Source: Tachypleus tridentatus
Taxonomy: Eukaryota; Arthropoda; Merostomata; Xiphosura; Limulidae
DNA: 64,000 bases
NCBI RefSeq assembly: GCF_004210375.1
Contig: NW_027467782.1
Location: 33,655,771 to 33,719,770 of the forward strand
Reading direction: 5' to 3'
The position numbers and the translations under genes are program-made. Positions 1 to 64,000 of this stretch are shown one piece after another. The notes beneath the pieces were generated by a model. The model saw nothing but the letters and a program-made list of their open reading frames with translations. It made no database searches and was not told the origin of the DNA. Position 1 is the first letter of the stretch. The number at the start of each line of letters is the position of its first letter.

Positions 1-2225
1 TTGATTACGAAATCGTAACTTGCTGGTTACAAAGTGCAAAACTTGCCAGAAAGTAGGTTTTATTACACTGCAAATAAATTCTTGTAATCACCTCATCTGT
101 ACTGTTCCTTTAACTTTTCAGTCAATTATTAATCTGATCTATTCTTTCATTAATATCATATAGTAACATACATTTCTCTGAAATGTGTATGGAGTATTTC
201 AGAGGCATCAGACCTGGAGGTGTTGTAACATCCCCACTTTTACATATTTTACATGCATAGCAACTGTAAATTATTATATCAATTTTCTGGTGAGGACATG
301 CCCTAAATCTTTACAGACTTAGCTGACTTTGACAGCAGGGGGAAACACTTTTAGCAGCTTCTTATACTTTAAATTCCTCGTTGTACATTTTGCGTGTCTA
401 GTCAAGCACTCCACCTATTTCTCTCCTTCCTGCACCACTAATACTGAAGATATCACATTGAAAAGTTCCTAAACCTGTCAGTGCATGCATGTAGAAGTTA
501 TTACTCATTTCTAATTCTTTGTAAGACATTATTGAGCTTTTATGTACATTCTCACAGAGAGAATATTATATAATGTGTTTATGGGGTATCATTTTCTTCT
601 AACACTTTGTTCACATTAACAGAATCATTAATGTTTATTAAAATATTTTAATTTATAATCACAGTAAAGTTATATATTAGTCTCACAATTTATACAAGTA
701 GCACACCTTGGTTGTAAGCTTCTGATGAAAATTTAAACTAAATGCAGTTTTAAAAAAAACAAATTCGTAATCCAGTTTACTGAGTTAAGTTGGGGGAGTA
801 TTTCTCATCAAAATCTGACTTTTTGATTCTGTTGTTAGTGTCACATAGTAAAATGTTAAAGAAATAATTTATGATCCATGATGGTGAGAAAAACCTGCTA
901 CATAGAGTTTTTCTCTGCCCATACCAGCCGTTTTTACATATATATTTTAATTATGCATTGTCACTTTAGCCTAAAATTATGTCAAGTTAAAAGACATGTA
1001 TTATTTGTAACCCAGTTATAAGTTTTGAAAGAAAACTTCATATTTAAAATGATTCTATCTTCATAGGTAAGGTCCATAAGTTTTATACAGGAATGATCAA
1101 ACAAAAGAGGACATTACAAACCAAATCATACTGTTTCAAAAATAATTTTGTTTACCATCTGGCATTGCTTTTATTTCTCTTTTTGTCAACAGTATGATAA
1201 TGGAGATTTAAATGTGTGCCATTACTCAGAATATTGTAAGAACCATTGAACTTTGTTTAGAATAGATTATTTTTGAAGTTGCTTAATTTTTAGGGATTAG
1301 CTTGATACCAGAGTAGCAAAATGTCCAAAATCGTGAGGGTACAGACCTCAAACTTTACAGAAATATGGAGGCCTACTGATGGATGTAATGAAACTAAAGC
1401 TTGTTTCAGTTGATCTGATAGATATTTGATTATGTTCTTCTATCTCACATTTTCTGTACATAAGTGAATTAATACAACATTCATGTTTCAGGGGACTGTA
1501 AGTCTGGCATAAGAGGTGATGAGGATAACATTTTGTGTGTGTGTGGATTGATATGGTTCTTGTGCAGAACTGGGTTTGAATATGAAAATAATATTGTATT
1601 GATAATTTGACAATTACCCCACTAGCAGTTTTCTGAACTTTAAGGTGGAATTATTCTGTGGCATGGTGGGCTTTTATAATAGATTACTTTTACCAGTTAC
1701 TGTGTATCTCTTATATTTCTGAATTCTAGTGTTTTTTAGTCTTGATGTTTCTACAGCATATTGGAATCCACAGAAGATGCTGTATATGATCTCTCTCTGT
1801 TAGGTGATTTGATACAAATTAATTACAGTTGTTTTTGGCTTCTAAATGCTTTTCTGACTTAATATTGTGTACATATCCTGTATATGTGTTTTTAGAGAAA
1901 TTTCTGACATATAGTTTTCTTCTTAGAGTAATGCTAAAATAATAGGACTTGAAACCCATATAACAAAAGGTAATACGAATAAATGTATACATCTGGTTAC
2001 TACTGATATCATACATAATCTACCTAGGATATCAATCAATCTAAACTTGTATACCCCTATTGAAAATATTCAAACACAGAGAATGAGTCAATGATTTTGT
2101 TGGAGTACTGCAGCTAATGTTGCCACATAGTTGTGCTCTGTCTAACAATTGTACATCTTGACAATATTCTGACAGCACAGTCTCCATTACTGTCATGTAG
2201 AAATTACATCTGAAACTTGATAATT
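1..2225. other. AT-rich unique DNA, no gene seen
   Basis: No recognisable protein, RNA gene or repeat. Open frames are short and AT-driven. Intron or intergenic DNA is the likely state. Confidence 0.6.
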
Positions 2226-2460
2226 AGGCTTTTCAGCTCGTAATCTACAGATTACAGGATTGAACCTCATTACTGAACATGTTTGCCCTCTCAGCTGTGG
2301 GAACATTATATATTGTGACAGTCTGTCCCACTATTCAGTCTGACAAAGGTTAGTGGTGAATGGTATTGGCTAATTGCTTTCTATATAATTCATCACTCAA
2401 AATTAGAGAAGGCTAGTGCAGATGGCTCTTGTGTAGCTTTGCATAAACATTCAACAACGA
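2226..2460 (+). repeat. SINE-A, old degraded copy
   Basis: It matches the SINE-A body in order: CTCGTAATC anticodon-arm region, TTTGCCCTCTCAGCTGTGGG, the CCCACTATTC block, AGAGAAGGCTAGTGCAGAT, and GTAGCTTTGCATAAA at the tail. The first part of the tRNA-like head is lost and substitutions are many, so this is one of the oldest SINE-A copies here. Confidence 0.75.
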
Positions 2461-2462
2461 GT

Positions 2463-4190
2463 CTCAGGACACCATGCTTTCTATAATTGATTTAATTTAT
2501 GGGGATATTAGTTTCTCAGTGCTTGTTTTGGAAGTTTGTTAGTACAGGAATCTGTAAGTGCTGTATCTGGGTTTGTTTTTTTTATGATAATAAATGCTCT
2601 TTGTTTTAACTCGTGTATTTTTATAGCCACTTCAAGTTCTTGACATGCTTGAAGCTTTCATGTGTTCATCAACTAATCTTGTGCATATTAATAGCTTGTA
2701 TTCAAGTTTACTGGCTAAAGTCCAGAACTGGTACTAGATTTGAATCATTAGAATAAATATTATATTTGATAGTAATTCATCTGATAACTGTAGAATTAGT
2801 ACCATACACTAAGTGAAGAATTTATTTAAGAATGAGTCGTAATTAAATTATATCATTAGATTTAACTGTTATTAAAAACTAAGAAGTATCTGTGTAATAA
2901 TTAATTGCATAATTATATTAATTATGTAATAATTAATTGCATTATTATATTGCATACATTATGATTAGAATCCATTAATTGTACAATGAATCATGTCCAT
3001 TAATTTTCAGAATAGTATTTTCAACCTGTGTTTTTTAGAAGTGGTCATCAACAGAGGGCTTATAGTTGTCTGCTAGAAGCTTCAGTATTAAACATACCTG
3101 AGACATTTGTGGAAAAATCTAAGTGGCACTGGAATAAAGTAAATATAAATCTCAGTGGTAATATTTTTTGTAATTATTAAAGCAGATACTGTTCTTAGTT
3201 GTTTGTAAAACTTTTGATGAAATTATTTAAAGTACCTCTTTTTAATATTTTTGAAATGCCAAAATTGTGAAATTGGAAGCTCCAGGATTTTGCTGTGATT
3301 TAAAATTTTTGAACTATTATGTTATAATGTAGTAAATTTGAAAATTATTAATTTATAAATGTCACTTTTTTAAACTTTGAAACTGTTAAATTATGAACAT
3401 TGTATGTTCTAAATGTATACATTTGGAAGTACAAGATTCTGGAACTTAAAAGCATTAAGAATTTAACCTTGGAAGTGAAAAATTTTTATATTTGAGGCAG
3501 TAAAAAATGTTCTCTCATCAAACACCATAACATTTGGTATTTCTAAACTGTAATATTTACTTTGAATCTGAGTTTTTGTGAAGATTATAATGATGAATTT
3601 GTAATTAACAAAAATGTTACAGCAGTCTATTTATTTTGGCAATTTACTGGCAAATTTTAGTGTTTAGTTATAACAGTTTTCTGTCGACTTGCATTTTTTG
3701 AACTAATAGTAAATAAATAAATTTTATTTATGCATATGATTGTTATCTCAAATTAGAACCACATCAGTGCAGTATTAGTATCTTATACCTCTTAAAAAAG
3801 AAACAATTAGTTCAAATGTGAGTTGCATTACATCAAAAATAAAATTTCCAAAATATATTTATATCTTCTTACCTTACAGTTATTATTCAGCTGCTATGGT
3901 TTCTTTTCCTTTGTCCATCTAAGTATAGGTCTGATTTTTTTCTCCTTTGCTCCAGTGTTTTATTTCACCTTTAAATCTATCTCATTACACTTTTCACCTT
4001 CATCAATGTGACCTCTGTTTTAAAACTGTATATAAGCATTTCTTAACAGGTGCATGTAGTACAGTTGTTGAAGATATTTTATGCATTTTTCAGGTTTTAT
4101 ATTTGACTTTCATGTAGTAAAAAAAAAAATTGTTTGGTATGTACGTTTACAGCTTGAATTCATGAATTAATGTATCCAGCATGGAAACAA
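2463..4190. other. AT-rich DNA with a 32-bp tandem duplication
   Basis: No gene seen. At 2,894-2,950 a 32-bp unit beginning GTAATAATTAATTGCAT occurs twice in tandem. The rest is AT-rich and featureless by eye. Confidence 0.55.
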
Positions 4191-4299
4191 ATTAGGCCTC
4201 TCCTATCTCACCTCTGATATATAACATTGCTCCCAAATTGGGAAAGGAGTCGCTCTTAGTTGAGGCTGTCCATGACCTTATCTGTAGTAAGGTGGAAAC

Positions 4300-7200
4300 A
4301 TAGGTTTGATGTGGTGGTCTCCAGGGGACTGTGATGCTGAACTTTTAGGTGATCCTGGACATTCTGGAGAGAATTTAGATTTGCTTTTTCTTGTGCCTTC
4401 CTTTCATCTGTTTGCTTCTAATGAGGCTAATTTTGATCACCTTTTACCAACTTCTTTTCTTTACTTAGTTCATTCAGTGTGTCATGTTTTTTGTCATTAC
4501 TTGGTGGGTTTTCCTTGGGGGTGGAAAGGTCTGAAGGTGAGTACTTAGTCTTCCCTCCATTCCCTAATACTGAGGCTCATATAGAGATGTTTACTGCTCA
4601 GTTTGGTGAGTACTTAGTCCTCCTTCCATTCCCTGATACTGAGGCTCATATAAGAGATGTTTATTGCTCAGTTTTGTGAAGGGACAGCTATGTCTTGTCT
4701 GCCATGTTTGTCAGAACAGCATGTTTAACTCATTATCATGAGGTAGATACACGTTTAGACTCTCAGAGAATAGATCAGCTCCTGAAAATGTGAAGTTCCA
4801 TAAAGAAGTTTATGCTTAATCTGAATATATCACAGTTTTGTAGGATTTGTTTGACCTTAACTAACACTGTAATATTTACTGTATGGACACTTTTTTTTTG
4901 TCCTCATTTCAGTTGTCGACTTCAACACTTTCCTGAATTTTGTGGGTGGTATTTCATTGAAACATATTAGAAGGCATTTGTCTACTTACTGACAACCTCC
5001 ATGTGTTATATGAGTCCTTTTTTCTCAAACTCTTGATTTTTGCAGGCATTCCAGACCCTTCATATTCAAGGGCTTATGTCACCCATCTGCATTCGTCTTA
5101 GTTGTTGGTTGCTTGACTTTCCTCAGCTCTTACAGGAGGTCTAGTTCCAATGTTGTCCTGACCCTAACAACAACCCCTTGTTTCATCATTACTTACAATA
5201 TTTTATGCCCTTATCTACAGGGTTCCATGTTCAATTGATTGGAGTATTGCCAGCAGTGTAAATGACTACTGTATTCCTTTGTGTCCTGTGGGGACTCATC
5301 TACATTAATTTTTGTACATGTAGAAAACCTTTACCACAGATCCATGGGTACTACAGGCCCTTGCATCAGAATTGATCATTCATTTCTCATATCCACTACC
5401 ATTTTTTCATCATCTTATAGTATTTCACTTCCTGCAAGTCCTCAAATGTTTTAACTTCATTCCATCCATGGTTATCAGAGATGTGTTGGTCATTGGAGTG
5501 ATTGAGAGAGTTGTTTCAGTTCTTACTAAGGTTTATTTCTGTATATTTGTTGTGCCCATATTGTAATCAGTCTTTTCATTTAAATCAATTCCTAAATCTT
5601 CCACAGTTCACGGTGGAGTCATTCCTGATTCTATATTGGTGTTTTTTTGTTGGGAATGTTGTTGACCATGTTTAATGTTGCTAATGCCTATCTACACATT
5701 TCCATGGTGAAGTCATCCTGCTACTATCTATGTTTTGTGCACAAGGGTTTGGTGCTGCAGGTCATCTCTCAGCCCTTTAAACTCACACTGGTTCCATATG
5801 TTTACAGTTTATAGTTCATGTTATTTTCTTTACCCTATCTCAAAATGGAATCAGTCAATATTAGCTATCTCGTAAACACCAGAAAAAAACAACCAAAAAA
5901 GCACCCATCTTTTCTTTCCAGAATGACTTCAAATTGTAACATAAACCTACATTCTTTTATCCCAAGAAGTTTTAAGCTCATAGCAGAATAAATCTACTTA
6001 TAATTAAACCATTATCCCACCATTATAAGATGTTAATCACCTGGGAAACATGCAGCTCACGTTACATTAATAAATTAAATTTACTCGTGAGTTGCTTGCT
6101 CATGAAAAAATATTATTATTACTTATTTTGCCTAAACTAAACTAAAAGGATACTTATTTTTACACTTTAGTTACTTTTATAAATATACATAAAAATAAAA
6201 AATAAAATGATTAACCATTTTCATTTTTTTCTTGCTATTGACTATTAAAGTTTACAAATCTTTTTTAATTAACCCCATCCCCTGGGCCTGTGCACACACC
6301 ATTACATGGACATCTTGCTACTAGTAGCAGCATCACAGCACAGTCAGATACTATTTCTCTAAAGCAAAAAAGATAGAATTTATTATCAGAGCTAAAACTT
6401 CTCATTTTCTTTGGAACACTCAACTACCAGCCTTTTGGTCTCTAGTAACCCACCCTTAGGCATTGACAATAGTTCTATTCAGTCATAACTGGACTGGATT
6501 GTGCTTATACACCTACCCACTGATTAATCTGTTACCCAGCTTCCTAGCAATGATTTCTTCAATCTCTTGTCGTATTCTGTTGATTGCACGAGATTGGCCT
6601 AATCAACCCTTATCTCATATACCATGTACCACTTTTCCCTTAGGGTTTATTTTATGTTGCTTCTGGCCTGTGGACATCACCAGTCAGAGTTATTTGCATT
6701 ACACTTACAGAGGACACTTTTTCATTCTACCCATGTCCTTCTGTACCCAGATAGGTCCTTCTTACCTTACCACTGGCAGCCAGGGAAAGGGATAAATACT
6801 TTTCACTGATTCATCTGACCTCTTTATTTTCACACATATAAATGATTGGGTCCCCATTGTTTCTTATGTCTAATGAAGGCCTTGAGGTGTTAGGTTGCCT
6901 AAACTAAAGGTTTTAGTGGTGCTGGACAATGGCTTTTTATTTGTGTCTCTTTAGTTTCCCAGGGCTTACCTCTGGTTACCTCAATGGGATGAGTGGTAGA
7001 ATTGATCCATATTGATTTTTATGGGCTCTCTCTGAAGGCAAGGAAAATTCTACAAGTCTCAACTTATCAGATTCATCACATTTCTATGTTCATCGTGGCC
7101 CAGTTGAATTGCTCACTGGAGGACATTCTGAGCTTGTGTGTGAACCTTCCCCAATACTTTTATCTCACATTATTTACATAATCTGGCATTATCTTTCTTT

Positions 7201-8000
7201 GAGGGTTTTTTTACTACCCCTACATCTATGTTAACCTCATCTGCTAGGTTATACTGAAAGGTGAGTATTTGCATTACTAATCTTCTCTCTTTTTTTTTAA
7301 TTTCAAAATTCTACTTTTTGGTGAGTGTTGCCCAATCAAGTGTGCTTTTATCAAACCAAATTCACTCTAGCAACTACTGACACAGTATACTTTATCTAGG
7401 TTGTTACAGGCTCTGTGGAAATATGGTGTCACATACAACCACACAGAGACAGACTGAGTGGTAATACTCTACTATGCTGGATTACCACTCAGAAAATATA
7501 ATGAATAAAGCATAAGGGGTTCTTCCCCATCTCTGCTGATCAGTGGATTGAATAAATCAGGGTCAGTTTGCTTTTAGAAATTTAGGAAATTTGGTTCACT
7601 TACTTTGCTGATTCTAGAGCATTGTTTTCAGGACTTCTCTAATGTGCACTACCCCTGCCCCAGTTAGAAACCTTTCTACTCAGGATTTTGAGTGTTTTTT
7701 TTTTTTTCCAGATTTTGGTAGGAGCAGCACCAGCTTAAACAGGAGCTTACTCGTAAGAGTATTTCAGTTTCGACACTCAACTATCCAGTTGGGTTTGGTG
7801 TGGTCTTTCTTCTTGATTAATGTTGGTTCAGTACATTGTTCATTGTCACTTCATAATTGTGGATGCAGAGTAGTCCCATTCTGTGTTTTTGGTTCATCAC
7901 AGTTTGTTCCATATCTTTCCAGTAATTCCAGGGACAAATGGAATTTATGCTGCCCACTTGGCTAGGGAGAGAGGATGAGTGTCTGTAATTTCAGGTTGGA
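4300..8000 (+). mobile_element. fossil DIRS-like (tyrosine recombinase) retroelement
   Basis: This is a broken relic read on the plus strand. Two parts resemble DIRS-group proteins. A reverse-transcriptase part lies at about 5.47-5.86 kb, including a stretch like NAYLHI where the family has DAYLHI. A C-terminal tyrosine-recombinase part lies at about 6.46-7.19 kb, with the family's INLLP and WPNQP stretch just before it. The 5' section (4.3-4.7 kb) may be a gag-like remnant. An AT-rich stretch at 5.9-6.3 kb resembles nothing in the family. The element carries many breaks and looks old. Edges are uncertain: terminal repeats were not found, and 7.2-8.5 kb may be its tail. DIRS assignment is from remembered motifs; a Ngaro or PAT relative is possible. 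Confidence 0.6.
4539..4677 (+). repeat. 69-bp tandem duplication
   Basis: Two adjacent copies start with GAGTACTTAGTC at 4,539 and 4,608 and end near GCTCAGTTTTGTG. Unit length is 69 bp in the first copy and about 70 bp in the second, with a few substitutions between them. It lies in the 5' part of the DIRS-like fossil. Confidence 0.85.
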
Positions 8001-8867
8001 TAAGTTCTGTTTCCTCAGGTTAAATATTGCATGCAGTGTCATGTTATTCCAAATCTGTGGTTTTGCTTTTGGACTTCTTCAGTTTGAGGAAAGGGCTTGT
8101 CCACATTGGTGTTATTTATTTACTTCTTATGATTCCAGATGCATCACTCTGTAGCTATGGGTTTGGATCCATCCTGTCTCACACACACATATATATATTA
8201 TGATCCAAATGCCCTATCCACCAACATGGGATTTAGGAACCATGATCCTGTGATTCCAACCCTGAACAGTGATACCTTGGATATGTGGTTGGGGCTTGGC
8301 CAGTGATTATAACATATCATTTCAAGTTCCACATCCACTGCACAGTTTAGTTTCTGAGTGTGTAACATGCCTGTTGTGGCTGTGGTGCAGTTCCTCACTA
8401 TGTTGTTAGTATTATATATTTCTTTTAGTATGTCCACAGTCTATGCAGACATTCATGTCTAAGGGAGGGACTGTGGATTGGGTCTGTCTCGAAAAAATGT
8501 CAGTATTGTGCAGAGGTGTTTATGAACACTATCAATATAAGATAGAGGGCACATTGATGTAGGTATTAACTTCAACTTACTTTTTACTTGTGAACAAATT
8601 CAACACTGTAGGTTTTAGATTACATGAAAGTTAACAATTTCCAAATGAGTGTTGCTCTCTTGAATTGTAAGATTTATAGTTTAAAGTGAGTTTGATTTGT
8701 TTTGAGTATTTAATGTTATGTGGTTTGGGTTAAAATAATGAACAGTAAGTTTTCTGTGAAAAATCTTACATTTTAAAATATTATCATATATTTCTGATGT
8801 ACTAGCTTTCTATATATTTTTTCCCCTACTGATTGAAAAGTTATATCTGACTTTTAAACTATAACAC
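8001..8867. other. possible tail of the DIRS-like fossil, then unassigned DNA
   Basis: 8.0-8.5 kb has the GC content of the fossil before it and may be its 3' end. A (CA)n(TA)n microsatellite lies near 8,180-8,200. No gene is supported. Confidence 0.4.
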
Positions 8868-9215
8868 CTCAAATTGAATGATCATGTGTCACTTTTCTTA
8901 ACCTAATATTAAATTGTACTTGTGATAATATAGTCTTAGATCACTGTATTAAATGATCCTTTTTCCATTCAACTGTGCCTAATGTTGAACTGTACTTGTG
9001 ATAGTGTAAACTAAGATCTCTGTATAGAATAATCCTGTTATTCAACTAAGTCTTTTCTTGAACTGTACTTGGGATAAACTAGTCTTTGATCTATCTGTAT
9101 AATATTTTGTTATTACTCATCTAGGCCTAATATTGTATTTTATTCGTGATAATGTAGATTTGTAACCACTGTACTGAATGACCCTGTTACGTCTTACTGT
9201 GGTCTAGTATTAAAG
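8868..9215. repeat. degenerate minisatellite, about 75-bp period
   Basis: Units begin at about 8,911, 8,988, 9,061 and 9,135 (spacings 77, 73 and 74). Each starts with a form of AACTGTACTTGTGATAA, followed by a GATCACTGTA-like and a CCTAATATTG-like block. A half unit precedes the first. Units are diverged, so the array is old. Confidence 0.8.
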
Positions 9216-10535
9216 AAAAATGGAGAATAAAAATTTATACCACAAAAAATGATAAATAGCCTGAACACACTTCCTCTGGTGATATTAAAATTTAATGAAA
9301 CAGAAGGGTTGATAACACAGTGTTATCAAGTAAAGAATATTCAAAATGGATGTTGTACAAGATATTTGTAGAAACATACATGTGAATCAGTAGTAAATCA
9401 ATATTATTTTAAAATTATGTCAAAATACATTATACCCTCTCAAATGTTGCTCCCCATACAGAAATGTTTTTTTCATATGCAACACGTCTTGAGCATTTAC
9501 CTTATAATCAACTGATTCATATGCATCTCCCCTGTAAATCATCATGCAACATCCCTCTAGCAAACAAAAAGTAGTGTGACACACACTCTAGACACATGTG
9601 ACACTCCTATTGAATTTTGCCAAATTATCACTTCTCATTTGGCAGTACTCATGTCAAGGTGTATTTTGTCATGCTTTTTAAATTTGTCCAATTTTATGAT
9701 TTTTTTTAATATTATTCTCAAGAGACTAGGTTGTGGTTGGTAGTTCACTTACCAGTGGTATGATCCTCATCTTAACCCTCCCCCCCTTCCACCTGTGTTA
9801 TCAAAAAAAATAATAGATATGTAGTATCTAGCTACTTCCATTCTGTGTTTATTGGTATCTAATCTTACTAATGTGTTTACAAATTCAGAGGATATTTCTA
9901 TGTTAATCAGCCATTGTATAAATACACATCATTTCAGTTATAGTATAGTCAGTAAGGCACAGTATCACCCAAATGATATAAATCAAGAGGTGTGACCCAA
10001 ATGTAAAGTGGGATTTTTTTCTTTGTCAAATTCAGAAAAGTACAAGGCTTTTGAATATTGGTTCTTATGGACTAATATTTAGGTGTTAAAACCAAAACTG
10101 AGTGAGTCCAAATGTAAATGGTTCAAAAAGTTGTTTGTTAACTCATAATTCTGGCTAAAAGGTGATTCTGTAAGTCATTTCCAACTGTTCTGTAACCACT
10201 TCTAGTTTTGTATCAATCGACAGGCCTATGTCTGGTTTTTGGCAGTTAAATGATAAAATTTCTAATAGGTAGATTTGTAAAGTCTTGTATACTTTCTGCT
10301 GCTGACATATGTATTAAGTTAGTGAATATAAATATAATTAGCAAAAGAAATCACTGCCAACCTTTCTAAGTAAACTAATATATTCAAACTGACCACTATA
10401 GCTGAGCAGTTAGTGGTATTTTAATCAATTAATTAATTGGTACATTGTTCTAGAAATAAAATCAAATGGTGGTGGGTGCTAACAAACAGTTGCCTTCTCT
10501 CTGATCAGCAGTTCAAAAACAGTAGCACTGAGAAA
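9216..10535. other. AT-rich DNA, no gene seen
   Basis: Nothing recognisable apart from a C-rich run near 9,779-9,792. The sequence shared with block C starts at 10,536. Confidence 0.5.
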
Positions 10536-11135
10536 TTGCCATAACAGAGACAGGGCCAACAAGTTTGGTGGAAGTATGAATCAAACTCCAGATGTTTGAA
10601 ATGTGAAAACTGAACAAGCTTGAAGTAAAATAAAAAAGACGACAACTTATGAAGCAGTAACTACCATATTACAAATAGTTTGTCCTGCAGATTTGTACTT
10701 AGCAGTAAACAAACAAATATAACATTAGTTTTCTCAGTTGGATGTTTGATATTATAAAAAATGGTAATAATTAAAGTTGTTTTGGATTTAATATTCAATT
10801 TCCCATAATTCAGCTCCACTGGTTTTAAAAATAATATTCTTTTTTTTAGTTTGTTTGTATTTTTATCCATTATCATAAACAAAATAATAATTTGATCTAA
10901 ATAAGGGTTTTTTCTTCTTCCTGATTTGTAAAAACTTATTTGACAGAAAAAAATGAATATTATTTACAATGAATATGCATTCTCATTCTTCCTGATTTTT
11001 TTAGTGAAGTGTACATCTTTTAGTCTCAAAACTATGGGATGTGGTCTTTCTTTTATATGTTGCTTCTGGCTATTTTATTTCAATTTTCAGCAATAATCAG
11101 CTATCATGCTGATGTTCCACCTTCCCTTAAATCTT

Positions 11136-11259
11136 GCCCCCCCAGTGGCTCAGCGGTATGTCTGTGGACTTACAACGCTAAAAACCATGTTTCGATACCC
11201 ATGGTGGGCAGAGGACAGATAGCTCATTGAGTAGCTTTGTGCTTAATTCAAAACAACAA
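11136..11259 (+). repeat. SINE-B copy with perfect 11-bp target duplication
   Basis: The tRNA-like head has an A-box-like GTGGCTCAGCGGT and a B-box-like GTTTCGATACCC, and the tail is GCTTAATTCAAAACAACAA. It is flanked by CCTTAAATCTT at 11,125-11,135 and 11,260-11,270. The perfect repeat suggests a fairly young insertion. The block C copy has the same flanks. Confidence 0.9.
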
Positions 11260-11639
11260 CCTTAAATCTTTGTGCCTGCAGTGAAATGGACATGAGATAC
11301 AAGAAATTAAATTTGAAATTCATATTGCAATCTAACTCTTTGCATTTATTGAACATGTTATAGAAAATATATTCATAATTTGGGTCCTTGTTGCACTCTA
11401 ACAATTTGTTAATAACCCTTTCTGTACAAATTGTGAAAATTGCCACATGTAGCGTAAAATGATTTTTACCCACCTATCAATAAAATAATTAATTTTTATA
11501 CACTTTGTTTTTATGAGTGTATTACTTATATAATATGTTCTTGAAAAATATGCGAGTATATTAGTATATAACTTTATTGAATTATAATACTCACGTAAAT
11601 GGAAGAATCCTATTTATTATGCCATATTTCAAAGTGTCT

Positions 11640-12860
11640 GAACTGCATTGACCTGGTTTTCAGAGCATTCATTACAACACTTTCTTGTTTCCTTCCATTT
11701 TGGATATCACACTCTGCATCACTTTTTTGGATGCATATTTCAACCACCAGGCAAGGGTGGAATAGAAACTAAAGCATGGACAGTTTTTTTCCAGGCTATT
11801 GCTTGCAACCTACATGAGGATTGATAGCAACAAATTTCTTTTAGTGGCAATTCCATCTGAATTATGCATTTCTACCAGTTGCTGTGTGACCATTATGACA
11901 TACCTCTTGAAAGTAAATTTTTTTTGCAGTATTTTGTAAACATGAAAACTATTTAGCAGCATACATGTCAGCAAGTGTAGGTCTAGCTTCTTAAACCATG
12001 CATGGGGTTTATGACTTGGCTCATAAAGCTTCAGCAACTGTTCTGCTTTATCAACTGCTCCCATGTTTTCATTAAACTTTTCTATATAGCATAGTTTTTT
12101 TGTAAAATTGTCTCGTCCCCCCCCCAAAGTAAGTTTTATCCTTTTCAACAAAATTAGCTGAATATTTTGTGGTTATCACATATACTGCTCTTCTGTCTTC
12201 CCATTTTACTATCAGAGCATTGTCATTACGAACGAAAGCTGTGTCATGACTCTCCAGATGCTCATTAGCGAGCTCTTTTGGGATTTCTCTATTAGTGTGA
12301 ATAGTAGTCATCCTCATTATATTTTGAGTTTTCAAAAAATGTGCCAATCAAGTACTTGTATACCAGTTGACTACAGTTACATGACACCCTTGATCAAGAA
12401 CAGATTCTAATAAATGGACAGTTATTTATTTTTCACTAGATGTAAGCTTATTTACTCCTTCAACATGAAGTAAAGAATATTGATTGTTGGGTATTCTCTG
12501 TAGTACGCCCTTAAGCTGTATTCACACCAATTGTTTTCACTGTTGCACATGACAAATAATTTGATGCCTTGTACATTTAGTTTTTATGAATTGGCAAAAG
12601 CCTAGTCATCCTTTCCATAGAACTAATGCTTCATCAATTAAAATATGTTCTCCTACATCCACATTTTTCATCAAAAATTTTCTGAAAAGCTCACCAATAG
12701 CATCCAAGCTTGTATAAGTTACATTTTTTGACATCATTTATTTTAGTAAAGCATAAAAATTTTACAAATGACATGCACGTCTCTACTTGTTATGGCAGCC
12801 CAGAAAAAAATGAATACCTGTTTCATAGGGCATTCTTGCCCAATACTGGTTCATATTGTT
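11640..12860 (-). pseudogene. decayed piggyBac-type transposase
   Basis: On the minus strand, pieces of a piggyBac (DDE_Tnp_1_7) transposase follow in order. The N-side piece at about 12.4-12.75 kb has LDAIGELFRKF, then ILIDEALV (first catalytic Asp region) and GWLGFCQFIKTK. Next comes CHVTVVNWYTST, where the family usually has a TDNFFTS-like block, so the second catalytic Asp is Val here. After that come NREIPKELAN, VRNDNALIVKW and ENMGAVDKAEQLL (third Asp region), followed by a Cys-containing end near 11.65-11.7 kb. The frame shifts several times, some at homopolymers, and internal stops occur. TTAA ends and terminal inverted repeats were not located. It cannot encode an active transposase as written. 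Identification rests on motif order and is fairly secure. Confidence 0.8.
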
Positions 12861-12929
12861 ATATTTACATATTATAGTTTAAAATGAAGAGTAAAAATGT
12901 AAATATATCAATTTAAACGACATCTTTAC

Positions 12930-13990
12930 ACTGGATGCCATTTACAAACAGTGATAGTACGACCCAAGGAAACACGGATGGCAACGGCCTTGAAGGGTGT
13001 GTAGAGTAGCATATGTCAGGCAACTATGATGTGACGTCTTTAAGTGACTGAACCTCTGACACTGGAAACATCGGAGAGGGTTTGGAATGTACGGCCATTC
13101 CCTGCAATTTAGATAACCTGCCTTGATGGTGACAGGTGCAGGTGGTGATGTAAATGTCAGAATGAGGATATTGTTCGGTATTGTAACTCCATCTTTGTGA
13201 GTGGAGATACGCCTCACTGCAGAAACTCGAGTTGAGAACCCAGCTAAAATCTCTGACTCGGGGATGTTCTTCAAATCCCTCTCAACAATAACTGTTGGAT
13301 GTTTCCACTGATATGTCTCCAGATCAAAGCTTCTTTTCTGACTTTGGAGAGCTAGCAAGTCCCTACAGTCCCTTCTGAATAAAAAAGGAGGGCATTTGCC
13401 CTCAAGGTTTCTCTGAAAGAGAATGTAGGATAATAAAATGAGGTACAACTGGTGGTACAGATGTTGAACATTGCTGATCAGAATCTTCAAGACGTGATTG
13501 TTTTCCTATTGACTGTTTTTTCACTATTTTATTTAAATGTTTGTTTGGAGGATCCATAAGAGAAAAGAAACTTTTGGTGCCCTCTGATCCCACCCACCAT
13601 AGAGCCCTATAAGGAGACACACTACAATGTCAAGCAAGGACACTGCAGCAATGACAGGGTTTTATGAGCACTACACCCAAACACCTGCATCAGACACAAA
13701 GTCCACAACACCTGTTAAGAACTTTCAACACTGGTACCTGGTTGACCATAGCCCAAGTGGACCAGCTGATTGATCCAAGGGGGGCCACCCCAAGGCTCCT
13801 GTCTATAGGAATTCAAGGTCAAAGTGGTGTGTTATGGTTGGACCCCAACCAACAGGATCCTATCCTCCCCTTCACGGTTCACCACACACGGTAAACACGT
13901 GGGTGGATGTTTAGATCCCAGAAGAGGTAATCTGAAAGAACAGAACCTTCCCTGGGAGTTCTCTTCACCACGTACAGGAGTCCACACTGA
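12930..13990 (-). mobile_element. 5' fragment of a zinc-knuckle LINE (ORF1 and probable 5' UTR)
   Basis: From about 13,620 down to 12,942 the minus strand encodes an ORF1 (gag-like) protein of the I/Jockey group of LINEs. Visible pieces are FRRDCRDLLALQSQKRSFDL, then IVERDLKNIPESEILAGF, TIPNNILILTF, PVTIKAGYLNCREWPYIPN and PLRCFQCQRFSHLKTS (start of the zinc knuckle). One frame change lies near 13.41 kb, and the knuckle is cut after the first CxxC. The plus-strand sequence 13,640-13,990 is GC-richer and probably the 5' UTR, in antisense. No EN or RT follows, so the 3' part is missing. LINE copies usually lose the 5' end, so this looks like a later deletion. The same family recurs at 47.5 kb. 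Confidence 0.75.
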
Positions 13991-13999
13991 GGGGTGAGA

Positions 14000-14415
14000 A
14001 TAAGAAGTGCAGTAAAAATTAAAATAAAGAAATAAAGTTGTTGTATGGAATAAAATACAGAATGTGAAATATCAATTTTTCAAATCAATTATATACGAGT
14101 GTGCGTGTATAACAAATATTTAAAGAAACACATTAGGGATGCTGCAAACACAAAAATTGTGACCATAGTGATGACTACCAGAGCACAAAACTTTAATGAT
14201 ACAAAGAATTATCACAGAGAATATTAGGTAGGAAAGTAAATAACGTTTTTATGCAAAAAGTTATCATTCGGTTTGAGGAAAAGAACTTGCAAATTTATGC
14301 CTTTTCCCAATGTCAATATTTTAATATTTGAAGCAATCCAAAGTTGACTATGTGAGAAATGGCTCAACAGCTCCATGTAACAATCATTACCTACATCTAC
14401 GAAATTGGAAAAGTT
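14000..14415. other. AT-rich DNA downstream of candidate last exon
   Basis: Nothing firm. A minus-strand open stretch at about 14,230-14,400 (containing MELLSHFSHSQLWIAS) could be exon or chance. Confidence 0.35.
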
Positions 14416-14508
14416 TCAAAACTTGGACACTAGGTTTCGGATAATTAACATGTTGAGAGAGTCACTATTTGTTAATCTTTGACAACAAGAAATGCTCATG
14501 AACCAATT
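14416..14508 (-). CDS. candidate terminal exon of an unidentified gene
   Basis: On the minus strand, an acceptor with a good pyrimidine tract (AACAATTCTTTCCAG) at 14,509 opens a phase-0 frame of 30 codons starting NWFMSISCCQRLTN. It ends in TGA at 14,416-14,418. It can be joined in phase to the exon at 14,599-14,751. I do not recognise the protein. The frame is the same in block C (57,650-57,742 region). If blocks A and C are alleles, that adds no evolutionary support. This is weak evidence for a C-terminal exon. Confidence 0.35.
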   Translation of the reverse strand, partial: NWFMSISCCQRLTNSDSLNMLIIRNLVSKF

Positions 14509-14598
14509 CTGGAAAGAATTGTTAGTGGCAACGAGAAGTGTTTTTTTTTTTGTTATGAGCATACTCAACGTAAGAGACAATTGTTGAATCTCTGTTAC

Positions 14599-14751
14599 AC
14601 ACCTGTACCAACACCGAAGAATGGCTGATATCCAAAAAAAAAGTTTTGCCTTGTGTTTGGTGAGATCTGGGAAGTGCAGTTTATCACAAAATTTTTGATC
14701 CAAATCACAGCTGAAAGATATTGTCATCAGTTGGAGTGCTAACACCAAGCA
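14599..14751 (-). CDS. candidate internal exon of an unidentified gene
   Basis: The minus-strand acceptor CTTTTCCTTACCAG precedes a frame that begins CLVLALQLMTISFSCDL and ends near ILRCWYRC. Two donors are possible: TGT then GTAACA (ending at 14,599, phase 0, 51 codons) or CAG then GTGTGT (ending at 14,603). Phase 0 suits both neighbouring candidate exons. The translated text is rich in Leu, Phe and Cys, with a soluble, helical look (FCDKLHFPDLTKHKAKLF). No family is recognised. It sits 81 bp downstream of the next candidate exon. Block C has the same exon without a break. Confidence 0.45.
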
Positions 14752-14831
14752 CTGGTAAGGAAAAGAACTGCATTAATCAATATAGAAGACTAATGTTTTT
14801 TCATGACTTAAGATTGTGTTTTGAATCCTAC

Positions 14832-15057
14832 ACACTTCATAAATAACCCAAGAAAAACTTCAGGCCTTAAAATGGGAAGTTGTGCCTCATCGATCCTATT
14901 CACTAGATACTGCTCCATCTGATTATCATGTTTTAAGATCCTCACAGCATTACTAAGATGAAGAAAGGTTTGTAAAAACAAGGAACTCAAAACTGACTTA
15001 AGATTGTTTTTAGAATCCAAATTCAAGGAATTTTGTTCACGTGGAATCCATAACTTA
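14832..15057 (-). CDS. candidate internal exon next to the Tigger insertion
   Basis: The minus-strand frame runs from about 15,057 (acceptor AG after CCATATTTTA; a second AG lies 4 bp further) to a donor TGT then GTAGGA at 14,831. It is open for about 75 codons. Pieces include LWIPREQNSLNLDSKNNL, SSLFLQTFLHLSNAV and EAQLPILRPEVFLGLFMKC. The Tigger element begins at 15,099, only about 40 bp upstream of the acceptor, so it lies in the intron directly 5' of this exon. Splicing to 14,751 keeps phase 0. Protein unidentified. Block C differs by a single Leu-to-Arg change. Confidence 0.45.
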
Positions 15058-15098
15058 CTTAAAATATGGAATAATGGCATATAAAATAAAGTCAAATA

Positions 15099-16930
15099 CA
15101 GTGGTATCTTCTTAAATGACTCCCTTCCTGAACTATTTGGTTTTCAAACATATTGTTTGAGAAAATAATGTCTCGGTTGTCGAACATAAACTCGGTTCCC
15201 GAACAAAGTTGTTTAGCCTGAACCCCTGAAATAGCCCGACTGATGAGCTGAACGACCCTTCGACCATTTTCGGCCCATGCCAAGTTTGCCCAAAACATTT
15301 TGCTCACACATGTCGCTCAGTCCACACCCCCACTAAAATCTGTTGTGAACGTTTTTTGTTTTTTTTTAAATATTCTGATTAAATAAGTCATCATGAAGTC
15401 AAAGAAGGATAATGAAAGCGGCAAACCAAAAAGAAACGTTGTAAGAGCCACAATAAAGGAGAAAAAAGATCTTGTAACGAAGTATGAGAGTGGTGTTTGC
15501 TTGTCTGACCTTGCTGCACAGTTTGGAATGGCAAAGTCTACAGTCTGCACCATACTGAAAAATAAAGGAGGTGATGTTGCAAAAGGAGTGACAGTGCTTA
15601 TGAAACAAAGATCACAAACAATGGAAGAGGTGTAAAAAGTGTTGTTGATTTGGGTAAACGAAAAACAGTTAACTGGTGATAGCATTTTTGAGACCATCAT
15701 TTGTGAGAAAGCAAAGCAGTTTTATGCTGACCTCCTGAAAAATACTTCTGGAAGGAGTGCTGATCCAAGTGATGTCTTTAAGGCTAGTAGGAGTGTTTTG
15801 AAAAATATTGGAAGAGAAGTGACATATATAGCTTCGTGAGACATGGGGAGGGTGCTCATTCTAACAAAGATGCTGCTGATAAATTTGTCAGGGAATTTAA
15901 GGACTATGTAGAAGCTGAGGGTTTTATTCCCGAACAAGTGTTCAACTGTGATGAGACAGGCCTTTTTTGTAAGAAAATACCAAAGACAACCTACGTCACC
16001 AAGGAGGAGAAGTCACTGCTAGGGCACAAGCCAATGAAGGACAGGCTAACTCTCTTGTCATGTAATAATGCAAGTGGGGTCTTAAAACTTAAGCCTTTGC
16101 TTGTTTACCATTCTGAGAACCCAGTTGTTGTTTTTTTAAATAATTTTCTGAAAAGAAAATTAAATGTCATGTGGAGGGCTAATAGTAAAGTATGACACAG
16201 AGTTAACCCTCAGAGAGTTCTGGAAAAATCACTTTAATAATCTCCATTGCTTGAGGATCATAGACAAAGCCTGGAAGGAAGTGTCTTTGAGGACCATGAA
16301 CTCAACCTGGAAGAAATTGCAACCAGATTCAGTCGCAGATAGAGATTTTGAAGACTTTGAGTCTGAGCCTATTGTCGAGGATATTGTCTCACTAGGCAAG
16401 TGTATGGGCTTGAATGTGAGTGGTGATGATGTGTAGGAGTTGGTGGAAGACCACAACACTGAGCTCACCATGGAAGAACTCCAAGACCTTCAGAAGGAGC
16501 AGCAACAGAAGGCAACACTGAGGAATTGTCTTCAGATGAGGAGGAGGGAAGGGAGGGTGTTCCTAGTTCATTAATCAAGGAAAGTGTGGAAAATAGGGAG
16601 AGTTGCAAAGTTTTGTGGAAAAATTTCACCCTGACAAAGCTGTAGCAAACTGCAGCATAAACCTTTTCAATGACAATGCCATGTCTTACTTCTGAAACAT
16701 TTTAAAATGCAGGCAAAAACAAATCTTATTAGACAAGTTTTTAGTGAGAAATAGGTCCAGTGAGTCTCAAGCGTGTTGTAGTGGTGCAAAGGGAGAGAAA
16801 AGAGAAAAAACCCGAGAAGGAAAGTCACCTGACGTTTTTATGGAAGGTGACTCCCCTTCCAATAATCTTATAAGCTTTCATAAGATCACTTCTTACTCTT
16901 CTTTACTCAGCATTTCCCTGCATGCAACCT
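15099..16930 (+). mobile_element. Tigger/pogo DNA transposon with deleted catalytic core
   Basis: The element starts CAGTGGTATCTTC after a TA at 15,097-15,098, with a Tigger-like leader (AACTCGGTTCCCGAACAA). The transposase begins MKSKKDNESGKPK at 15,393. It has a Psq/CENP-B type helix-turn-helix (LSDLAAQFGMAKSTVCTILK), a second DNA-binding part (FYADLLKNTSGRSADPSD), then the start of the DDE domain (VFNCDETGLF, first Asp). After NVMWRANSK at about 16.19 kb it jumps to DTELTLREFWKN, losing roughly 110 residues that hold the remaining two acidic residues. An in-frame stop follows MEEV, and other stops and frame changes occur. The C-terminal tail ends near PDVFMEGDSP. The 3' inverted repeat was not found, so the right end is approximate. 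The block C copy has the same deletion. Confidence 0.85.
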
Positions 16931-17202
16931 AAAATCTTGTTTTCCTTATGATTAACTAACATATATTGTCTAGAAGACCTTAGGAACACTAACAATTATG
17001 CCTCAATCTTACTTACTTGATTTTTACAATGTCTTAAATGCAATATGAGGTCCAGAAATTTATTAACTTCACTTTATTTTAGTTCTTTTATCCTCTGTTC
17101 TCTTACACTCATAGGTATGTTTTAGTATTGTATATAGAATACAGGTTAACTAGGTTACAACTAAAATATTCATGGTTGACCAAGTATGATAATGACTGAA
17201 AA
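16931..17202. other. unassigned DNA between Tigger and duplicated unit
   Basis: AT-rich, with no feature seen. It may contain the missing right end of the Tigger element. Confidence 0.4.
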
Positions 17203-19184
17203 TGTGTGATGACCATTGCTGTCAGTGAACAAAGGTAATGAGGTGACCTTATTCACTGGACAAAGAATGTAAGTTGAAATTCTTGATATGAGCCTACTTT
17301 CTTTGTTCACACTTTTACTAAATGATCAAAAAGAAAGATGCACTACTTTGGAGAGCTAAATATTTAGCATTACAGATATCAATCTTGAAGTAAAGAGGAC
17401 TGGAAGGTTAAACACCAACCATCTTGAAGAAGAGGAACATTGTATTGTTTGAAATGGTAAGTGAGCTGCATCAGCTATTCCAATTTATCAGTAAAATAAT
17501 GAATTTTAGTAGTCTGTTCTCTTTATTATACTTTTAAAATTAAACAATAAGTTATCCTGTTGTAAACACTCTCAAACTCCTATATTTTGTTTGTTTTAAT
17601 TGATTTTTTTTACCTAGTGTTTTCCTTACATCATTACAATATGTTACTGATTTGCATGTTTGTTTGTTTTTTTCTCTTTATCATTTAGTACTGAAACTTA
17701 TGTTAGTGAACTTTCTATTTGTCTTTCCTACAAGAAAACATCTCTTAAACAGCAACTTCTATAACTTTTTAAGAAATAAAAATTCATCCAATGTTTTTAG
17801 GTAAAAATAAAATATCTTCTATTTCTAAACTATTTGGTTCAGAGATGTCTCAAGAAATATTTCTAGAGGAAGAGGGTTAAAGTCAGAAGCAATGAATTTG
17901 CCATTACAGGCAAGTGCTTACAATCAGACTCGATCATTTATAATATGTAAGACTCATTTAAGTCATATTGTAGATTTGCAGCTATATATACTACATAATA
18001 GTAAATGTTGGTCTGTTCTTTTACATTCTTAACCCTGCATTAGAATTTCACCCTGTATAAAACAGCTGCTCAAATAGGTACAGTAATCTGAAATTACACA
18101 AAGTCCATTATTTCAATGGCATTTACTGTATATGTATAATAAGAACAATACATCTCTTTGGTAACCTGCTGCTGATATTACCAGCAAGTGGCAACAAGTT
18201 AATCCCAATCACATTATGTCAGGGCTTACAGAATGTTATCAAGACTGCATAGATTTCTTTGAAGACCTGACTGACAATTGCCATATTTTATATCCAAGAA
18301 GCTGCTGTGGTAGTGACATTTTCCATTATTAAGCTACAAGGTAGGTATCTGGAGGTTTTAAATAAAGCTGCTGATAAACCTAGCAATTTTTATTAGAACT
18401 CATAATCAAGTGTTCTTCATAAACCCAATATAGGAGAACTAAAATTAATTTAGTACATCACTTCTTAGCTTGCAGCCTGAGCAAATATAATTATTGTCAG
18501 AAAACAACAAAATTATAAACCCTGTCATTTTGAAAATCCTTCAAAGGTAATGAGCACATTGTGTTTTTGTAACTTACAAGAGGGTAAAAATTGTAGATAA
18601 TGGAAAAGTAATTAAAAGTTTTAATGACATTATAAAATCTAAAAATTATCAAATGTTTATACCCTAGTATTTTAGTAGTATTAAAAAGGATAAACAAATT
18701 CTTGCTTTTATGACCTTGATGTTATGCACATAAAACACTTTTACAGGGGCATAAAAACTGTCAGTGTTGAGTTCCTTTAGATTTTTTATGAGTAAAAATT
18801 TCTGAAGACAGTGATTGTATAGACTTATGAAAAGTTAACAAATGTTTGAAAACGTCTTGATATTACTATTTTTGACTACAATTTTCATGATAACAAAACA
18901 CTGCATTTACATCTCAAAAGGTCCAAAATCAAATTCTATGACTACATGATGCACTAAACTCATACCTCACTGAATAACAAAATATACAACATGTTTACTC
19001 CAGTTATGTTTTACCAGATAAGGAAGATCATCAACACCTAAAGGCTATAATTACCTTTCTTCAGGAAATGAAATTCACAACATAATCACCAAATCAATGT
19101 AGTTAAACCCCACTATGTAATAAAGCATGTATCAAAACTACTCAAAAAACATAACTGATTATAACCAGAAAAAAAAATACATAC

Positions 19185-19328
19185 CAGCACTGTTTGTACA
19201 CTAAGTCCTGTCTAATCAGATAAAACATTGTACAGTGGCCAGCTGTGGTTTTGTGCAGAGAAAACCCATACAATGGATCTCTGTGGAGAGCATATGTCAG
19301 CTTCCACTTGATAAATCCACTACTGCTG
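19185..19328 (-). CDS. candidate exon E2 of an unidentified gene
   Basis: 144 bp on the minus strand, with acceptor TGTGCTATGTAG at 19,329 and strong donor GTATGT at 19,184. The open frame reads SSSGFIKWKLTYALHRDP, then LYGFSLHKTTAGHCTMFYL and IRQDLVYKQCW. Exon E1 ends with two bases (AT) of a codon and E2 starts with the third (C), giving Ile across the junction, so the phases fit. E2 itself ends with two bases. The same exon in unit B has an in-frame TAA and several replacements, while block C keeps it open. No family recognised; membership in the same gene as the exons at 14.4-15.1 kb is an inference from strand and proximity. Confidence 0.5.
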
Positions 19329-19689
19329 CTACATAGCACATGAACACATTAGCAAATTTTTTATATGTATGGAATTTTTCCATTGTCTTGTGACTCCTAA
19401 TAATAACCCTCAAAGCTGATAATGAAAACATAAGGATATGAGCTACCTCAGATATAATTTTTTTTCACCTTTAAGAGATTGTAGATTGACCAAATGTTAT
19501 TATTTTACCTGAATAATAAATATAAAAAGGTTCAGTCATAAAAGTGACATATTCTGATAAAATATAATAACTTTGGACTTCAAAGGTTTATTATATGCAT
19601 TAATGATCCAATGATTTCATTCATAAATAATTTCAACCAGACAATATGGTGAATGGATGGTTGATAATATTCTGTACACATTAGACAGA

Positions 19690-19800
19690 ATGTGTTTGTT
19701 CTGTTATAGCAAAGCAGCATCAGGCCATCTACTGTGTCCACCAAGGGGAATCAAAGCCCTGATTTTAGCAATGTAAATTCAAACACTAACCTCTTTCCTA
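19690..19800 (-). repeat. SINE-C copy
   Basis: The minus strand reads a B-box-like segment (CTTTGATTCCCCTTGGTGG), then CAGTAGATGGCCTGATGC and TGCTTTGCTATAACAGAACA, a known-looking tRNA-SINE tail. It is present at the matching place in units A, B and C, so it predates the A/B duplication. Confidence 0.65.
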
Positions 19801-19915
19801 CTAGGGAACAGACAATGAACACTTGTATAACAGTTGTTATGGAGTGAATACCTTTTCTAAGTTAGCATTCACCAACTTCATATCATAAAAACTGTTGTAA
19901 TAACAAACTACTTAC

Positions 19916-19970
19916 ATCAATAGTATTCCAACCACTACTGTAGTTGTTGTATGCCAGTGAGCCTTATAAG
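19916..19970 (-). CDS. candidate exon E1 of an unidentified gene
   Basis: 55 bp on the minus strand between acceptor CATTTAATAG (19,971) and a consensus donor GTAAGTAG (19,915). The frame that joins E2 in phase reads YKAHWHTTTTVVVGILL. It is identical in unit B (27,386-27,440) although the surrounding DNA differs, which hints at past constraint or recent conversion. The exon is short, so chance is possible; the phase match with E2 is the main support. Function unknown. Confidence 0.45.
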
Positions 19971-20489
19971 CTATTAAATGCAATGGTAGCCCACATCAAA
20001 ATCTTATATCAAGGTTAAAATAGCCTTCTTGTTTTCAAATTATAAATTTCTCTAAAAAAAAGATTCCTAATTCTTTTAGCTTGTTTCACCACAGTCAAAT
20101 ACATTAGACTACTGAAGGTTTTTCAATGTGTGTAAATAATCATACTTAAATAATTTTAAACCTTCACACTACCATTATTTTCTAATGGGATTCAAAACAT
20201 ATTTATATATGGTGTCTTTGTTGTTAAAATTTGCAATAATTTTATCAAGATACAAATAATAGTTGATACTATGGAATAAGAACCAGAATCTCATTTGATT
20301 AAGTAAGTGGTTCAAAAGTTGTATGAAGTTCAAAGTTAGAAAATTGAAAACAGATGTTTAATTTCAAAGAAAATGGCTGATATTTACCTGTAAGTATTTT
20401 GCAGTAAAACAATATTTCATGGTTAAGAAGGCTCCAATACATACAAAGATACATTAACAAATCCACCATCATATCATATTATTTACAGT

Positions 20490-20794
20490 TGGTGGCCCGG
20501 GATGGCCATGTGGGTTAAGGCATGCGACTTGTTATCTGAGGGTCTCGGAAGAGCAACGACTTAACACTACCTATTGCCAACCCTAGGTTAGTCTTTTACC
20601 AAACATGCTTGACCTTTCAGCTGTGGAGGCGTTATAATGGTTCAGTCTATCCAACTGTACGTTGGTAAAAGAGTAGTTCAAGAGTTGGCATTGGGTGGTG
20701 ATGACTAGCAACCTTCCCTCTAGTCTTAAATTAGGGACAACTAGCGCAGGTAGCCCTCGAGTAGCTTTGCGCAAAATTCAAAAACAAAACAACA
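20490..20794 (+). repeat. SINE-A copy with target duplication; absent from unit B
   Basis: Full-length copy: head GGCCCGGGATGGCC, body with TTGGTAAAAGAGTAGTTCAAG, tail GCGCAAAATTCAAAAACAAA. It is flanked by ATTTACAGT at 20,481-20,489 and 20,795-20,803. Unit B at 28,691-28,700 has the empty site (ATTATTTACAATAGG). The insertion therefore followed the A/B duplication and preceded the A/C split. Confidence 0.92.
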
Positions 20795-20972
20795 ATTTAC
20801 AGTAGGAAAATAATTAAATGTATAAAAACTATTACCTTTTAAAATTATGCAAGAGTGTACACGTTATCTTATATACTTATAGATAACTCAAATTGTAAAA
20901 ATATTATGCTAAAAATATTTTTAAAATTGTTTTACAAACTGCGAAAGTTTATGACTGTATATATACATATAT

Positions 20973-21124
20973 GGCCCGACATGGCCAAGCGTGTTAAGGT
21001 GTTCGACTCGGAATCCGAGGGTCACGGGTACGAATCCCGGTCACACCAAACACGCTCGCCCACCCAGCCATGGGGGCTTTATAATGTTACAGTCAATCAC
21101 ACTATTCGTTGGTAAAGGAGTAGC
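20973..21124 (+). repeat. SINE-A head, cut off inside the body
   Basis: It begins GGCCCGACATGGCCAAGC right after TATATACATATAT and stops at GGTAAAGGAGTAGC, where full copies continue CCAAGAGTTGGCGG. The B box region is AATCCCGG. The missing half appears to be the SINE tail at 43,505-43,633 (see findings). Confidence 0.88.
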
Positions 21125-21447
21125 AGTCTCCATATAAGGCAAACACCGAGGTGGATATTCAGGTCTCAGAGGAAATAACATAAATGTAGAACCTTCCAGG
21201 AGTACAAGAGAAGCAAAATAACAAAATAATGTACTTTTAAGTCTATCCACCTCACAAAACATATTTTGTTGTGTTACTTTTCGCGTAATGTTTCTGGTAC
21301 AAAGAAACGAAGACAACATGTAGTATTCAGTATTCATTTTCCTTTATTGAGTCATTTGTACTTCGCGGATTATTTCTGAATTCGAAGTTTCTCACTCCAC
21401 CTTATCACCAGACAGAAGAAATATTTTCTAATACCTGTAATTACTTT
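21125..21447. other. short unassigned stretch with LINE-leader-like piece
   Basis: 21,140-21,205 resembles 13,884-13,965 (AAACAC, GGTGGAT, CAGA, AGAACCTTCC in the same order), the presumed leader of the zinc-knuckle LINE. Nothing else recognised. Confidence 0.35.
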
Positions 21448-21661
21448 GAGAGTCCCCGTCACATTAAACATGCTCGCCCTTTTAACCGTGGGAAGGTTAT
21501 AATGTGACGGTCAATCCCACTATTCGTTGGTAAAAGAGTAGCCCAAGAGTTGGCGGTGATGACTAGCTATCTTCTCTCCAGTCTTACACTGCTAAATTAG
21601 GGACAGCTAGCACAGATTAGCTCGAGTAGCTTTGTGCGAAATTCAAAAACAAGCAAACAAA
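21448..21661 (+). repeat. SINE-A, 5'-truncated copy
   Basis: It starts within the head (CCCCGTCACATTAAACATGC) and runs through CCCACTATTCGTTGG, GCCCAAGAGTTGGCGG and GTAGCTTTGTGCGAAATTC to an AAACAAGCAAACAAA tail. Little diverged from the other young copies. Confidence 0.9.
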
Positions 21662-22933
21662 CCCTAGGTTTAGTTCACGTAGTTTCGATTGTAACGGCAT
21701 TTCATTAACATATATTTATTTTAATATGAACGATTCTTTTAGTTAAATGTATATTAATATTTAGAAATATACGCCACTTCTTGTGTTAAATATGTATTGC
21801 GAAATTCTCCTCTATTTTATAAATTTGTAGAAGATTCTAGAGTAAAGAATCATCAATTGCAGATATGTGTGTTTAAGTTCTAGTTACTGCCAGTATTGTT
21901 GCCAACTGAAATTTGAACTTTGTCTAATGATTATGAAAGATAGTCATCAAACTCGCTGAGAAATAGCATATATTGTTAGTTTGTAACAGTTAGTATACTA
22001 TAAACCTCAGAACTGATAACTGTTATAAACGCTTATTAATCGAAAAAAAAACTACCTATATTTGACCAAGAACGTTCATTGATGTCGAACACTGCAAACC
22101 ATTTAACTTTAGACGATAGTATTTTTACGAGGACATTAGATATTTTCCGCGGTTAAAAGTCAGCTTATAAACGGCGTGAGTCCAGCGAATAATAGAGTTA
22201 GCTAGTTTCCTCGTTAAGTGAACTGCATCTATATCAACTTGAAAGTTATTATCATGCCAGATAGAGGACTTGATATTGTTTTTGTGTGTATGAATCTTGT
22301 TGGCAATTATTATAAATTTGATACACGTTCACATTAAATTTCTCGCTGCTTTCATTCATATAAGAAAAACTACAAAGACATTTTAGTTTCCGCATGTTGT
22401 TTTACCATTTATATTATACTTATGTAAATATATATTGTTTCCATAATCTTTCCAAATACAGACAAATACTATAAAACGAGTTTATATAAAATTGTGTTAT
22501 GATGCAGTTGAAGATAAAATATTAATAACTAAATCAAACTTCAAAGAGATTGCAATATTTACAGAAATACTATGTACTATTCATGTTAATGTAACACAAA
22601 TAATATTTAATAAATAGATGTATGTCGGAATGAACATGAATTCGTGAAATCAAAGTATTTTGATGGCTAAAAATTATTATACCAAGATATTGAGTCTTAC
22701 ATTTACTAAAGAAAAACAAAGCAATTCTATAAAGATATAAGACGAAACCCCAATTTTCAAATTAAAAAAAAAACATCGATGCAAAAAATAGTAATAATGG
22801 ACACTTCATAAAAAATGCATAATGTCAAACAAACAAATACATTAAAATTTTAGAAATAAATAACTTCACTTTTGTCATCCTGCAATTATTATGTCAAACA
22901 CATAAGCAAATACCTAATTGGATTACCGAAACG
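21662..22933. other. AT-rich unique DNA, no gene seen
   Basis: No protein, RNA or repeat recognised. It has more CG-containing words than the DNA further left, but no clear promoter signal. Confidence 0.5.
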
Positions 22934-23657
22934 ATTCACTAAGAAACACATCGACATATATACCATAATCATATCAAATCCAGATATTCATTAAGAAACA
23001 CATCAACATAATTATACCAAATCCAGGTATTCATTAAGAAACACATTGACGTGAACACCGTAACTATACCAAATCCAGGTATTTACTAAGAAACACATTG
23101 ACGTGAACACCGTAACTATACCAAATCCAGGTATTTACTAAGAAACACATTGACCTCTATATTATAATCATACCATATCCAGGTATTCTGTAAGAAACAC
23201 ATCGACATCAATACTATAATCATACCAAACATATCGACATATATACTATAATCATACCAAATCCAGGTATTCACTAAGAAACACATCGACATAAATATTA
23301 TAATCATACCAAATCCATCCACATATTTACTATAATCATACCATATCCAGGTATTAACTGAGAAACACATCGACATATATACTATAATCATACCAAATCC
23401 ATCCACATATTTACTATAATCATACCAAATCCAGGTATTCACAAAGAAACACATCGACATATATACAATAATCACACCAAATCCATCCACATATTTACTA
23501 TAATCATACCATATCCAGGTATTCACTGAGAAACACATTGACATATATACTATAATCATACCAAATCCATCCACATATTTACTATAATCATACCAAATCC
23601 AGGCATTCACTAAGAAACACATCGACATATATACTATAATTATACAAAATCCAAGTA
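22934..23657. repeat. composite minisatellite, 52- and 84-bp periods
   Basis: The left part is built of units of about 52 bp (AAATCCAGGTATTCACTAAG, then AAACACATCGACATATATAC and TATAATCATACC). The right part alternates that unit with a 32-bp one (AAATCCATCCACATATTTAC, then TATAATCATACC), giving an 84-bp higher-order period. Because 84 is a multiple of three, the minus strand stays open for 183 codons, a by-product of the period. Confidence 0.92.
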
Positions 23658-23670
23658 TGAAAATCAATAT

Positions 23671-23937
23671 TTGTTTTTGTTTCGCTTGAGGCTATTTGAG
23701 GGCTATCTGCGCTTGTCGTCCCTAATTTAGTAATGTAAGAGTAGGTGGAAGACAGCTGATCATCAGTACCTACCGCTAATTTCTTGCATTACTCTTTTAA
23801 CAACGAATAGTGGGATTGACCGTTACGTTAAAACGCACCCACTTCTAAAAGAGCGAGCATGTTTGGTGCGACGAGGATTTTAACCCGCGACCCTTGGATT
23901 ACAAGTCGAGTGCTTGAACCACATGGCCATGCCGGGC
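23671..23937 (-). repeat. SINE-A, full-length minus copy
   Basis: In reverse complement: head GCCCGGCATGGCCATGTGG, B box GGGTTAAAATCC, the CCCACTATTCGTTG block and the tail. Moderately diverged; no clear target duplication. It directly abuts the minisatellite. Confidence 0.9.
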
Positions 23938-24142
23938 GAAAGTAATGAGAAGTACTTGTAGTTACTAAGGGTAATCTGAAACAAGTAACGTTGAGATGCT
24001 TGTTTCATATGGAGGATTATCACACAAAAATATATTATTCCTGGTAGGATTTTTCTTTACTAATTAAAATACTTTTTATTGGTGTTTTAAATAGAAAGTT
24101 CTACCGTTCATGATTTTTGGCTTAAAAAGATTACACGTTCGC

Positions 24143-24620
24143 CAGTGGCGTAGCTAGGGAAGGGGGGGGTCACGGGTGTACATCTGTCCCCGGGCGCAGT
24201 GTCGGGGTTGGGGGCGCCAAATTGATGTTACATAATTAGAAATGAATTTCAAAATGAAATGTTTTCCCCTCTTATCCAAGTAATGTCCAGTGTCCCATAT
24301 ATGAGAGTTGCAACGTCATGTGTTGCCACAATTTGGTTGTGATTTGGTCACGTTATACCATAACGCTGTTATGAAATCGTCAAAATGCAGTCACTTCATA
24401 GCGAATAATCAACGTTGTCATGTAACATTGTGTGAACGTTGTGATATGAACATTATATGCTGTAAATCAGTAATCAGAACGCACATTACACGAGTACTTC
24501 ACCGAACAAAGTCGGTAAATTGTCTATTACTTGATCCAGTTTTGCAATGCTACCATGACCTCAGCGCCTTGTCCTTCGGGAGTAACCGAACGGCTATAAC
24601 AGATAATTGACCCCCGCAAG
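24143..24620 (+). mobile_element. hAT-like element end, non-autonomous or partial
   Basis: It starts CAGTGGCGTAGCTAGGGAAG, a form typical of hAT terminal inverted repeats, followed by a G-rich stretch and CGGGCGCAGTGTCGG. No matching right end or 8-bp target duplication was found. The stretch 24,308-24,610 is open for 100 codons but resembles no family I know. It ends next to the start of unit B, so the right edge may have been lost in that duplication. Confidence 0.45.
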
Positions 24621-26531
24621 TCTGACCAATGTTTCATGACCAATGCTGTCAGTGAACAAAGGTCATGGAGTGACATTATTCACTGGACTAAGAATGTAAG
24701 TTGAAATTCTTGATATGAGTATGCTCTCTTTGTACACACTCCCATTAAATGATCAAGAAAAAAGATGTTTAACATTACAGATATTAATTTTGAGGTAAAG
24801 AGGACTGGAAGGTTAAACACGAACCATCTAGTGGAAGAAGACTATTGTATTGTTTGAAATGGTAAGTGAGTTGTACCAGTGATGAATATTAGTAGTCTGT
24901 TCTCTTTATTATACTTTTAAAATTAAACAATAAGTTATTCTCTTGTAAACACTCTTAAACTCCTATATTTTGTTTGTTTTAATTGATTTTTTTTACCTAG
25001 TGTTTTCCTAGCATCATTACAATATGTACCTGATTTGCATGTTTGTTTGTTTTTCTCTTTATCATTTAATACTGAAACTTATGTTAGTGAACTTTTTATT
25101 TGTCTTTCCTACAAGAAAACATCTCTTAAATTGCAACTTCTATAACTTTTTAAGAAATAAAAATTCATTCAATGTTTTTAGGTAAAAATAAAATATCTAC
25201 TATTTCTAAACTACTTAGTTCAGAGACGTCTCAAGAAATGTTTCCAGGAACAGAGGGTTAAAGTTAAGAGCAATGAATCTGCCATTACAGACAAGTGCTT
25301 ACAATCAGACTTGATCATTATGATTTATAAGACTCATTTAAGTCATACTGTAAATTTGCAGCTATATATACTCTATAATAGTAAATGTTGGTTTGTTCTT
25401 TTTGGTTCTTAACCCTGCAGGAGAATTTCGTCCCACATAAAACAGCTGCTTATATAGGTACAGTAATCTGAAATTACATAAAGCACATTATTTCAATGGC
25501 ATTTACTGTATATGTATGGTAAGAACAAAATATATCTGTGGTAACCTGCTGCTGATATTACCAGCAAGCAGCAACAAGTTAATCCCAATCACATTATGTC
25601 AGGGTTTACAGAATGTCATCAAGACTGCATAGATTTCTTTGAAAACCTGACTGATAATTTCCATGTTTTATATCCAAGAAGCTGCTGTAGTAGTGACATT
25701 TTCCAATATTAAGCTACAAGGTAGGTATCTGGAGGTTTTAAGTAAAGCTGCTGATAAACCTAGCAATTTTTTATTGGAACTCATAATCAAGTATTCTTTA
25801 TAAACATAATAAAGGAGAATCAGGATTAATTTAATGCATCACTTCTTAGCTTGCAGCCTGAGCTATTATAAAATTATTGTCAGAAAACAACAAAATTATA
25901 AACCCTGTCATTTTGAAACTCCTTCAAAGGTAATGAGCACATTGTTTTTTGTAACTTACAAGAGGGTAACAAATTGTAAATAATGGAAAAGTAATTAAAA
26001 GTTTTAATGACATTACGAAACCTAAAAAATGATCAAATGTTTATACACTAATATTTTAGTATTATTAAAAAGGATAAACAAGTTCTTGCTTTTCTGACCC
26101 TGATGTTATGCACAAGAAACACTTTTATAGGGGTATAAAAACTGTTAATGTTGAGTTCCTTTAAATTTTTTCACGAGTAAAAAATTACTGAAGACAACGA
26201 TTGTATGAAAAGTTAACAAATGTTTGAAAATATCTAGATATTATTACTTTTGAATAGAATTTTCATGATACCAAAACACTGGATTAACATCTCAACAGGA
26301 CAAAAATCAAATACTATGATTACATAATGCACTAAACTCATACCTCACTAAAAAACAAAATATACAACATGATCACTTCTGTTATGTTTTACCAGATAGG
26401 GATGATAATTAACACCTAAAGGCTATAATTACCTAATAAAGCAATGTAGTTAAACCCCACTATTTAATAAAGCATGTATCACAACCACTCAAAAAACATA
26501 GCTGATTATGACCAGAAAAAAAAATACATAC

Positions 26532-26675
26532 CAGTAGTGTTTGTACACTAAGTCCTGTCTAATGTGATAAAACATTGTACTGTAGCCAGCTGTGTTTTAA
26601 TGTACAGAAAACCCACACAATGGCTCTCTATGGAGAGCATACGTCAGCTTCCACTTGATAAATCCACTACCACTG
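26532..26675 (-). pseudogene. decayed copy of exon E2 in unit B
   Basis: Same length (144 bp) and splice sites as E2 (donor GTATGT, acceptor CTATGTAG), but an in-frame TAA at 26,597-26,599 interrupts it after CGFSVH. Several residues differ (Tyr to Cys before GFS, Lys-Gln-Cys to Lys-His-Tyr at the end). If E2 is a true exon, this copy is dead. Confidence 0.5.
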
Positions 26676-27160
26676 CTACATAGCCCATGAACACATTAGC
26701 AAATTTTTTATATGTACGGAATTTTTTCATCGTCTTGTGACTCCTAAAAATAACCCTCAAAGTTGATGATGAAAACATAATGATATGAGCTGTCTCAGAT
26801 ATATATTTTTTCAGCTTTACGAGATTCTAGATTGACCAAATGTTATTATTTTACATGAATAATAAATGTAAAAAGGTTCAATCATAAAGGAGAGATATTC
26901 TAATAAAATATAATAACTTTTAAATAGTTGTGTGAAAAAAATAGAGAAAAATTACAAATAAACTTTAAGAATATAATATAACAAGTTAGAAACTTAAAAT
27001 CTCCCTCTGAATGCATTAATTAATTTAAAAACTACATGTACTTTGGACTTCAAAGGTTTATTACATGCATTAATGATCTAATGATTTCATTCATATATAA
27101 TTTCAGTCAGACAATACGGTGAGTGGATGGTAGATAATATTCTAGACATATCAGACAGAA

Positions 27161-27270
27161 TGTGTTTGTTTTGTTATAGCAAAGCAACAACGGGCTATCT
27201 GCTGTGTCTACCAAGGGGAATCAAAACCCTGACTTTAGCATTATAAATTCAAAGACTTACCTATGTCCTA
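27161..27270 (-). repeat. SINE-C copy in unit B
   Basis: Counterpart of 19,690-19,800, with a few substitutions (CAACAACGGGCTATCTGC). Confidence 0.6.
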
Positions 27271-27385
27271 CTAGGGAACAGACAATGAACACTTGTATAA
27301 CAGTTGTTATGGAGTGAATACCTTTTCTAAGTTAACATTCACAAACTTCATATCATAAAAACTGTTGTAATAACAAACTACTTAC

Positions 27386-27440
27386 ATCAATAGTATTCCA
27401 ACCACTACTGTAGTTGTTGTATGCCAGTGAGCCTTATAAG
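27386..27440 (-). pseudogene. copy of exon E1 in unit B
   Basis: All 55 bp and both splice sites are identical to 19,916-19,970. It is called a pseudogene because the next exon in this unit is interrupted. Confidence 0.4.
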
Positions 27441-27672
27441 CTATTAAATGCAATGGTAGCCCACATCAAAATCTTATATCAAAGTTAAAATAGCCTTCTT
27501 GTTTTCAAATTATAAATTTCTCTAAAAAAAACGATTCCTAATTCTTTTAGCTTTTTTCACCTCAATCAAATACATTAAACTACTGAAGGTTTTTCAATGT
27601 GTGTAAATAATCATACTTAAATAATTTTAAACCTTTACACCACTATTATTTTCTAATGGGATTCAAAACATA

Positions 27673-28409
27673 TAGTCTTCAAAAAAAGAAACGCAAAAGG
27701 CAGAATATAAGACATATTGTTAACAAGTTTATTCCGGGTAGTTCTGTGCGACATGTGTGAAACTTTGCACAGTCACTGCTGAACATCCAAAGTCTGCAAA
27801 GGCGAAGTCCGTAAGATTCCCTCGAATGTGCAAAAGGACTGTTGAAGCAGTAGACGTCGCAGTGGTGGTCCTATCCCGAAGGTGACGTAACCGGATGTAG
27901 TGATCCTGTGCGGGCGTGGTCACACGAGGTCTGCCAGATCGTGGACGGTCACGAGTTGATCCATGTTGTTGGTGACGATTCCATAGCCTTGTGATGGTGC
28001 TATATTAATATAATAAAATAAATAAATTATATATTCAAACATCTAATACCGCCCTCTACATTCCGACACTCAGGTAGCTTTCGGTCAGTTACCTCTTTCT
28101 TTGTGAACCTGATGATGACCGAAGAAGGTCGAAACGTTGTTCGCTCTTCTATGTAAAATATTTTCTCAACCCAAACGAGCCGTTTTTTGCAGATCTCTCA
28201 AACAAATTTATTGGATACGCATGCGTTTTGGCGAAAATCCGATGTTTTCCTCCGTTTTCAAAGTGCACAACTTTTATTGTCATTTTGGTCTGACAATTAG
28301 TGCCTTAACACGTGTAACATCACATACTCTGAGCTTGTAACGTTATTACATATATTTCTCTTTAAAATAACAAAAATATCCCTTTTGCCTTTCTTTTTTT
28401 AAAGAGTAT
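27673..28409 (-). mobile_element. Tc1/mariner-type element, non-autonomous, inserted in unit B
   Basis: The two ends form an inverted repeat of about 28 bp: TAGTCTTCAAAAAAAGAAAC at the left, and the reverse complement of the right end reads TACTCTTTAAAAAAAGAAAG. TA flanks both sides (27,671-27,672 and 28,410-28,411). Unit A at about 20,199 shows the uninterrupted site. Internally the minus strand keeps an N-terminal Tc1 transposase piece (27,729-27,990) that reads WRSTRDRPRSGRP-like residues, then VTTPAQDHYIRLRHLRDRT. The DDE domain is absent. A second repeat, with a hammerhead-like motif, is nested at about 28.02-28.22 kb. Confidence 0.85.
28103..28144 (+). ncRNA. hammerhead-ribozyme-like motif
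   Basis: In order: GTGAAC, core CTGATGA, an extra T, GACC, loop GAAGAA, GGTC, core GAAA, CGTT, then GTTCGC. GTGAAC and GTTCGC can pair over six positions (one G-U), and GACC pairs with GGTC. AACGTT is self-complementary, as in the very short stem III of dimeric hammerheads in Penelope-like elements. The extra base after CTGATGA departs from the standard form. The flanks (TAATACCGCC before, CCCAAACGAGCCGTTTTTTG after) look like a Penelope-like element end. Activity is unknown. Confidence 0.45.
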
Positions 28410-29397
28410 ATTTATATATGGTGCCTTTGTTGTTAATATTTGCAATAATTTTATCAAGATACAAATAATAGTTGATACTATGGAATAAGAACCAGAATTT
28501 TATTTGATTAAGTAAGTGGTTCAAAAGTTGTATGAAGTTTAAAGTTAGGCAATTGAAAACAGATGTTTCATTTCAAAGAGAATAACTGATATTTACCAGT
28601 AAGACAGGAGCATTATGCAGTGAAAACAATATTTTATTGTTAAAAAGGCTCCATTACCTACAAAGATTCATCAGAAATCCATCATCATATCATATTATTT
28701 ACAATAGGAAAATAATTAAATGTTCAAAAAAATACCTTTCAAAATTATGTGAGAGTGTAGATGTTATCTTGTGTAATCATAGATAACTCAAATGATAAAA
28801 ATATTACACTTAAAATATTTTTAAAATTATTTTATAAACTGCTATAGTTTATGACTGTATATATACATATATGAAGTATAGTCAGTATATACGTATTTTT
28901 TATCAAATTAGCACTAAAATGGTGAAAATGTTTTTATATTACATTTCTATAAAATGTGCAAATATTTGAAATTTATGTAATAACATTTTATTGTGAAAAT
29001 TATTTGTATTTTATCCAAAAAAATCACAAGCATAAGCAAAATAAGTAACTGAACAATTTAAAAATGTTTTCATCTTCAGTAATATTAGACCCTTTGGCTC
29101 CCTGTTAATGGCCAGTGATCCCACAAGAATATATATGTGTGTGTATGAAATTTCCAAGAATGCTTCAAATGAATGTCCTAAATGAGTTGTATTATATGCC
29201 ACAACAGCAGTTTCTTTGATACTATATTATCAATCAAAGACAAAAGCTTTAAGAATTAATATTTTTCACTTAATCTGCTAAGTGTATTACGTCTATTATT
29301 AATACTCTTAGGTAACATTTGAGGACTTAACTGACACCTAATAAAATTCAATTTAGATGTTAGAAAATTGCTCATACTGACGTCCAAGCCCCTAATG

Positions 29398-29510
29398 GCA
29401 CAGCGGTATGTCTGCAGACTCACACCACTAAAATCTGGGTTTCGATGCCCCTGGTGGACAGAGCACAGATAGCCCATTGTGCAGCTTTGAGCTTAATTCT
29501 AAACAAACAA
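29398..29510 (+). repeat. SINE-B copy in unit B
   Basis: Head CCCTAATGGCACAGCGGTAT, B-box-like GGTTTCGATGCCCC, tail TCTAAACAAACAA. Flanked by ACTGACGTCCAA (29,386-29,397) and ACTGATGTCCAA (29,511-29,522). The inverted copy D has it at the same site, so it predates that duplication. Confidence 0.88.
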
Positions 29511-30021
29511 ACTGATGTCCAACAAATATTCGAAATTTTGAGTAACTTACAAGTTATTGTGTCACAAAATATTGTGAACTCAGATAATAAATGGGCCATT
29601 TATCCTAGTCTCATACACACTTTGAAGAACTTTAAATTGTATTTGCAATAATTAACTTACAACTACCTCTACTACTAGTTTTTGAGTTTGATCAGCATCC
29701 AACATTGAATTTTAGCTTTACACATTTCGTGGGTGTGAGCGCTAGTTCTAAAACTAATGCAATATCAAAAATTACAGATTAAAATCATATTAATTACTTA
29801 TCTTTCTGTTCCCTTTGTTGTGAATTCTGAATGTATTTGTGTATAAAATTATATTTTAAAGCTATAGTTTTAGTTTTCTTCAAAGAGAAAATATATGATA
29901 ACTTTACATAAGGTAAGTAAGCTTATACAGTTTAAAGATGGGTTGAATTGATAACAAATCTTATTAAAAGTTTAACATGATAATGAATGTATAGTGTTTG
30001 GAAAAAGTTTTGTCATCATCA

Positions 30022-31194
30022 GGTTTAATAATATACCTATACACTGAAATGTATATTGTATGAAGCAAAGAGGTTGCATAACTTGAGATTGCTTAAAGCA
30101 TAATAAAGTTATTTTGTTGATGCTCTGTTTATAATTACTGTTTTTTACTTTTTAATAAACACATTATGATTTTATTAAGTTGCAGTGTTTGTAAACATAT
30201 TTTTTAATATGTTCACCAAATAAAATACTGTCATCAAATTGTACAATTTTACTACTTAGTGAATATGGTAGCAAATTGCAAGATATTGTGATATTGTAAA
30301 TATTTATTAAGTAATGTTCTAGAATGTTTATTTTGTTCAAATAATGAAGATAAATAAATTGTTTAACTAAAAATGGCAACTGTTAAAAAGATGAAAGCTG
30401 TCATGTGAAAATTAGTGGAAAAAAAAAAGAGTGAAAGAAAAAATTAAAAATGATATCACGTTAGAATAATGTTGTGGTTGAAAAAAATTAAGGAGTAAGC
30501 ATGTGCTTTTCTTGTATGGGTTATAAAAGGTGTGGTACTAATGGGTTGAGTGTAATTGATCAGTTCAAGGAATTCAAGGAATTATTTTCCACAAAGTAGG
30601 GCACACAATTCTTAGGGATTTAGTAACAAAAAAAGAAGAGGAACATTATTTAATGTTGTCCTTTGCATAATTTTTGCTTCTTTCATAAGTACTCTTAACT
30701 GGTGGTAATAAATACAAACTGTAGATGTTTAAATCCTTAAACAGAACTAATTTACAAAAATTGTAAACTTGTTAAGCATTTTTAAGAAACCCCCCACTAA
30801 AAAAGTAAGTTCTAATACAGAAAATCAAGATTTTCTAACTTGTTTACAATACCACTTGGATGGAAAGTACATAAGTTATAAAATATTTCTATTTAATGTT
30901 GTTTTTAAGCATTAAACACACAGAAAATACATTTTTGTCATTTAAAAACTTGACAGTCAGACATGTACAGATCATATATAAATTTGTAACTGTAAAGGTG
31001 ATGCATTTGGTTTGTTCTCTCAAAACATCTCAGTGATGGTATACTTAACATGTGATGAAACTTGTGGTTACCATGAAACACATTCATCTATTTAAAAAAA
31101 CTGATACTGACACTCATAATGTATAAATATTAAAACAGACTTATTTGTGAGCTTTCTGATATTTTAGTTATTAAACTTTCTATATTCCAGTTGG
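30022..31194. other. AT-rich unique DNA, no gene seen
   Basis: No feature recognised. Confidence 0.5.
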
Positions 31195-32310
31195 TAACAA
31201 AACATTTTGTTGTTATCCCATTTCACAGTGTCAGGATGGCATCTGAATAGTGCTTGATATTGGTGGTGTTGCACAGCATCATCCTTATCATACAGTTGAA
31301 TGTTTCTGCAGAGTTGACATGGCACCTGCTGAAATTGGTAAATCCATCTAGTATTAAAATGCTGTCTTCTCTGTAAATCCTGTCTTCATTAGGATTTGGC
31401 AATAACCTTTACTGAGGTTGATCTTTGAAGAGAACCTGACCTTATAATTTCTAGGTTGTCCATAGTTTCAGAGTTGAACTTCATCACAAGATTCAGCTTT
31501 TGGAAATTTATTTAGAAACAGTTAACCTATCTCTAATTTTTGTGATTAAAACTGGTAAATGGTAGGCTAAATTTGAAGGCTTAACAATTCCAGCTTCCAA
31601 CATTGCCTCAGCTTCCTGCTTTGTAAGGTACAGTGGAGCGCCATTAAACCGCGAAATTGCTTAAGCCGCTGTAGCAAGTCTTGTCCCAGAATTTTGATGT
31701 ATTAAATCTACTACCTGGCTTTCTAAAGTTTCTCACACTCTCCTTGTCGTTGACACTGACATGACGAATATGAGCGAGGATTATCGCTGCTCACCGCTAA
31801 TTTAAGAAAGTGCAAAACGTGGCTTACAAATTTAATCCTGGCTTTATAACTTCAAGGAGATATTTAAAAAGGATTTGCTTTAATTTGGGAAATAAATAGA
31901 ATATATTACAGTAGAAATTGACCGTTAATCTACCTTATCCGCTCTGTATGCCAGCTTTATGGAGGCTGCCATTGTTACCGAATCACACCTCTCCATACAT
32001 TAAACTTAATCCGCGGTAAATCCGTGAAAAAGTGATCAATAATTAAAGTATTATTTTAAATTCGATAATCCAATATTTTTATGGAATTGTATAAATATTA
32101 GCCACACACCCAATAGACATCACTTCAGTTTCTGAGCTGTTGGCGACTTCGGCTTTTCAGTCACAAAGGTTTAATCCGTGGACCTATTAAGCCGTGGTTA
32201 ACAAGGTTGACTCCCCAAATACTGCATCTTAACGGCGCTCCACTGTATTTCATTGCATAAGGTATCTGAAAGGGCTTCACTTTAGCTGGATACCATGTTG
32301 TTGTGTTGCA
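31195..32310 (-). mobile_element. fossil Ty3/gypsy-like fragment (reverse transcriptase part)
   Basis: On the minus strand the DNA to either side of the nested MITE resembles the N-terminal half of a Ty3/gypsy reverse transcriptase (for example KQEAEAMLEAGIVKPS). It is only a fragment: no LTR, gag, integrase or primer site is visible. It is broken in several places and looks old. The MITE at 31,631-32,245 inserted into it later. Confidence 0.7.
31631..32245. mobile_element. pogo/Tigger-type MITE, 615 bp
   Basis: Left end CAGTGGAGCGCCATTAA and right end, in reverse complement, CAGTGGAGCGCCGTTAA, flanked by TA at 31,629-31,630 and 32,246-32,247. Subterminal parts also pair loosely (AAGCCGC with GCCGTGG regions). 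There is no coding capacity. It carries more CG dinucleotides than its surroundings. CAGTGG ends and TA target match the pogo/Tigger group. Confidence 0.93.
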
Positions 32311-32325
32311 CAAGGCCTATCTTTC

Positions 32326-32538
32326 CTGATGATGACAAAACTTTTTCCAAACACTATACATTCATTATCATGTTAAACTTTTAATAAGATTTGTTATCAG
32401 TTCAACCCATCTTTAAACTCTATAAGCTTACTTACCTTATGCAAAGTTATCATACATTTTCTCTTTGAATAAAATTTCTTTAGCTTTAAAATATAATTTT
32501 ATACACAAATACATTCAGAATTCACAACAAAAGAAACT
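32326..32538 (-). repeat. unit F: inverted copy of 29,822-30,021
   Basis: In reverse complement it reads TTTTGTTGTGAATTCTGAATG to GTTTTGTCATCATCAGG, like the end of unit B, with scattered changes. It forms a pair of inverted arms 2.3 kb apart with unit B's end. Confidence 0.88.
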
Positions 32539-33246
32539 TTACAAAGCTATAAAAAACAACCTATATTTTAACTTTATCAACACATGATAGTCTATGTGCT
32601 ATATCCAAGTACATTTAAACTTTCTCAACAATAGTTATCATAGCAAGAATAGTTTCTCTTTCTTTCTTTTATGAAGAGGGGGTCCAATTAGACTTCTAGT
32701 GGTTTAATTAATAAGTGTACATCACATTCATTGTTTTTATTATTTATACCTGTGTTACAAGTCATTAGTGATAAAATTAATTAGAAAGTCTATTATTATT
32801 AGTTCATATAGGTTGTAATGAACAATTTAAAATCTATATCTTTATTTCTACTAATGTGATCAATTGGAAAATAAAAACAAACATTTTAAACTTTAATTGA
32901 AATAAATTATTATATTTTGAAAGGAAAACCATGTATACACCTCTATTCACATTTTAGTGTTTGCAAACATCAGTTTGTTTTCAATTCTTTTTTGTCACTT
33001 GCATTTTTACTTATTTTGGATATCAACAGTACTAAAACACTTGTGACATTATAACTTTCAAACAATGAAAACAGATTTTAAAGTAGGCATATGTTACAAG
33101 AGCTACAAGTGTCATAAATATAAGGGCTACAAATGATGTAAGAAATAATAACCATAAATTTTTTCAAAATTTTGGTTAAAATAAAGTTTTTTATTACCAT
33201 TTAGATAAAAAGGTAATTTTTTCTAACTTCATTACCAAAATGTCTG
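32539..33246. other. AT-rich DNA, no gene seen
   Basis: No feature recognised. Confidence 0.5.
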
Positions 33247-33301
33247 GTGCAGACAGCCTAGTTGCTTTGCACCATGAAATGCCAAGCTAACCAACCAACA
33301 A
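33247..33301 (+). repeat. SINE tail fragment
   Basis: CCTAGTTGCTTTGCACCATG, then AAATGCCAAGCTAACCAACC resembles the 3' end of an arthropod tRNA-SINE with a CCAACCAAC tail. Only the tail is present. Confidence 0.4.
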
Positions 33302-36300
33302 TGAAAATGTCTAAATCCCTCCACTGTGCATTATAAATTCAGAAAAATAATGCTAACTTTATTAAAAACAAATCTCCATAAAGTCTAGAATGCATGCACA
33401 CTGTTAATTTCTGGAAAAAAGCCAAGGCCTGATAATTTACCAGGGAAACATTCAGTTGATGTTCATATTATTGTATTCATAAGTTAATGGCTGAATCTAC
33501 ACCTGACTGTTACAGATTCAAAATAAAGTAAATTCAAATAAATAATAATAAAGGTAATTAATAGACCAATCAAACAGATATTGAAACCTAATATTTATTT
33601 TCAATACTATTGACTGTTTTCCTAATTAAATGAATGGGGGGGGAAATGGAGGGAGGAGTTAAGACCCCACAGATAAAAACATTAAATGATACAGGTATTA
33701 CTTTAAAAAAGAAGAGCTAGAAGGGATGGGGTTTCAACTCCCTTGATCTCTACCTTAAATTAATGTCTATTTAAATATAATATTAAACAATATTATTATT
33801 AATCTCTGAAAAATGTGCATAAAGTTTACCCCGATGGATCCATTCACCTCACCTGCATTCTCTTATACAAAACTGAAGAATAAAGTTATTAACTACTAAA
33901 AATATGAATGACTGGACCACTTGGGTTCCTGCCCTAGATCTGCTCATGCTTATACAACCTTAAATAATAGTGATACAATTGTAATGTACAAACATTACAC
34001 AGTGTTGAGAAAAAAAATCAAAATACAATAAATTTACACCTTATTATTAAAATAGCCAGAAAGCTGACAGTCAATGGTTCAAAATTGGTGCAGTGATAGA
34101 TAGCTTCTGTAGCTTTGCAGTAACAATGACAGGAATAGTAAATTTAATGGAAATGGAAGTCGTAAAGCATCCCCACACCTGCCTCTTATGTAAGTTTGTA
34201 CCTAACAAATATTTTGATCATCTGGATATTTGGAATAACTAGAAACATTAATTTCAATTAGTTTATTATTAACATGACAACTGATTCAATCATAATTTTG
34301 ATTAATTGCTAAAATAATTATTACAAACACTTATTTTGATTGGTTAAATGATTCAGTTCTTCTGTAAGCAGATGCACGTTAACATCACATTAGTAAAGAA
34401 ATCACAAGTTTTACTAATGAAGAAAATTAAACTTAAAATGAAAAACATTTTACAACATACAATACATAATGCAAGACATGAACCAGTAAATGTTGTTACT
34501 ATTATATGGATGCAGGCAGTGTGTATGGGTGAGAAGTTTCACTGATCTCTCAGTTCCCACTAAAGTGAATACAAACAAGTTTGATCCATAGTTCACATCT
34601 CCACAAAGATAGAATACATTTAACTGCAAGAAATGTGAGGTGAAGAACATTTGAACTGCTTGTTCCAAACCTGAAAAGGAGAAGGCTGGGCCCAAATGAG
34701 GTTGAAAAGAAGAAAACTACCCAAATGAATGGGTTATTGAGAGGAGTTAAGAATGGATTTCCCCCACTGTCATGAGGAATCCTCCCTCTATTGTATCTTG
34801 TAGAATCAGTGGAGTGTGGTCTATGGACTGTGAATGAGCAGAAGCAAACATTATCTAGTTATTCATAGAGAGAAGAGCACAAATTATCATAGAGTGAAAA
34901 AAATTGAGGTTTGTCCAAACAAACAGGAAAGTCCTGAAATGGAAAACATGATATAGGGCAATGAAGTGGACACTGTGGGGAAGAATTTTAAATTGTGGAT
35001 TATGAAGGGAAAATGGTTTAGCACATGATTAACAATTTTGAAAAATAAAATAATTATATGTTACTAGTAGTAATAATTGTAACTTACAAATAATCTAGGC
35101 TAAACATACCTAGTTAAATTACTAATAATGAACTAACAAAGCCATGAAATCTGTTGAGACCACAAAGTATGTAAGATTAATGTACTTGCAAAGTGATTAA
35201 ATGTATCTAGTAATAACACAATTAATAATCAACATCTCATTTACAATTCATTTAAAATAACTTAGGTGAATAAAGACATATAAATATCTAACTTACCAAA
35301 ATCCATACATTAATGACATGAAATACTCAATTCTCCCATGTGTAAATAAGAGTAAAGCCACACAAATGACATCTGAGTCACAACTACCATAGGTATATCA
35401 ACCAGATTTGAAGTGTGGTAAAGTTTATCAACATGTACCGGTCCCCTGGTAGAACTGGTATCAACAGAAACAAAAGTATGAGAAGAGCAATTCTCTCCCA
35501 AAACAAACAACTTGGAAGCATGAAAAGTAGTGGAAAACTAAAACTCTTGAAATGGTGTGGAATATGACAGGCTAAAATAAAAAGTGTTAAAAACAAAGAA
35601 AAACAGGCTCCAAATGTCTTCTTATTGATTACATTCTTACTTAGAAACATTGTTTTACTGAAAAGAAGAAGAAATCAGTGGCTAAACCCATGAATCTAAT
35701 TTCCTTAGAATTAGTCTGTATATAACGTTGAATTAAATTCCTGGAAAATCTTACCAGTAGCATGTTTAGCTATAATGGGAAATTCTATAGTCAATACACT
35801 GATCATATATTACTGCAGCAGTAATTTGGTTTGTCAACATATTAGATACCCAGAGCTCTCATAAATGTGAACAAGTGACCTCAATGTCAGGCTCAGGGAA
35901 AAGAGGAAAAATACCAAAGACAGGAATTTTGTTTCTTTTGTTGTTGTGGTTTTACTTCTGAAAATATTTTTGACTATTTGAAAGCTGCAGGAATATTCTT
36001 CTATGATATCATATGTTTATTCTGGTTTATCAAGTGCAGTATGCAATAATTGATTGAAATCCAAATTATTTATTAGATAAAAATTCATCTTGACCAAAAA
36101 ATATAGAATTTAAACTTTTTTATATTTGAAATGAAAGATATAAACTCTTAACAGAATTAGATTTATCTACATTAATTTTCTAAAAGGTACAACTGAAGAT
36201 TGCCATTTAAACTCTTAAAATGCTTCAGTAGTCTAACACTAATAATGCAAACACAGAAAACCATACAGTTGATTTAAAAAACCTTTATACTTTACGTTTT

Positions 36301-36343
36301 TAGTAGATAATAGATACATAGATAAAAAAATAAACTACATTAC
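33302..36343. other. AT-rich DNA, no firm gene
   Basis: A G-run lies at 33,636-33,643. Minus-strand open stretches at 34,450-34,695 and 35,310-35,510 have acceptor-like flanks but match no protein I know. Downstream exons of the ZC3H15-like gene were sought here and not found. Confidence 0.4.
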
Positions 36344-36481
36344 CTTCATCTCTCAAGTCTACATAAATACTCTTCTTTTCACTCTTATTTTCAACATCAT
36401 CGTGGGAAAACTTGCATTTGTCACCTTTCTTACACTGTTCTTACTTATAAAAAACATACAGTGCAGATTTAGGATCAGTTC
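36344..36481 (-). pseudogene. ZC3H15: ZC3H15-like zinc-finger exon, broken
   Basis: A 138-bp minus-strand exon with acceptor TTTTAATTTCAG (36,482) and donor GTAATG (36,343). The product resembles ZC3H15 (DRG family regulatory protein 1), a conserved cytoplasmic partner of the GTPase DRG1. It reads GTDPKSALYVFYK, a stop, then [17 protein letters not shown] and [11 protein letters not shown]. This covers the first CCCH zinc finger (C-x8-C-x5-C-x3-H). The first Cys is Tyr here. A TAA at 36,441-36,443 stands where the family has Gln, so translation would end inside the finger. Neither change lies in a homopolymer. Splice sites show it is not a processed copy. A duplicated, dead gene copy or a null allele fits best. 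Confidence 0.8.
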
Positions 36482-37818
36482 CTGAAATTAAAATAGTTAT
36501 ATCACCTTTCTGCAAGAGATGAATATAACTGAACTGTAGCCATGTTGAGAGTAACAAGATAAAACACTTCAATGCTGTGGTGTGTGATTTACATAAAGCA
36601 GACTTTGAACACTTGTTTTGATTCACCCTAAGAGTATCAGTGACCTAACTATTGAAAAACACACAAAAAATTATGAAAACTAATTTAATATTAAAGATAG
36701 TTATGTACAGTATAATAATTCATGCTTTTAGTTAATATGTACACAATACTTGTACCACACACTTGTTACATAAGTTGTTTTAATTTTTAAAGTTATAAAA
36801 ACAGATAAAATGTACCAGCATGCATTTTTAAAATGTATAAAAATAACATTCAATAAAATTACAGTAATATAATAGCTTATGCTTTTTGTTTTGAATGAGT
36901 TTTAGCTACGTAAATAATGTCATTGTACTTATAAAGCCAATTATTGTTGGTTAGTCACAATTATCTACCTGATTTATGTCTCTGCTAAGTGTTATAACTG
37001 CAGAACTCATATGGAATAAAACTGTATTTCTTTCCAACCACTCCGAAAGAAAATATTTAACTCTCACTGATAAAGAATAAATATTTATAATTACAAGTTA
37101 TACATTAGTACAATTTTAGTGCCAGACCTTAAAAAAATAATGAAAAATAAATATTTAGAACTTTAAATGGGTGAAATTGTAAACCTGATGTTCCACACTT
37201 TAGAAATTCTTTTATATATGACTAATGCTAAAAAATCCTCACTTATGTCAGGGAAATGTATCTCTAAAAGTAGAAAGCAAAGAGGTTCCATCTTTAAACA
37301 CATTTAAGACTACATGTCAAGAGCAATATTAATATGGTAGAATACATCATGATGTATTTCAGTTTCTATATAATACATAAGGTATAAAAAACCATAATAA
37401 TTCTGGAAAGTATTTTAACTTTTTCTTGAATAACTCAGTTTGAAAGAGTTATCAACTTATGTTATTTGCTATTTCTAAAAAATAATATCTTAAAATCCTT
37501 TATCACCAACTTAGACAGCCAGATCATTGATGTATCCAAAGATAATCTGTATTAATAACATTTTATGTAGTAATTCTTAAAAGTCTTCAGTTAACTATAA
37601 AATCCTATGTTTTTTAGTACTATTAAACCTCACATTGACATATTCTCATGCTCATTTTACACCACTTCAAAACAAGCAAAAGCAACACTGGAAAAAAAGA
37701 AAAATCTTTGTATTTATATGTTTACAAAAACATGCCATATCAACATGTAGGGAGAGGTTAAGTGATTAACAATATATCACGTATTTCGTGATGACGAGAA
37801 ACCAACTTGAAGTAAAAA
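36482..37818. other. intron-like DNA between ZC3H15-like exons
   Basis: AT-rich, with no further exon seen. Confidence 0.5.
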
Positions 37819-37934
37819 ATGTATTTCAGGACAACTGTTGCAAACTCCTTCTTTGTTAATCTGGAGATGACCTAAGAAGGTCAAAACATTGTTCTCAATT
37901 TTGTTTTGGTATCACCAGTTGTCCTAAGATACAT
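37819..37934 (+). repeat. inverted-repeat unit with degraded hammerhead-like core
   Basis: Arms ATGTATTTCAGGACAACTG (37,819-37,837) and CAGTTGTCCTAAGATACAT (37,916-37,934) are complementary with three mismatches. Between them lies CTGGAGATGACC, then AAGGTCAAAAC and ATTGTTCTC, a decayed version of the motif at 28,103. It is probably the end of a Penelope-like element. Confidence 0.55.
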
Positions 37935-38654
37935 ATCACATACTTGTTATGTTACTGGAAAGTGATACAACAATGGGAATATACAAATTTCAGAATTTCC
38001 TGCTCACACTCTCTATCAAATTACATAGAAATAACTTATGGGAAAGCTTGTCTAATCTAGCATTTGTATTAGGTAAAATTAAAATAATAAACCTTTACAC
38101 TCCATACAAAAATTATACTGCACAACAATTTTTTTTAAATTTTTTGCTTCCTGAAAAGGTTTTGCTGATTGTGGCAGGTATCTGGTGGGTATGCACAAAT
38201 ATAGTTTTGGTTTTGCTTCATCAGTAGAAACTTTGAGAAATAGTCAGTTAACTGTTTACTGGCAATAACTTATTTAATTGTGTTTATGTTTGTAATACAC
38301 TATTAAGTTCAACATAATTAAAAGTGTTTTGCTCCTAATTTTTGTTTGTATTCAATGTCCAGTGCATCACGTTCCAGTGTTCAAGAGTAGTCAGCAAGCA
38401 TTGACAAATTCCAGTTGCCCTGATATTGTTTTCCCATTGTAGCAAAACTGAAGATTTCAATGAAACTATACGTAATGGGCAAATGTGGACGTGATTTTCA
38501 TGATCAGCAGCCAAACATCTATAAGGAACACCCAACAGTGTTCAAGAAGCAAAACTTTGTTGTGCAGTGTTATCTAACATTAACTTCATTCTCCACAAGC
38601 AAGGAAAGGTGACAGAAAAAAACCTATTTCTTAATATAAAGAGTAGTATTTTAC
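37935..38654. other. intron-like DNA, no firm feature
   Basis: The minus strand is open at 38,335-38,535, but the product (GVPYRCLAADHENHVHICPL) matches nothing I know. Confidence 0.4.
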
Positions 38655-38741
38655 CTTTCTCATCTTTCTGTGTTGTTACAGATTTTAATGTCAAGTTCAG
38701 GTCCTCAATTTCCTTCTTTTTCTTCCTACTTGTTGATCTAC
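38655..38741 (-). pseudogene. ZC3H15: ZC3H15-like upstream exon
   Basis: An 87-bp minus-strand exon with acceptor ATTACCTTAG (38,742) and donor GTAAAA (38,654). It reads RSTSRKKKKEIEDLN, then LTLKSVTTQKDEK, like the ZC3H15 segment KKKELQELN that sits just before the ADPKS motif. It ends with one base of a codon, and the next exon (36,481 down) supplies two, giving Gly then TDPKS, exactly in phase. This exon has no break of its own, but the gene copy is disabled in the next exon. Earlier exons (the basic N-terminus) were not found with confidence. Confidence 0.7.
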
Positions 38742-40299
38742 CTAAGGTAATGTGAGTAGAGTGTGATTACTCTTATATTACCAACAATTTGTTTGAACCT
38801 TTGTATCAATAACTTTAATAAACATGGCATACTATTTCACTGATTAAGTAAACAAATTATGCATTACAAAGATAATTAGAGTTTTAAAATATTCAAAACA
38901 TATTATGTAATAAATGTTCATTAAAAATAAAAAAATGTGACAGCTGTTAAGATGAAAATTACACTTTATGAATTTGACATTAATGTGGTACTTATAAGAT
39001 AACTATATGGAAGTATTATTTTACACAGCCTTTCATACTGTTTTTCTTCATACTTTTCTACAGACAATGTTGATGATAATTATGAAATTACAAAGTGTTA
39101 AAGACATGTTAAAAGGTCAACAGAAAATTCTGCAGTTTCAAACACTGGTAAAAGTTAAGGTAGCCTTGGATACCTTGTTTGACTAATATTTTGAATGCTA
39201 ATGCACTGTCTTCTCATAAGTTTATAAGAACTGACCACACCTTTTCAGCACGATATTAAAGCAGTAAAATGAAGTAAATAACACCCAGAATTTGCCTTTA
39301 TCAGACCCAATTTAAATTCATCTGATCTATTTAGGATGTGTGTGTGTTGATGTGCATCACCACTGAATATACCCCAAATCAGTCATTTTCTGACCTCAAC
39401 AAAGTATTTGGTTATTTCAAAATCAGATTTGATACACTAGCCAAAGAATACTATAAAAAAACAGAAACAAGAAACAGTCTCATCTTTACCTGACACACCA
39501 TCTCATGTGCACCAGACAAAACAATATCACCAAACAAGAAGCATCACAATGTAATTTGAAAAACAATTAGTCAACATGACTGTAATCCATCATTACTACA
39601 CAACCTGTGTGAGGAAATTAGTCACTCACACAATCAGCAGAACTTCACAAGTAGCATGGAAATTTCTAAGGCAGACATAAAGACAGCTTTCTGTGCAAGA
39701 CATGAACTGCCTCTAAAAGATTAATTTTGATTACTGAATATTGAAGATGGTAATAATTGGACACACAAGTTGATTATTTTCATAAAATTAATTGATTACT
39801 TTGCATGAAACTAACTCATGTATCAATTCTCATTCTGATTAAGAAATTTTGAAATTTAACCATGAATTTTGCAACAAGTTATTTTATGGTCTGGCCTAAA
39901 GCTAAGCAATGTAAATCTAATTCAGATAGTCAAAGTGAGAGAAAAATAGTGCCACCATCAACACAGATAACCATTTATTTTAGTTTCTGTTCATATACAT
40001 TAAAATTACAAATGGTTGATATAAATAAATCAACTTTTTTTAGACTGTTTGCAAATTTTTAACACTGCTTCCACAAGCCAGACACCCAGGATTTGTGCTG
40101 AATGGCTATCCTTAATAAATAAAATCATTCTAGAATGAGCTAAAACTCACTTTTAGAGTTTTCTGGTTGAACAAAATCTCCTACAAAGTTTTATGAAAAA
40201 ATATGCAGATTTAGTAATGCTATTGAAAGTTTTTGACTCCCATAGTACACAGTAGTAAACTTGGAAGATGTGTATGTTATGTTATTAACTATTTGTTCT
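38742..40299. other. AT-rich DNA, no gene seen
   Basis: No recognisable feature. Confidence 0.45.
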
Positions 40300-41180
40300 C
40301 ATTCTTGCTTTTTGTTTTCAGAGTAGGTACAAAGGCCATGACCTTCACATCAGTGGGATAATTCTCATCTAGCTATTTCAAAAGTTTGTTCTTCAATCTA
40401 TCTTTCATTTCTTTAAACATCATTGACTAGAATATCAGTGCAAGTATAACTTTTTCTGGCAAAACTTGTTGCACATTATTGGCATATGAGAATAGTTTTG
40501 TATTATCAGATTTAATTGTATTTCCAGTCATGTTCATAAGATCATCTGGATCTCCTGGAAGTAATGTAGTACTAAAAATCCTTAATCCTGCCATGCAGAA
40601 TGCAAGCAATCAACTGTTCTTTTCAAGAGCACTGAAACTTGATGCTTTTCATCGAGCTTCTTGATTTGGAAAGTTTAATGTTGTTGTGCATTCAATACCA
40701 AATTGAATCGGCATTGCTCCTGTGCCATGTTGAAATACCACAACGTCTTGCTTTTACACTTCAATTCTTGGATTATCTGCATCATTCATTCAGTGTCACA
40801 AACTCCATGGGATCCTCAGAAGTTCTGCTAGACATTTCGTCTTCGGCACTCTCCAGTGGAATAGATGAATCAGTCCTTTATTTTCTCTTTCTTCATACTT
40901 TTAAATTACCTTGCAGTTCTTTCACACCTGTTTTTTATGCAATTTTGACCTCTAGGTCTGAACCATTACATCTACACTGTCACTTTGAACTTACAAGTCA
41001 CTTTCTTCTTTTCCTGTATCAATGTTACTTTATCAATACAGGATCAGCACACTTAATCACTGAATGTTGTAGCATGTTGACATCTGTTTTGTGGCCAGCT
41101 GTAGATCAAATTTTCACAAAGTGTGCAACAGTTATCTGTATTTTGGCCAATCAGGTTTTGGTAAAGGTATCAACCAATTA
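40300..41180 (-). pseudogene. possible decayed hAT/BED-type transposase
   Basis: The minus-strand text has pieces such as TVDCLHSAWQD, MNMTGNTIKSDNTKLFSYA, FKEMKDRLKNKLL and LDENYPTDVKVMAFVLL. The last part resembles the stretch before the C-terminal dimerisation domain of hAT/ZBED transposases. Several stops and frame changes interrupt it. No zinc finger or ends were found. It could instead be an unrelated relic. Confidence 0.3.
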
Positions 41181-41181
41181 A

Positions 41182-42198
41182 CTAAAGATCCGAAGTGACT
41201 GCAAAGTGCAATTATCTACCCATGCTGTTTTTGGTCTTGTATCTGATTTTGTTTTAATGAAAAACTATTTAATATTATAAAACTAGTTTTCATAGTTTAA
41301 AACTTGCACATAAAGAGTCATTAATACAATTAAGTTATAAAGAGAAGTACTTGCCCTGTTAAGTGCTCTTGAAGCTTTACTAGTTGCTTCACGTGTACAA
41401 GTGACAGTAAGAATAAAACCATAATAACCTGTAGGACTCACTCAACCACTAGAAATACCTTTTCTGATTACAATAGAGCCACAATTCGAAGCACGTTTTC
41501 ACCATTGCCTTTAAAGTCTAAAATTGTAAATTTACAATTTATGTAGTCCCAACTTATAAGTTTTATACTAATAATTTCATTTTAAAATGTTGTCCAAATC
41601 TACTTACACAATTCGGCAGACACTACTTGTAATGAGAATGAACAATTATTAATTATGTGGTTAACTAACTCGTTTTCGTATTAACCCTCACAGACCAGCA
41701 TTAGGCTTAGCAGCTACGATAAATTCAAGTTACAGTACATTTTTACAAGTACAAATATTGCACTGGTTAATATTTACAATGTCCTTGTACACGACAATAA
41801 AATTTAAATATGTTTCACTTTTTTCTTCTTGTAAATTTTCTTTCCTGATTCGTTTGGTTTTCCTTGGGGTGATCACTTCACATAAATAAATCTATAAACA
41901 TTTTACTGCATCATATCTTTTAACCCCAACGTATTGAATGCAATATTTTGCTTGAAAATTGTCAGTGACCAGCGTAGTAAGCTACATGTGTTATCGAGCG
42001 ACCTCTACAATTCCAAAAAAGTGCCAAGCGAATCTGCAAGAAAATTCTCGTCATATTAAGAATATTAAAAAGCGTACGTATGCTTATATTCTTGTCATTG
42101 TTAGTAGAATGGAATATTTTGTAATTCTAGCAGTATTATGAGATTAAAAGGTGACAAATAGGACTTGGATGATATCACAATAGTTGTCTCCAGATCCT
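41182..42198. other. unassigned DNA left of unit D
   Basis: No gene seen. A basic stretch on the minus strand near 41,820-41,880 (TPRKTKRIRKENLQEEK) weakly recalls the ZC3H15 N-terminus but lacks a proper donor site. Confidence 0.4.
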
Positions 42199-42277
42199 AA
42201 GGTAAGTAATTAATGTGATTTTAATCTGTAATGTTTAATATTGCATTAGTACTAAAACTGGCGCTCATGCCCACGAA

Positions 42278-42552
42278 GGCCCGGCATGGCCTAGCGCGTA
42301 AGGCGTGTGACTCGTAATCCGAGGGTCGCGGGTTCGCGCCCGCGTCGCGCTAAACATGTTCGCCCTCCCAGCCGTGGGGGTGTATAATGTTACGGTCAAT
42401 CCCACTATTCGTTGGTAAAGAGTAGCCCAAGAGTTGGCGGTGGGTGGGGATGACTAGCTGCCTTCCCTCTAGTCTTACACTGCTAAATTAGGGACGGCTA
42501 GCACAGATAGCCCTCGAGTAGCTTTGTGCGAAATTCCCAAACAAACAAACAA
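42278..42552 (+). repeat. young full-length SINE-A with perfect target duplication
   Basis: Head GGCCCGGCATGGCCTAGCGC, loop CTCGTAA (CGT at the anticodon place), B box GGGTTCGCGCCC, tail ATTCCCAAACAAACAAACAA. Flanked by ATGCCCACGAA at 42,267-42,277 and 42,553-42,563. Unit B shows the empty site at 29,726-29,737. It is the least damaged SINE-A here and a good guide to the family consensus. Confidence 0.96.
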
Positions 42553-42841
42553 ATGCCCACGAAATGTGTAAAGCTAAAATTCTACGTCGGATGTTGATCA
42601 AAGCTGGTAGTAGCGGTAGTTGTGAGTTTATTATTGCAATTACAAACTATAAATTAAAGTACTTCAAAGTGTATATGAGATTGGGATAAATGGCTCATTT
42701 ATTATTTGAGTTCATATTGTTTTGTGATACAATAACTTGTAAGTTACTCAAAATTTCGAATACAAAGACTTACATTTTCAAAGCAGTATAGTTTTGTAAT
42801 AAACTTTTCAAATTCCGAGTGAAAATTCGTTGGATATCAGT

Positions 42842-42968
42842 TTGTTTGTTTGTTCAGAATTAAGCACAAAGCTGCACAATGTGCTATCTGTGCTCTGCCT
42901 ACCATGAGCTTCGAAACCCGGGTTTTAGTGGTGTGAGCCTGCAAACAAACCGCTGTACCATTTGAAGC
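42842..42968 (-). repeat. SINE-B copy in unit D
   Basis: Counterpart of 29,398-29,510. Reverse complement head AAATGGTACAGCGGTTTG, B box GGGTTTCGAAGC. Target-site remnants TTGGATATCAGT and TTGGACATCAGT flank it. Confidence 0.85.
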
Positions 42969-43504
42969 TTGGACATCAGTATGAGCACCTTTCTAAAATC
43001 TAAATTGTATTTCATTAGGTGTCAATTAAGTCCTAAAACGTAACCTTAAGAATATTAGCAATAGAAATAATACATTTAGCAGATTAAGAATAAAATATTA
43101 GTTCTTAAAGCTATAGTCTTTGATTGACAATGTAGTACCAAAGAAACTGCTGTTGTGGCATATAACACAACTCATTAAGGATGTTCATTCGAAGCATTCA
43201 ATTTCACACACACACACACATATATACATACATTCTTTTGGGATCACTGGCCATTAATAGGAAGCCAAAGGGTCTGATATTAATGAAGATGAAAAAAGTT
43301 CTTAAACTGTTCAGTTACTTATTTTGCTTATGCTTGTGACGTTTTTTGGATAAAATACATATAATTTTCACAATAAAAGATTATTACTTAAATCTCAAAT
43401 ATTTGCGTATTTTATACAAATTTATTATAAAAACATTTTCAGCATTTCAGTGTTGATTTGATAAAAATACACATGTACTGATTATACTTTATATATGTAT
43501 ATAT

Positions 43505-43633
43505 TTGTTTGTTTGTTTTGAATTTCGTGCAAAACTGCTCGAGGGCTATCTGCGCTAGACATTCCTAATTTAGTAGTTTAAGACTAGAGGGAAGGCAGCT
43601 AGTCATCACCACCCAGCGCCAACTTTTGGGCTA
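43505..43633 (-). repeat. SINE-A tail, cut off inside the body
   Basis: In reverse complement it starts TAGCCCAAAAGTTGGCGCTG and ends CACGAAATTCAAAACAAAC, followed by TATATACATATAT. The head is missing. It complements the SINE-A head at 20,973-21,124 at the same target site. Confidence 0.9.
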
Positions 43634-45130
43634 ATATTAGGTTTATTCGCTGGCTTTCCTTCCTTATAGAACATTAATATATTTGCAAGCTTCCAAGAAA
43701 CTTGGATGTATCCTGAGGATAGTGATAAGTTAAAAAAGTGAATTTAAGTGGTCAAACAATTTTGGAGTGCCCTTTTTTAGGAGGATAGCTTGTATTTCGT
43801 CTTCATCTGGTGCTTTGTTTTTTGTGTTTTTTATTGCTTCTAGTAATTCATGAAGGGATATTTCATTTGTTATTAATGTGCTTTCATAATCTGTATCGGA
43901 ACTTGTATTTGTATCAGTTATGTTTACTGGAAAAATTGGCTCAAATTGATGTTTATTGTTTACTATGTGATTAGTGACTATTGTAGAAAAATGTATTCAT
44001 ATCTGGATCAGTGTGAGTTTCAAATATATTTTGGAGTTGATCTTTGAAAGCTTCGGCTATTTATTTATTTGTGTGTGCTATAGTGTTATTATGTTCGAGT
44101 GGAGGATATTTCTTTGTGTTTGTGTTTTCATTTGTGAGTCTTTTAAGATGTGACCAGAATTTTTTCGAGTCAGTCTTATCATTTAGTTTATTGCAGTAAT
44201 TGTCCCATTTATTTTGTTTTTGTTGTTTTATTTGTGTTCTGATGTGATTTCTAATGTTGTTTATTTGCGTTTTGGTTTCTCTGTTTCTTGTAATCATGTA
44301 CTGGCTTCTTAATTGTCTTCGTTTTTTGATTATATTGATCATTTCTGTGGTGGGTTTACATGTGTTGTTTGTTGTTTTGGTATTGTTAACTTGGCTGCTT
44401 TCTGAAGGCATTCCGTAATTGTTTGACAGTAGTTATCCATTTCGACATGTTTTAACTTCTTTTATAACTTTATTAGGTAACAGGTTATTTAATTCCTGTT
44501 TATAATATTGCCAATCTGCTTTTCTGTAATTAAATTTTTCTTTCCTATATGTTATATTTTTATGGGGGGCGAGATCAAAGACACAATATATTGGGAGGTG
44601 ATCACTGTCAACATCCTTTCCCACTTGAAATTTTATTAATTTCTGGCTTAGGTTATATGTGCACATACACAGGTCTAGTATGTCACTGGAGTTAGTGGCA
44701 TACGCTGTATGTGTGGGGGTGGTATCATTTACTAAAGCTATATTATTATCGTCTATGAATTTTATTAGATTTCTACCATTGGAATTTGAGCTTCGGCATC
44801 CAAAGGTAACATTTTTACTATTTAAGTCCTCCATAACTATGGAGTTTTGGTTGTGGGAAAGGATGTTGCTAAGTAATGTTATATCTATTTGTTTGTTAGG
44901 TGAGCAGTAAATTCCTGCTACTGTTACTTCAGTTTTATTCCTTTGCAGGATATCTACAGTATCATGTTCATTGCTGCTGCTAAATTTAATTTCTATTACT
45001 GAAAGCTCCACTTTGTAGAAAAGCATTATGCCTCTGTTTTCATCATTTTTATTTGTTCTGTCTTTTCTTATGGTTGAATAATTTGCTATTTTAAATCTAT
45101 TGTTATTGTATATTAGAGTTTCGCTTACTA
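43634..45130 (-). mobile_element. LINE ORF2: endonuclease and start of reverse transcriptase
   Basis: On the minus strand, from about 45,110 down, an APE-type endonuclease of a Jockey/CR1-like LINE is readable. Pieces: ENRGIMLFYKVELSVIEIKF, VAGIYCSPNKQIDI, VMEDLNSKNVTFGCRSSNSN (the DLNSKN block), SSDILDLCM and DSDHLPIYCVF (the SDHLPI block with the catalytic His). After a frame change near 44.42 kb comes a basic linker (IKKRRQLRSQYMITRNRETK) and then the RT N-terminus with NTKNKAPDEDEI. The copy stops at 43,634, before the RT catalytic core, against the cut SINE. Missing the 3' end is unusual for a LINE and fits a rearrangement breakpoint here. Confidence 0.8.
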
Positions 45131-46230
45131 TTATAATATGGGGGGTTAGTTTCTTGTATTAGGTCTTCGATCTCATGTTTCTTGGAAGCTATTGCACCTT
45201 GGATGTTGATATATACTACTGTGAACATTGTGCTGTGAGCATGTATCCAGTAAGTGTTGATATTATGTCGGGTGTGATGTGTTTTTTGGAGATATTGATC
45301 AGTAGTTCAAAACAGTTAGTTGTCTGGTTTGGTTTAGTGTATTCTGTTACGAATTCTGTAATTATGTTTTTGATTATTGTTGTGAATAGGCTTGTTTTAT
45401 CTGATGTGTTAATATTTGTTTCTTGTATGGTGGGGCTGTTTTCTTCTGGTTTTTGTGTTTGTGTTAAAGTGTTCTTGTCCTGGGTTTTAATGTTCTGCTC
45501 TTGCTGTTTGTGGGGTTGTTTTACTTTCAGCATTTACGTGGTTTTTGTTGTTTTATTGAATTCTGTTGATATGTCTGTTTTAGGTAAGCTGTTTGTATTA
45601 GGTTGGTTTTGTTCTGTTGGTGTTCTGATCTGATAAATACGTTGTTTTATTTGTTTGTATTTATCACATCCTTTGTAATTTGCTGTATGGGTTTGACCAC
45701 AGTTACAACATTTAGGTGTTTCCTTATCTTTTTTGCATTGGTTGATATGGTGTTCCCCGCCACATCCGCAGCATCTCGGTGTTGCTAAGCAGGCTGCTGA
45801 GACATGCCCATATCTTTGGCAATTGTAGCATTGTGTTACAACAACTACCAGAGTTTTCAGTTGCTCTACTTGGTATTTTTTATACCAAAGCGTTATTCCA
45901 TTATTTATTAATTTTTATATGTTGTAACTGTCGTCAATATCAATGCGTATGAGATTCGTGGGTGCCTGTGTTTTCTTTGAGATTATACGTTCTATTTTAT
46001 TGTGTGGAATGCCTTGTTCATCTAAAGCTTGTGTGACTGATTCTAAGTTAATGGTCTAGTGAACCCCTCTTACCACAATGGCTTTAGGCTGCTGCTCACT
46101 TCCTGGAAGGTGAATTTTAATTTTTCCTGGTTTTAAGGTATCTGCTGGCCCCTACTTTACTAATCTGTTAAGGTCAGCTACGTCATGCCCTTGAACAAAG
46201 ACACCGCTTCTGGGCAGACGCTTAATATTA
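45131..46230 (-). mobile_element. LINE ORF1 with three zinc knuckles
   Basis: It is upstream of the endonuclease on the same strand. Readable parts run from GVFVQGHDVADLNRL near 46.19 kb through KPGKIKIHLPGSEQQPKAI and QALDEQGIPHNKIERIISKK. Then come three CCHC knuckles at about 45.65-45.84 kb (CYNCQRYGHVSAAC, CCGCGGEHHINQC, CCNCGQTHTANYKGC). A Gln/Thr/Asn-rich tail follows (PHKQQEQNIKTQDKN). A few stops and frame changes break it. ORF1 of this type binds the element's RNA. The family differs from the LINE at 12.9 and 47.5 kb. Confidence 0.8.
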
Positions 46231-47529
46231 ACTATGGTTAATTAAGTTACTTTTATTATTGTGGTAAGTAAACTTGGCAACAAAACTTAGCTTGTAATAC
46301 AAATTTGGAAATTATATAGTTTTAATTTCCTAGTTTTATAGGACAACATTTAAAATGTCTTCAATTTTCCATTGTTTCAGAATTGTGATATTTGCATTTT
46401 AAGTATTTCCTCTTTTCTCATTTATTGACCACTTCTTGAAGAACTACAAAATTTGACATAAGTCGCTCATTGTAATATTGTTATTACTCAGACAAAGTAT
46501 AATTTTTTTATAGCCTTCAATCTTATTTGGTTACAGAGCTATAAACTAGAAAATCAAGTCCCTTTAGCCACACCCATAATTAAGTTTTCTCTTTCACAAG
46601 TTTCCAATATTTAGTTCTCTTTGATATTTAAAACTATATTACTTTTAACCAACAGAAATCCAAATATTATATTACATAATTTTCTGTACAGGAGTTTGTT
46701 TATTTTGCTTCCAGTGCAAATTTTATTCCCACAGGAAACACATTGGCAAGTTTAGCTAAATTTTTATTGGGTCTTACTGAATGGTAAGAAAGCCAGAAAA
46801 TTTTGATAGTCCTAGTACAATATGTGCTTTAAGCATGTTATTTTGTATTCTTTGTTGCAATTTTGATTATCTAAAAATCATTTAGTGCAGTAATACCATT
46901 ATAATAATAGTTTTAATTGAGAGTTGATAAAAAAAAGGCCCAGGTAAGTACTATATTTCTAGTTTTTCATGTGTACTATTTATTATTATAAAGGTAAATA
47001 AAATATAAGTTTTAGATTACGTTAAATAAAAAAAAAAAAACGTTTTCCTGTGGTATGCTCATTAGTAACCAATGCATTACATAATTTCTTCAGGTAACAT
47101 AAGCTACATGTTTACAAAGTGGTTCACAACTTGTGTGGTGATATCATTAGTTAGACACAGTTCAAAGAGCAATAAAATTTAAGCATAAATATACATATAT
47201 TGTAAAGGGCTTAAAGCTATTTAAGATAGTCAAATGTGTCGTGAAGTCATTCTTGAAAATAAAAAGGGCAATATGTTTTCTTTTCACGGTATATGAGGTG
47301 TAGAGTTAGAATGGGGAAAATAACATAACACGTAAAGTTTTACTGAAAAAACACATTGAAATTCCAGTGCAATTACCCACCCTTTTCACAGTTATAGCTA
47401 TTTTTCATATGATTTCCTTCTCGTGCACAGATTGTCACTCACTACTAGCTGTGAATTACTATCTAATTACACATGTATGCCACATGTGTAAATTAGCATT
47501 CAACAACTCTCCACCAGTATGAGTGTAAC
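46231..47529. other. AT-rich DNA, no gene seen
   Basis: A poly-A run lies near 47,028-47,040. No other feature. Confidence 0.5.
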
Positions 47530-48590
47530 ACATCCTTTTCTGATATTTATATTACCACATCAACCTGCCACAATCAAGGCAGGTTATCTTGATTGCAGGG
47601 TATAGCCATACATTACAAACCCTCTCAGATATTTCCAGTGTCAGTGTTTCGGTCGCTCAAAGACGTCATGTTGTGGTTCATTGAACTGTGCTCATTCTTG
47701 CCCAGAATGGTTAGAAGAAAAAGAGATGCATCATTTGAAAACGATTTATAACATTACTTATCCTGAGGCTTGAAAATTGCTGTCCAGCACTTCATCTCAG
47801 ATGTATGGCTGCTGCATGTCATCCCACAACTACAGTGGGAGTGCAGACAGATATCTCTGTGTCTCCAAAAGAATCATTCTCAAACCAAATGAAAAGGATT
47901 TTGACCTGCATTGTTAAAAAAGTTGATGAATTAGCTTAACATCCATCTCTGTCCCTAACATACATTCCAACAAATCCCAAGATCCACTTTCTCTGGTTCT
48001 GGGTACAGGCATTTCTTTGGGTGCATCACCTTCTCCCACCACAAGATGCAAAAGGATCATTTGTTCTTGTCCCCAGTCACTGGAATCCTCTTTAAACAGC
48101 ATAGACCTACCCAATCGACCCAGGACAGGATCCATGGAGGTTGACAGACCTCCCTCAAATAAAGACAGTAAAGAACAAAAGACATGGACGAAAACAGAAG
48201 GGTTCTCCACCCAACTTCCTTGCACATGAGTAATAATGTCCAACTTGATACAATGGAACTGTCGAGGTTTACGTTGTAATCTGGATGACATCAAAACACA
48301 GATTGCTTCCTACCATTCTGCATGTCTTTCCTTACAGGAAATATACCAGTAACCTGCCAATACAGTTACCTTTCAGTATTTTTTTTTTTTTTTTGTACAG
48401 AAATGACAGGCTGTGTGATGGATGAGCACATGTAGGGGTGGCATTGTTGGTTGATTATCATGTGCCCACCCTGTCTTTGCCACTGGATGCACTCTTGGAG
48501 TCTATTCCTATCTTGCAAGGTGTTGCTGTACACTAATGCTAGTGATAATTTATTGTTTATGCATGACACCTTGTTAAGAGGATAAAATTG
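47530..48590 (+). mobile_element. zinc-knuckle LINE: ORF1 end and endonuclease start
   Basis: Plus strand. ORF1 part: TIKAGYLDCRV, then YFQCQCFGRSKTSC (zinc knuckle) and CPEWLEEKEMHHLKTI. Then a Ser/Pro-rich part (SLNSIDLPNRPRTGSMEVDR) up to about 48.23 kb. ORF2 starts near 48,237 with NLIQWNCRGLRCNLDDIKTQ and LSLQEIYQ, the typical APE-endonuclease opening (QWNCRG, LQE), and continues to about 48,560. Stops and frame changes occur. Same family as 12,930-13,990. Its 3' part may be the RNase H piece at 51.1 kb, with RT lost in between. Confidence 0.78.
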
Positions 48591-51109
48591 GTCTTACCTG
48601 AAATCTAGTGTGTCTTTTTTAAAATCCTAAACTTGTACATTCTTATCCTTTGGTTTTTAGATATATCACAAGAAATCACAACACATTCATCCTTCCTGAA
48701 TATTTTATATATTTAAATAAAATCTATTTTCTCTCTTCTTTTTTTTAATGCTCTTAACATGCTTTTCATAAGTTGCCAGGTAAGTCAATCACGTATTTCA
48801 GTTGAAAACAGAGAATCTACCTAATTCTGTCTAGTTTCTATGGTTTTGTACATTTCTTGTCAACAAGCTATTTTATTTTGTAAAATTTCAGTCATCAACA
48901 TTATTTTAACTGAACTTTTCATGTTCTTAATTAAAGAAATATGTTTTAAAGTCATTTTAAATACTTTATTGTGAGAGAGAAAAATGTAATGTAGATTGTA
49001 TGGTCAGTAGTATGTACTTAATGGGCATTCTCTACTCAATCATACAAAATTAAATGTAGTCATGTTGTTTCGTATTCAGTCAGTAAATCAAACCACCCCA
49101 CTCACTCCCCCACAAAAATTATATTTACCAAAGAGTTTTGCCTACTTCAAAGGCATCTTCACATTACAAAAGGAGAAAAGATATAACATTTATGAAAAGT
49201 TGTTTTACACCTAATGAAGGAAACACAAAATCACATGTTCATTGCAAATTTAATCACTTTTTTATACCCTTATTTTAAAAGAGACCAGAAAATAGAGAGA
49301 ATGGTGTTTCTGATTTTAAATATTTCTGGGAGAGCATGCCTCTGGATCTTCCTTAAGATATTGTGCATAAAATATGCTGAAGAGTCACAATCCAGCACTA
49401 CATAGTACACTGACAGGATTATCTCCCTGATTCATTAGTATCACCCACTTTTAAACATACTGAAAACCCTGTCTGTTGATCTTTTATAAAGAGATCTTAA
49501 TATAACCTTTCCTTCCCTGGAGTAATATTAGTAGCTGTAGTGAGAACAATTTACAACAAATCAGTGTCATTACTCAGACAAAGCTCACACAATATTTCAA
49601 GTGAAGAGTATCGAGGACCAACTAGTGACTTGAATAGAAAGATAACTTCCTCTTTATTACTTGATAATCAGTTTAAGTTGCATCACTCTGAACAGTCCTT
49701 TATACATCACCATTCCTTCTTGTGTAAGAAGACCAAAGCTGTATACTGCTTCATAAGTATTTGGTGGATCAGAGCAAGATATATTGATTATCTTTCTCAT
49801 GAAGTTGTTTGATCCTGCAGGCACTTGTCACCTTGTAATTCAGAAGTTACTTTTTGTTTCATAAGTGTTTAACAGAATTTGAATTAATAACTTTTTCTTT
49901 AATTATGTTTTTTATGTAAATCACTAAGATTTTCTATACTTAATCTTTTCCCATAGAAAGGGATTTTAAGATTATAAAATCTATTTATTTTGTTATAATT
50001 TCTTCAATAAAGAAATAAGATTTGATATAAAATTCTAGAAAGACTTGCCAACAGTATGGTTAACAATGTAACTGAAATGTGTCTGAGGTAATTAACCACC
50101 TTAATACAAAAGTATCCAATACCAAATAATTAGTAGTAAACTGTATTTTAACAAAAAGATTAATTATGGGCCATTGAAAAACAAACTTTATGTATTATAA
50201 ACATTCTCCATGATTTTATTCCTCACTCATGTTTAAAATTAACTGTAGCAAGTACATTTATGAAAAGTAATTTTTTACAGCATCCAATCAAGAGCAGTTT
50301 TCCTGATGAAGTCACTGGTGGTGTTTTATCAAAAGTGAAAAGAAAATTAGGCTTACAAAAAGTTTCCAAAATGGCAAGTGTATCTGAAGAATTTTAAAAA
50401 ATGCACTTCAAAACATTTAGGCTACTGATTGTGATCCACATACATATTCCATTATCAATTAAATTATATTCTATTAAACCTGTATGTGTGCTTGGTCATT
50501 CTGACCAGTTCTGTAATCTCCATGTAACCATGAAATTACATGAACTACTGAAATGTTCTAAGTATATAAAGTGTATTATCATGAGTTTTGCCAAATGTTT
50601 ATGTAAAAGTTACAAGCCATTTATTAACTGAAATTATATTTCAAGTAAATTGCTTTCATAAAACATTTATCCATTAATTTGTGAATTCTCTGTCAAGTAA
50701 TTCTGTGTAAAGTGTGATTTTTCATGCTAAGAATAAAATTAATTGTGCTCATTTCATGGTTTTTATGTTTAATTAACCTTACTTATAATACCATCTTAAT
50801 GAATATCATTTTTTTATTTTTCATAGAACTCTAAACTTGCTCTTTCATCTTCACCACCATAACACCAACTGTAATGAAAGTAGTGAAACAAATGTTGGAC
50901 ATACAAAATGATTGCAGATTGTGAAAATGCAATAAGAATTTTTATTTTTGCACAGCCTCAGTTTTCTAAACATTTCCTGATTGGCTGCTTTTGATTTTAT
51001 TACTTTACAATGCCTTTCTGACCCAATATAATGATGTAATTGTTAAATATACACAGAAGTAAAACTTAACCAACCGACTGAAATACAAAGTGTACAACGG
51101 CACTGAATA
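48591..51109. other. AT-rich DNA between two LINE pieces
   Basis: No gene. A minus-strand motif at 49,128-49,162 (GTGAAGATGCC, then GTAGGCAAAAC) resembles the Penelope-like hammerhead region. A weaker one (CCTGATGAAGTCACTGG) lies at 50,303 on the plus strand. Confidence 0.4.
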
Positions 51110-51985
51110 TCTTCAACATCCAGATCCCTTCTTCCACCTCTTGTGGAGCAGATTGATTTTTTGTTCAAAACTGAACTATTTGTCTCTTATTTAAGTTTCT
51201 GCCAGGACCTTGGCCTTGAAGATGCTGTACCCTATTCACCATCTGAGACTTCAGCCTTGAACAGGGTCTTTCCATATGTCTCCAGTTCAGAGTCTGTACA
51301 CTGGGTTCCACTGGTTATACTTTTGGGAATATACAGTCTGCCATTCTTCCCTTTGGTCTTCATATTTAGGTGAAGCTGACTGAGTTCAGTATGTCACAGA
51401 TTGATGTTGCTTTTTCCATCAATCAGCCCACCACACTATGTTTTATTACCACCTCTGCCTGTTGCCTTTCTCTGAGTCATCTGAGGAAGGTTGATACTTG
51501 CATTTGGTTGTACTGGTTTCATTGCCAAACATCTTTTGAACCATTCTTTCATTCCCAGTTATACAGATGGTTTAAAATCAGTTAAGTCTATTGGATCTGC
51601 CATGGTTTGTTGCAGCTAGGTGGTTTTGTACAATATCCACTCTACAGTTTCTGTGTTCACTGTCAAGTTATATGGCATTTCTTTTGTTCTGAATGATATC
51701 GAAGCTACACAGTACACTCACTGTTCTATTTATACCAACTCTCTTCACTCTCTACTGGTCAGAGAATCGCTTTGTGTTAATTCTCACCTTATTTTCACAA
51801 TATTCAACACTGGCTGGCCTATTTTTCTTCTATCTTCTATTTACATCCAATTTTTCTGGATAACTGGTCATGTTGGTATTCACAGGAACAAGTTTGCTGA
51901 CATTAAGTTGGTCTGATCTGGTGCTGTCACTGCTTTGCTTGTTCTATATATGGACTACAGTACTGTATTCAAGGCTCAGCTTCTA
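51110..51985 (+). mobile_element. LINE 3' fragment with RNase H domain
   Basis: Plus strand. A linker (FCQDLGLEDAVPYSPSETS, ALNRVFPYVSSSES) precedes an RNase H of the I-group LINE type. Its pieces are the segment before VVLYNIHSTVSVFTVKLYG, then YTHCSIYTNSLHSLL (the second acidic position is Asn where Asp is expected) and FFWITGHVGIHRNKFAD (the GHVG and final Asp block). Several frame changes break it. Same strand as the 47.5-kb piece and plausibly the same insertion. Confidence 0.75.
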
Positions 51986-52165
51986 TTTCCCGTATATTAG
52001 GATTGTTTCCTATATACTAATATCACCAATATTTCTATTCATTTTTTATTTCCCATATATTAGTTTTTGTTACCTGTATATTAATATCACCTATATTTTT
52101 ATTAATATTTCTATTTCCCATATATTAGTATTGTTTCCTATATATTTCTTTATATTATCATTTTC
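51986..52165. repeat. AT-rich tandem repeat, about 64-bp period
   Basis: TTTCCCATATATTAG-like blocks occur at about 51,987, 52,050 and 52,115, each followed by TTGTTTCCTATATA-like and AATATCACC-like blocks. It directly follows the LINE RNase H piece and may be that LINE's 3' UTR repeat. Confidence 0.65.
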
Positions 52166-53285
52166 TGTAATACCCGTTCCTTTTTATTTTTCTATTCTGT
52201 GAAACCTGTTTTAACATTTTTTAACTGCTGTCACTGCCATCTTTCATGTAATGCACACATTCTTTTATGTACATCTAAACATGACAGGAATGTTTTCTGT
52301 TATTATTTACATAAATGACATCAACATTTGTACTTGTAATGTGCCCTACTAATCATTGCTCTTTATTATCCTAAAAAAGGAATAGTCAATCGAGTTAAGA
52401 TATTTTATGTCACCTTTATTGGGTTATATGTTGTACTGATAAAGATTTAAGCACTCATTCAGTTTTACATGTACATAAACAGTCAAAGGATTGTTAGGCT
52501 AGTTTGGCCTGCTTGAAATGAATAGTGTATTTTGTTCAGTTTAAATTCTTGCTCTTGCTCAGTATGTTAGTTATTGATATTTCTTTTCCAAAAGTTTAGT
52601 GATGCATTTGAAAGCCACGCTGTGTAACATTGAATAGATTCAAAATAGTTATTGGTATCTGAATAGACCTATTCACCTAAAAGTTCCATCAGTCTATAGA
52701 AATACAGAGATAAAAGTTAGTTTTGTATATCACCTTTTGAGTATATGTATAAAGATTGGTGCTGCTTACTGTTAATAGGAAGATTTTGAATTTTTCATGA
52801 AACATTAAGTTATGAAGTACTTTATAAAATGATAAACGTAGCATGAGATAGACTTAAAATTGAAATAACTTTATTTTAACTAAACATTTTAGTAAACTGA
52901 AAACATTGAAGATCTACATGTTGCATTCTTTGGAAATAAGAAGCTTTATGGCTGTCAGGTAGTTACAGTGTTAAAGAGTATAATGTGTGTGGTAGAAGGA
53001 ACACTCTAAATGTCCCTCTGGTGTTAATATATATAATAAACAGTTTGTGTCATGCTTCTTTGTTTTAATAGTAATGGTCTACAATTTATATCATTGTTTT
53101 GTAACAAAACTACCAATTGATATTGTTAGGTCATCTATGGTATTTATGTTGTGAATGTTTAATATACATATTGGTTTGTTTGTTTTTTCTTGTTAACTTT
53201 GGTGATAGAACAAAACAATTTAATTCAGAAATTATATAGATTTAGAATTGATATTTTGTCTTTATTGAGCTTTGAGTAAGTTATT
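52166..53285. other. AT-rich DNA up to the gap
   Basis: No feature recognised; not similar to the DNA left of block A (9.2-10.5 kb). Confidence 0.5.
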
Positions 53286-53785
53286 NNNNNNNNNNNNNNN
53301 NNNNNNNNNNNNNNNNNNNNNNNNNNNNNNNNNNNNNNNNNNNNNNNNNNNNNNNNNNNNNNNNNNNNNNNNNNNNNNNNNNNNNNNNNNNNNNNNNNNN
53401 NNNNNNNNNNNNNNNNNNNNNNNNNNNNNNNNNNNNNNNNNNNNNNNNNNNNNNNNNNNNNNNNNNNNNNNNNNNNNNNNNNNNNNNNNNNNNNNNNNNN
53501 NNNNNNNNNNNNNNNNNNNNNNNNNNNNNNNNNNNNNNNNNNNNNNNNNNNNNNNNNNNNNNNNNNNNNNNNNNNNNNNNNNNNNNNNNNNNNNNNNNNN
53601 NNNNNNNNNNNNNNNNNNNNNNNNNNNNNNNNNNNNNNNNNNNNNNNNNNNNNNNNNNNNNNNNNNNNNNNNNNNNNNNNNNNNNNNNNNNNNNNNNNNN
53701 NNNNNNNNNNNNNNNNNNNNNNNNNNNNNNNNNNNNNNNNNNNNNNNNNNNNNNNNNNNNNNNNNNNNNNNNNNNNNNNNNNNNN
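53286..53785. other. assembly gap, 500 N
   Basis: Exactly 500 unknown bases, a round number typical of a scaffold join of unknown size. Confidence 0.98.
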
Positions 53786-54379
53786 TTGCCATAACAGAGA
53801 CAGGGCCAACAAGTTTGGTGGAAGTATGAATCAAACTCCAGATGTTTGAAATGTCAAAACTGAACAAGAAGTAAAATAAAAAAGACGACAACTTATGAAG
53901 CAGTAACTACCATATTACAAATAGTTTGTCCTGCAGATTTGTACTTAGCAGTAAACAAACAAATATAACATTAGTTTTCTCAGTTGGATGTTTGATATTA
54001 TAAAAAAATGGTAATAATTAAAGTTGTTTTGGATTTAATATTCAATTTCCCATAATTCAGCTCCACTGGTTTTAAAAATAATATTCTTTTTTTTTTAGTT
54101 TGTTTGTATTTTTATCCATTATCATAAACAAAATAATAATTTGATCTAAATAAGGGTTTTCTTCTTCCTGATTTGTAAAACTTATTTGACAGAAAAATGA
54201 ATATTATTTACAATGAATATGCATTCTCATTCTTCCTGATTTTTTTAGTGAAGTGTACATCTTTTAGTCTCAAAACTATGGGATGTGGTCTTTCTTTTAT
54301 ATGTTGCTTCTGGCTATTTTATTTCAATTTTCAGCAATAATCAGCTATTATGCTGATGTTCCACCTTCCCTTAAATCTT

Positions 54380-54503
54380 GCCCCCCCAGTGGCTCAGCGG
54401 TATGTCTGTGGACTTACAACAGCTAAAACCATGTTTCGATACCCATGGTGGGCAGAGGACAGATAGCTCATTGAGTAGCTTTGTGCTTAATTCAAAACAA
54501 CAA
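54380..54503 (+). repeat. SINE-B copy in block C
   Basis: Counterpart of 11,136-11,259, with the same CCTTAAATCTT flanks (54,369-54,379 and 54,504-54,514). Confidence 0.88.
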
Positions 54504-54849
54504 CCTTAAATCTTTGTGCCTGCAGTGAAATGGACATGAGATACAAGAAATTAAATTTGAAATTCATATTGCAATCTAACTCTTTGCATTTATTGAACAT
54601 GTTATAGAAAATATATTCATAATTTGGGTCCTTGTTGCACTCTAACAATTTGTTAATAACCCTTTCTGTACAAATTGTGAAAATTGCCACATGTAGCGTA
54701 AAATGATTTTACCCACCTATCAATAAAATAATTAATTTTTATACACTTTGTTTTTTTATGAGTGTATTACTTATATAATATGTTCTTGAAAAATATGCAG
54801 TATATTAGTATATAACTTTATTGAATTATAATACTCAATGTAAATGGAA

Positions 54850-56110
54850 GAATCCTATTTATTATGCCATATTTCAAAGTGTCTGAACTGCATTGACCTG
54901 GTTTTCAGAGCATTCATTACAACACTTTCTTCTTTCATTCCATTTTGGATATCACACTCTGCATCACTTTTGGATGCATATTTCAACCACCAGGCAAGGG
55001 TGGAATAGAAACTAAAGCATGGACAGTTTTTTTCCAGGCTATTGTTTTGCAACCTACATGAGGATTGATAGCAACAAATTTCTTTTTAGTGGCAATTCCA
55101 TCTGAATTATGCATTTCTACCAGTTGCTGTGTGACCATTACGGCATACCTCTTGAAAGTAAATTTTTTTTTGCAGTATTTTTGTAAACATGAAAACTATT
55201 TAGCAGCATACATGTCAGCAAGTGTAGGTCTAGCTTCTTAAACCATGCATGGGGTTTATGACTTGGCTCATAAAGCTTCAGCAACTGTTCTGCTTTATCA
55301 ACTGCTCCCATGTTTTCATTAAACTTTTCTATATAGCATAGTTTTTTGTAAAATTGTCTCGTCCCCCCCCAAAGTAAGTTTTATCCTTTTCAACAAAATT
55401 AGCTGAATATTTTGTGGTTATCACATATACTGCTCTTCTGTCTTCCCATTTTACTATCAGAGCATTGTCATTACGAACTAAAGCTGTGTCATGACTCTCC
55501 AGATGCTCATTAGCGAGCTCTTTTGGGATTTCTCTATTAGTGTGAATAGTAGTCATCCCTCATTATATTTTGAGTTTTCAAAAATGTGCCAATCAAGTAC
55601 TTGTATACCAGTTGACTACAGTTACATGACACCCTTGATCAAGAACAGATTCTAATAAATGGACAGTTATTTATTTTTTCACTAGATGTAAGCTTATTTA
55701 CCCTTCAACATGAAGTAAAGAATATTGATTGTTGGGTATTCTCTGTAGTACACCCTTAAGCTGTATTCACACCAATTGTTTTCACTGTTGCACATGACAA
55801 ATAATTTGATGCCTTGTACATTTAGTTTTTATGAATTGGCAAAAGCCTAGTCATCCTTTCCATAGAACTAATGCTTCATCAATTAAAATATGTTCTCCTA
55901 CATCCACATTTTTCATCAAAATTTTCTGAAAAGCTCACCAATAGCATCCAAGCTTGTATAAGTTACATTTTGACATCATTTATTTTAGTAAAGCATAAAA
56001 ATTTTACAAATGACATGCACGTCTCTACTTGTTATGGCAGCCCAGAAAAAATGAATACCTGTTTCATAGGGCATTCTTGCTCTAATACTGGTTCATATTG
56101 TTATATTTAC
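54850..56110 (-). pseudogene. decayed piggyBac-type transposase, block C copy
   Basis: Counterpart of 11,640-12,860, with the same motif order. Several frame changes differ from block A at homopolymers (for example the C run near 55,363), showing that exact frames are unreliable. The C-terminal part is open longer here (NCPCFSFYSTLAWWLKYASK). Confidence 0.78.
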
Positions 56111-56180
56111 ATATTATAGTTTAAAATGAAGAGTAAAAAAATGTAAATATATCAATTTAAACGAGATCTTTACACTGGAT

Positions 56181-57220
56181 GCCATTTACAAACAGTGATA
56201 GTACGACCCAAGGAAACACGGATGGTAACGGCCTTGAAGGGTGTGTAGAGTAGCATGTCAGGCAACTATGATGTGACGTCTTTAAGTGACTGAACCTCTG
56301 ACACTGGAAACATCGGAGGGTTTGGAATGTAAACGGCCATTCCCCAATTTAGATAACCTGCCTTGATGGTGACAGGTGCAGGTGGTGATGTAAATGTCAG
56401 AATGAGGATATTGTTCGGTATTGTAACTCCATCTTTGTGAGTGGAGATACCACTGCAGAAACTCGAGTTGAGAACCCAGCTAAAATCTCTGACTCGGGGA
56501 TGTTTTTCAAATCCCTCTCAACAATAACTGTTGGATGTTTCCACTGATATGTCTCCAGATCAAAGCTTCTTTCTGACTTTGGAGAGCTAGCAAGTCCCTA
56601 CAGTCCCTTCTGAATAAAAAAGGAGGGCATTTGCCCTCAAGGTTTCTCTGAAAGAGAATGTAGGATAATAAAATGAGGTACAACTGGTGGTACAGATGTT
56701 GAACATTGCTGATCAGAATCTTCAAGACGTGATTGTTTTCCTATTGACTGTTTTTCACTATTTTATTTAAATGTTTGTTTGGAGGATCCATAAGAGAAAA
56801 GAAACTTTGGTGCCCTCTGATCCCACCCACCATAGAGCCCTATAAGGAGACACACTACAATGTCAAGCAAGGACACTGCAGCAATGACAGGGTTTTATGA
56901 GCACTACACCCAAACACCTGCATCAGACACAAAGTCCACAACACCTGTTAAGAACTTTCAACACTGGTACCTGGTTGACCATAGCCCAAGTGGACCAGCT
57001 GATTGATCCAAGGGGGGCCACCCCAAGGCTCCTGTCTATAGGAATTCAAGGTCAAAGTGGTGTGTTATGGTTGGACCCCAACCAACAGGATCCTATCCTC
57101 CCCTTCACGGTTCACCACACACGGTAAACACGTGGGTGGATGTTTAGATCCCAGAAGAGGTAATCTGAAAGAACAGAACCTTTCCTGGGAGATCCCTCAC
57201 AACGTACAGGAGTCCACACT
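56181..57220 (-). mobile_element. 5' fragment of the zinc-knuckle LINE, block C copy
   Basis: Counterpart of 12,930-13,990. It has more short indels inside ORF1 than block A (near 56,318, 56,452 and 56,572), so the frame is more broken here. The leader sequence 56,870-57,200 is almost identical to block A. Confidence 0.75.
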
Positions 57221-57741
57221 GAGGGGTGAGAATAAGAAGTGCAGTAAAAATTAAAATAAAGAAATAAAGTTGTCGTATGGAATAAAATACAGAATGTGAA
57301 ATATCAATTTTTCAAATCAATTATATACGAAAGGGTGCGTGTATAACAAATATTTAAAGAAACACATTAGGGATGCTGCAAACACACAAATTGTGACCAT
57401 AGTGATGACTACCAGAGCACAAAACTTTAATGATACAAAGAATTATCACAGAGAATATTAGGTAGGAAAGTAAATAACGTTTTTATGCAAAAAGTTATCA
57501 TTCGGTTTGAGGAAAAGAACTTGCAAATTTATGCCTTTTCCCAATGTCAATATTTTAATATTTGAAGCAATCCAAAGTTGACTATGTGAGAAATGGCTCA
57601 ACAGCTCCATGTAACAATCATTACCTACATCTACGAAATTGGAAAAGTTTCAAAACTTGGACACTAGGTTTTGGATAATTAACATGTTGAGAGAGTCACT
57701 ATTAGTTAATCTTTGACAACAAGAAATGCTCATGAACCAAT

Positions 57742-58301
57742 TCTGGAAAGAATTGTTAGTGGCAACGAGAAGTGTTTTTTTTTGTTTGTTTTTTTTGTTA
57801 TGAGCATACTCAACGTAAGAGACAATTGTTGAATCTCTGTTACGCACCTGTACCAACACCGAAGAATGGCTGATATCCAAAAAAAAAGTTTTGCCTTGTG
57901 TTTGGTGAGATCTGGGAAGTGCAGTTTATCACAAAATTTTTGATCCAAATCACAGCTGAAAGATATTGTCATCAGTTGGAGTGCTAACACCAAGCACTGG
58001 TAAGGAAAAGAACTGCATTAATCAATATAGAAGACTAATGTTTTTCATGACTTAAGATTGTGTTTTGAATCCTACACACTTCATAAATAACCCAAGAAAA
58101 ACTTCAGGCCTTAAAATGGGAAGTTGTGCCTCATCGATCCTATTCACTAGATACTGCTCCATCTGATTATCATGTTTTAAGATCCTCACAGCATTACTAA
58201 GATGAAGAAAGGTTTGTAAAAACAAGGAACTCAAAACTGACTTACGATTGTTTTTAGAATCCAAATTCAAGGAATTTTGTTCACGTGGAATCCATAACTT
58301 A
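57742..58301 (-). CDS. block C copies of the three candidate exons
   Basis: Counterparts of the exons at 14,416-15,057. The upstream exon is at 58,076-58,301, the middle exon at about 57,844-57,996, and the last begins near 57,742 and ends at about 57,650. Coding text is the same except one Leu-to-Arg change (KNNRKSV). The intron before the last exon is longer here, with an extended T-rich tract. Confidence 0.4.
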
Positions 58302-58342
58302 CTTAAAATATGGAATAATGGCATATAAAATAAAGTCAAATA

Positions 58343-60160
58343 CAGTGGTATCTTCTTAAATGACTCCTTCCTGAACTATTTGGTTTCAAACATATTGTTT
58401 GAGAAAATAATGTCTCGGTTGTCGAACATAAACTCGGTTCCCGAACAAAGTTGTTTAGCCTGAACCCCTGAAATAGCTGATGAGCTGAACGACCCTTCGA
58501 CCATTTTCGGCCCATGCCAAGTTTGCCCAAAACATTTTGCTCACACATGTCGCTCAGTCCACACCCCCACTAAAATCTGTTGTGAACGTTTTTTGTTTTT
58601 TTTTAAATATTCTGATTAAATAAGTCATCATGAAGTCAAAGAAGGATAATGAAAGCGGCAAACCAAAAAAGAAACGTTGTAAGAGCCACAATAAAGGAGA
58701 AAAAGATCTTGTAACGAAGTATGAGAGTGGTGTTTGCTTGTCTGACCTTGCTGCACAGTTTGGAATGGCAAAGTCTACAGTCTGCACCATACTGAAAAAT
58801 AAAGGAGGTGATGTTGCAAAAGGAGTGACAGTGCTTATGAAACAAAGATCACAAACAATGGAAGAGGTGTAAAAAGTGTTGTTGATTTGGGTAAACGAAA
58901 AACAGTTAACTGGTGATAGCATTTTTGAGACCATCATTTGTGAGAAAGCAAAGCAGTTTTATGCTGACCTCCTGAAAAATACTTCTTGAAGGAGTGCTGA
59001 TCCAAGTGATGTCTTTAAGGCTAGTAGGAGTGTTTTGAAAAATATTGGAAGAGAAGTGACATATATAGCTTCGTGAGACATGGGGAGGGTGCTCATTCTA
59101 ACAAAGATGCTGCTGATAAATTTGTCAGGGAATTTAAGGACTATGTAGAAGCTGAGGGTTTTATTCCCGAACAAGTGTTCAACTGTGATGAGACAGGCCT
59201 TTTTGTAAGAAAATACCAAAGACAACCTACGTCACCAAGGAGGAGAAGTCACTGCTAAGGCACAAGCCAATGAAGGACAGGCTAACTCTCTTGTCATGTA
59301 ATAATGCAAGTGGGGTCTTAAAACTTAAGCCTTTGCTTGTTTACCATTCTGAGAACCCAGTTGTTGTTTTTTTTAAATAATTTTCTGAAAAGAAAATTAA
59401 ATGTCATGTGGAGGGCTAATAGTAAAGTATGACACAGAGTTAACCCTCAGAGAGTTCTGGAAAAATCACTTTAATAATCTCCATTGCTTGAGGATCATAG
59501 ACAAAGCCTGGAAGGAAGTGTCTTTGAGGACCATGAACTCAACCTGGAAGAAATTGCAACCAGATTCAGTCGCAGATAGAGATTTTGAAGACTTTGAGTC
59601 TGAGCCTATTGTCGAGGATATTGTCTCACTAGGCAAGTGTATGGGCTTGAATGTGAGTGGTGATTATGTGTAGGAGTTGGTGGAAGACCACAACACTGAG
59701 CTCACCATGGAAGAACTCCAAGACCTTCAGAAGGAGCAGCAACAGAAGGCAACACTGAGGAATTGTCTTCAGATGAGGAGGAGGGAAGGGAGGGTGTTCC
59801 TAGTTCATTAATCAAGGAAAGTGTGGAAAATAGGGAGAGTTACAAAGTTTTGTGGAAAAATTTCACCCTGACAAAGCTGTAGCAAACTGCAGCATAAACC
59901 TTTTCAATGACAATGCCATGTCTTACTTCTGAAACATTTTAAAATGCAGGCAAAAACAAATCTTATTAGACAAGTTTTTAGTGAGAAATAGGTCCAGTTA
60001 GTCTCAAGCGTGTTGTAGTGGTGCAAAGGAGAGAAAAGAAAAAACCGAGAAGGAAAGTCACCTGACGTTTTTATGGAAGGTGACTCCCTTCAATAATCTT
60101 ATAAGCTTTCATAAGATCACTTCTTACTCTTCTTTACTCAGCATTTCCCTGCATGCAACC
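58343..60160 (+). mobile_element. Tigger/pogo transposon, block C copy
   Basis: Same start (CAGTGG after TA), same transposase pieces and the same loss between NVMWRANSK and DTELTLREFW as 15,099-16,930. It differs by homopolymer indels and a few substitutions, including a TGA where block A has Gly in NTSGRSADPS. Confidence 0.85.
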
Positions 60161-62413
60161 TAAAATCTTGTTTTCCTTATGATTAACTAACATATATTGT
60201 CTAGAAGACCTTAGGAACACTAACAATTATGCCTCAATCTTACTTACTTGATTTTACAATGTCTTAAATGCAATATGAGGTCCAGAAATTTATTAACTTC
60301 ACTTTATTTTAGTTCTTTTATCCTCTGTTCTCTTACACTCATAGGTATGTTTTAGTATTGTATATAGAATACAGGTTAACTAGGTTACAACTAAAATATT
60401 CATGGTTGACCAAGTATGATAATGACTGAAAATGTGTGATGACCATTGCTGTCAGTGAACAAAGGTAATGAGGTGACCTTATTCACTGGACAAAGAATGT
60501 AAGTTGAAATTCTTGATATGAGCCTACTTTCTTTGTTCACACTTTTACTAAATGATCAAAAAGAAAGATGCACTACTTTGGAGAGCTAAATATTTAGCAT
60601 CACAGATATCAATCTTGAAGTAAAGAGGACTGGAAGGTTAAACACCAAACATCTTGAAGAAGAGGAACATTGTATTGTTTGAAATGGTAAGTGAGCTGCA
60701 TCAGCTATTCCAATTTATCAGTAAAATAATGAATTTTAGTAGTCTGTTCTCTTTATTATACTCTTAAAATTAAACAATAAGTTATCCTGTTGTAAACACT
60801 CTCAAACTCCTATATTTTGTTTGTTTTAATTGATTTTTTTTACCTAGTGTTTTCCTTACATCATTACAATATGTTACTGATTTGCATGTTTGTTTGTTTT
60901 TTTCTCTTTATCATTTAGTACTGAAACTTATGTTAGTGAACTTTCTATTTGTCTTTCCTACAAGAAAACATCTCTTAAACAGCAACTTCTATAACTTTTT
61001 AAGAAATAAAAATTCATCCAATGTTTTTAGGTAAAAATAAAATATCTTCTATTTCTAAACTATTTGGTTCAGAGATGTCTCAAGAAATATTTCTAGAGAA
61101 AGAGGGTTAAAGTCAGAAGCAATGAATTTGCCATTACAGGCAAGTGCTTACAATCAGACTCGATCATTTATAATATGTAAGACTCATTTAAGTCATATTG
61201 TAGATTTGCAGCTATATATACTACATAATAGTAAATGTTGGTCTGTTCTTTTACATTCTTAACCCTGCATTAGAATTTCACCCTGTATAAAACAGCTGCT
61301 CAAATAGGTACAGTAATCTGAAATTACACAAAGTCCATTATTTCAATGGCATTTACTGTATATGTATACTAAGAACAATACATCTCTTTGGTAACCTGCT
61401 GCTGATATTACCAGCAAGTGGCAACCAGTTAATCCCAATCACATTATGTCAGGGCTTACAGAATGTTATCAAGACTGCATAGATTTCTTTGAAGACCTGA
61501 CTGACAATTGCCATATTTTATATCCAAGAAGCTGCTGTGGTAGTGACATTTTCCATTATTAAGCTACAAGGTAGGTATCTGGAGGTTTTAAATAAAGCTG
61601 CTGATAAACCTAGCAATTTTTATTAGAACTCATAATCAAGTGTTCTTCATAAACCCAATATAGGAGAACTAAAATTAATTTAGTACATCACTTCTTAGCT
61701 TGCAGCCTGAGCAAATATAATTATTGTCAGAAAAGAACAAAATTATAAACCCTGTCATTTTGAAAATCCTTCAAAGGTAATGAGCACATTGTGTTTTTGT
61801 AACTTACAAGAGGGTAAAAATTGTAGATAATGGAAAAGTAATTAAAAGTTTTAATGACATTATAAGATCTAAAAAATTATCAAATGTTTATACCCTAGTA
61901 TTTTAGTAGTATTAAAAGGATAAACAAATTCTTGCTTTTATGACCTTGATGTTATGCACATAAAACACTTTTACAGGGCATAAAACTGTCAGTGTTGAGT
62001 TCCTTTAGATTTTTTATGAGTAAAATTTCTGAAGACAGTGATTGTATAGACTTATGAAAAGTTAACAAATGTTTGAAAACGTCTTGATATTACTATTTTT
62101 TGACTACAATTTTCATGATAACAAAACACTGCATTTACATCTCAAAAGGTCCAAAATCAAATTCTATGACTACATGATGCACTAAACTCATACCTCACTG
62201 AATAACAAAATATACAACATGTTTACTCCAGTTATGTTTTACCAGATAAGGAAGATCATCAACACCTAAAGGCTATAATTACCTTTCTTCAGGAAATGAA
62301 ATTCACAACATAATCACCAAATCAATGTAGTTAAACCCCACTATGTAATAAAGCATGTATCAAAACTACTCAAAAAACATAACTGATTATAACCAGAAAA
62401 AAAAAATACATAC

Positions 62414-62557
62414 CAGCACTGTTTGTACACTAAGTCCTGTCTAATCAGATAAAACATTGTACAGTGGCCAGCTGTGGTTTTGTGCAGAGAAAACCCATAC
62501 AATGGATCTCTGTGGAGAGCATATGTCAGCTTCCACTTGATAAATCCACTACTGCTG
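62414..62557 (-). CDS. candidate exon E2, block C copy
   Basis: Identical frame and splice donor to 19,185-19,328 (donor GTATGT). The acceptor context is GTGCCATGTAG instead of GTGCTATGTAG. Open throughout. Confidence 0.45.
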
Positions 62558-63041
62558 CTACATGGCACATGAACACATTAGCAAATTTTTTATATGTATG
62601 GAATTTTTCCATTGTCTTGTGACTCCTAAAAATAACCCTCAAAGCTGATAATGAAAACATAATGATATGAGCTGTCTCAGATATATATTTTTTCAGCTTT
62701 ACGAGATTCTAGATTGACCAAATGTTATTATTTTACATGAATAATAAATGTAAAAAGGTTCAGTCATAAAGGAGAGATATTCTAATAAAATATAATAACT
62801 TTTAAATAGTTGTGTGAAAAAAATAGAGAAAAATTACAAATAAACTTTAAGAATATAATATAACAAGTTAGAAACTTAAAATCTCCCTCTGAATGCATTA
62901 ATTAATTTAAAAACTACATGTACTTTGGACTTCAAAGGTTTATTACATGCATTAATGATCTAATGATTTCATTCATATATAATTTCAGTCAGACAATACG
63001 GTGAGTGGATGGTAGATAATATTCTAGACATATCAGACAGA

Positions 63042-63155
63042 ATGTGTTTGTTCTGTTATAGCAAAGCAGCATCAGGCCATCTACTGTGTCCACCAAGGGG
63101 AATCAAAGCCCTGATTTTAGCAATGTAAATTCAAACACTAACCTCTTTCCTACTA
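63042..63155 (-). repeat. SINE-C copy in block C
   Basis: Counterpart of 19,690-19,800. It spans the right edge of the unit-B-like tract and is A-like over most of its length. Confidence 0.6.
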
Positions 63156-63267
63156 GGGAACAGACAATGAACACTTGTATAACAGTTGTTATGGAGTGAA
63201 TACCTTTTCTAAGTTAGCATTCACCAACTTCATATCATAAAAACTGTTGTAATAACAAACTACTTAC

Positions 63268-63322
63268 ATCAATAGTATTCCAACCACTACTGTAGTTGTT
63301 GTATGCCAGTGAGCCTTATAAG
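63268..63322 (-). CDS. candidate exon E1, block C copy
   Basis: All 55 bp and both splice sites equal 19,916-19,970. Confidence 0.42.
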
Positions 63323-63842
63323 CTATTAAATGCAATGGTAGCCCACATCAAAATCTTATATCAAGGTTAAAATAGCCTTCTTGTTTTCAAATTATAAATT
63401 TCTCTAAAAAAAAGATTCCTAATTCTTTTAGCTTGTTTCACCACAGCCAAATACATTAGACTACTGAAGGTTTTTCAATGTGTGTAAATAATCATACTTA
63501 AATAATTTTAAACCTTCACACTACCATTATTTTCTAATGGGATTCAAAACATATTTATATATGGTGTCTTTGTTGTTAAAATTTGCAATAATTTTATCAA
63601 GATACAAATAATAGTTGATACTATGGAATAAGAACCAGAATCTCATTTGATTAAGTAAGTGGTTCAAAAGTTGTATGAAGTTCAAAGTTAGAAAATTGAA
63701 AACAGATGTTTAATTTCAAAGAAAATGGCTGATATTTACCTGTAAGTATTTTGCAGTAAAAACAATATTTCATGGTTAAGAAGGCTCCAATACATACAAA
63801 GATACATTAACAAATCCACCATCATATCATATTATTTACAGT

Positions 63843-64000
63843 TGGTGGCCCGGGATGGCCATGTGGGTTAAGGCATGCGACTTGTTATCTGAGGGTCTCG
63901 GAAGAGCAACGACTTAACACTACCTATTGCCAACCCTAGGTTAGTCTTTTACCAAACATGCTTGACCTTTCAGCTGTGGAGGCATTATAATGGTTCAGTC
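63843..64000 (+). repeat. SINE-A in block C, cut by window end
   Basis: Counterpart of 20,490-20,794. The left target repeat ATTTACAGT is at 63,834-63,842. One difference from A is CGTTATAATGG versus CATTATAATGG. Confidence 0.92.

Follow-up and report, generated by a model that had tools for sequence, protein, structure and literature searches.

A SINE divided by a reversed 22-kb segment in a large duplicated unit of the Tachypleus tridentatus genome

The duplicated unit and the features of the locus

The DNA analysed here, referred to as the window, is a 64,000-nucleotide stretch of the Tachypleus tridentatus genome (C19:33,655,771-33,719,770). The coagulogen family gave 19 matches in this genome and none in 14 control genomes, and two exons matched coagulogen chain 1AOC, from Tachypleus tridentatus, at 45 of 45 and 47 of 47 residues, which marks the genome as that of a horseshoe crab. 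The window belongs to a large duplicated unit, of which there are at least 35 copies, most of them on a single chromosome. The whole genome (2.17 Gb, 205 contigs) was searched with probes for the SINE head plus its flank, the tail junction and the stretch to the right of the head. Forty places were scored for each, and all copy counts below refer to the best 40 matches per probe and are hence lower bounds. Among the best 40 head-plus-flank matches, 30 lay on C19 (69.8 Mb long), from 5.66 to 38.69 Mb; the others were on C4, C7, C8, C10, C13 and C103. Unit copies were 97-100% alike and occurred in both orientations on C19. The predominance of the first 39 Mb of C19 suggests a young expansion, largely confined to one chromosome.

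The features of the window are given below. C13 refers to a copy with an intact SINE, c38 (C19:38,327,296-38,353,500) to an uninverted unit copy, and canon1 and tl12 to further copies used for alignment.

10,536-20,959, plus strand: A side of the unit, left, not inverted; 98.4% identical to 53,786-62,802 in the next unit
20,960-20,972, plus strand: left target-site repeat, TATATACATATAT, directly 5' of the SINE head
20,973-21,124, plus strand: SINE head, positions 1-152 of 278; 144 of 152 bases identical to the C13 SINE; ends GAGTAGC
21,125-21,449, plus strand: insert X, about 325 bp, older than the inversion; absent from the C13 copy
21,450-21,496, plus strand: SINE-2, the 5'-truncated SINE body of the uninverted unit, from alignment with c38 and canon1
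21,497-21,519, plus strand: left breakpoint zone, 23 bp shared without mismatch by SINE-2 and SINE-3 in a base-by-base alignment
21,520-21,661, plus strand: SINE-3 tail, whose native place is the opposite end of the inverted segment, where it lies reversed in c38 and tl12
21,662-22,340, plus strand: Y, the flank of SINE-3, from comparison with other copies
24,628-29,531, plus strand: unit B, an older paralogue of A and D; 87-94% identical to A and 85% to D, in pieces
29,532-43,490, plus strand: remainder of the inverted segment, comprising its M and D parts, reversed in c38
43,491-43,503, minus strand: right target-site repeat, TATATACATATAT, after the tail on the minus strand
43,504-43,633, minus strand: SINE tail, positions 149-278; 119 of 129 bases identical to the C13 SINE; begins TAGCCC
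43,635-43,638: right breakpoint, a 4-bp overlap (TATT); the tail continues to 43,638 and the LINE starts at 43,635
43,639-50,746, minus strand: LINE, broken off where its reverse transcriptase domain begins; right end placed by the end of the canon1 match
53,286-53,785: gap of 500 N, directly before the next unit copy
53,786-64,000, plus strand: A side of the next unit (the "down" copy), by match to the A side of the window

Head and tail, each beside a copy of TATATACATATAT, lay as the original prediction had described them. When aligned to the intact 278-bp C13 SINE they overlapped by the 4 bp TAGC. The possibility that they came from different SINE subfamilies, named beforehand as a refuting case, was not borne out, as both matched the one intact element. 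Head and tail are therefore parts of one SINE that has been split. The window held 10 matching pieces of this 278-bp SINE. Its 5' part presumably resembles tRNA promoter boxes; ARAGORN, run for a tRNA-like 5' part, returned no tRNA gene in the window or in L047. Among open-licence papers, we found none on horseshoe-crab SINEs.

The region of the copy tl16 (C19:16,420,001-16,460,000) also contains 500 N, and its match to the window stops at 53,285. The match of tl12 stops at unit position 53,285 too, without any N.

Empty, intact, interrupted and inverted states

Matches to head, X, tail, M, Y and LINE probes were compared by position and strand sense within the one genome. The uninverted order that had been predicted for a relative or another individual (unit A, whole SINE, unit D) was found in this same genome, at C13:126,647,401-126,648,200. 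There, the A flank, TATATACATATAT, the whole 278-bp SINE, TATATACGTATAT and the D flank follow one another in one piece. The SINE is joined at the predicted TAGC, has an A-rich 3' end and is bounded by two 13-bp target repeats, the 3' one with one base changed. Unit B provided the empty site, likewise as foreseen, with a single TATATACATATAT at 28,860-28,872 and both flanks joined. From repeat to repeat the C13 copy spanned 286 bp, compared with 704 bp in five of six X-bearing copies and 697 bp in the other. Comparison of this span and of orientation across unit copies yields a series of four states: the empty site (unit B), the intact SINE (C13), the SINE with an insert (30 matches) and the inverted form (2 matches). 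Because one genome contains all four states, the history of the rearrangement can be followed base by base with no need for a second species.

Among the best 40 head matches, 31 retained the original order, with the tail beside the head in opposite strand sense. X stood directly after the head in 30 of these, followed by the tail 407-416 bp downstream in opposite sense; the remaining one was the C13 copy, in which X is absent and the head abuts the tail. Two of the 40 were reversed, the window (head at 33,676,571) and its neighbour (33,719,922). In both there was no adjacent tail, and tail, M, Y and LINE all had the same sense as the head. L014 (33,594,031) had X and no tail match, and six matches had neither. 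No unit copy examined in this genome carried two separate whole SINE insertions.

In 16 of the 30 head-X-tail copies, the closest M among the matches listed was in opposite sense; 12 had no M among them. For the other two, at 28,704,721 and 35,309,542, the only M among the matches listed was in the same sense, which is not decisive because M forms inverted pairs in several units. The members of such a pair are separated by about 10.7 kb, and at least seven units (C19 near 8.58, 18.97, 30.81, 31.55, 33.26, 37.87 and 38.63 Mb) contain one, which gives a palindrome-like structure.

In four uninverted copies, M and Y followed downstream at about 9.7-10.2 kb and about 22.0-22.6 kb, respectively, each in the opposite sense. 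The copy c38 matched 20,971 of the 22,142 bp of window 21,497-43,638 in reverse (about 95%), with the same A side adjoining; the A side at 10,536-20,959 has the same strand sense as A in uninverted copies. After the A side, c38 continued with window 43,638-40,717, 40,148-22,944 and 22,340-21,497, all reversed. Beyond this segment lies Z in c38, compared with the LINE in the window. Both orientations were thus observed, and the segment of about 22 kb between the SINE parts is reversed in the window relative to the ancestral order. A tandem array at 22,934-23,653, inside the segment, seems longer in tl12 (C19:12,554,001-12,556,000).

The two junctions

The original prediction placed the left breakpoint at 21,124/21,125, with rejoining at TAGC. 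That position was rejected, as X lies between head and tail in 30 of 40 head matches. Identity to the X query was at least 97% in 35 of the best 40 X matches (the next was 84%), and 33 of these 35 stood directly after a head match. With X in this place, and head and tail 407-416 bp apart, the SINE was already interrupted before the flip: an insert of about 410 bp, made up of X and a partial SINE, had entered it and stayed with the head. Turning 21,125-43,629 around would consequently restore none of the copies seen unless this insert were also removed.

The left breakpoint instead falls at 21,497-21,519, within the 5'-truncated SINE (21,450-21,661) that adjoins X. The window tracks the uninverted unit up to 21,496, passes through 23 bp common to both parents and goes on as SINE-3, so that the left junction is a SINE/SINE chimera. 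In c38, SINE-2 and SINE-3 are elements of the same type, in opposite orientation, at the two ends of the segment in the ancestral order. An inversion recognized from two matching ends can thus have its true breakpoint hundreds of bases away. The junction was present in two copies, which differed at 8 of 684 bases of the adjoining A region. L014 has a chimeric SINE similar to that of the window and is not inverted: the D flank follows directly, and there is no right target repeat. Gene conversion, separate from the inversion, could therefore have produced the chimera.

On the right, the SINE tail and the LINE share TATT, and 43,638 is the precise end of 32 other tail-probe matches among 40 scored. 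In AT-rich DNA, an overlap of 4 bp says little about the repair pathway. The abrupt end noted earlier for the LINE reverse transcriptase was verified: the unbroken LINE copy L018 (canon1) has a 191-codon open frame across the stop in the window, with a match to RVT_1 (PF00078, E 6e-24). The cut lies about 3 codons into that match, and the window LINE accordingly keeps the endonuclease side, with domain PF14529 at 44,436-45,158, and loses nearly all of the reverse transcriptase. Judged by these two domains, found in the window and L018, the element is classed as an endonuclease/reverse transcriptase non-LTR retrotransposon. Two further frames of the window matched no Pfam family.

The tail-LINE junction was found at six loci: the window, its neighbour, and 12.53, 16.44, 30.98 and 32.13 Mb. 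Two of them, at 12.53 and 30.98 Mb (L041 and L042), were read on the far side. Both lack the left junction, and in both SINE-3 still has Z, its native flank, beside it, with 99% identity to uninverted copies; Z also flanks SINE-3 in the uninverted copies c38, L038, L039 and L040. At 16.44 Mb the match to the window stops at 26,138. No X match was close to the other tail-LINE loci among the 40 scored per probe. The two junctions are thus separable, and what had been put forward as one SINE split by an inversion of about 22.5 kb stands for the split SINE and for the reversal of about 22 kb, as seen against c38 and C13, and does not stand for a single clean inversion, given the tail-LINE junction at four other loci and no left junction at either one read on its far side. 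An apparent single inversion can be the sum of separate events. A reading of Z as a hAT-like gene was dropped, as two pieces of Z had no Pfam match above the cut-off.

In canon1 and canon2 the D side of the unit has an unbroken LINE, with R (window 50,900-51,300) about 4.2 kb away in matching sense. No R or LINE-5' match was close to c38 among the 40 scored for each. The LINE of canon1 (C19:33,928,124-33,928,409) and canon2 contains an extra SINE, similar to that at 42,278-42,553 of the window (matched over 42,275-42,553), and the bases corresponding to window 44,397-44,407 are duplicated around it.

Proposed history and relation to known inversions

Trees of the unit copies differed by region. 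Two D-region trees set the four tail-LINE copies tested (window, down, tl16, tl12) apart from c38, canon1 and canon2, with supports of 0.983 and 0.926. The M-region tree did not separate these groups (support 0.265); distances there were 0.56% between window and c38, 0.36% between window and tl16, and 1.00% between window and down. On the left side, window, down and L014 grouped weakly (0.464).

The history that we consider probable has a SINE of the large unit gaining an insert of about 410 bp, followed by reversal of about 22.1 kb in a sublineage, in at least two steps. More than one event is suggested because each junction occurs apart from the other, as the tail-LINE junction without the left junction and as the L014 chimera without inversion. 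The SINE would have inserted into the duplicated unit, producing the 13-bp target repeats, and would later have acquired X and the partial SINE body. In the sublineage, the segment from the SINE tail to SINE-3 would then have been reversed relative to the A side. We infer the order of the steps, the repair pathways, and that step 1 was an inversion and not an exchange between unit copies. In step 1, a break in the SINE immediately before its tail may have been joined to the LINE through the 4-bp microhomology, by end joining or a template switch. Given the unbroken LINE and R on the D side in canon1 and canon2, this would most simply be one end of a larger inversion spanning LINE to SINE. In step 2, the head-side partial SINE and SINE-3, by then in the same orientation, may have recombined through the 23 identical bases, with deletion of the intervening DNA. 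A step-1 inversion predicts a reciprocal junction uniting the SINE body with the missing part of the LINE. When LINE-3' matches were compared by eye with X matches, none adjoined among the 40 scored of 2,853 LINE-3' candidates, which, like the lack of X matches close to the other tail-LINE loci, counts against this history. So do the M-region tree, the weak left-side grouping and the L014 chimera.

A serious rival, though in our judgement an unlikely one, is ectopic recombination between unit copies that placed an A side beside a tail-LINE unit, with no 22-kb flip in place. In its favour, there are many units, which are 97-100% alike and lie in either orientation on C19, and each junction occurs without the other. 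However, it leaves the origin of the tail-LINE junction itself unexplained, and the LINE and R near the unit in canon1 and canon2 suggest that the LINE was already nearby. We regard as more improbable still that a single inversion with a deletion at the right breakpoint made both junctions and that recombination with uninverted units later altered the tail-LINE loci. That account requires the fewest breakage events at the window, and a human-chimpanzee survey reports sequence loss in 75 of 252 inversions (PMC2603318), but both tail-LINE loci whose far side was read retain SINE-3 in native Z, which would call for extra exchange events.

Assembly error is very improbable. The 500-N gap does lie within a high-identity duplicated region; it is, however, 9.6 kb from the nearer breakpoint, the left junction is in two non-identical copies and the right junction is at six loci. 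A single misassembly was rejected on this recurrence in differing copies and at several loci. Hardly any likelihood attaches to two unrelated SINE insertions that are complementary by chance: SINEs are common, as the 10 pieces in the window illustrate, but separate insertions are ruled out by the intact C13 copy, and 30 copies have head, X and tail in order.

Returning to the stepwise history, four different junctions lie in or at the end of one 278-bp SINE: head-X, the SINE-2/SINE-3 chimera, tail-LINE, and the SINE-3-type tail joined to D in L014. On this basis we tentatively suggest, with less assurance than the stepwise history itself, that the SINE may be a recurrent breakpoint, a fixed element through which the unit is rearranged time and again, giving new structures along one chromosome. 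The inversion is not known to affect any gene or trait.

Human segmental-duplication units have SINE/Alu elements at their edges. The present family is similar in that its copies, of high identity and on one chromosome, are distinguished by structural variants, and differs in belonging to an arthropod genome and in being spread over about 33 Mb of one chromosome.

Retrotransposon recombination-mediated inversion (RRMI) was described for Alu and L1 elements between human and chimpanzee, with sizes of 166-81,189 bp (PMC2603318). The window inversion appears to resemble RRMI with deletion, a known and ordinary kind: retrotransposons lie at the breakpoints; in the ancestral order the elements have opposite orientations; one junction carries a chimeric element, accompanied by sequence loss; and the size of about 22 kb falls within the reported range (PMC2603318). 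It differs in that the left junction alone is a same-family chimera, the right joining SINE and LINE at 4 bp, and in occurring in a multicopy unit whose junctions separate between copies. Since a SINE tail joined to a LINE at TATT lies outside the RRMI definition, we did not assign the inversion full membership. The same source assigns 63 of 252 inversions to a class in which one breakpoint lies in a retrotransposon and the other shows microhomology (PMC2603318). The window shares with this class the microhomology at a breakpoint involving a retrotransposon; the other breakpoint is repeat-independent in that class (PMC2603318), whereas the window has retrotransposons at both.
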